Positions 1 to 32,938 of a stretch of 32,938 bases of DNA are shown here, piece after piece (the stretch's first letter is position 1; every line of letters starts with the position of its first letter). The stretch spans positions 1 to 32,938 of the forward strand of contig NZ_JAGHZZ010000033.1 of NCBI RefSeq assembly GCF_017745095.1. The letters are read 5' to 3'. The DNA comes from Sporocytophaga sp. GTDB lineage: Bacteria > Bacteroidota > Bacteroidia > Cytophagales > Cytophagaceae. The position numbers and the translations under genes are program-made. The notes beneath the pieces are model-generated. The model was not told the DNA's origin and made no database searches. It saw only the letters and a program-made list of their open reading frames with translations.

Positions 1-30
1 CCTGTAAACCTATTTCAGGACGAGACACAG

Positions 31-75
31 TCTCTTGCTTAAGTTTATTTAACTTAAGCCTTCAAATATGAGCAA
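31..75 (+). repeat. Dispersed intergenic hairpin element, copy A
   Basis: Contains a perfect inverted repeat: GCTTAAGTT at 37-45 and AACTTAAGC at 51-59 around a 5-nt TATTT loop. It is followed by a degenerate CAAATATGAGC, which matches the CAAATGAGC segment of other copies (2432, 8975). First of at least 13 related copies in the window. It lies directly upstream of the broken gene at 79-446; the gene it would follow is outside the window. Confidence 0.7.
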
Positions 76-78
76 AAT

Positions 79-446
79 ATGGAAATAAAAGATTTGATAG
101 GAAAGAAAATCGTTGACTTAATATCTACGGTAAGCGAATTTGAATACCAAGGAGGTATTCCTTTAGAGAAATCAGATAGTTTTATGGTTTTGGATGATGG
201 TCACTTTATAAGATTTCCACAAAAAAATGAAAAGCATATAGATTTGGAAAAGTGAGCTCCCTATGATTTAAGAAGTATTTTTGAGTATGATATAGAAAAT
301 CGTTTTTCACAAAGGTATTAAATTTGATTTTTAACAATGACGAATCTGAAATTATAAAACAGAATAAAAAGAATGTCCAGTTTCGAAAGATTACAGAAAT
401 CTACTATCAGGAAGATAAATGTTACCCAGCTAGTGCACGTTTATAA
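79..446 (+). pseudogene. Broken small hypothetical gene
   Basis: ATG at 79 opens a 58-codon frame (begins MEIKDLIGKKIVDLIS) that ends at TGA 253-255. The same frame continues past the TGA as APYDLRSIFEYDIENR. Near the T5 run at 303-307 the protein-like frame moves by one base and runs on as a good coding frame (KVLNLIFNNDESEIIKQ..., ending CYPASARL) to TAA at 444-446. One nonsense codon plus one single-base loss would explain both breaks, giving an ancestral product of about 122 aa. I do not recognise the family; it is short, charged and lacks a signal peptide. Either a decayed orphan or a real gene with sequence errors. Confidence 0.5.
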
Positions 447-627
447 TTCGTGCAATTTGTGATAGATTGAAAATATCAGATAATAAAAGTCAATTTAATA
501 TAAGGCTCTTTGGCATGGTACGCGAGTGTTCGAGAAGAGAATAAGGAGTAATCACTCATCTCAATGGATAGTGAAGTACATTAAAACCTGCAAATGCAAC
601 AATATTAACCGTTAGATGGCATTTTAA

Positions 628-1148
628 ATGAAACATAAAATAAACATTATATACAAAAATAAATCCCTTAAAAAAACAGGCAAAATTTTAATGATTATTG
701 GAGGAATTGCATTGTTATTATTGATGATTGTGAATTTACCCGTTAAAGAAATGCCTGGAGAATTGAAAGCTTTTTATTATCAAGAATTGGTGTCGATAAT
801 ATTTTTAAAAGTAATTTTTGGGGGAGGAGTAATAGGTGCTTTGGGCATGATGATTTTTTTAGTTGATTTTAGTAAAAAAGGAGTGATTGATATTGGAGTG
901 GATGAAATAACTATTTTTTCGAAAGATTCCAGTTTAAAAATAAAACAATCCGAAATAGAAAATTTATTTTTATTGAAAAAAGATACTCTTGTAAACTTGA
1001 AATTAAATTAAAAGATAAAAATATACATAGATTGAAATTTCCAGAAAACCGCAAAGCTAAGGCAAAATTGACTGGGGATTTAATTAAGTTCAGCTTGGAT
1101 AAAATTGAAATTGATACAGGAGTTTTTGAATCAATAGAAGGAATATAA
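628..1148 (+). pseudogene. Frameshifted two-TM membrane protein
   Basis: ATG at 628 opens a 127-codon frame with two hydrophobic segments (about residues 18-36 and 56-78), then a soluble part with alternating charge (begins SKKGVIDIGVDEITIF) that reads like a small PH-like or YcxB-like beta domain. The frame stops at 1009-1011. From an A6 run at 976-981, the frame one base back gives a convincing continuation (RYSCKLEIKLKDKNIHRLKF... to FESIEGI) ending at TAA 1146-1148. Restoring one A would give one protein of about 173 aa. The layout of two TM helices then a beta-rich tail resembles the intact gene at 18643-19095. The family is not certain. Confidence 0.6.
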
Positions 1149-1215
1149 GCGCAACCTAACAGCGTCCAAAATATGTCTTGCTGATATGCTGATAGAAAGT
1201 GAAAACCTTTAAATT

Positions 1216-1250
1216 CTCGCTCTCGCTTACGTTTATATAGCTTATGCCCA
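1216..1250 (+). repeat. Dispersed intergenic element, degenerate copy B
   Basis: CTCGCTTACGTTTATATAGCTTATGCCC aligns with the palindromic core of the other copies (copy C at 2402 has CTTGCTTAAGGTTAACTAACTTATGCCC). The pairing is partly lost. It lies between the broken gene ending at 1148 and the tautomerase remnant at 1289. Confidence 0.45.
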
Positions 1251-1288
1251 AAAAATAGACTAATAATAAAATAACATTCTGAGATAAG

Positions 1289-1492
1289 CCAATAATCGAA
1301 TTTACAGCAGGAAAACTAACAAGAGAAGTAAAAGACAAACTTATAACACAGCTTACAGACATTTCTGTGGAGATTACAGGAATACCAAAGCATTTGTTTT
1401 TTATAACAATTAATGAAAAACCTGACGAAGATATTGCTGTTGGAGGTGTTAGTGTGCAAAAGCTAAAAGAAGAATTAGACAAACAGAAATAA
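1289..1492 (+). pseudogene. 4-oxalocrotonate tautomerase-family gene lacking a start codon
   Basis: The frame from 1289 reads PIIEFTAGKLTREVKDKLIT, continues through ISVEITGIPKHLFFITINEK and VGGVSVQKLKEEL, and stops at TAA 1490-1492 (67 codons). This is the size and pattern of the tautomerase (4-OT) superfamily, in which Pro after the initiator Met is the catalytic base. Here the codon before that Pro (1286-1288) is AAG, and an in-frame TGA lies at 1280-1282, so there is no ATG, GTG or TTG start. The bases read GATAAGCCA where ATGCCA is expected, which a 2-bp AA insertion inside the ATG could explain. Homology of the body is clear; the gene is probably not translated as written. Confidence 0.65.
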
Positions 1493-1535
1493 AATCAAAT
1501 ACATATTCTAGCAAATACTAACAATTATAATCTAC

Positions 1536-1919
1536 ATGAAAAATACATTAATCTTAACACTCATTTGTTTAGTTACAGCCTGCATCCCAGATAATGTCAA
1601 AAAAGAAATGTCAGAGGGGCTGTCTGACGCTCAACAGATGGTTGCTGATATGGAATTTAAAAAAGCCATTGCTCAGATAGAATTACATAGATTGAGATAT
1701 GGACACTATCCGGATTCTTTATCAGAGTTGAAATTTCTTTCTTCTATGGATTCCTCAATGATTAGCAATGTTGATTACACAAGACTTGACTCTGTCTATG
1801 AATTAAACCTGAAGATGGAATCGGTCTCGTTGGATAGTAAAGAAACTACTCCAATCAAGTTAAAATATCCTGCTGAATTTTGGGCCGGACTAGGTTGTGT
1901 CAAATCGAATGTAAAGTAA
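1536..1919 (+). CDS. Small lipoprotein
   Basis: 127 aa. The N-terminus MKNTLILTLICLVTACIPDN is a type II (lipoprotein) signal peptide with lipobox VTAC, so Cys16 should be lipidated. The mature part has a helix (about residues 38-55, KAIAQIELHRLRYGHYPDSL) and then beta-type sequence ending near the Cys at residue 121. The RYGHYPDSLSEL stretch resembles the segment after the N-terminal helix in GspG/pseudopilin-like proteins, but the pilin-type N-terminus is absent. Function unknown. The next gene starts 17 nt after the stop, so the two may be co-transcribed. Confidence 0.75.
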   Translation: MKNTLILTLICLVTACIPDNVKKEMSEGLSDAQQMVADMEFKKAIAQIELHRLRYGHYPDSLSELKFLSSMDSSMISNVDYTRLDSVYELNLKMESVSLDSKETTPIKLKYPAEFWAGLGCVKSNVK

Positions 1920-1936
1920 GATAATGCTTCGGGACA

Positions 1937-2371
1937 ATGATAACAACTAATAAAGAAGAAAGACGGCTACCTGAGACAATTCTTAACAAAGCCATTAGGA
2001 GCGGAAACGAGTTTGGTTGGCGTCAGACTGACTTTATAGAGACAATTGAGGCAGCGAGAAAATTAAAAATGGGAATTGTCGGTGGACAAGTCCAGTATGT
2101 TTTCCCTGACGGGACATGTGAATTATACTGGTTGTCGTATGACCCAAGTGAAAGACAAGTTGGAGAAGACTGGATAAAGTATTGTAATCGAACTTCGGAC
2201 GAAACAATAAAAAAATTTAAGGACTTAATAACTAAAACGGACTTTGATAAAGAAACTTTTACATTTGACTTTCTTCGAGATAAAAAATTAAAAGGAGTAA
2301 GCATTGAAGACAATAAAGTATTTATTATTTACTTTAATGACACTGAGACTGATTTGTGGACCGGTGAATGA
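1937..2371 (+). CDS. Conserved hypothetical protein, immunity-like
   Basis: 144 aa, no signal peptide or TM segment. Notable patches are AIRSGNEFGWRQTDFIETIE, IVGGQVQYVFPDGTCELYWL and a C-terminal beta-strand-like GVSIEDNKVFIIYFND. The compact acidic make-up with conserved W, G and P residues recalls small cytosolic conserved proteins of Bacteroidota found near polymorphic-toxin or orphan loci. That parallel is impressionistic and I assign no function. The stop is followed 31 nt later by repeat copy C. Confidence 0.7.
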   Translation: MITTNKEERRLPETILNKAIRSGNEFGWRQTDFIETIEAARKLKMGIVGGQVQYVFPDGTCELYWLSYDPSERQVGEDWIKYCNRTSDETIKKFKDLITKTDFDKETFTFDFLRDKKLKGVSIEDNKVFIIYFNDTETDLWTGE

Positions 2372-2401
2372 ACATTACTTTCAGTAAAATTTATAATCCT
2401 A

Positions 2402-2447
2402 CTCTTGCTTAAGGTTAACTAACTTATGCCCACAAATGAGCAAGTTT
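2402..2447 (+). repeat. Dispersed intergenic element, copy C
   Basis: CTCTTGCTTAAGGTTAACTAACTTATGCCC followed by ACAAATGAGCAAGTTTTTAAA. It carries the palindromic core, the CAAATGAG segment and the start of the CAAGTTTTTAAC hairpin. It also contributes an in-frame ATG at 2426 to the next gene, which creates a spurious upstream start. Confidence 0.65.
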
Positions 2448-2455
2448 TTAAAATA

Positions 2456-2794
2456 ATGAAACTTGATACTAAACTTACAGATTTTATAATTCATAATACT
2501 CAACTTAAAAGAGATGAGATAAAACCACAATTGAAACTTACCGAAGATATAGGTTATCATGGATTAGACTCTATAACATTCATTGAGGCATTTTTTACTG
2601 AATTTGAAATAAAAAATATTGAGAATTTTTGCTTTGATCTTTACATTGATGGAAGACCTGATTTTGTGCCTAGACCACTAAATTGGACTAAGAATTTAAT
2701 TTTTAAAAATGGCAGAAAATATTTAAATCCGGATGTTTCGTTAGAACACCTTCAAAAAGTGATAGATAAAGGTGAATGGTTTAACGAAAGGTGA
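2456..2794 (+). CDS. DUF1493 family protein (acyl-carrier-like)
   Basis: 112 aa from ATG 2456. The frame could start at ATG 2426, but that ATG and the codons after it lie inside repeat copy C, so the downstream Met (MKLDTKLTDF) is preferred. The body has the DUF1493 layout: an N-terminal helix (FIIHNTQLKRDEI), then LKLTEDIGYHGLDSITFIEA, then an EFEI..FDLYIDG segment and a C-terminal helix. The fold is related to acyl carrier proteins; the Ser in GLDS sits where ACPs carry the phosphopantetheine Ser, though modification in this family is not established. Single gene bounded by repeat copies C and D. Confidence 0.7.
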   Translation: MKLDTKLTDFIIHNTQLKRDEIKPQLKLTEDIGYHGLDSITFIEAFFTEFEIKNIENFCFDLYIDGRPDFVPRPLNWTKNLIFKNGRKYLNPDVSLEHLQKVIDKGEWFNER

Positions 2795-2801
2795 ACAACC
2801 A

Positions 2802-2833
2802 TCTCTGGCTTAAGTGTATCTGACTTTTATACC
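2802..2833 (+). repeat. Dispersed intergenic element, copy D
   Basis: TCTCTGGCTTAAGTGTATCTGACTTTTATACC begins 8 nt after the stop of the DUF1493-like gene. It matches the CTCTGGCTTAAG left arm seen in copies F and K; the right arm is degenerate. Confidence 0.55.
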
Positions 2834-2870
2834 CTGATTAATTATCAAATAAATACTGACTTTTTTACTT

Positions 2871-3716
2871 ATGACTAATCCCCAACAAAACAAATCACAG
2901 TGGCAAGATCAAGCTGATCTTAAACCTGGTATTGAACGGCACATCTGGCCATTCGGTAATGAAAAAACTATTGTCACCAAGTCAACATCCGATAGACTTT
3001 TTGGCTCGGAGGGCCTGGGGTTCAAAAACAACATATGGATGAAACTCGTAAGTTTTCTGGCGCGAACGGGGATTCAAGAGCAAACTGCCTCTGAAAAGAA
3101 CGAGACAGATATCGCAAATTGTGTAAAGGGTTGGGGACAAGGTGCGAATTCGAGCAGGGTATTTCATGCAACAAAAGGAGTTGACCCAGTCAGAATGGAA
3201 ATGTTTATCCAAAGGCTTCAGCATATCAGCACAGAATTTGGAATTAAAGACAACCGATTAACACATGATGTGTTGGCTGCATTTGTTAATACACAAAAGG
3301 CGGAGCCTTATTTAGCATGGAATGGCCTTCGGGAAACTAAGGGGTTCATTAAAAGAAATCAATCTCGATTCAGAGGACATATTCAATGGCAATCTTTTGT
3401 TGCCTTGTGTGGTCACATTGACAATAGTGGAGTGAAGCATATCACTCCTGAATTGATTCGTACTTTTTTTAACAGCCCAAAGCCTTTCTTCAATCTCATT
3501 GTAGAACGGAGAACTCACCTTTTGCAAGGCACCATTATACCAGGAAGCAAAACAGGACTAATGGCAGATGCTCAAGACTATATAGACGTAAAAGCAACAG
3601 ACCTGGAATATATGAGGAACAAGAGTGGTTTGGGTTTAGTGCTCAAAATCCTTTGGTACATGATTATGAATAAGAAATCAAAGCTTGGGCCTCTGCCGAG
3701 AGAAGAAAGGACATAA
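2871..3716 (+). CDS. Hypothetical protein, 281 aa
   Basis: Unrecognised. No signal peptide. The protein is rich in W, F, N and R, and its codon use looks less AT-biased than its neighbours. Seen in order: a basic, Trp-containing N-terminus (KPGIERHIWPFGNEKTI), a helical middle (PVRMEMFIQRLQHIS), a segment DNSGVKHITPELIRTFFN that loosely resembles an EF-hand loop and helix, and a C-terminal stretch GLGLVLKILWYMIMNKKSKL hydrophobic enough to associate with membrane. It stands alone, with about 190 bp of gene-free sequence before the terminator at 3911. The different base composition suggests possible acquisition from outside. Coding status is well supported by length. Confidence 0.65.
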   Translation: MTNPQQNKSQWQDQADLKPGIERHIWPFGNEKTIVTKSTSDRLFGSEGLGFKNNIWMKLVSFLARTGIQEQTASEKNETDIANCVKGWGQGANSSRVFHATKGVDPVRMEMFIQRLQHISTEFGIKDNRLTHDVLAAFVNTQKAEPYLAWNGLRETKGFIKRNQSRFRGHIQWQSFVALCGHIDNSGVKHITPELIRTFFNSPKPFFNLIVERRTHLLQGTIIPGSKTGLMADAQDYIDVKATDLEYMRNKSGLGLVLKILWYMIMNKKSKLGPLPREERT

Positions 3717-3910
3717 GGAGCCAGCTATCGGCCTTTGTAACAGGTAATTTGTGATGGAGTAATAAGGTTAGATATTATATAAAGTACATCGCGTTTGGAT
3801 GCTAATGTTTACAAAAGAATTAGGAGTAATCAGTATTTGTAGAGTTGGAAGATTTACTTTGCAGTAATAGGAGTAATGAATTGTCGAGAAAATTGTGCAA
3901 TAATATTTTG

Positions 3911-3944
3911 AAAAATAGCCCCGCTAAAAAGCGGGGCTATTTTT
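3911..3944. terminator. Bidirectional intrinsic terminator
   Basis: AAAAATAGCCCCGC / GCGGGGCTATTTTT around a short TAAAAA loop, flanked by A and T runs on both sides, so it can end transcripts from 2871-3716 (plus) and from the FG-GAP gene (minus). A near-identical hairpin recurs at 11821-11854. Confidence 0.85.
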
Positions 3945-3990
3945 ATATTTGGAGGAGAAGGCTGATGAAATAAAGTTTATAGATTATGTC

Positions 3991-4053
3991 TCACCAGTTA
4001 AAAAACTTACTCTCATTTTTGGGTTAAAGTCAATAGACTTCAATCAGAGAAGG
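3991..4053 (-). repeat. Dispersed intergenic element, copy M (minus orientation)
   Basis: Read on the minus strand it gives TTCTCTGATTGAAG..., AAAAATGAGAG, then AAGTTTTTTAACTGG, matching copies F and G (CTCTGGCTTAAG, CAAATGAGTGAGAG, TTTTTAACTT). It begins 6 nt past the stop codon of the minus-strand sorting-domain remnant (4060) and is followed by the terminator at 3911-3944. This is the same order as copy G plus the terminator at 11821. Confidence 0.6.
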
Positions 4054-4059
4054 TTAAGA

Positions 4060-4243
4060 TTATTTCCTCATTACGGAAAACTTACCGGTCATACCTCCAG
4101 AAGTACGAATGCTATATGTGCCATTTTTAAGATCTTCAATATTTATTTCCACTTCAGACTTATGAGTAATGATTTTTTACACTCTACTCCCAGAATATTA
4201 TAAATTATAATCTCTTCATTCTGTTTAAGACCCATAATATTGA
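4060..4243 (-). pseudogene. Out-of-frame T9SS type A sorting domain of the FG-GAP protein
   Basis: Downstream of the stop of the FG-GAP gene, other minus-strand frames encode the rest of a Por-secretion (type A) C-terminal domain. NMINIMGLKQNEEIIIYNIL continues as GVECKK; then, after an A6 run (about 4174-4179), a third frame gives HKSEVEINIEDLKNGTYSIR followed by TSGGMTGKFSVMRK and TAA at 4060-4062. This matches the pattern IYPNPS-n-(I/V)YNxLG-n-LxNGxYxxR-n-GKFxVxK. Adding one A at each of two A runs would restore a continuous reading frame with 4244-6685. Confidence 0.75.
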
Positions 4244-6685
4244 TCATATTTCTGAAGGATTAGGATATATTCTAATTGCTTCATGTTGCGGCTTATTCAA
4301 AGATGTTATTGCGGAAAGAGATAATAGATATGGTGTCTGATCTTCACCAAAGCTATTGGTAGTTGTTAGCTTTCCGGAAGCAAGACCGATAGGAACTATA
4401 AATTCTATCGTGTTTTTATCCTTAATAGTAAAATCAATATTCTTCGATCCTACAGAAAGATTGGTAACATCAGAGAAGTTAATCCCACTAACGGTTATTT
4501 TCTCTCCTGCACGGGCTGTTTTGGGTAAAAAATCTTTAATTATTGGGAGGTTGACTATCTGTGAATTGTTGAAATAAAAAATCACACCGCTGTTATCCTC
4601 TTGTATTAAATCAATCCTTCCATCATTATTCAGGTCAAAAGTCTTCCCGGGAGCATACCAGTCCGTCTGAAAAGAAAATGCTTCATTGTAAAGATCTTCT
4701 GATAAAGAATGTATTTTGGTTGTTCCTATGTTATTGTTTTCATTGCTCCAATTGGTGATAAGATCATCATCTCCATCATTGTCAAAGTCTCCAGTGCCAT
4801 TAGTGATTACTTCATCAAAAGCACTGTAAATATTTGAAGGTTGTTCAACAAGCTTAGTGCCATTCCAATAGTAGACTCGCATCCTAAACAAACCATTTTT
4901 TATTACCAGATCGGGAACACCATTCCTGTCAAAATCTCCAATGGAAAAATTATCTTGTATATTATTAATACTGTCTGTTGCAATAAAATTTCCATGTCTG
5001 TCATTTAATTCTAATCTGAATTTATCTTGATCACTTAGAGAAAAAACAGCATCCATAAAACCATCACCATTAAAATCTGCTAATTCCATGTTTGTAACAT
5101 CTGTTATCAAAGGAGAGGCAATGAATGTACCATTGGCTTGTGATTTATAGATTCTGAGAAAGTCTCTATATTTTGATTCATAAGATATCATCAAGTCTGG
5201 CCTGCCATCACCTGTAATGTCTTCACAAACCATTTGTCTGATCATTCCTTTTAGTGTATCTAATTTGGAAAAAGAAGAGAAGTTGAAATTTGGAGCTGCT
5301 AATGCAAATTTTAAAGTATCAGATGCATATGCAATCACATCATCATTTCCATCTGCATTTAAATCACCGACATGAATTGCAGAAAGATTCTTATATAATA
5401 TTTTATTCTGAAGTCTTGCAATATCGTTTTGATCTATTGTGTACCAGGCAAGATAACTATCATAATAGCCAAAAGCTTCCTGAACCAGAATGTCTTTATT
5501 TCCATCCATATTTCCATCACCAAAAGCTATATTTCTAAATCCCGGGTAGGCATATGGAGCGTTTAGAGTACCATTGGAATTCCCTGTAATAATTGAACTG
5601 AGGTTCTCCAGGGAAGGTGCAGTAATAATATCTTGTATTTTGTCATTATTGATATCCTGAATTTCAATATTATTAAGATTGGTCGTAGACAGCTGATAGG
5701 AGACAACATCCAATGCAGGGCTGAATTTACAAATGGTTACTTCCTGGTTTTGAATTGAAATTACCTCATCAACATTATCGCCATCTAAATTGATCTTTTT
5801 AAGCGTTGTTCCTGCGCTCCCTCGGGTATATTCCAATGGGGTTTGAAATTGTCCCTGGCCATTTCCTTTAAATAAAACAAATCCGACAATAATGTCACTG
5901 CCAGCTATGTCTTGGTTACCATCACCATTAAAATCTCCTGAAGTAACATAATAGACAGACTGAGTTGTGTTTAGATCGGACTTTTGATAGTTATAAATAC
6001 CTTCAGACAAATAAACACTTATTTGTTTCATTCCCTGTGCAAGAATTATATCCGGAATAGCATCATTATTTAAATCACCTGTGTGAATGTGTCCATTGCC
6101 GCCTTTTATAGAATGGGCCAAAGAAAAGTTTCCTGCTCCATCTCCAGCATAAATGTTAAGGTAACTGGAACTACCTTCATTAATAGAAACCGCAACATCG
6201 ATTATATTGTCCTTATTAAAATCTGCTAATCGAAATTTATCATTAATAGATCCTAAATATAACCCACTGGTTTTGGTGAATGCTCCAGACTTATTGTTTA
6301 ACCATACCGAGAGGCCAGCTGAGCCACTGTATTGAAGCATCATCAGATCAGGGTAGTTGTCACCATTAAAATCTCCTGTTTCTATGCCGCCGAGACCATC
6401 GTATGAAAGATCGGAATAAACAGTTGTTACAACCGGAGGATTAAAAACTCCATGATCAGTAGCTATTAATACTGAGTATTTTTTATCCGATACATAAATG
6501 AGATCCTGTTTGCTGTCATTATTTATATCAGCTGCTGCTATATCTTCAGGTTCATTAGGAGAGGTGTTAAACCCCACTTTAAAAGTATTTGGAAAATAAG
6601 CAGCATGTTGCTTAATCGAAACCTGTCCAACTAAAGGAAATAAAAAAATCAGGTTTAAAGAGAAAAAGGTTATCAAGTGTTTCAT
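4244..6685 (-). CDS. Secreted FG-GAP/VCBS repeat protein (T9SS substrate, C-terminus frameshifted)
   Basis: 813 aa from ATG 6685 (MKHLITFFSLNLIFLFPLVGQ, a Sec signal peptide). An in-frame upstream Met at 6721 would put charged and hydrophobic residues before the signal and is less likely. The body is a series of about 14 FG-GAP/VCBS-type repeats with the calcium-binding pattern DxNxDxxxD, for example TGDFNGDNYPDLMML, SGDFNGDGNQDI and VGDLNADGNDDVIAY, as in integrin-alpha-like beta propellers. Then comes an IPT/TIG-like domain (FLPKTARAGEKITVSGINFS) and the start of a type A sorting domain (AIRIYPNPSEI), where the frame stops. The remaining sorting domain lies out of frame at 4060-4243. Intact relatives are exported by Sec and T9SS and attached to the surface or released; as written, this one would lack the signal. 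Confidence 0.9.
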   Translation of the reverse strand: MKHLITFFSLNLIFLFPLVGQVSIKQHAAYFPNTFKVGFNTSPNEPEDIAAADINNDSKQDLIYVSDKKYSVLIATDHGVFNPPVVTTVYSDLSYDGLGGIETGDFNGDNYPDLMMLQYSGSAGLSVWLNNKSGAFTKTSGLYLGSINDKFRLADFNKDNIIDVAVSINEGSSSYLNIYAGDGAGNFSLAHSIKGGNGHIHTGDLNNDAIPDIILAQGMKQISVYLSEGIYNYQKSDLNTTQSVYYVTSGDFNGDGNQDIAGSDIIVGFVLFKGNGQGQFQTPLEYTRGSAGTTLKKINLDGDNVDEVISIQNQEVTICKFSPALDVVSYQLSTTNLNNIEIQDINNDKIQDIITAPSLENLSSIITGNSNGTLNAPYAYPGFRNIAFGDGNMDGNKDILVQEAFGYYDSYLAWYTIDQNDIARLQNKILYKNLSAIHVGDLNADGNDDVIAYASDTLKFALAAPNFNFSSFSKLDTLKGMIRQMVCEDITGDGRPDLMISYESKYRDFLRIYKSQANGTFIASPLITDVTNMELADFNGDGFMDAVFSLSDQDKFRLELNDRHGNFIATDSINNIQDNFSIGDFDRNGVPDLVIKNGLFRMRVYYWNGTKLVEQPSNIYSAFDEVITNGTGDFDNDGDDDLITNWSNENNNIGTTKIHSLSEDLYNEAFSFQTDWYAPGKTFDLNNDGRIDLIQEDNSGVIFYFNNSQIVNLPIIKDFLPKTARAGEKITVSGINFSDVTNLSVGSKNIDFTIKDKNTIEFIVPIGLASGKLTTTNSFGEDQTPYLLSLSAITSLNKPQHEAIRIYPNPSEI

Positions 6686-6811
6686 AAAGGTAAAAATAAT
6701 AATTATACTGATAATGATCAATATTCCTCCTTTTGGATTGAATTTGATACCATGTTTTTAACTTGGAATTTGTAATGCAGAAAAAGAAGAAAATAGATAC
6801 ATATTCTGAAA

Positions 6812-6899
6812 AATAAGCCGATAAAAATGGCAAGGGGGAAATAGAGTTTATTGGAAAGTAGCCTGCAAGTTAAAAACTTGTTTACATTTGCGGGTAGAT
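6812..6899 (-). repeat. Dispersed intergenic element, copy H (reversed)
   Basis: The stretch TTGGAAAGTAGCCTGCAAGT..TAAAAACTTG..TTTACATTTGCGGG (6851-6894) is almost identical to 11888-11933. It contains the CAAGTT-AAA-AACTTG hairpin. Its left part (AAAATAAGCCGATAAAAATGGC) is a decayed version of the terminator hairpin at 3911 and 11821. Read on the minus strand it has the CAAAT...CAAGTTTTTAACTTG order of the forward copies. Confidence 0.65.
6883..6890 (+). promoter_or_regulatory. Candidate Bacteroidota -7 box (TACATTTG) inside repeat H
   Basis: TACATTTG fits the Bacteroidota -7 consensus TAnnTTTG and lies 29 nt before the preferred ATG at 6920. No TTG is seen at the usual -33 distance, so the support is only the -7 match and its position. 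Repeat copy I offers the equivalent TAAATTTG before 11991. Confidence 0.35.
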
Positions 6900-6919
6900 T
6901 AGCAAACATTATAAATAAA

Positions 6920-7846
6920 ATGGGAGAAGCATTAATTACTTGGGGTATTATAATTTCAATAATAATTGGACTGAGATATTTTTTTAAGAAGAAAAAAGGA
7001 TATCGAAGACAGTATTCATTGGGCCTGATAGCTGCAGAGGAAGTTCAAAAGTTAATAAAAAATAAAGCTTATAGTGAAGCAGAAAAAAAAATACAAAATC
7101 AAAGTTTAAATGATATTACACAAATTATTGATCATTTGTCTCTATCTCTTAATGAAGATGAATTATTAAAATGGGATGAATCTGAAAATAGTGATATATC
7201 CAAACTTACTTTAGGTGTTTTCTATTTGCATCTGGCTTGGATAACCAGAAGTCACAAGCTTGCTAAAGATGTTTCGCAAAAAGATGCAGAAGGTTTTTAT
7301 GATTATCTTGATTTATGTGAAAAAACTTTTGAATCAATTTCAGCAGATTCGTTTTATAGACCCGAGTTAGAATCAAGAAATATTAGGTTATATATGAGTT
7401 TAGGTGATAATTCAATAGCTTCTTATTTTTTTGATACCGTGACTAAAAAACATCCCGATTTTATTTGGCCTTATATTCATTATGCTGAGCTGATACAGCC
7501 TAAATGGGGGGGAGCGATCGAAGATTTAGAAAGATTTTATGAAAGCTTACCTGATAACTTCTTAATTCGTTCTATTGTAGAATTAAAGCTCATTCTAGAT
7601 TCCAACATTATGAGTGATAATTATTTTGTAAAATATAATAATAACATCAATGAGTTTGCTCGACAAAAAGTTATAAAGATTGATGCAGAGTTAAATTTAA
7701 ATAGTGTTAGTTCTATTCACAAGTATATTTTATATAATTATATGGTGGCTATATCTGAGGATTTAAAATTAAATGATTTAAGTAAGAAATATCAAAAATT
7801 AGTGGATGGAAAATACACTATCTACCCATATGGGTTGGTGAATTAG
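6920..7846 (+). CDS. Membrane-anchored DUF4034/TPR-like protein
   Basis: 308 aa from ATG 6920 (MGEALITWGIIISIIIGLRY). An upstream TTG at 6851 is in frame, but the residues between are encoded by repeat copy H, so it is rejected. One N-terminal TM helix (about residues 8-22) is followed by a KKKKGYRR stop-transfer patch, which predicts a cytoplasmic C-terminal domain. That domain is helical and contains GVFYLHLAWITRSHKLAKDV, CEKTFESISADSFYRPE and HYAELIQPKWGGAIEDLERF. The AW..R, then P, then PKWGG pattern recalls DUF4034 proteins, which have TPR-like repeats. Role unknown. Confidence 0.75.
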   Translation: MGEALITWGIIISIIIGLRYFFKKKKGYRRQYSLGLIAAEEVQKLIKNKAYSEAEKKIQNQSLNDITQIIDHLSLSLNEDELLKWDESENSDISKLTLGVFYLHLAWITRSHKLAKDVSQKDAEGFYDYLDLCEKTFESISADSFYRPELESRNIRLYMSLGDNSIASYFFDTVTKKHPDFIWPYIHYAELIQPKWGGAIEDLERFYESLPDNFLIRSIVELKLILDSNIMSDNYFVKYNNNINEFARQKVIKIDAELNLNSVSSIHKYILYNYMVAISEDLKLNDLSKKYQKLVDGKYTIYPYGLVN

Positions 7847-7958
7847 TCAACAGAGGTAAGATTATAATGGTGCAATTTGTTGTTTGGGTAGTGATGTCCT
7901 TTAAAGTCATACCTAAAACGACACTTAATTTTAGAGGTAATTAAACACAATAAATAAA

Positions 7959-8405
7959 ATGAGATTGTTCTGGGTATATATAATATTTGCTATAATCCCG
8001 TATATGTTAGAGACTTTTGTCGACTCTTATAAATATCATGTAACTGGGTTATTTTTAGAATTGCTTCCTTTGTTCCTTATGACCGGGTTATGTTCATTTT
8101 TATTTAAAAAGTCGATAAGCACTCAAAAGTTTATATGGATTTTCTTAAAATTGACTGGGACTTCTATAGCTGGTTACTTATCGGCAGAAATGATCTTATT
8201 CTTTCAATGGTATTGGTATATAGCTCCTGAATATAGAAACATTCCTGGTGACATGCTTGAAGGACTTGGTTTTCGAATTTTGTATTCTATTATATGGTTC
8301 ATTTCAATTGTAGTCTCTTATCTGATAATTCTTAATGCATTAAAATCATTCACAAAACCAAAAGCCAATTCCAGTTTAATACAAAAAAGTGAGTCTGGCC
8401 AATAA
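7959..8405 (+). CDS. Four-TM membrane protein
   Basis: 148 aa. Hydrophobic segments near residues 3-20, 29-49, 57-80 and 103-128, with a short charged C-terminal tail (KPKANSSLIQKSESGQ). The loop FQWYWYIAPEYRNIPGDMLE between TM3 and TM4 is the only polar stretch of note. No family recognised. It lies 112 nt after the previous gene with no terminator visible, and about 90 nt before repeat copy E. Confidence 0.7.
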   Translation: MRLFWVYIIFAIIPYMLETFVDSYKYHVTGLFLELLPLFLMTGLCSFLFKKSISTQKFIWIFLKLTGTSIAGYLSAEMILFFQWYWYIAPEYRNIPGDMLEGLGFRILYSIIWFISIVVSYLIILNALKSFTKPKANSSLIQKSESGQ

Positions 8406-8496
8406 AAAATTACCGTTGCATCTACTGCGTTTATATTGCGACCAATTAGTGATATGGATAAGGTTAAATGATAAAAGAAGATTTTATATTAAGCCT

Positions 8497-8530
8497 TGCA
8501 CTTGCTTAAGCTTATTCAATTTGTCACCAA
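8497..8530 (+). repeat. Dispersed intergenic element, copy E
   Basis: TTGCACTTGCTTAAGCTTATTCAATTTGTCACCAAATAAG aligns with the core TTGCTTAAGNTTATTTAAC; the right arm is degenerate. It lies between the four-TM protein and the 124-aa orphan, which is itself followed by copy F. Confidence 0.55.
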
Positions 8531-8549
8531 ATAAGATACTAAAAAAAAC

Positions 8550-8924
8550 ATGGAGGAAGGAGTAATCGATTTTTATAAGGGTTATGAAGGAGAGCCAGAG
8601 ATTGATTTTATTTTAAAGGATTCTTCTGGTGGTATTTTTGTTGTGTTGAAATTATGGATTAGATTCTTTGATTCTATAATGAATTTAATAAAACCGAATG
8701 ATAATGGGCTGTGGGAGGGACTTTTGATACATTATCATTTACATACGGGGTGGTATGATATGCCCGAGTGGTTATGTGATAATACATATCTTTTCTATAA
8801 TCAGTTAAAAGGTATCGATATTGTGAGTCTTTCAGATACAGAGATTAGCGTACTCACTGAATTAATGAGTCTGGTTAAGTTGTCTACCATACTTAAATAT
8901 AGTCTTTATATTAAATATGATTAA
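8550..8924 (+). CDS. Hypothetical protein, 124 aa
   Basis: Unrecognised, acidic, without signal or TM segment. Aromatic-rich centre LLIHYHLHTGWYDMPEWLCD. The C-terminal half (SLSDTEISVLTELMSLVKLS) looks like amphipathic helix. Size, composition and isolation between two same-orientation repeats (E at 8497, F at 8934) match small cytosolic immunity-type orphans of Bacteroidota, but there is no sequence motif to prove it. Confidence 0.65.
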   Translation: MEEGVIDFYKGYEGEPEIDFILKDSSGGIFVVLKLWIRFFDSIMNLIKPNDNGLWEGLLIHYHLHTGWYDMPEWLCDNTYLFYNQLKGIDIVSLSDTEISVLTELMSLVKLSTILKYSLYIKYD

Positions 8925-8933
8925 GGAAAGTTC

Positions 8934-9010
8934 GTCTCTTTCGTTCTCTGGCTTAAGCTTTCAAAAAATAAGTCTACAAATGAGTGAGAGTTTTTAACTT
9001 ACGGTTTTAA
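8934..9010 (+). repeat. Dispersed intergenic element, copy F (near full length)
   Basis: Contains in order CTCTTTCGTTCTCTGGCTTAAG, AATAAGTCTACAAATGAGTG, and GAGAGTTTTTAACTTACGGTTTT. It aligns along its whole length with copy G (11708-11790). It starts 9 nt after the stop of the 124-aa gene. Confidence 0.7.
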
Positions 9011-9079
9011 TAGTATCAATATGAAATCAGCAATAACTGACTATTTTGATTTCCAGATCATCTTAAAAAAAAACAATTA

Positions 9080-9472
9080 ATGGATTATAGAATCATAAAG
9101 CATATTCTTTACATAGTAAGTTCATTCGTTATAGTGATATTCAGTATTAATGAAATTTTCAATGGGTTACATGACCACGGACAAGTGGGAATGTTGATTG
9201 GGTTAATTATTTCACCAATTATCCTTATTCCCATTATTTATAAGATGAAATGGTGGATTAAAATAATCTTAATCATCTCATTAATATTAATCCCTTTTCC
9301 TTTAACAAAATTCACAATGAGGTTTTTATATTCATTTCAAGAAGAAGGGACAGGAATGGCTAACATTGGACTTGATTTAATAGGGTGCCTTTTATTTTTT
9401 GTAATTTCCATATTAATAATCGAATTAGGATTAGCATTTAATAAACACGGAAAATGGAATGCGAATATTTAA
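9080..9472 (+). CDS. Four-TM membrane protein
   Basis: 130 aa, very hydrophobic. Segments near residues 6-25 (HILYIVSSFVIVIFSINEIF), 35-54 (GMLIGLIISPIILIPIIYKM), 57-76 (WWIKIILIISLILIPFPLTK) and 97-120. A Gly-containing polar loop (FQEEGTGMANIG) precedes TM4. No family recognised. Repeat copy F lies upstream and a pseudogene of another small membrane protein lies downstream. Confidence 0.7.
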   Translation: MDYRIIKHILYIVSSFVIVIFSINEIFNGLHDHGQVGMLIGLIISPIILIPIIYKMKWWIKIILIISLILIPFPLTKFTMRFLYSFQEEGTGMANIGLDLIGCLLFFVISILIIELGLAFNKHGKWNANI

Positions 9473-9642
9473 GTGTAATATCAGTGAGACATTTTTTTTG
9501 TTGTTTGATGAAATTTTTCAATTTGATATTACCAATTCATTGTCCTGCTTAGTGAATAAATAGTAACCTTTTTCAAAATATTTAAACTTCTTAGGTAAAG
9601 GTATAGATCATAAGAATGCTGAAATATTGAATTACTTATAAA

Positions 9643-9995
9643 ATGAAAGATTTTATAAAGAGATTAAAGCTTATAGATCATTTGAGGACAAGCTTACCAA
9701 TGAACAGAATTGAGTTTGTATAAAATTATCCAAAGTAACCGATAAGAGTGATTTAGGGATGTTTTCAGATATTAATGATGTGTTTTCATTTGCTAAAAAT
9801 GAATTTAATGGATAATTAAATTTAAAAGGATTTAAACTCAAGAAAAATAGGCGATTTTTTGACACGAATTTGAATATTGGCATCGCAAATGGAAAGGTAA
9901 ATGAAGATAACGGTGAGCTGATTATTGAGGCTGAGATAAGCGGTATTAGGAAATATTTTATCTTTTTCTATTTATTTATGATTGTTTTTTTTTAA
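9643..9995 (+). pseudogene. Broken small membrane-anchored protein
   Basis: ATG 9643 opens MKDFIKRLKLIDHLRTSLPM, ending at TAA 9721. One base back, the frame continues as KLSKVTDKSDLGMFSDINDV and FSFAKNEFNG, meets TAA at 9813, and resumes in the same frame as LNLKGFKLKKNRRFFDTNLN, then IGIANGKVNEDNGELIIEAEISG and a C-terminal hydrophobic stretch, ending at TAA 9993-9995. The pattern (FSxxxxxFxGxxxxxxFxxxxxRRFFDxNLN) fits a family of small proteins with C-terminal TM segments common in Cytophagia and Flavobacteriia. One lost base plus one stop codon. The ancestral product was about 117 aa. Confidence 0.6.
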
Positions 9996-10078
9996 ATGGT
10001 GTGTAAAATATTATTGGCCATTTTGTTGTCTATAGGATAATAGTAGCAAGAGAGGAAAGAGAAAGAAACAAATTCAGT

Positions 10079-10423
10079 CTAATTTCCCAGAATAATCTTC
10101 TGTCTGTGTTGATTTCCCCATTTTTCCATAGCCGTTAAGACTTCATTCAAAGTTTCACTATAATCTGTCAATTCATACTGAACCGTAACAGGTTTCGTCT
10201 CGCCAACTTTACGACTGACCAATCCATTCATTTCCAGCTCCTGCAATTCTTTAGATAAAATTCGTGGGGAAATTCCTGCTTCTCTTGACAATTCATTAAA
10301 ACCTTTCTTGCCACTTCTTAAAACTGAAATCAATACCAATTTCCATTTTCCTCCAACTACATCCAGTGTATCCCTTATAGCTAATTTAGCTTTTGCACAA
10401 CTTTCAACAGTATGTTTTTTCAT
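10079..10423 (-). CDS. HxlR-family transcriptional regulator
   Basis: 114 aa, the whole family length. A winged helix of the HxlR type: DVVGGKWKLVLISVLRSGKK, then GFNELSREAGISPRILSKEL (recognition helix region), LEMNGLVSRK and VQYELTDYSETLNEVLTAME. Cys9 (HTVESCAK) sits just before helix 1, where family members such as YodB and HypR carry a thiol that senses quinones, diamide or hypochlorite; sensing here is inferred from position. Divergent from the pirin gene at 10847. Tandem repeats with an 18-bp period lie directly upstream (10427-10459) and could be its own operator. Confidence 0.9.
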   Translation of the reverse strand: MKKHTVESCAKAKLAIRDTLDVVGGKWKLVLISVLRSGKKGFNELSREAGISPRILSKELQELEMNGLVSRKVGETKPVTVQYELTDYSETLNEVLTAMEKWGNQHRQKIILGN

Positions 10424-10426
10424 GCG

Positions 10427-10474
10427 CTATCCTTTTTGTAAGTACTATTCTTTTTGTAACAGATGACAAATGTA
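10427..10474 (-). promoter_or_regulatory. Candidate HxlR operator (tandem repeat, 18-bp period) and -7 box
   Basis: CTATCCTTTTTGTAA at 10427-10441 and CTATTCTTTTTGTAA at 10445-10459 differ in one position and are spaced 18 bp apart. Just beyond, CAAATGTA at 10467-10474 reads TACATTTG on the minus strand, a TAnnTTTG -7 box for the HxlR gene. A bound regulator would sit between this box and the start codon, suggesting autorepression. Confidence 0.5.
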
Positions 10475-10789
10475 TAGTATTATTTTGGATATTTGATCCA
10501 ATCAAATATTAAATCTTATGTCACAAAAAATAAATAAAACAGAGGATAGATGAACTGGTAAATACCTCCATCATGAATGATGAAGTCTGTGTGGACAGTT
10601 CATTTTGGGTAAGTTATATAAAGCATTCATCCTAAATAAAAGTTCCCAAAATGGTAGTCAGTAATATTCTAAGAAAATGAATTTTAGGAACACTATTGCT
10701 AATGCTAAAGACTTATTTAAGTGATGCTTTTGTTACCCATATAAAACTTCAGGAATCATAGCAAGGGCAATATTTATTCAAGTTGTTTT
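10475..10789. other. Gene-free stretch between HxlR and pirin
   Basis: About 315 bp with no coding frame, tRNA or strong terminator that I can see. It should hold the pirin promoter, but no convincing TTG / TAnnTTTG pair was found. Confidence 0.4.
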
Positions 10790-10846
10790 ATGATTCATTT
10801 TTCCGAACTAAAACAACGTTTGTTAATTGTAAAAATCAATAATATT

Positions 10847-11701
10847 ATGCTACAAAGAATCATATCAAAAATAACACAAAACCCCTGGCACCAAGGATTT
10901 TTAGGAAAAGGACATAGTGCTTCTGGTGTTTTGAATGGAATTCCATACCAAGAATCAGACCCTTTCATTTTGTTTATGGATGACAAATTAAATTTGCCTG
11001 GTGGAGAACCTGTTGGAGGGGCTCATCCACACGCGGGATTTGAAACACTGACACTGGTACTTAAAGGAAATGAAAAGGATTGGAAGACTGGAAGTTTTGA
11101 GTTAATGACTGCAGGTAAGGGAATCGTTCATACCGAAGAGATTACCTCCAAACAAGACTTACATATTCTGCAAGTATGGTTGGCATTACCTCCCGGAAAG
11201 AGAAAGACGCAGCCTTTCTGGCAAAAAATCTTGTTAGAAGATGTCCCAACTATAAAAAATGAAAACTATGAAATTCGTGTGTATAGCGGAAGCAGTAATG
11301 GTCTATCTTCACCTTTGAAAAACCAGACTCCACTTACTTTGGTTGATTTTAGAATGAAAGCTAATCAAAGTATCGTACAGGAATTACCCTCTGAATACAA
11401 TGGATTGGTTTATGTTATCAATGGAGCTGTTCAGGTTGGAGATAAAATAATAAACACAGGACAAGCGGGTTGGCTGAACAAAACAAATAACAAGGGAGAT
11501 GGTGAACTTTTATTCCAATCTCTTACAGATAGTACACATTTTGTTTTGTATGCAGCTCAGCCACATAATGTATCTATAGTTTCACACGGCCCCTTTATAG
11601 CGGATACTATGGAAGATATTTCAAAATTGTACAAAGAATATCGCAATGGAGAAATGCCTCATTTGAGTGATTTACCTGAAGGTCAGAAAAGAGTATTTTA
11701 A
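10847..11701 (+). CDS. Pirin family protein
   Basis: 284 aa from ATG 10847; an in-frame ATG at 10790 would add 19 residues not typical of pirins. Bicupin: the N-terminal cupin carries the metal ligands His60 and His62 (in HPHAGFETLTLVLKG), His95 and Glu97 (in AGKGIVHTEE), equivalent to His56/His58/His101/Glu103 of human pirin. Then LHILQVWLALP, and a second cupin (NGLVYVINGAVQVGD) ending FIADTMEDISKLYKEYRNGE. Some bacterial pirins are quercetin 2,3-dioxygenases, others redox-linked regulators; the substrate here is not evident. Divergent pairing with an HxlR regulator suggests induction by electrophiles or phenolics. Confidence 0.93.
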   Translation: MLQRIISKITQNPWHQGFLGKGHSASGVLNGIPYQESDPFILFMDDKLNLPGGEPVGGAHPHAGFETLTLVLKGNEKDWKTGSFELMTAGKGIVHTEEITSKQDLHILQVWLALPPGKRKTQPFWQKILLEDVPTIKNENYEIRVYSGSSNGLSSPLKNQTPLTLVDFRMKANQSIVQELPSEYNGLVYVINGAVQVGDKIINTGQAGWLNKTNNKGDGELLFQSLTDSTHFVLYAAQPHNVSIVSHGPFIADTMEDISKLYKEYRNGEMPHLSDLPEGQKRVF

Positions 11702-11707
11702 AACTAT

Positions 11708-11790
11708 ATCTTTCGTCTGGTCGGCTCTGGTTTTAAATTTATTGAACATAAACCTACGAATGAGATCAGACTTTTAACTTGAGGTTTATA
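11708..11790 (+). repeat. Dispersed intergenic element, copy G (near full length)
   Basis: Contains CTTTCGTCTGGTCGGCTCTGG, ACCTACGAATGAG, and CTTTTAACTTGAGGTTTATA, aligned end to end with copy F. It starts 7 nt after the pirin stop and is followed by the GC-rich terminator hairpin at 11821. Confidence 0.65.
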
Positions 11791-11820
11791 ACACATCGAG
11801 AAAAAGTTAACTTTATTTAC

Positions 11821-11854
11821 AAAAATAGTCCCGATAAAAAGCGGGGCTATTTTT
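11821..11854 (+). terminator. Intrinsic terminator, repeat of the one at 3911
   Basis: AAAAATAGTCCCG and GCGGGGCTATTTTT pair around an A-rich loop, with one G-T pair and minor mismatch. The sequence is nearly the same as 3911-3944, so this is a mobile or copied terminator module rather than an independent hairpin. It ends transcripts from the pirin gene. Confidence 0.75.
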
Positions 11855-11887
11855 GTATTGGATAGAGCCTGAAGAAATGGAATATAT

Positions 11888-11933
11888 TGGATAATAGTCT
11901 GCAAGTTAAAAACTTGTTTAAATTTGCGGGAGG
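11888..11933 (-). repeat. Dispersed intergenic element, copy I (reversed)
   Basis: TTGGATAATAGTCTGCAAGT..TAAAAACTTG..TTTAAATTTGCGGG is almost identical to copy H at 6851-6894. It carries the CAAGTT-AAA-AACTTG hairpin and, on the plus strand, TAAATTTG, a possible -7 box about 65 nt before the Nudix ATG. Copies G and I face each other across the terminator at 11821. Confidence 0.7.
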
Positions 11934-11990
11934 AAGTCAATGGCTTCAGCCAGACTGTGTAATAAATTATACAAACTACAGCGCAACTGA

Positions 11991-12611
11991 ATGGAAGATA
12001 ATAATAAGTGGATTCAATGGGCAATTGAATTACAAGCAATAGCTCAAATTGGACTAACATATTCAAAAGATAAATTTGATCTTGAAAGGTTTCAGAGGGT
12101 AAGAGAAATATCAGCAGAAATAATGAGTGAAAAGTCTTCTCTAAATATAGAAATTGTTAAAGATTTATTTTGCAACGAAATAGGATTTCAAACACCCAAA
12201 TTGGATACCCGAGCAGCTATAATTAAGGATGACAAGATTTTATTAGTAAAAGAAAATAATGGGCAATGGTCTTTACCTGGTGGTTGGGTTGATGTTAATG
12301 AATCTATAAAAACCAATATTATAAAAGAAGTTAAAGAAGAATCAGGATACAATGCAACTCCATTAAAAATTGTTGCAATACAAGATAGAAACAAGCATAA
12401 TACACCTGTGTATGCTTATGGTATTTGCAAAGTATTTGTGTTATGTGATATAGATAATAGTCCTTTTAAAAGCAATATTGAAACATTAGAAAGAAAATTT
12501 TTTTCAATTAATGAAATCCCTAAACTTGCAGAAGGAAAAAATACATTCAAACAAATTGAGATGTGTTTTAATGCTTACTACGACAAAAACTGGACTACAT
12601 TATTTGATTAA
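11991..12611 (+). CDS. NUDIX hydrolase with Nudix_N_2 domain
   Basis: 206 aa. N-terminal helical domain (residues 5-60, WIQWAIELQAIAQIGLTYSK, then FDLERFQRVREISAEIM) of the Nudix_N_2 type, found in hydrolases of X-linked nucleoside diphosphates. The catalytic Nudix domain follows: the box runs from Gly98 to Tyr120 with Glu104 and KEVKEESGY (112-120), so the usual Arg of REUxEExGU is Lys and the metal-binding glutamates 113, 116 and 117 are present. Substrate not predictable from sequence; relatives act on ADP-ribose, (d)NTPs or CDP-choline. Preceded by repeat copy I. Confidence 0.92.
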   Translation: MEDNNKWIQWAIELQAIAQIGLTYSKDKFDLERFQRVREISAEIMSEKSSLNIEIVKDLFCNEIGFQTPKLDTRAAIIKDDKILLVKENNGQWSLPGGWVDVNESIKTNIIKEVKEESGYNATPLKIVAIQDRNKHNTPVYAYGICKVFVLCDIDNSPFKSNIETLERKFFSINEIPKLAEGKNTFKQIEMCFNAYYDKNWTTLFD

Positions 12612-12745
12612 AAAATGTGTACAAATTATTTTTGCTAAATGTGTAGTTAAACCTACCTCTTGTCCTTGCTCCTGTGAAGATGCGGATAGGGAAGAAGGCG
12701 GCTTATTATATAACTTAAATTATAATAGAAACGTAAAATACCCAA

Positions 12746-13015
12746 ATGATACTTTATCTAACTCTCATAGTAACTTTAATTATTTTAAAAGGAATCGGTC
12801 ATATATTGTTTAATAATATCGTAAGTAGAAACCATCTTCAAAATTTAGACTCTAAAGATTATCCATTTATTTTTCAAAAGATTAATGCAACTGTTCATTT
12901 GACTGATGATAAATTGGTAAAGGATAAATTAAAATTTGTGAAATATTATTTCATGTTTTTAATGTTGTTGGTTCCAGTTGTATTGGTTTTATTAATTACG
13001 ATAAAATTAAAATAA
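12746..13015 (+). CDS. Small two-TM membrane protein
   Basis: 89 aa. N-terminal hydrophobic helix (residues 1-22, ILYLTLIVTLIILKGIGHIL), a polar middle (SRNHLQNLDSKDYPFIFQKI, then TDDKLVKDKLKFV) and a C-terminal TM helix (67-86). Both termini would be on the same side. No family recognised. The 134 bp before it contain a short cysteine-rich frame I do not consider coding. Confidence 0.5.
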   Translation: MILYLTLIVTLIILKGIGHILFNNIVSRNHLQNLDSKDYPFIFQKINATVHLTDDKLVKDKLKFVKYYFMFLMLLVPVVLVLLITIKLK

Positions 13016-13147
13016 TATACCAGTACTTAAACTATGTCTTGGTGGGCGTGGAGTGAGATCATTCACTTTATAATTGACAACAAAGCTTCCTCTTGAAAAA
13101 GTAAGATATTATTACAAACGATATCATTTACATAATTCTATTAATCC

Positions 13148-13531
13148 ATGAGAAAAATGTCCAAACTATTTTTATTTATTTTTACAACTTTTATCACATT
13201 GAGTTGTGCTAACCAAACTGATAAAATTAAAGCGGGGTCAATTTGTACAATTGAAGACGGAGAAGGAAAATTTGGAATTGTGAAAGTGCTTGTGATCAAT
13301 GACCAAGAGGCACACGTGAAAATTTATAAAAATAAATTTGACCGACGGCCAGCCCAAGTGGATATTAAGACATTAAGTTTAGGTTCAATAAATAATATGG
13401 AAGGTGGGTTCGGTATTGGACACGTTCCTTTAGAACGAAGTGGGTTTGACAATTGGAAACCTATTTCAATAGGTTTTGAAGAAGTGACGCAAGACGATCT
13501 TGTTGGATATGAAATGTGGAAAAACCAATAA
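13148..13531 (+). CDS. Small lipoprotein
   Basis: 127 aa. Lipoprotein signal MRKMSKLFLFIFTTFITLSC with lipobox TLSC (Cys20); a start at the second Met (13157) is equally possible. The mature part is beta-type and begins with a KAGSICTIEDGEGKFGIVKV segment like a small SH3-type barrel, then VKIYKNKFDRRPAQVDIKTL and FEEVTQDDLVGYEMWKNQ. Function unknown. No obvious operon partner; the Crp/Fnr gene starts 146 nt downstream. Confidence 0.7.
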   Translation: MRKMSKLFLFIFTTFITLSCANQTDKIKAGSICTIEDGEGKFGIVKVLVINDQEAHVKIYKNKFDRRPAQVDIKTLSLGSINNMEGGFGIGHVPLERSGFDNWKPISIGFEEVTQDDLVGYEMWKNQ

Positions 13532-13677
13532 AGTTGAGACACCTCTTGACAGGGTAATAGGAGGATACTATTGTCGATCTATAGTTAAAGGACTATACTG
13601 CTGTGCATATACAAGTTCTATGGACAAGTGGAGAGAAACTTTATATCGAATAACAAAGTACAATCCGGATAATCGTA

Positions 13678-14199
13678 ATGGCAATTAATTGGGATAAATT
13701 CAGCCAGTATTTCAAGAGGCAAGAAATTCTTGCAAAGACCACACTTTTACAGGAAGGGGAAGTTTCGAGAACAATGTATTTTATTGAGAAAGGTTGTTTG
13801 CGAACTTGGGTTAACGATAATGGTAAGGAAATAACAACACAATTTTTCTTTGAAGGAGACAGTGTTTCTTCTATTGAAAGTTTTAGAACAAATCAGCCAA
13901 GTTTATATAGTATTGAAAGCTTAGAACCTTATGTTTTACAGACGATTTCACAAAAAGAATTTCAATCTATTGTGAACACTTCACCTGAAGTGAGAAAGGA
14001 TATGGAAGAACATTTATTCCGACGACTTTTTCAAATCCAACAGATTTTCTATTCATATCTTAAAAATAGTCCCCAAAAACGCTACGAAGAATTAATCGAA
14101 CAACACCCAGAAATTATTCAACGAGTCCCACAGCATTACATTGCTTCATATTTGGGTGTTACATCGGTATCCTTAAGTCGGATACGAAACAGACGGTAA
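13678..14199 (+). CDS. Crp/Fnr-family transcriptional regulator
   Basis: 173 aa. An N-terminal cyclic-nucleotide-binding-type beta roll (residues 15-110: LLQEGEVSRTMYFIEKGCLR, then GKEITTQFFFEGDSV) is followed by a dimerisation helix (RKDMEEHLFRRLFQIQQIFY). The C-terminal helix-turn-helix (PQHYIASYLGVTSVSLSRIR) ends right after the recognition helix, so the wing is very short, as in the Bacteroidota branch of this family; slight truncation is possible. It lacks the canonical cAMP-binding Arg/Ser set and Fnr cysteines, so the effector is unknown. The quinone reductase gene starts 82 nt downstream on the same strand, a likely target. Confidence 0.88.
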   Translation: MAINWDKFSQYFKRQEILAKTTLLQEGEVSRTMYFIEKGCLRTWVNDNGKEITTQFFFEGDSVSSIESFRTNQPSLYSIESLEPYVLQTISQKEFQSIVNTSPEVRKDMEEHLFRRLFQIQQIFYSYLKNSPQKRYEELIEQHPEIIQRVPQHYIASYLGVTSVSLSRIRNRR

Positions 14200-14281
14200 T
14201 TTTCATTTCTTTACAATTGTTATCGTCGAACAGGTTTTCGACTTCTCATTTTTGTACTATACGATTTTAAACAGTTCAAAA

Positions 14282-14905
14282 ATGAGAACAGCGATAGTTT
14301 TTAACCATCCTTACGAAAAAAGTTACTGCAATGCCATCTTGGAAGCAGTATCCAATGGTTTAAAAAAAGGGCAGCACGAAGTTGACCTTATGCACCTTGA
14401 TAATGATGGATTTAATCCCGTAATGTCAAAGGCAGACTTAAAAGCTTTTGTAGAACACAAGCCCATTGACCCACTCGTAATAGACTATAATAAACGCCTG
14501 GAAAAAGCAGACCACCTGATCTTTATTTTCCCGATTTGGTGGGATTTAATGCCAGCAATGACGAAGGGATTTATTGATAGAGTTCTATGTCCTGGAGTTG
14601 TGTATGACCATCATCCAAGGGGTTTTGGATTGGTTCCGCTCTTAAAAGATTTAAAAAGCGTAACAATTATTACGACTATGAATAAACCCAAAATAATGTA
14701 TTCTCTACTCATTGGAAATCTAATAAAAAAAGCAATGCTTAGGAGTGTATTTAAAGCTATGGGATACAAAAACGTAAATTGGATTAGCCTTGCTTCCGTA
14801 AAATCTGTAAGTCAGGAAAAAAGGTTAAAATGGCTGCTTGACATTGAAAGAAAATTTGCAAAGTGGGCAACTATTACAAACCACTTCTGTCGCCAGTCCT
14901 CATAG
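14282..14905 (+). CDS. Flavodoxin-fold NAD(P)H dehydrogenase (quinone)
   Basis: 207 aa from ATG 14282 (MRTAIVFNHPYEKSYCNAIL); an in-frame TTG at 14252 is less likely. Flavodoxin_2 family (NQO1/MdaB/KefF type): the FMN/FAD phosphate loop NHPYEKSYCNA, then the isoalloxazine-binding signature FIFPIWWDLMPAMTKGFIDR and GVVYDHHPRGFGLVPLLKDL. Family members reduce quinones by two electrons, avoiding semiquinone radicals. The C-terminal part (VNWISLASVKSVSQEKRLKW) is typical. It lies downstream of the Crp/Fnr gene and convergent with katG, whose terminator separates them. Confidence 0.9.
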   Translation: MRTAIVFNHPYEKSYCNAILEAVSNGLKKGQHEVDLMHLDNDGFNPVMSKADLKAFVEHKPIDPLVIDYNKRLEKADHLIFIFPIWWDLMPAMTKGFIDRVLCPGVVYDHHPRGFGLVPLLKDLKSVTIITTMNKPKIMYSLLIGNLIKKAMLRSVFKAMGYKNVNWISLASVKSVSQEKRLKWLLDIERKFAKWATITNHFCRQSS

Positions 14906-14926
14906 GAGTCAGTAGTATTCTGGAAG

Positions 14927-14956
14927 AAAAAAAAAGCACGAGCACACAGCTCGTGC
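14927..14956 (-). terminator. Intrinsic terminator of katG
   Basis: On the minus strand GCACGAGC and GCTCGTGC form a perfect 8-bp stem with a 5-nt loop, followed by nine T. It lies 14 nt past the katG stop. On the plus strand the A run precedes the stem, so it works best for katG. Confidence 0.92.
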
Positions 14957-14969
14957 CTTGAAAATTAGG

Positions 14970-17588
<2,619 letters not shown>

Positions 17589-18362
17589 ATGGATAATTTG
17601 GGATTTAGTATTGTCCCAGATCCAATGAGTCATAAGCTTAATGATATTACCCTTTACTACCATTCAAATGAAGAAATTGGTAATAGAGAAATTGCCAGAA
17701 AGTTTGTGGGAAGACAAAATGTAGTTTCTGACTTATATGTGCAATTTTTAAATAAATATAAACCAAAAGGAACCTCTAGGATTTCGGTTCAATTGGAGGA
17801 TGAAGAAGATGCGGTTATCGGATACTTCGGAAGTATTTTAATGGTTAAAGCGAAATTTGAAAAAAATGATTATCTGAAGAAGAATGAATATGAACAGAAT
17901 AAATTAATTCTTGATACTGTTCACAGAATAGCCATTTTATGTGCTGATGTATATAATTGGGAAAGGAAGGTATTTGAAGATGCATATTTAAAAGTTTTGC
18001 AATGCAATTTTGAATATAGAATAGAGTACACAAGAAAATATTCGAAAGACAAAAAGCATCTGGGGGCAATCTCGATTGAAAAAACAGAAGAATTCGCCGC
18101 TATTTATGTAAACTTTTATAATAATTATTCCGATCCGATAGGTAAGGTGATGATATTAAAAACATTTCAGAATGAAATGTTTTATGGTGGAATAATTAGA
18201 AAATATAAGTGGTTTAATAATAGAGAATTTGGCCTTTATACCACAAATGAAGAATTGACTATAAGAGCATCCTTGGATTCTTCTACCCCCCAAATTATTA
18301 TAGAGCCTAAGTTAAGCAGGAAGGACCAGATAGAAGGGTTTTTAAGAAGTATTACTTATTAA
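17589..18362 (+). CDS. Hypothetical protein, 257 aa
   Basis: Unrecognised, cytosolic (no signal or TM). N-terminal patch MDNLGFSIVPDPMSHKLNDI, then RKFVGRQNVVSDLYVQFLNK, a beta-rich segment (SRISVQLEDEEDAVIGYFGS), a charged helix and a C-terminal beta region (IRASLDSSTPQIIIEPKLSR). The many alternating polar and hydrophobic strands suggest a globular alpha/beta fold. No neighbour is close: katG diverges 360 bp upstream and the next plus-strand gene is 280 bp downstream. Confidence 0.7.
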   Translation: MDNLGFSIVPDPMSHKLNDITLYYHSNEEIGNREIARKFVGRQNVVSDLYVQFLNKYKPKGTSRISVQLEDEEDAVIGYFGSILMVKAKFEKNDYLKKNEYEQNKLILDTVHRIAILCADVYNWERKVFEDAYLKVLQCNFEYRIEYTRKYSKDKKHLGAISIEKTEEFAAIYVNFYNNYSDPIGKVMILKTFQNEMFYGGIIRKYKWFNNREFGLYTTNEELTIRASLDSSTPQIIIEPKLSRKDQIEGFLRSITY

Positions 18363-18642
18363 AAAATCAGCGAGATTTATAGCATGTGCAATGGGTAATA
18401 TAGATAGTTATTTCAAGAGTTAAGAAATAGCATAAATGAAACGTCTGCTATCCTCATCCTGTGAGCCGCAGTGGAGAGCCAGCATATTGATAAAACAGGA
18501 GGTTCTAGTTATGGCAGATTGATGATGAAAATTTTAAGGCTAGGTTTCACAGTCAGGAGCCTTTTTAGAGAGCGGGCATTAACCCATGGAAGTTTTAAGG
18601 TTAGCAACTTAAGACGACATCTGTTTTTTTAATAGTTGAAGA

Positions 18643-19095
18643 ATGAAATCAGTTGACCTTATTTTTAAACCAAGTATCAAAGAGAAATTAATTGCCTTAG
18701 TTGCCATTATTTTTTTTCTTTTTTTTACAATCTTTATAATATCTAAGAATTTAGTATTGAGTTTGTTCTTAGTGGCTTTGGCGTTTATAATATATGTTAT
18801 GTCTGAATTTTTTGGCAGTCTGAATACTATTAAAATAGATACAGTAAATAGGCGAATATTGTTTGATATAGGACAGTTGCATAAAAGACAAATAATTGAG
18901 GCCGATATAAAAGAGATATCAATTACCTATCAGCAGGAGGTGGGAGCAAGAGGGACAATAGGTAATGTTTTTAATATCTTTAATAGAGGACAAATATTAA
19001 TTAAAGTAAAGCCTGGTATTAGTGGATGGAGAGATGAGGTATTAAAAGATATATTGCTAGAAGTAAATCGAATAAAAGAAGAATCTGAAAGTTAA
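18643..19095 (+). CDS. Two-TM protein with PH-like tail
   Basis: 150 aa. Two N-terminal TM segments (about residues 15-32 and 36-54, connected by a short SKNL turn), then a soluble part with SLNTIKIDTVNRRILFDIGQ, a beta-strand series and a C-terminal helix (DEVLKDILLEVNRIKEESES). Membrane hairpin followed by a bacterial PH-like domain is the best structural guess. The same layout is seen in the frameshifted gene at 628-1148, though I cannot claim direct homology. A decayed copy of the terminator-like repeat follows (19147). Confidence 0.65.
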   Translation: MKSVDLIFKPSIKEKLIALVAIIFFLFFTIFIISKNLVLSLFLVALAFIIYVMSEFFGSLNTIKIDTVNRRILFDIGQLHKRQIIEADIKEISITYQQEVGARGTIGNVFNIFNRGQILIKVKPGISGWRDEVLKDILLEVNRIKEESES

Positions 19096-19146
19096 TAGTA
19101 TAACTGGGCTTATAATCCAGACAAAGAAAAATTGAATACATAATTT

Positions 19147-19200
19147 TAAAAAATAGCCGTAGAAAGTTAATGGATATTTTTGTATTTGGAAGGAGGGCTG
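19147..19200 (+). repeat. Decayed copy of the terminator-like repeat
   Basis: AAAAAATAGCCGTAGAAAG..ATATTTTTGTATTTGGAAGGAGGGCTGATC aligns with 3911-3965 (AAAAATAGCCCCG..CTATTTTTATATTTGGAGGAGAAGGCTGATG). The GC stem is largely lost, but the flank TATTTGGAxGAG..GGCTGAT is conserved, so the family extends beyond the hairpin. Confidence 0.5.
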
Positions 19201-19292
19201 ATCAAAAGTGGCTTATAGGAGCGCGTCTATTAATTATCTCTTTTGTAAATGAATGATTGTTTCTTTATTTTACTGATATTAAATAACATTCT

Positions 19293-20297
19293 ATGAAGTA
19301 TTCTATATCAGTTGGCACGGTTCAGTTAATTTTAAATTTTTTGGAACAGAAAGGGATTAATAAACAGGACTTTTGCCAGGTATTGGGCTTAGAAGAAAAT
19401 AAGTTGCAGAATCCTGATGAACGTATCCCCACTGCGCAAATGCAATCTTTATGGAAGCTCGCTATTGACAGAACAGGTAAGGAATCTCTTCCTCTGCAAT
19501 TGGGAATGGAGATAAATCCTTATGGACTAGGAGTTGTTTCTTATCTTCTTATGAACTGTGCAACCTTGCGTATGGCCCTGGAAAAGCTTTGTTTGTATCA
19601 GGATGTAAGCTGTGCCGGAGTTAGAACAGATGTTGAAATATATCAGGAACAATGTAAGATTTTCCTGAAAGTATTAGATGAAGACATTGTAGAGCCATCT
19701 TATGCACTAGGATCGGAAATGTCTATTTATATGAAACTGATAGAAGCTCTTATCGGAGAAAAATTACCGGTCTCAGAGGTTCAGTTTGAATATAAGCAAC
19801 CCAATGATTTAAGTATTTATAAAGCTGTATTTGGTACAGATGATCTCTATTTCAATGCTGGGGAATATAGCATTCTCTTTCCTGCTTCTTATTTGAATAA
19901 ACCAATACCACTGGCCAATCCTTCTCTGTTCCCATTGTTTGAAAAGCATCTGGATAAATACCTTGCTCAAATTCAGCAATCTGATACGATGTCATACAAG
20001 GTAAGGCAAGAAATTTTAAAACTGCTGAAAGGAGAAGAGCCTAAGTTAATTATGGTGGCACGTTCGTTGGGAGTGGGGGAACGTAGTGTTCAATTAAAAT
20101 TAAGTGAAGAGGGAACGAGTTTCAGAGAACTCCTGGAAGATGTGCGAAAGGAACTGGCTATTGCTCACTTGAAAGATAATAAATCAAGCACCACCGATAT
20201 TTCGTTTTTATTAGGCTTTTCAGAACCTAGTGCCTTTTCGAGAAGCTTCAAAAAATGGACGGGACAATCTCCTAATACTTATCGAAAATCTTTATAA
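19293..20297 (+). CDS. AraC-family regulator with Arabinose_bd (OruR-type) domain
   Basis: 334 aa. Residues about 20-205 form the PF12625-type N-terminal domain of OruR/ArgR-like regulators (PTAQMQSLWKLAIDRTGKES, MEINPYGLGVVSYLLMNCAT, LYFNAGEYSILFPASYLNKP). The C-terminal double helix-turn-helix (about 250-334) contains MVARSLGVGERSVQLKLSEE, AIAHLKDNKSSTTDISFLLG and the family signature FSEPSAFSRSFKKWTGQSPN. It converges on the epimerase-SRPBCC operon, with one shared terminator between them, so it is a candidate but not proven regulator of that operon. Ligand unknown. Confidence 0.92.
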   Translation: MKYSISVGTVQLILNFLEQKGINKQDFCQVLGLEENKLQNPDERIPTAQMQSLWKLAIDRTGKESLPLQLGMEINPYGLGVVSYLLMNCATLRMALEKLCLYQDVSCAGVRTDVEIYQEQCKIFLKVLDEDIVEPSYALGSEMSIYMKLIEALIGEKLPVSEVQFEYKQPNDLSIYKAVFGTDDLYFNAGEYSILFPASYLNKPIPLANPSLFPLFEKHLDKYLAQIQQSDTMSYKVRQEILKLLKGEEPKLIMVARSLGVGERSVQLKLSEEGTSFRELLEDVRKELAIAHLKDNKSSTTDISFLLGFSEPSAFSRSFKKWTGQSPNTYRKSL

Positions 20298-20310
20298 AGC
20301 AAATAATATA

Positions 20311-20354
20311 AAAGCCTTAAGAAATTTTTATATTCTTAAGGCTTTGTTTTTTTT
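20311..20354. terminator. Bidirectional terminator between AraC and SRPBCC genes
   Basis: AAAGCCTTAAGAA and TTCTTAAGGCTTT form a perfect 13-bp stem around a T-rich loop, followed by TTTTTTTT on the plus strand. It lies directly between the converging stops at 20297 and 20356. Confidence 0.9.
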
Positions 20355-20355
20355 A

Positions 20356-20880
20356 TTATTTTTCTGATTCCTGTTTTAATGTATGCAACCAGTATTCAGT
20401 TGCTTTATGAAGGTTGGGTTGAACATAGCCTTTCATAAGATTGACCAGCCAGCCTTCCATACTTTCTTTCACAGTTACAGTAGTGTACCCATCTTTTTCT
20501 TCGAATTTCCATACATGAATGGCAAAGGAGCCAAAGGCTTCTCCAGCCCAGCCGATTTCTTTATTCAACTCTACTGTCTGTAGTTGGGAATGAATAGAAA
20601 AACCATTGGTCTTCCATTCGATCACGCTTCCAGGTTTAAAGGGTGCAGAAAGAGAAGCTGATATGATTTCTTTTTGCCATTGTGGCCATTTATCAACTGA
20701 AGTAAATACTGTCCATACTTTCTCCGCTGGGGCATGAATTATAATACCTCTTTTTGTTTTTACGGGTGCATTATTATTAATAGTTTTTGCAGGAACATAA
20801 TGTGAAAATAGTTCTAACGACGTAATAGTAATCAGTATTAGAAATATTATAACTGCGAAGTATTTTATAAACTTTTTCAT
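20356..20880 (-). CDS. SRPBCC family protein with N-terminal membrane anchor
   Basis: 174 aa from ATG 20880 (MKKFIKYFAVIIFLILITIT); an in-frame ATG at 20925 would overlap the upstream gene and put a polar stretch before the anchor. One TM or uncleaved signal (5-24), then a Polyketide_cyc2-type START-like domain: KRGIIIHAPAEKVWTVFTSV, DKWPQWQKEI, GSVIEWKTNGFSIHSQLQTV, EIGWAGEAFG, and a long C-terminal helix. Such domains bind hydrophobic ligands. Starts 14 nt after the epimerase stop, so the two form an operon. Confidence 0.85.
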   Translation of the reverse strand: MKKFIKYFAVIIFLILITITSLELFSHYVPAKTINNNAPVKTKRGIIIHAPAEKVWTVFTSVDKWPQWQKEIISASLSAPFKPGSVIEWKTNGFSIHSQLQTVELNKEIGWAGEAFGSFAIHVWKFEEKDGYTTVTVKESMEGWLVNLMKGYVQPNLHKATEYWLHTLKQESEK

Positions 20881-20894
20881 TTTATTAGTTAGTT

Positions 20895-21857
20895 TTATTT
20901 GTTTAATCTGTATTGGGCAAACCATTGTAATGTCTCATTTATAGCCGTATTGAGGGGCGTAGGAGTGAAATGAGGAAACCATTCTTTTACTTTACTATCG
21001 TCAAGAATAATGGCATTTTCAAAAAGATATAGCATCTCTTTTACTTCCCGCATAGCTGGCATAAATAAGGCTAGAGTTGTGATTACAAAACGGTTTAGTA
21101 CCCTAACCTCCTTTGGAGAATTTGCACACTGAGCGATTTTATATAGAAAATCAGAAGCAGTTTCAAATGTTTCTCCTCCATAATTTATTACTTCAAAGGT
21201 TTGAAGCTTTTCTGCAGTAAGCATTAACGTGGTAATAATGTCTGCAGCATCTTTGGTATATACAAATTGATGTCGCACATCTTTTCTTCCTATATAGTGC
21301 ATCGGTTTTTTCTTCAGTGCGTTTTCGAAGATCGGGACTGTTCCGTGGTTTACAACGTTGGGGCCCCAGAAATCAGGGAGACGTACAATAAGTACTTTAC
21401 ATTTGCCATCCAGCACAGCGCTTTCCATTATTTCTTCCATTCGCACACGTAAGGCACCTTTTCGAGAGTTGGGACGTGGTATAGTTGTTTCATCAATAGG
21501 GATTCTGGCTATTCCAAAATTATAGACACTACCAGGATATACAATTCTGGCATTATTCAATGAAGCAGCATGAATTATCTTTTCTGTTGCAGTATCGATA
21601 TTACCAAACCAATCTGTGTAGGGATAGTTGACACCATGAAATATAAAATCCTTGTCATATGAAATAGTGTTCAGTAATCCCACATCCTGTACGTCACCTT
21701 CATGTATTGTAAGCAAGGAAGAGTGGTCAAATAGACGAAGCGCTTTTTCTCTATTTCTGACTAAAATGGCAACCGGTATGCCTCTGTTTATAAGGTTTTG
21801 GGTAACAGCGTATCCTATTCCGCCAGTTGCTCCTAGTATTAAAATTTTAGATGTCAT
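20895..21857 (-). CDS. NAD-dependent epimerase/dehydratase family protein
   Basis: 320 aa from ATG 21857 (MTSKILILGATGGIGYAVTQ); upstream in-frame codons to 21923 look non-coding. Extended SDR: Rossmann motif GATGGIG, acidic turn EGDVQD, substrate-region IVYPGSVYNFG, and SRKGALRVRMEEI, where the usual YxxxK helix has no Tyr at the standard place, as in an atypical SDR subgroup. Later motifs IVRLPDFWGPNV and HQFVYTKDAADIITTLM are typical. Substrate unknown. First gene of an operon with the SRPBCC protein, opposite the AraC regulator. Confidence 0.88.
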   Translation of the reverse strand: MTSKILILGATGGIGYAVTQNLINRGIPVAILVRNREKALRLFDHSSLLTIHEGDVQDVGLLNTISYDKDFIFHGVNYPYTDWFGNIDTATEKIIHAASLNNARIVYPGSVYNFGIARIPIDETTIPRPNSRKGALRVRMEEIMESAVLDGKCKVLIVRLPDFWGPNVVNHGTVPIFENALKKKPMHYIGRKDVRHQFVYTKDAADIITTLMLTAEKLQTFEVINYGGETFETASDFLYKIAQCANSPKEVRVLNRFVITTLALFMPAMREVKEMLYLFENAIILDDSKVKEWFPHFTPTPLNTAINETLQWFAQYRLNK

Positions 21858-21938
21858 ATATCTGTTTTTTTTACAAATATGGACGTTGTTAACAGATGTA
21901 TACTTGACCGATTCTGAAAACAAATTGACAAAAAACGC

Positions 21939-22082
21939 ATGAGTACATTTTCGACTGATGAAATAGGTTTAGAGGATAATATTCCTCAAATTAAAAAGTT
22001 ACTTACATTTGTAGACAGAAGTTCAAAGGCATTTAGTCAGATGAAAGAATACTCGCAGATGGCTTACTTTGAGATGCTATAA
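21939..22082 (+). CDS. Possible 47-aa small protein
   Basis: ATG 21939 to TAA 22080-22082. Starts MSTFSTDEIGLEDNIPQIKK, ends QMKEYSQMAYFEML; mostly amphipathic helix. It sits 30 nt before the YdcF-like gene in the same orientation. A TACATTTG (22005-22012) inside it could be a -7 box for the next gene, which would instead make this a promoter region. No homology recognised; it could be a remnant. Confidence 0.3.
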   Translation: MSTFSTDEIGLEDNIPQIKKLLTFVDRSSKAFSQMKEYSQMAYFEML

Positions 22083-22112
22083 AAACAATTTGTAGAATTA
22101 ATTGAATAAGTC

Positions 22113-22910
22113 ATGAATTCTTTAGAAACAATTTCGAATAAGCTAAATATAATTAGTGAATTTCTTGCAAAAAGAGATATCCCTGTTTTAAACAAAGAAG
22201 AGTTAAAGAAAAAATATGAAATAGATCAAGCTGACTTGTTGATTTTATTCGGTGGAAGTATATTACATGGTTGCGAATTATCTGCTAAAGCGTTTAATCA
22301 GGGCATCGCAAAAAGAATGATGATTGTTGGTGGAGAAGGGCATACGACTGATATGTTGAGAAATATTATTCATTCAAAATGTCCTGAATTTGAAACAAAA
22401 GGAAAAGCAGAATCAGATATAATAGCTTATTATCTTGAAAAAAAATATAACATAAGAGGTTGTTTGATAGAAAGAGAATCTACAAACTGCGGGAATAACG
22501 TGAGCAACGCATTAAAAGTTTTGAATGAATATGGTTTAAAACCAAAATACATTATCATTATGCAGGATTCTTCCATGCAGATGAGAATGGATGCAGGTTT
22601 CAAAAAAATGTTGAATGATAGAGATGTGGAGATAATCAATTACGCACCATACAGAGCAAGAGTAATTGTAAAACAAGGACAGTTATGCTTTGAGGATGAC
22701 ACCATTGAAGGAATGTGGAATATGGAGCATTATATTAATTTGCAAATGGGTGAAATTCCAAGGTTGTCGGATACAAAAGATGGTTATGGGCCAAATGGAA
22801 AAGATTACATAGCTCATGTTGATATTCCTGAGGAGGTACAAGAAGCCTTTGATTACTTAAAAGGCGAAAATAAATTTTCTGTTCGTGAAGCTAACGAAAA
22901 ATATAAATGA
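22113..22910 (+). CDS. YdcF/ElyC/SanA family (DUF218) protein
   Basis: 265 aa without signal peptide or TM, so cytosolic like YdcF rather than the anchored SanA/ElyC. Motifs of the DUF218 fold in order: ADLLILFGGSILHGCELSAK, AKRMMIVGGEGHTTDMLRNI, KAESDIIAYYLEKKYNIRGC, ESTNCGNNVSNALKVLNEYG and PKYIIIMQDSSMQMRMDAGF. E. coli YdcF binds S-adenosylmethionine; the biochemical role of the family is otherwise unclear. Monocistronic, followed by repeat copy K, whose 10-bp perfect stem may act as its 3' end. Confidence 0.85.
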   Translation: MNSLETISNKLNIISEFLAKRDIPVLNKEELKKKYEIDQADLLILFGGSILHGCELSAKAFNQGIAKRMMIVGGEGHTTDMLRNIIHSKCPEFETKGKAESDIIAYYLEKKYNIRGCLIERESTNCGNNVSNALKVLNEYGLKPKYIIIMQDSSMQMRMDAGFKKMLNDRDVEIINYAPYRARVIVKQGQLCFEDDTIEGMWNMEHYINLQMGEIPRLSDTKDGYGPNGKDYIAHVDIPEEVQEAFDYLKGENKFSVREANEKYK

Positions 22911-22951
22911 TGTTTGAATTAACAAAAAATTCAGCTACTGCCAATCTTAAA

Positions 22952-22984
22952 CTCTGGCTTAAGCTTATTTAACCTAAGCCAGAG
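22952..22984 (+). repeat. Dispersed intergenic element, copy K (perfect hairpin)
   Basis: CTCTGGCTTA (22952-22961) and TAAGCCAGAG (22975-22984) are exact reverse complements around a 13-nt centre that contains AGCTTATTTAACC. This is the best-paired copy, and it sits between converging genes (22910 and 23007). There is no T run after it, so it is not a classical terminator. Confidence 0.75.
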
Positions 22985-23006
22985 GGTACAATAACCTGAA
23001 AGAACA

Positions 23007-23612
23007 TTAATCTATCACAACACTTTCAAGACCTTTCTGCAGCGCTGTTCCTTGCAGTCCTGCAACTCTCAGCCCTTCTACACGGAACGTGGTAATGTCG
23101 GTAATGCCAAGAAATCCGAGTATAAATTTTAGATACGGACTAACGAAATCAAATGACCGAAAATCGCCTTCGGAATAAACACCGCTTGAAGCGATTGCGA
23201 TATATGCCTTTTTATTTTTTAAATAACCTTCGCTCGTTCCGTCTTCTTTGTAACGGAAAGTAATTCCCGGTCTTGCAATGTGGTCTAAATATGCTTTCAA
23301 TGTGGATGGAATTGCGAAATTATAGAATGGTGCACCAAAGACATATATGTCCGCTTCTTGCATTTCTGCAATCGCTTCATCTGAAATTCTTATTGCTTTT
23401 GCTTGCTCTGGAGTATGATTTTCAATAGGAGTAAACCACGAACCAATTTGCAATCCGTCCAAATGCGGAAATGCTTCCTTTGCTAAATCCCTTTCTTTCA
23501 CAATGTTGAAGGGGTATTTCGCCTGGATTTTTTTAATGATTGTGTTGCCTAATTGTTTGCTGATTGAAGCCTCACCTTGAGGGCTTGTAATAATGTGCAA
23601 TATTTTTAGCAT
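23007..23612 (-). CDS. azoR: FMN-dependent NADH-azoreductase / quinone reductase
   Basis: 201 aa from ATG 23612 (MLKILHIITSPQGEASISKQ); the in-frame ATG at 23666 would start inside the regulatory region. AzoR family of the flavodoxin-like fold: FMN phosphate loop SPQGEASISKQL, then ADIYVFGAPFYNFAIPSTLK and YLDHIARPGITFRY, and IASSGVYSEGDFRSFDFVSP. The enzyme reduces quinones and azo compounds with NADH, working as a dimer. Divergent from an HxlR regulator (23721), the classic arrangement for YodB-AzoR type control in response to quinones or diamide. Confidence 0.92.
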   Translation of the reverse strand: MLKILHIITSPQGEASISKQLGNTIIKKIQAKYPFNIVKERDLAKEAFPHLDGLQIGSWFTPIENHTPEQAKAIRISDEAIAEMQEADIYVFGAPFYNFAIPSTLKAYLDHIARPGITFRYKEDGTSEGYLKNKKAYIAIASSGVYSEGDFRSFDFVSPYLKFILGFLGITDITTFRVEGLRVAGLQGTALQKGLESVVID

Positions 23613-23641
23613 CGTTTTTACTTTTAAATGTTTTAATGGTA

Positions 23642-23713
23642 CAAAATTATCTACATTTGCTAACAAATAGTTAGTAGTAAACTAAAGGTTAGTAGTAACA
23701 TTCAGGTTACTTT
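23642..23713. promoter_or_regulatory. Divergent azoR/HxlR control region with 18-bp-period repeats
   Basis: GTTAGTAGTAA occurs at 23670-23680 and 23688-23698, and a third partial unit GTTACTTTTAG begins at 23706, all 18 bp apart. Two possible -7 boxes lie beside them: TACATTTG on plus (23652-23659), toward HxlR, and TAATTTTG on minus (complement of 23642-23649), toward azoR. The same 18-bp spacing is seen upstream of the HxlR gene at 10423, with a different sequence. Confidence 0.55.
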
Positions 23714-23720
23714 TAGGAAG

Positions 23721-24080
23721 ATGAAGCAGAAAATAATCTATTCAGAGGTGCAATGCACTAAACACATTAGCGCTGTTGAAGACGCTTTATATGTGTTGGG
23801 TGGTAAATGGAAATTACGAATTATTATTGCATTGATAAGCGGACACAATCGTTTCAATGAATTGCAACGAATAATTAAAGGTATTTCGGCAAGAGTGCTT
23901 TCAAACGAATTGAAGCAATTAGAATTAAACGGTTTAGTAGAAAGAGTTGTACAAGCAGACCAAGTTCCTGTTGTTATAGAATATATTGCTACGGACTATG
24001 CGGCAACACTCAAAGAGGTGGTTGGAGCATTAGCTGATTGGGGGCAAAAACACAAAAAGAAAATTACAGCTAACCGATAA
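23721..24080 (+). CDS. HxlR-family transcriptional regulator
   Basis: 119 aa. HxlR winged helix: AVEDALYVLGGKWKLRIIIA, GHNRFNELQRIIKGISARVL, NELKQLELNGLVERV, then VIEYIATDYAATLKEVVGAL and a basic tail. Cys12 (EVQCTKHIS) lies just before helix 1, the position of the redox-active Cys in YodB-type proteins. Divergent from azoR with 108 bp between the starts. Expected to repress azoR and itself until the thiol is modified; this is inferred from family and layout. Confidence 0.92.
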   Translation: MKQKIIYSEVQCTKHISAVEDALYVLGGKWKLRIIIALISGHNRFNELQRIIKGISARVLSNELKQLELNGLVERVVQADQVPVVIEYIATDYAATLKEVVGALADWGQKHKKKITANR

Positions 24081-24426
24081 TCTTTTTGAGGTGCTTAATT
24101 TACAAATCTGCTAAGTTTTTTATCATTATATACAGTTTGATTCAATATTCTGTTAGAGTGTTCCTGCTTGTCGATCTGTGTCCTGCAGAACAGATCTTTT
24201 CAAGAGAACGAAGGTAGCCAATCCATAAAAGACTTCCCCTGGCTTAAGTTTAATTTAAGTGAGTAGTTATTAATTGTTTGATTTTTAGTTTATTGAATTG
24301 TTTTGTGCATAAATGAAACAAATAGATCGGTGAAGTTCTTTTTTATTTTACTACTTTTAGATAGTTGTTTTTTTTATTGAATTTTAATTTTCTGATCTTA
24401 AAAAGATTGACTATAAATTTTTACAT
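24081..24426. other. Gene-free stretch after HxlR
   Basis: 346 bp without coding frames. A weak hairpin GATCTG / CAGATC (24173-24196) followed by TTTT may end the HxlR transcript. Repeat copy L lies at 24236-24262. The rest is very AT-rich leader of the T9SS gene; TATAAATTTT just before the ATG is close to, but not, a -7 box. Confidence 0.45.
24236..24262 (+). repeat. Dispersed intergenic element, partial copy L
   Basis: CCCCTGGCTTAAGTTTAATTTAAGTGAG keeps the CTGGCTTAAG left arm and a short CTTAAA/TTTAAG pairing. It lies 156 nt past the HxlR stop. Confidence 0.5.
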
Positions 24427-26457
24427 ATGTATAATAAGATTGTTTTAATATTTGTATCTCTTGGTATCGTTTTCAATTCTATAGCTCAGCAGCAAAACAA
24501 AATTTGGTTATTCGGAAAAGGGGACAAGGGAATTGAGTTTAATCAATTAACTAACGAACCCAAAGTTATCACTGGCAAATATGTTCCATATGGCAATGAA
24601 GGATGTGGTGTTGCAACACATCCTGTTTCGGGGAAATTGTTGTTTTATTCAGATGGGGTTATTGTTGTTGATGCCAAGAATAAACTTATGCCCAATGGCA
24701 CAGGTTTATTGGGACACTCATCTTCCGCTCAAAATTCTTGGATTTGCTCAGTTCCTGGAGAATGCAATAAATATTACCTCTTTTCAAGTGCCGCAGCTTA
24801 TGAGGAAAATCCTAATGGAGGATTATATTATAGTATTATAGATATGAATTTGCCTGGCAATGGGACAATTTCTGCCCCATTAGGTGATGTTGTGTCTGGT
24901 AAAAAAAATATTGTGATTAGTTCCAATGGCTCGGAAGCGTTAACATTGATCAAAAGTTCTACATATGGCGAGTACTGGTTGTTACATGTAATGATTAACA
25001 CAACCTCCATTAAAATATATAAGATTAATTCATCAGGTGTAAATTTATTTAATACTTATAACGGATCTATAACATTTAATGATCCCAGAAATATAAGGTA
25101 TTCTGAATCTTCAAATCGATTCAGCATTACATCGATTGAGGAGAGAGATCCGGTGGTTGTTGGAAAGTTTGATCCTTCAAGTGGCACTATTACATCAGTA
25201 ACTGATTTGCCAGGAACACCCTTTACTACAAATAGTCAAATATATTACGGTTGTTATGATTCCGAATGGTCTTCGGATGGTACAAAATTATACATAGGAA
25301 AATACAGATGGTATTTGGGAGGGGCTGGCAGAATTTATCAGTATGATTTTTCTATACCTGCATCAATTCCTAAAATGATTTATGATGTTCAGGGGGATGC
25401 AAGTAATGGAGTTCTAGGGATGAAATTAGGACCTGATAAAAAGATTTATGTCTTGTATAATTCTCCATCAACAGGTTTTCGGTACATTGGTAGAATTGAA
25501 AATCCGAATGATGAAGCATCGTCCGTTGTTTTTAATCCTAAAGCATTAGATATGGGAGCAGGATATAGCTCCTCTGCAAAATTTCCTGAATTTCTTGGAG
25601 TTGAGAATAGGAAGCCGGTTGCAAACATTGATGATTATACTGCTAATTGTTTTGCATCTGGAAAAGAAAATGATTTCGATGTTTTGGGAAATGATTCTGA
25701 TCCTGAAAACAATTCATTAACAGTTAGTATAATAAAGACTTACAAAGGTTCTGCAACAAGAAATGCCGATAACTCTATTCACTTTAAGCCTTTGAATGGA
25801 TATTTTGGAATTGATACAATCTGGTATCAGATTTGCGATAATGCCTGCTTTTCATTGTGTGATACTTCATATGCATTGGTGTGCATTGCTTTATGTAATA
25901 ATACTCCACCAGTTGCAGTCAAGGATTCTACAAAATGTATTATGGATACTACCTCACGTCTCTTGATCAATGTATTAAAGAATGATCTAGATTTTGATGG
26001 AGATGCTATGTATTTAGATTCTCCTGTAGCTTTGCATGGTTCAGTTAAAATCTATAATGATTCTGTTTTATCCTATTCTCCCAAATTATCCTTTTCAGGA
26101 ATAGATACTATATCTTATAAATTATGTGAGAAATCATGTAATAACACTTGCGTTAATACTGTATTAGAGATTTGTATTGAAAATCTTTCCCTTTTTATTC
26201 CGAATCTTATTACTCCAAATGGAGATGATAGGAATGATGTATTTTATGTTAGGGGATTGTATCCAGGCACAAGACTAAGGATATATAATTCATGGGGATC
26301 AATGGTATTTGAGAAAGAGGATTATAAGAATGACTGGGGAATGAATCATACGGTCTCAGATGGGATATATTTTTATGAACTTACAGATGATGTTCGGAAT
26401 CAAAAATATAAAGGTTGGTTACATGTATTGAGTTCTTCAACATATTCTCAAAAATAG
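24427..26457 (+). CDS. Secreted protein with T9SS type B (gliding-motility-type, CHU_C) C-terminal domain
   Basis: 676 aa. Sec signal peptide (MYNKIVLIFVSLGIVFNSIA, cleaved about residue 20). Residues 25-395 form a six-bladed-like region with WLFGKGDKGIEFN, VATHPVSGKLLFYSDGVIVV, SSDGTKLYIGKYR and GVLGMKLGPDKKIYVLY, as in large gliding-motility-associated proteins of this phylum. Two Ig-like (Big_9-type) repeats follow (VANIDDYTANCFASGKENDF, DVLGNDSDPENNSLTV; then VLKNDLDFDGDAM), rich in cysteine. The C-terminus (from about residue 590) is a type B sorting domain: FIPNLITPNGDDRNDVFYVR, LRIYNSWGSMVFEK, NDWG, DGIYFYEL, YKGWLHVL. Expected to be exported by T9SS and remain on, or leave, the cell surface. 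Confidence 0.95.
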   Translation: MYNKIVLIFVSLGIVFNSIAQQQNKIWLFGKGDKGIEFNQLTNEPKVITGKYVPYGNEGCGVATHPVSGKLLFYSDGVIVVDAKNKLMPNGTGLLGHSSSAQNSWICSVPGECNKYYLFSSAAAYEENPNGGLYYSIIDMNLPGNGTISAPLGDVVSGKKNIVISSNGSEALTLIKSSTYGEYWLLHVMINTTSIKIYKINSSGVNLFNTYNGSITFNDPRNIRYSESSNRFSITSIEERDPVVVGKFDPSSGTITSVTDLPGTPFTTNSQIYYGCYDSEWSSDGTKLYIGKYRWYLGGAGRIYQYDFSIPASIPKMIYDVQGDASNGVLGMKLGPDKKIYVLYNSPSTGFRYIGRIENPNDEASSVVFNPKALDMGAGYSSSAKFPEFLGVENRKPVANIDDYTANCFASGKENDFDVLGNDSDPENNSLTVSIIKTYKGSATRNADNSIHFKPLNGYFGIDTIWYQICDNACFSLCDTSYALVCIALCNNTPPVAVKDSTKCIMDTTSRLLINVLKNDLDFDGDAMYLDSPVALHGSVKIYNDSVLSYSPKLSFSGIDTISYKLCEKSCNNTCVNTVLEICIENLSLFIPNLITPNGDDRNDVFYVRGLYPGTRLRIYNSWGSMVFEKEDYKNDWGMNHTVSDGIYFYELTDDVRNQKYKGWLHVLSSSTYSQK

Positions 26458-26488
26458 GTTTGGGAATGAAGTTAGCTTTACTGCAAAG

Positions 26489-26890
26489 ATGAAAAAGATA
26501 CTTAATATAATTGGAATAATTATCTTTATCATAATACTTGGACTAGGTGGGATTCTTATGATATACAAGAATGAGAGAGATAAAACATTTCCAAAAGATG
26601 TAGCGCATTGTGTAATTTACATGAAGGATAAGATTGACAGTCTTAGTTGCGTTAAATTTAAAATATGTGATAGTATCTATAGTTATACGTTGAGTGAATT
26701 GAAAGATACTATTAATGAAAATCTTGGAATATCGGATGAATCATTTCCTTGTCCAGTATATTTTAAATACTATTATAATTCAGGAGCAAAGAGAATTATA
26801 AAGACTGATAGCTTTAATTTAGGAGGATGGTCAGGAGCAAATATATACATGCTAAAAAAGAATAGTATTTTATATGAATATGCTCCATGA
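26489..26890 (+). CDS. Small membrane-anchored protein
   Basis: 133 aa. N-terminal TM helix (4-25, ILNIIGIIIFIIILGLGGIL) with a basic N-terminus, then a periplasmic-looking domain with five Cys (CVIYMKDKIDSLSCVKFKIC... FPCP). No known family. It starts 31 nt after the T9SS type B gene on the same strand with no terminator between, so co-transcription is likely and a role linked to the secreted protein is possible. Confidence 0.7.
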   Translation: MKKILNIIGIIIFIIILGLGGILMIYKNERDKTFPKDVAHCVIYMKDKIDSLSCVKFKICDSIYSYTLSELKDTINENLGISDESFPCPVYFKYYYNSGAKRIIKTDSFNLGGWSGANIYMLKKNSILYEYAP

Positions 26891-27016
26891 ATAAGTATTA
26901 ATAAATTAATGCGCTCTCAGTTTTCGATCTGTTAATTTAAGTTATAAGACATATTTCAAATTTCTCCTTTTTTGAATTTCATATTAAATCGGAAAGCCTG
27001 ACATTACAGGATATAA

Positions 27017-27053
27017 AAAAAACTTTGCCAATATTATGAATTGACAAAGTTTT
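27017..27053 (-). terminator. Intrinsic terminator of the quinone reductase gene
   Basis: On the minus strand AAAACTTTG and CAAAGTTTT pair around a loop of about 17 nt and are followed by further T. It lies 22 nt after the stop of the gene at 27075. Confidence 0.75.
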
Positions 27054-27074
27054 AAAAAATCAATTCTTTAATTT

Positions 27075-27617
27075 TTATAAAGACTCCGCAAACGAAACAT
27101 ATTCTCTTGCGCTTTGTTCAACTTTTTGTAATATAGCTTCATCAGCTGTATGTGGTGCGCCAAAAAATGCAAAAAAAGGTTTGTAGTCAGCCTTTATCCA
27201 ATCAAATGTGATTTCAAAGGGACGAGTAAATTCTTTCAAAGTATATTTAAATGCTCCTTTCTCTGAATAGGTAGGCTCATCAGCAGATGTGGTCAAGGCC
27301 AAAGCAATTTTCTTGCCTTCCAATTTATAGCTACTGCTTACACCGTAAGCCCAGCCATAGGATAAAACTTCATCCATCCACTTTTTAAATAACGGCGGAC
27401 TACTCAACCAATAAATTGGAAACTGAAATACAATTTTGTTGTGTGCTTCAACTAGTTTTTGTTCTTCTGCAACATTGATGTTTCCATCAGGATAAATTTC
27501 GTACAAATTGCGAACTACGAATTTCTCCGGGTACTTTCTTAATTCTTCTGTCCACCTTTTATTAACGATAGATGAACTTTCCAAATTTGGGTGGATAACG
27601 ATTACTAGTGTTTTCAT
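27075..27617 (-). CDS. Flavodoxin-fold NAD(P)H oxidoreductase (Flavodoxin_2)
   Basis: 180 aa, the length of KefF/YwrO-type reductases. MKTLVIVIHPNLESSSIVNK holds the FMN-binding P-loop (HPNLESSSIVN), KIVFQFPIYWLSSPPLFKKW contains the flavin-contact FPIYWLSSP segment, and YGVSSSYKLEGKKIALALTT matches the quinone reductase core. C-terminus EITFDWIKADYKPFFAFFGA is family-typical. Expected to reduce quinones or electrophiles with NAD(P)H. Divergent from an HxlR regulator and followed by its own terminator. Confidence 0.92.
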   Translation of the reverse strand: MKTLVIVIHPNLESSSIVNKRWTEELRKYPEKFVVRNLYEIYPDGNINVAEEQKLVEAHNKIVFQFPIYWLSSPPLFKKWMDEVLSYGWAYGVSSSYKLEGKKIALALTTSADEPTYSEKGAFKYTLKEFTRPFEITFDWIKADYKPFFAFFGAPHTADEAILQKVEQSAREYVSFAESL

Positions 27618-27654
27618 TCTAAATTTATTTTGTTGTTTAATAAAACTCTTATCC

Positions 27655-27702
27655 CAAATTTAGAAAGTAACATCCTGTTTAGTATATTAACAACCAAATG
27701 TA
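27655..27702 (-). promoter_or_regulatory. Candidate -7 boxes for the quinone reductase gene
   Basis: On the minus strand there are two TAnnTTTG matches: TAAATTTG (complement of 27655-27662) and TACATTTG (complement of 27695-27702). The first is 38 nt from the ATG at 27617 and is the better placed. TAGTA and TACTA around 27680-27710 form a wide inverted repeat that could be the HxlR site. The clear 18-bp direct repeats of the other two HxlR loci are not seen here. Confidence 0.4.
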
Positions 27703-27724
27703 TGGTACTATCATAGATGTAAGT

Positions 27725-28084
27725 ATGAGCAAAACAAAAGAAACATCAACACATTTTGAGAATAAAATGAATCTCAACGAATGTGACCAGATTTTTGCAG
27801 TTGGTCTGATTGCAGGACAGTGGACACTTGTAATTTGTTGTCATCTTGCTGAAAAGAAATTAAGATTTGGTGAACTGAAAAAACGCATTCCGAGTATTAC
27901 AGAAAGAATGCTAACACTCCAATTGAGAAAAATGGAAGAAGGAGGTTTAGTAAAGCGAACCGTTTATGCAGAGGTTCCACCGCGAGTTGAATATGAACTT
28001 ACCAAAAGTGGGCAAGAACTAAGACCTATTCTGAAACAACTTGAGGAATGGGGAAAGAAACACAGAAAATTAAAAAGTGCATAA
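27725..28084 (+). CDS. HxlR-family transcriptional regulator
   Basis: 119 aa from ATG 27725 (MSKTKETSTHFENKMNLNEC); an in-frame ATG at 27698 overlaps a candidate promoter box of the divergent gene. HxlR domain: VGLIAGQWTLVICCHLAEKK, LRFGELKKRIPSITERMLTL, LRKMEEGGLVKRTVYAEVPP, YELTKSGQELRPILKQLEEW. Cys20 stands before helix 1 as in the other two HxlR proteins, and a further CC pair lies at the end of the first helix, so a disulfide-based sensor is possible. Divergent from the quinone reductase at 27617. Confidence 0.9.
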   Translation: MSKTKETSTHFENKMNLNECDQIFAVGLIAGQWTLVICCHLAEKKLRFGELKKRIPSITERMLTLQLRKMEEGGLVKRTVYAEVPPRVEYELTKSGQELRPILKQLEEWGKKHRKLKSA

Positions 28085-28259
28085 ACAAGAGAACAGTAGG
28101 GTATAAACCCTCGATTTTTATTTATTTTTATAGCCCACTTGCGATATCTCCTGGGATATTGAATTACTCTAAAAACCGCCAAGATGGCAACCTTATACCT
28201 TAGCATTCATTGCTGAAATGATAGTAACAGTTTATAAACAACAATAAAAAAAGAACCAT

Positions 28260-28829
28260 ATGAGAAAAATATTTTCATTTATGCACATATCGCTTGACGG
28301 TTTTGTCGCGGGACCGAATGGAGAAATGAACTGGATTAAAGTTGATCAAGAAATTTTTGATTATGTCGGAAAGCGGATAAGCGAAGGCGACACTGCGTTA
28401 TATGGACGAGTGACTTATGAGATGATGGAAAGTTACTGGCCAACAGCAGCAGATAAGCCGAATGCGAGCAAACATGATATTGAGCATTCAGAATGGTATA
28501 AGAAGGTTCACAAAATTGTTTTATCAAAAACAATGAAAGAGGAGGGATTAAGCAATACAAGAATTATCAGCGACAACCTTTCTGAAAGGATAAATGAAAT
28601 AAAACAAGAGCCTGGTAATGACATCTTACTTTTTGGTAGTCCGACAGCAACACATTCATTAATTCAATTGAACTTAATTGATGGTTACTGGCTATTTGTT
28701 AATCCGATTATTCTTGGACGAGGCATTCCATTGTTTGTAGACATCAAGGACAGAATAAAACTAAATCTATTGAATACTCGACAATTTACTAGTGGGGTAA
28801 CAGAATTGAGTTACGCTGTGGACAGATAA
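28260..28829 (+). CDS. RibD_C/dihydrofolate-reductase-like protein
   Basis: 189 aa. RibD C-terminal fold: MRKIFSFMHISLDGFVAGPN, then GDTALYGRVTYEMMESYWPT (substrate-side helix), KVHKIVLSKTMKEEGLSNTR, DILLFGSPTATHSLIQLNLI (the NADPH-binding GSxxxxxxL element) and NPIILGRGIPLFVDIKDRIK. Stand-alone members of this family are annotated as dihydrofolate reductases, but most have unknown substrates. It lies 175 bp downstream of the HxlR gene on the same strand with no terminator seen. Confidence 0.9.
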   Translation: MRKIFSFMHISLDGFVAGPNGEMNWIKVDQEIFDYVGKRISEGDTALYGRVTYEMMESYWPTAADKPNASKHDIEHSEWYKKVHKIVLSKTMKEEGLSNTRIISDNLSERINEIKQEPGNDILLFGSPTATHSLIQLNLIDGYWLFVNPIILGRGIPLFVDIKDRIKLNLLNTRQFTSGVTELSYAVDR

Positions 28830-28973
28830 TAGCGACAAACTGCAATACAAGGTTTACTTTAGACGGGCAAAGGTGCAAATATAAAGGCGTATGCTCCTGC
28901 TAAAGTTCAGAGATCATGGTAACTTCTTGCTCAGAAACCACCAAGAACTGAATGTCAATAAATTTAAATTTAT

Positions 28974-29327
28974 ATGAAATCAAAAAAACTTTTCCTTGAT
29001 GATATAAGAACAATTGACATGGTTTATGATAAATCAATGGAATTGGAATTTGATATTGTAAGAAATTATAAAGACTTCATAGAGTACATCAAGAAGAATG
29101 GACTTCCTGATTTCATTAGTTTTGACAATGACCTTGGATTAGATGAAAATGGTGAAGTAGCGCCAGATGGATATGCTGCTGTAAAATGGTTAGTTTATGA
29201 ATCTGAATTAGATTTAACAAATTTAAAGTTCAATGTTCATTCGGCTAATCCAGTAGCAGCTGAACAAATTAAAGGACTACTAACAAATTACATTAATCAT
29301 TTAAAAAAAGCGAAAAACAGTATGTGA
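28974..29327 (+). CDS. Cyclic-phosphate processing receiver (cREC) domain protein
   Basis: 117 aa, one domain. Starts MKSKKLFLDDIRTIDMVYDK; acidic pair Asp9-Asp10 in LFLDDIR, Asp51 and Asp53 in SFDNDLG, then DGYAAVKWLV and the conserved HSANPVAAEQIKGLL (His89-Pro93). This is the receiver-like family proposed to process cyclic nucleotides or 2',3'-cyclic phosphates, seen beside RNA repair, cyclic-oligonucleotide and other conflict systems. Here no effector, ligase or toxin gene is adjacent, so it is an orphan. It ends 195 bp before the Mur ligase. Confidence 0.8.
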   Translation: MKSKKLFLDDIRTIDMVYDKSMELEFDIVRNYKDFIEYIKKNGLPDFISFDNDLGLDENGEVAPDGYAAVKWLVYESELDLTNLKFNVHSANPVAAEQIKGLLTNYINHLKKAKNSM

Positions 29328-29490
29328 TTAAATACGATGAATGAGATAAAGGTTTTGAATACTTGGATGATCTAAATTTTTCGATCACATATATTTAATT
29401 CTTCTCAGAAGTAATATCTTCCCTGCTAAATTTAGAATATGATTTACCCCTTATATTCCAACATATTAAAAATATAATCGTTTCTTTATA

Positions 29491-29498
29491 TAAATTTG
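29491..29498 (+). promoter_or_regulatory. Candidate -7 box for the Mur ligase gene
   Basis: TAAATTTG matches TAnnTTTG and lies 24 nt before the ATG at 29523. No TTG is seen at the usual -33 distance. Confidence 0.4.
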
Positions 29499-29522
29499 GA
29501 TATTGTTACTTAAGTCTTTTAT

Positions 29523-30896
29523 ATGAAATTTAGAACTCAAACCATTGATAATTACTTTTTTGTAGGCATTGCCGGGACCGGAATGAGTGCCATTGCTCAA
29601 TACCTTAAAGGGGTTGGAAAAAAGGTAGCTGGTTCCGACAGGCTATTTAGCAAGGATAAGAAAATGCTTATCCAGGAGCAGTTTGAGTCTATGGGGATTG
29701 AATGTTTTTATCAAGATGGCTCGGGGATAAATGAAACAACTCAAGCAGTAATAGTTTCTACAGCCATAGAAGAAACTAACGTAGAGTATCAAAAGGCCAA
29801 AGAAGCAGGTATTCCGATTATTAAACGTTCCGAATTGCTTGCAGCTATTTCTTCTGAAAAGAAAACGATTGCTATTGGTGGTACTTCCGGCAAGTCTACC
29901 ACTACGGCAATGATCTTTCATATTCTACAGGAAAATGGGAAATCTCCTTCTCTCATCACAGGTGCAGGTCTTACTGTTTTGCAGAAGAGAAATCTTCCGG
30001 GAAATGCCTGGGTAGGGGATAGTGAATGGCTGGTGATTGAGTCTGATGAATCTGATGGTTCTATAGTTAACTATATTCCGGAAATCGGAATTGTATTGAA
30101 CATAGACAGGGACCATAAGGAGTTTGAGGAACTGATAGAGCTATTCAAAACTTTTAAGGGAAATACTAAGGGAAAGTTTATTGTTAATTCTGATCATGAG
30201 CTTACAAGAAGGCTTTCTCAGGATACTAAAAACGATTTCAGTACCCATCCTGGTGCAGGATTTGTCGCGGAGAATTTTAAACAAACTGGTTTTGAAATTC
30301 AATTCACTTTAAACGGTATACCTTTTAAAATTCCTGTAATTGGAAGGCATAATATGGAAAATGCCGCAGCAGCAGTAGCCGCTTCCTATGTGGCAGGAGT
30401 TTCGATAGAGCAGGCTGCCAAAGCTTTGGAATCGTATGTGGGAATATTCCGGAGAACGCAATTGGTGGGAGAGAAAAAAGGTGTTTATCTTATTGATGAT
30501 TTTGCTCATAATCCTGCAGAAGTGCAAGCCGCGATACGCAGTTGTCAGCAGATAGGCAAAAGGGTATTTGCCTGGTTTCAGCCTCATGGATATGGACCTT
30601 TAAGATTCATGCATAAAGAACTTGCTGAAAGAGTCATTGAAACTTTAAGGCAGGAGGATTACTATCTGATGTCAGATGTTTATTATGCGGGAGGGACGGT
30701 TACTAAGGATATTTCCTCTGATATAGTTATTAATGAGGTGGTTAGTGCAGGAAAAAAAGCTCTGTTATTTGAAGATCGTAATAAAATGCCAGATTACTTT
30801 GCAAAAGAAACAAGACAAGGAGATGTCATTTTAATGATGGGAGCAAGAGATCCTTCACTTGCAGAGTTTGCAGAAACCACATTCAATCAACTTTAA
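29523..30896 (+). CDS. MurC-like Mur ligase family protein
   Basis: 457 aa with all three Mur ligase domains. N-terminal Rossmann domain of the MurC/Mpl kind (YFFVGIAGTGMSAIAQYLKG, AGSDRL, VSTAIEETNVEYQKAKEAGI). Central ATPase with P-loop GTSGKSTTT (residues 120-128) instead of the GTHGKTTT usual in MurC, then ESDESDGSIVNYIPEIGIVLNI with the Mg-binding Glu. C-terminal domain IGRHNMENAAAAVAASYVAG, GIFRRTQLVGEKKGVYLIDD, FAHNPAEVQAAI. The altered P-loop marks a MurC paralogue rather than the housekeeping enzyme; substrate amino acid unknown. Not in a mur/dcw cluster. Own promoter candidate and strong terminator. Confidence 0.88.
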   Translation: MKFRTQTIDNYFFVGIAGTGMSAIAQYLKGVGKKVAGSDRLFSKDKKMLIQEQFESMGIECFYQDGSGINETTQAVIVSTAIEETNVEYQKAKEAGIPIIKRSELLAAISSEKKTIAIGGTSGKSTTTAMIFHILQENGKSPSLITGAGLTVLQKRNLPGNAWVGDSEWLVIESDESDGSIVNYIPEIGIVLNIDRDHKEFEELIELFKTFKGNTKGKFIVNSDHELTRRLSQDTKNDFSTHPGAGFVAENFKQTGFEIQFTLNGIPFKIPVIGRHNMENAAAAVAASYVAGVSIEQAAKALESYVGIFRRTQLVGEKKGVYLIDDFAHNPAEVQAAIRSCQQIGKRVFAWFQPHGYGPLRFMHKELAERVIETLRQEDYYLMSDVYYAGGTVTKDISSDIVINEVVSAGKKALLFEDRNKMPDYFAKETRQGDVILMMGARDPSLAEFAETTFNQL

Positions 30897-30956
30897 TGAA
30901 TAGAGTTATGATTGATAAGTTATGATAAAACTATTCAAATGGTAATTTTATAAAAT

Positions 30957-30987
30957 GAAAAGCCCTCTTATGCACGAGGGCTTTTTT
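30957..30987 (+). terminator. Intrinsic terminator of the Mur ligase gene
   Basis: AAAAGCCCTC and GAGGGCTTTT form a 10-bp stem around TTATGCAC and are followed by a T run. It lies about 60 nt past the stop. Confidence 0.92.
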
Positions 30988-31185
30988 AATTACAATTAGC
31001 CTATTCAGAGGTAATTTTGATTTGACAATTTGTAAATTCCAACCTTCTGATAATTTGAATAGTGGTTAGAATTGAATAACTTGTTATAGATAAATGAAAA
31101 ATATATATGCATCTCCTGCTTATTTAAATAAGCTTTATATAATATATAAATCCGGCAAAAGAGAAATTGTCATTAATTGTTGAAC

Positions 31186-31899
31186 ATGAGTATATTTTCC
31201 TACCATTTAGTAAAAACATCTTACCTCTCTGCTCTTAAAGCTATCTTGTTTCCTCCAAATTCAAAAAATGTTTCAGGGTTGATTCACGCAGAATGTATGA
31301 CGTCTATGACATTAGGCTCTGCTATCTTTTCTCCATCACGGATGTTAGTTAGACAAATCGCAGTATTTGCTCAATGGGAGAACGAAGCAGCTATTGACCG
31401 GTTTTTAAAGAATAATCATTTTGGTAGAACATTAGCAAAAGGATGGCATACTCGGTTATCTTTTCTAAGACAATGGGGAAAGATAACGGAGTTTGAAATC
31501 CCTAATGAAAGTCTTCAATTTGATTCTCCTGAAGCTCCGGTTGTTGCGGTAACACTTGCTCGCATGAAATTACTTGAAGTTCCAAGGTTCATTCATTGGG
31601 GCAGACCAGTAGAAAAGTTAGTACGTGATCACCCTGGCACAACATTGTCTTTAGCCTCAATCAGATTTCCTCGTACGGTTTCTACCTTTTCAGTTTGGAA
31701 ATCTCAAAAAGAAATGACGGACATGGTTCAAGGGCATAGCTCTGTTCCTCTTCCTAAAAGACATTTGAACGCAATGAAAGAAAGAGATAGAAAAGATTTT
31801 CATTTTGAGTTTACAACATTGCGTTTTAAACCAATTGCGGAATTTGGCGAATGGAATGGACGAAAGAATATTATACCTAGCCTCCAAAAGAATAATTGA
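31186..31899 (+). CDS. CrtA (spheroidene monooxygenase)-like protein
   Basis: 237 aa from ATG 31186 (MSIFSYHLVKTSYLSALKAI); an in-frame TTG at 31177 is less likely. The pattern GLIHAECMTSMTLGSAIFSP, AVFAQWENEAAIDRFLKNNH (strand and helix of an ABM-like dimeric ferredoxin fold), GWHTRLSFLRQWGKITEFEI and VAVTLARMKLLEVPRF resembles the spheroidene monooxygenase (CrtA) family: paired antibiotic-monooxygenase-like domains, with the second ending in FEFTTLRFKPIAEFGEWNGR. CrtA oxygenates carotenoids in phototrophs; no carotenoid gene is nearby, so the substrate here is open. Confidence 0.65.
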   Translation: MSIFSYHLVKTSYLSALKAILFPPNSKNVSGLIHAECMTSMTLGSAIFSPSRMLVRQIAVFAQWENEAAIDRFLKNNHFGRTLAKGWHTRLSFLRQWGKITEFEIPNESLQFDSPEAPVVAVTLARMKLLEVPRFIHWGRPVEKLVRDHPGTTLSLASIRFPRTVSTFSVWKSQKEMTDMVQGHSSVPLPKRHLNAMKERDRKDFHFEFTTLRFKPIAEFGEWNGRKNIIPSLQKNN

Positions 31900-31945
31900 A
31901 ATGAGATTAGCATAAATTTTAGGTCTTGTATTAAGCATTAAGAAA

Positions 31946-32656
31946 ATGAAAAAATGGAGGATTGCTATATGTATGTTGTTTAGCTTTAGTGCTGCATTTG
32001 GACAGCAGTCCATAAAAGACTCTATTTTTCTAAATGTTAAAAAAGAAGCACAAAATTTATTCATTGAAAAAGTTTGTAATGACTTTCTAGTGAGGGCGGA
32101 GGATCTGGTCAGGAAAGATTCTTTATGTCTACCTCAATATAAGTCGGAACGGCCTACTCAAACGTACAGGTTATGGATGGAAGCCACCTATAGTATTTAT
32201 GACTATGATTATTGTCCTATGTGCTGCGTTATATTATGCAGCAATTGTTTCGATGATTATATGATCTGGGCAATTGAACAAAAATTTGGAAAGGGCTTTT
32301 TGGAAGAACAGAAAAAGATATCTGATAGTTTGGATAGAATAGGAATGGGATTTAAAGATCCAGCCTATCCAATGTCTGAAGATTCATTAAGAAAAATTAT
32401 TCATTTAAAGGCTCGGAAAAAGGAAAAGCCATTGGATGCTTATTCTGAAAAGATCGTTTGTTTTGAAATAGATGAACATGGACATGTTGCGGATATACAT
32501 GTATTTGAAGGCCCATTTATTTTTAAGTCACTAGCAGAGACTGACGAGTTAAAAGTACTTTTAAAAAAGTTGTTCAAAGATGACCAGAAATGGACTCCCG
32601 CGATGTTTTTGGGGAAGCCTATTAATGGTCAATACATAATATCTGTATCTTTGTAA
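31946..32656 (+). CDS. Secreted protein with TonB-C-like domain
   Basis: 236 aa. Signal peptide MKKWRIAICMLFSFSAAFGQ. A helical middle contains a Cys-rich stretch (YDYCPMCCVILCSNCFDDYM), unusual for an exported protein. The C-terminal 75 residues (IVCFEIDEHGHVADIHVFEG, then LLKKLFKDDQKWTPAMFLGK and INGQYIISVSL) follow the TonB C-terminal or energy-transducer pattern, in which W.PA...GKP precedes the last strand. No TM anchor or proline-rich spacer is present, so it is not a classical TonB. Starts 47 nt after the CrtA-like stop. Confidence 0.75.
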   Translation: MKKWRIAICMLFSFSAAFGQQSIKDSIFLNVKKEAQNLFIEKVCNDFLVRAEDLVRKDSLCLPQYKSERPTQTYRLWMEATYSIYDYDYCPMCCVILCSNCFDDYMIWAIEQKFGKGFLEEQKKISDSLDRIGMGFKDPAYPMSEDSLRKIIHLKARKKEKPLDAYSEKIVCFEIDEHGHVADIHVFEGPFIFKSLAETDELKVLLKKLFKDDQKWTPAMFLGKPINGQYIISVSL

Positions 32657-32747
32657 GATAACTTAATCGACACTTGCAGTCTTACACATTTCAAAAAACA
32701 GGTTATCTTTACTTAATCAATTTATTTAACTCCCTATCTCATTAATA

Positions 32748-32938
32748 ATGGGGAATTTCAAAAACGATTCAAAAAATTTTTACACTATTTTTCTTGATTC
32801 TGTGGAGAAAATAATTCCTGAATACTTTCATAAAGATTCATCCAATGATAAAAAGTTTGACCTTTTAGAGAATGAGCAATTTCAGGAACTTTTACGTCAC
32901 TCACCCGCTATTGTGGGCATCTATAATAATGTTCAGAA
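32748..32938 (+). CDS. Partial gene at window end, possible PAS-type sensor
   Basis: Open from ATG 32748 to the window edge (63 full codons), beginning MGNFKNDSKNFYTIFLDSVE, later FQELLRHSPAIVGIYNNVQ. The latter resembles the start of a PAS domain in Bacteroidota sensors and LuxR-type regulators (LxxHSPxxxxIxN), but too little is present to decide. Confidence 0.55.
   Translation, partial: MGNFKNDSKNFYTIFLDSVEKIIPEYFHKDSSNDKKFDLLENEQFQELLRHSPAIVGIYNNVQ

Follow-up and report, generated by a model that had tools for sequence, protein, structure and literature searches.

The hairpin repeats dispersed through the window, i.e., the whole 32,938-nucleotide stretch of Sporocytophaga sp. DNA analysed here, probably represent the ends of an element that encodes a RAYT (TnpA_REP, a single-strand transposase of the HUH Y1 kind), as well as the ends of shorter versions derived from it. 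Sequence comparisons brought out the anatomy of the element, a deletion series, conserved base pairing, and concentration in one genus. The autonomous form, approximately 760 bp long, consists of a left end made of two hairpins (H1 and H2), an AT-rich leader of approximately 40 nt, a terminator-like hairpin of symmetric shape, and a transposase gene of approximately 181 codons; the inverted right end (H2 and H1) follows a few bases past the stop codon. Internal deletion would have produced miniature forms (minis) of 224–239 bp and some longer forms of 351–505 bp with transposase fragments. From the TnpA_REP family we infer that the element is mobile: its transposase would recognize the ends as folded single strands beside H1 and mobilize both full-length and mini forms, and single copies would be remnants. 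Each insertion would also place between genes a terminator that works in both directions and a site where insertion sequences (ISs) can land.

Structure of the repeat unit

The initial annotation had described ordered blocks shared by 13 copies in the window. Their order (palindrome H1, CAAATGAG, second hairpin H2, and GGTTTATA) held up under covariance-model scoring, and clearer copies outside the window showed that H1 and H2 form one unit of approximately 60 bp. Model R1 was built from six seed copies, two of them from the window, and model R2 from nine seed copies of two congeners only; the window was scored with filters off. Because the R2 seeds came only from congeners, every window match was out of sample for R2. 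Window copies were regarded as supported when E was ≤0.01 in at least one model, in lists extending to E 10. Eight of the 13 copies were supported (31, 2402, 3991(−), 6812(−), 8934, 11708, 11888(−), and 17398), one was borderline (22952), and one further copy had been overlooked. The other four were unsupported: 1216 gave E 2.8 and 1.4 in the two models, 24236 gave E 4.0 in R2 and was missing from the R1 list, and 2802 and 8497 appeared in neither list.

The family exceeded chance, with 30 matches at E≤0.01 in the 6.63 Mb of its own genome. A search of four genomes with an H1 pattern returned 30 matches, compared with 0 for the reversed control; one palindrome among the 30 had been read twice and was dropped. 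In an alignment that had been fitted to the structure, 13 of 16 pairs varied on both sides, and none of 500 shuffles reached the observed values. Intact ends folded stably (DNA z about −6.6). The H1 stem-loop was about 24–27 nt long. Of the 95 copies in which 8 or more of the 10 H1 pairs were formed, 57 had C-Y-A-C at the H1 foot (GT[AG]G when read on the complementary strand), with one base shared with the stem. This corresponds to a REP palindrome (20–40 bp with a GT[AG]G foot). In the window and at loci L021, L008, and L014, all Rfam families stayed below their gathering scores.

Transposase gene and the full-length element

Intact transposase genes were found at C61:66-611 in this genome and at C6:307625-308167 in the congener G002. 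They are 96% identical, and both products matched Y1_Tnp in Pfam (PF01797) above the cut-off. H60, H62, W123, Y144, N148, and P149, which include the HUH and Y...NP motifs, were invariant across 14 aligned proteins, and the best of six hits of the family profile against PDB sequences was 4er8, labelled TnpArep (E 4.3e-8). Judged by its sequence, namely the Y1_Tnp domain and the relation to known TnpA_REP, the transposase classifies as a TnpA_REP/RAYT protein (class 2 TnpA_Y1).

In G002, the gene lies in a complete element of 769 bp (C6:307558-308326) with inverted H1–H2 ends on both sides, the only complete full-length copy seen. In this genome (C61:15-768), the gene is intact, the right end of the element is cut by an IS, and the right H1 is gone. 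These two copies could be one vertically inherited locus. The idea of a short interspersed repeat without a transposase is contradicted by these loci. The statement that the family is not tied to a transposase in the window stood in so far as C26 gave no Y1_Tnp or other transposase match, but such genes adjoin copies elsewhere in the genome.

The query transposase has 182 aa and contains WQ, YIHENP, and NHYH; other alignment rows have NHVH, NHIH, or NHLH. In the account of PMC6006769, subclass 2.6 (RAYT group 5) of the Bacteroidetes is marked by NH[LIV]H, WQ, YIH[QN]NP, and about 179 aa, and subclass 2.4 by NH[IFV]H, WQ, and YIxNNP (Table 1). Judged by these motifs, the query may belong to subclass 2.6 or to subclass 2.4. 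With base shuffles as the control, 60 of the 76 testable named relatives (80 fetched) had an inverted flank match that surpassed every one of the 100 shuffles by 4 or more. Within the genus, 12 transposase loci were compared in this way, of which eight had an inverted flank match and four did not. The gene thus has secondary structures on both sides that recur elsewhere in the genome, like the genes of subclass 2.6/RAYT group 5.

Miniature and longer deletion derivatives

After seven of 117 matches had been left out of the pair analysis (three L205/L206 overlap duplicates and four reverse readings of the H1 palindrome), 17 of 37 near pairs were convergent, compared with 8 of 41 distant pairs; the inverted doublet, as expected of REPINs, was the commonest near arrangement. 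The 17 convergent pairs less than 1 kb apart comprised nine minis, two units with an intact gene, four with transposase fragments, and two without transposase sequence. The minis have the layout left end, terminator-like hairpin, right end; one lies in the window, and an IS has cut another. Transposase tail codons were recognized by pattern in only three of the nine. Two longer units of 351–392 bp both carry transposase codons; together with the nine minis, they have the size and ends of MITEs (100–400 bp, inverted ends, and an autonomous parent). At C2:175487, a left end is followed by codons 7–14 fused to codons 163–181, with an IS in place of the right end. Of the three earlier suggestions, the non-autonomous mobile element is the one supported by these results, namely by the convergent units with their inverted ends and tail codons, its mobile nature being presumed.

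All 36 pairings among the nine minis matched, with a divergence of 13–33%. Since the minis differ to this extent and most window copies are decayed, many copies are old. Four of the nine mini sites had no flank similarity to any other site. Part of the flanking sequence is common to three minis (G002-6451, G003-2596, and G003-3685), and the flanks of two adjacent minis overlap; nesting or duplication therefore accounts for some minis. At the mini G002:C6:308450, transposase coding sequence was present on one flank only. Seven of the nine minis combine a CTTAAG-type H1 (or a degenerate relative of it) at one end with a GAAG-type H1 at the opposite end; the remaining two were the IS-cut copy and one too degenerate. 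The H1 type was dropped as a side marker, since the left end of the C61 copy is of the GAAG type, and the sides must consequently be told by the inner sequence.

The prevalence of convergent doublets and the flanks shared by some minis also suit an ordinary REP/REPIN system as modelled in PMC6006769 and PMC3116915, in which a stationary RAYT mobilizes only hairpin doublets in trans; the transposase scraps would then be local REPtron duplications. This explanation is unlikely, however, because transposase terminal codons or fragments are also present in units other than the intact REPtrons (C2, C46, L212, L218, L214, and three minis including the one in the window), and these units are spread over different contigs of this genome and three further species.

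Elements in the window

The window contains one complete mini-element (MITE/REPIN-like) of 231 bp at 11725..11955(+), identified as a convergent pair of model matches and belonging to the length class of eight others; two congener minis align over its length with 77% and 74% identity. Its left end (H1 and H2) at 11725..11796(+) gave E 3.8e-6 with R2, the congener-only model. A symmetric terminator-like hairpin, AAAAATAGTCCCG..GCGGGGCTATTTTT, was read in the sequence at 11821..11855 and forms the central stem of the folded unit. The codons E-M-E-Y-I-G-stop at 11874..11894(+) are residual transposase C-terminal codons, the intact congener gene ending E-V-E-F-I-G-stop. The right end (H2 and a GAAG-type H1) at 11887..11955(−) gave E 3.9e-6 with R2 and E 9.9e-15 with R1, of which it is a seed.

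A half-decayed mini-element at 3899..4054(−) retains the terminator-like hairpin (about 3911-3944) and a right end at 3982-4049(−) (R2 E 4e-6 at 3979-4049), and shows 70–81% identity to congener minis in alignments of 125–160 bp. A decayed mini-element at 6751..6907(−), which aligns with congener minis, has its right end at 6854-6907(−) with H2 intact (R1 E 7.3e-5). The other copies are a solo left end at 8946..9016(+) (R2 E 7.1e-8, R1 E 6.5e-7), a degenerate left end at 2402..2480(+) (R2 E 0.0012, R1 E 1.6e-5), H2 and inner sequence with H1 lost at 17372..17430(+) (R2 E 0.0011, R1 E 0.0017), and the overlooked right end at 21975..22042(−) (R1 E 4.6e-8, R2 E 0.011). A left-end H1 with a degenerate H2 at 32..104(+) (R2 E 2.2e-4, R1 E 1.3e-5) directly adjoins an IS end at the contig end (2..27(−), 0 mismatches). 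The borderline copy at 22952..22995(+) (R1 E 0.21, R2 E 0.068) is possibly a solo H1 hairpin; it folds with a 10-bp stem.

The copies had all been called intergenic, which could not be read from the mechanical ORF list: six (1216, 2402, 3991, 6812, 11708, and 11888) overlap the listed ORFs 1156-1482(−), 2426-2794, 3949-4203, 6851-7846, and 11704-12066(−). We judged these overlaps to reflect early alternative starts (2426 and 6851) or spurious short ORFs; 2426-2794 and 6851-7846 had no Pfam match.

Distribution and orientation of the copies

At E≤0.01, at least 30, 25, 33, and 36 matches were obtained in the four congeneric genomes, and eight matches in seven of the other 55 genomes (0–2 each); these counts are lower bounds, the best 87–150 of more than 1500 first-look candidates having been scored. 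The own genome had at least 44 matches at E≤10. REPs usually exceed 100 copies per genome according to PMC2817692. The out-of-genus matches (L081–L087) were rejected as members of the family: by eye, several of the seven sequences resemble two-hairpin structures whose H1 differs.

The stability of the hairpins and the terminator-like stem inside the units would suit immobile hairpins that selection maintains as transcription terminators or as stabilizers of mRNA 3′ ends. This is very unlikely, because the copies occur in both orientations, a transposase gene is associated with the ends, and 10 of the 30 matches cluster within 46.5 kb instead of following genes genome-wide. A terminator scan of positions 1-13000 of the window showed no clear excess (8 versus 6.2, sd 2.6), and this consensus scan also misses the mini stems, including the hairpin at 11821..11855. 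A 3′ processing or stability element, proposed earlier, is not supported as the primary identity of copies that lie in both orientations and beside transposase remnants; an effect on transcription is possible as a by-product of the terminator-like hairpin.

Relation to known systems

The closest known kind is the REP/REPIN system with TnpA_Y1 subclass 2.6 of the Bacteroidetes. As in the subclass 2.6 REPtrons outlined in PMC6006769, a Y1 transposase of approximately 180 aa with WQ and YIHxNP is encoded by a hairpin-flanked gene, and copies of the hairpins occur elsewhere in the genome. In that account, the flanks are described only as atypical, with no GT[AG]G reported; in Sporocytophaga, in contrast, they resolve into two-hairpin inverted ends, 57 of 95 copies have GT[AG]G on the complementary strand at the H1 foot, the query has NHYH instead of NH[LIV]H, and the unit occurs as deletion derivatives. 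The RAYT link, the inverted palindrome doublets, and the singlets as probable remnants recall the Pseudomonas REPINs as presented in PMC3116915, which differ from the present elements with their two different hairpins at each end and their minis of approximately 230 bp containing a terminator-like hairpin and, in some cases, transposase codons. The minis resemble MITEs as defined in PMC3116915 in size, inverted ends, and internal deletion of an autonomous copy, but their partner is a RAYT, a kind of protein described there as single-copy and apparently incapable of self-mobilization.

The same source proposes an ancestral IS200-like element whose ends gave rise to REPINs. It is unusual that whole-unit deletion derivatives coexist here with the transposase unit, a situation that has been suggested to have preceded REPINs. 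One genus holds a complete RAYT element together with partly deleted and miniature forms, some of which keep the last codons of the transposase, and thereby offers a concrete series for asking whether a RAYT can move as a whole and by what route REPINs originate.

Gene modules and insertion sequences

A first comparison of the island had resembled shuffled gene modules. Integron-like shuffling was dropped as the main reading: with conserved flanks, most blocks were collinear, with indels between them. Exceptions were a G003 block (window 1520-1919), which was out of order, and some blocks that match other contigs, e.g., window 1256-1492 at G002:C12 and G003:C9. At the 10 loci with close gene matches (of 28 fetched), an element lay within 90 bp of the block in three and not in seven; the elements therefore do not simply travel with genes. 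No clean occupied/empty site pair was found among the collinear pairs inspected, with L222 also used as a query.

One 875-bp single-gene module, bordered at the H1 foot, shares 96.3% identity with its G001 counterpart, which lies in another context. It is conceivable, though rather improbable, that the H1 foot (CYAC) is a transposase nick-and-join site that also inserts or exchanges single-gene modules between species, the islands being RAYT-built gene arrays; such islands would be the single-strand-transposase counterpart of integron arrays. This module and the small single ORFs with palindromes between them could also suggest attC-like recombination sites of an integron-like cassette array, which is scarcely credible given that a Y1 transposase lies between the ends, which are inverted relative to each other, the copies occur in both orientations, and the shared genes of the island are mostly collinear between species.

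IS ends, matched in 26 rows with one tandem overlap dropped, repeatedly fall inside the element. By position, this resembles the insertion of IS1397 and ISKpn1 into REPs as reported in PMC1525189, although the host phylum and the target differ. At one site, an ORF with an rve domain was present within the IS.

Repeat unit and its copies in the window

The sequence blocks by which the initial annotation had defined a hairpin repeat were present in the window, which is contig C26, complete at 32,938 bases and one of the 64 contigs of a 6.63-Mb genome. The window copies are mostly degenerate, and the unit is much easier to recognise in those of contigs C37 and C8. The unit consists, in order, of CTCT, a first hairpin H1 (GGCNGAAGTC..GACTTCNGCC or GGCTTAAGTT..AACTTAAGCC), YACAAATGAGAG and a second hairpin H2 (CAAGTC..GACTTG). 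The window was scored with filters off using two covariance models of this unit, R1 (seeded with six copies, of which the window supplied two) and R2 (nine copies from two congeners). Eight of the 13 copies listed initially were recovered at E ≤ 0.01 by at least one model and that at 22952 was borderline, whereas those at 1216, 2802, 8497 and 24236 were supported by neither; an unlisted copy was found at 21975–22042 on the reverse strand. The copies had also been described as all intergenic, but six of the 13 overlap entries of a mechanical ORF list; we attribute these overlaps to alternative start codons or to ORFs that are spurious. A second palindrome, GCACG..CGTGC followed by a shared tail AATTTGTG, occurs in the same islands (window 434–465 and near 84000 of C8).

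A Y1 transposase carries the repeat as inverted ends

An intact gene for a 182-aa transposase was found at C61:66–611, and a gene 96% identical to it was found in a congener (G002:C6:307625–308167); both products were assigned to Y1_Tnp by Pfam. Searches of the own genome gave eight matches with Y1_Tnp and 12 with the transposase protein. A profile of 14 relatives matched the E. coli TnpA_REP structure 4er8 with an E value of 4.3e-8, and the HUH, Trp and Tyr-motif residues were invariant in all 14 aligned relatives. The G002 gene is flanked by inverted H1-H2 ends, the right H2 lying a few bases past the stop codon; at the right end of the C61 gene, H2 is kept and an insertion sequence (IS) cuts in before H1. 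The element is best read as a single-strand Y1 type with two-hairpin inverted ends.

Transposase relatives were present in all 19 genomes of the family. Of 185 named relatives the best 80 were fetched, and 76 of them had enough flank to be tested; in 60 of these 76 the inverted flank match was at least 4 higher than in any of 100 base shuffles, and in 64 it was higher by any margin. Eight of the 12 transposase loci of the genus passed this test and four failed. The genus also contains a second transposase lineage (loci L100 on G000:C9, L103 on G002:C5 and L097 on G001:C8), bounded by inverted two-hairpin ends of its own with a TCCTCGTTTGCAACGAGGA-like sequence followed by a GCGATTGTATCGC-like one.

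Hairpin structure and comparison with known systems

The structure was examined in 117 matches (111 distinct rows). Paired cells amounted to 90.8%, and fell to 49.1% or less when the structure was slid. The compensatory changes sought for the repeat were evident, 13 of 16 pairs having changed on both sides, and none of 500 shuffles reached any observed measure; the alignment had been fitted to the structure, which favours these figures. When intact ends were folded as single-stranded DNA, the result was precisely the two hairpins H1 and H2, with z about −6.6.

Of the 95 copies in which the H1 stem was formed, 57 had C-Y-A-C at the end of H1; the opposite strand there reads GT[AG]G, the final G of which also belongs to the stem. 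This foot resembles the GT[AG]G foot of classical REPs as described in PMC6006769 and PMC8266576, but differs from TnpA_Y1 subclass 2.6 (RAYT group 5), reported in the former without GT[AG]G. Within the literature searched, that subclass, with its "atypical secondary structures", was the sole account covering such elements in Bacteroidetes (PMC6006769). We filed the element as a variant of the REP/RAYT kind. It resembles a REPIN system in the way it works, except that the whole transposase unit is also represented by derivatives with deletions.

The anatomy is established by sequence. By analogy with the TnpA_REP family, the transposase presumably binds, nicks and moves these ends; according to PMC8266576, E. 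coli TnpA_REP cuts at a CT adjoining the REP, and GTAG is crucial. The full element would be moved by its own transposase, which would also mobilise internally deleted forms, and solo ends would be decay products. No clean empty insertion site was found in the collinear congener pairs inspected or with the L222 query. Several left ends have an outer half hairpin (CCCTCTGGGYTAAGTCTG-like plus a short spacer) upstream of H1 (C37:11762, C63:49000, G002:C6:308326 and G003:C1:757120), which resembles the 5′ arm of another H1 and perhaps reflects nested insertion.

Mini-elements and deletion derivatives

After removal of seven duplicates or reverse readings, 110 of the 117 hits were used in the pair analysis. 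Neighbouring pairs less than 1 kb apart (n = 37) comprised 17 convergent, 10 divergent and 7 + 3 tandem pairs; eight of 41 more distant pairs were convergent. The 17 convergent pairs consisted of nine mini-elements of 224–239 bp, including that of the window (11725–11955, 231 bp), two enclosing an intact transposase gene, four enclosing transposase fragments (C46, L218, L212 and L214) and two without transposase sequence. The minis share a layout of left end, leader, symmetric terminator-like hairpin and right end, and all 36 mini-mini comparisons gave a match, with 67–87% identity in the longest hit. At L206:9412, one end of the mini contains bases of an IS. In a pattern search, E-x-x-[FY]-I-G-stop was found ahead of the right end in three of nine minis, including that of the window, as well as in a copy on C2 and the intact G002 copy. 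At C2:175487, transposase codons 7–14 are joined to codons 163–181.

BLAST among the 18 mini flanks of 200 bp gave nine hits, two of them between neighbours with overlapping flanks and the rest all among G002-6451, G003-2596 and G003-3685. The other four mini sites showed no similarity among these flanks; thus only some of the minis occupy unrelated surroundings.

Copy number and distribution

R1 gave at least 44 matches at E ≤ 10 and at least 30 at E ≤ 0.01 in the own genome, these being lower bounds because, of 1780 candidates from the first look, 150 went on to scoring. C26 and C37 hold 10 of the 30 in 46.5 kb (0.7% of the genome), and C11, C22, C44 and C55 (2.04 Mb together) hold none of them. 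A hand count put seven of the 30 no more than 100 bases from the end of a contig (C8, C64, C18, C29, C46, C61 and C26), compared with about 0.06 expected from 128 ends. Among 59 genomes of the order, with 87 candidates scored per genome, the counts at E ≤ 0.01 were at least 30, 25, 33 and 36 in four congeners, and at least eight in total in 7 of 55 non-congener genomes.

Insertion sequences and breaks at the element

An IS end adjoins the element at four of the seven contig-end copies (C26, C61, C64 and C46) and, by eye, at that of C29. IS ends matching TGT[GC]TCGTCC, perhaps of two related ISs, occupied 25 distinct sites in four genomes, and the IS at C37 has an ORF with an rve domain. At six of the 25 sites the end lay in the element or within 5 bases of it (own genome, C26:2–27, C37:8133, C46:30, C61:3 and C64:3; G002:C6:311619). 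In raw counts of sites away from the element, a GGCTWWAGCC palindrome occurred within 80 bases in four and a AGTAAGCCT-like string in two. The positions near the element and GGCTWWAGCC hint at palindrome targeting; REPs are known targets of IS3- and IS110-family elements (PMC1525189).

A pattern search gave 29 H1 copies, of which 24 continue into CAAATG-like sequence and five change abruptly within 5 bases after H1, at two ISs, two gene-module borders and another H1. The module, C61:1534–2408 or, with slightly different limits, C61:1500–2405, contains a single 260-codon ORF, has an H1 hairpin at both borders in the own genome, and is 96.3% identical to G001:C1:932706–933579 in different surroundings, compared with 88% for one conserved window gene as a yardstick. 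Homology ends on the right just past H1-CCCAC in both genomes, and on the left in C61 starts just past H1-CCCACA. That the H1 foot is a join site for foreign modules is a speculative reading, since the events are few and partly non-independent.

Gene order around the window

A Mur-ligase gene assigned by Pfam (29523–30896) matches G002:C6 (90%), G001:C1 (88%) and G003:C1 (85%). Many other close-matching window gene blocks lie on the same congener contigs, their order almost unchanged and interrupted by large indels, with some exceptions. All three G002 gaps inspected contain elements. Of ten window gene blocks scanned in their congener copies, three have an element no more than 90 bp away. Window 525–30990 appears to be an indel hotspot adjoining the conserved Mur-ligase gene in four species. 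Many small proteins among the 20 window proteins scanned gave no Pfam match. Congeners also differ by a 3.6-kb indel, one border of which coincides with a different hairpin, GATGCCATCGCTTGAAGCGATGGCATC (L213:12780–12900 and L220:3200–3340).
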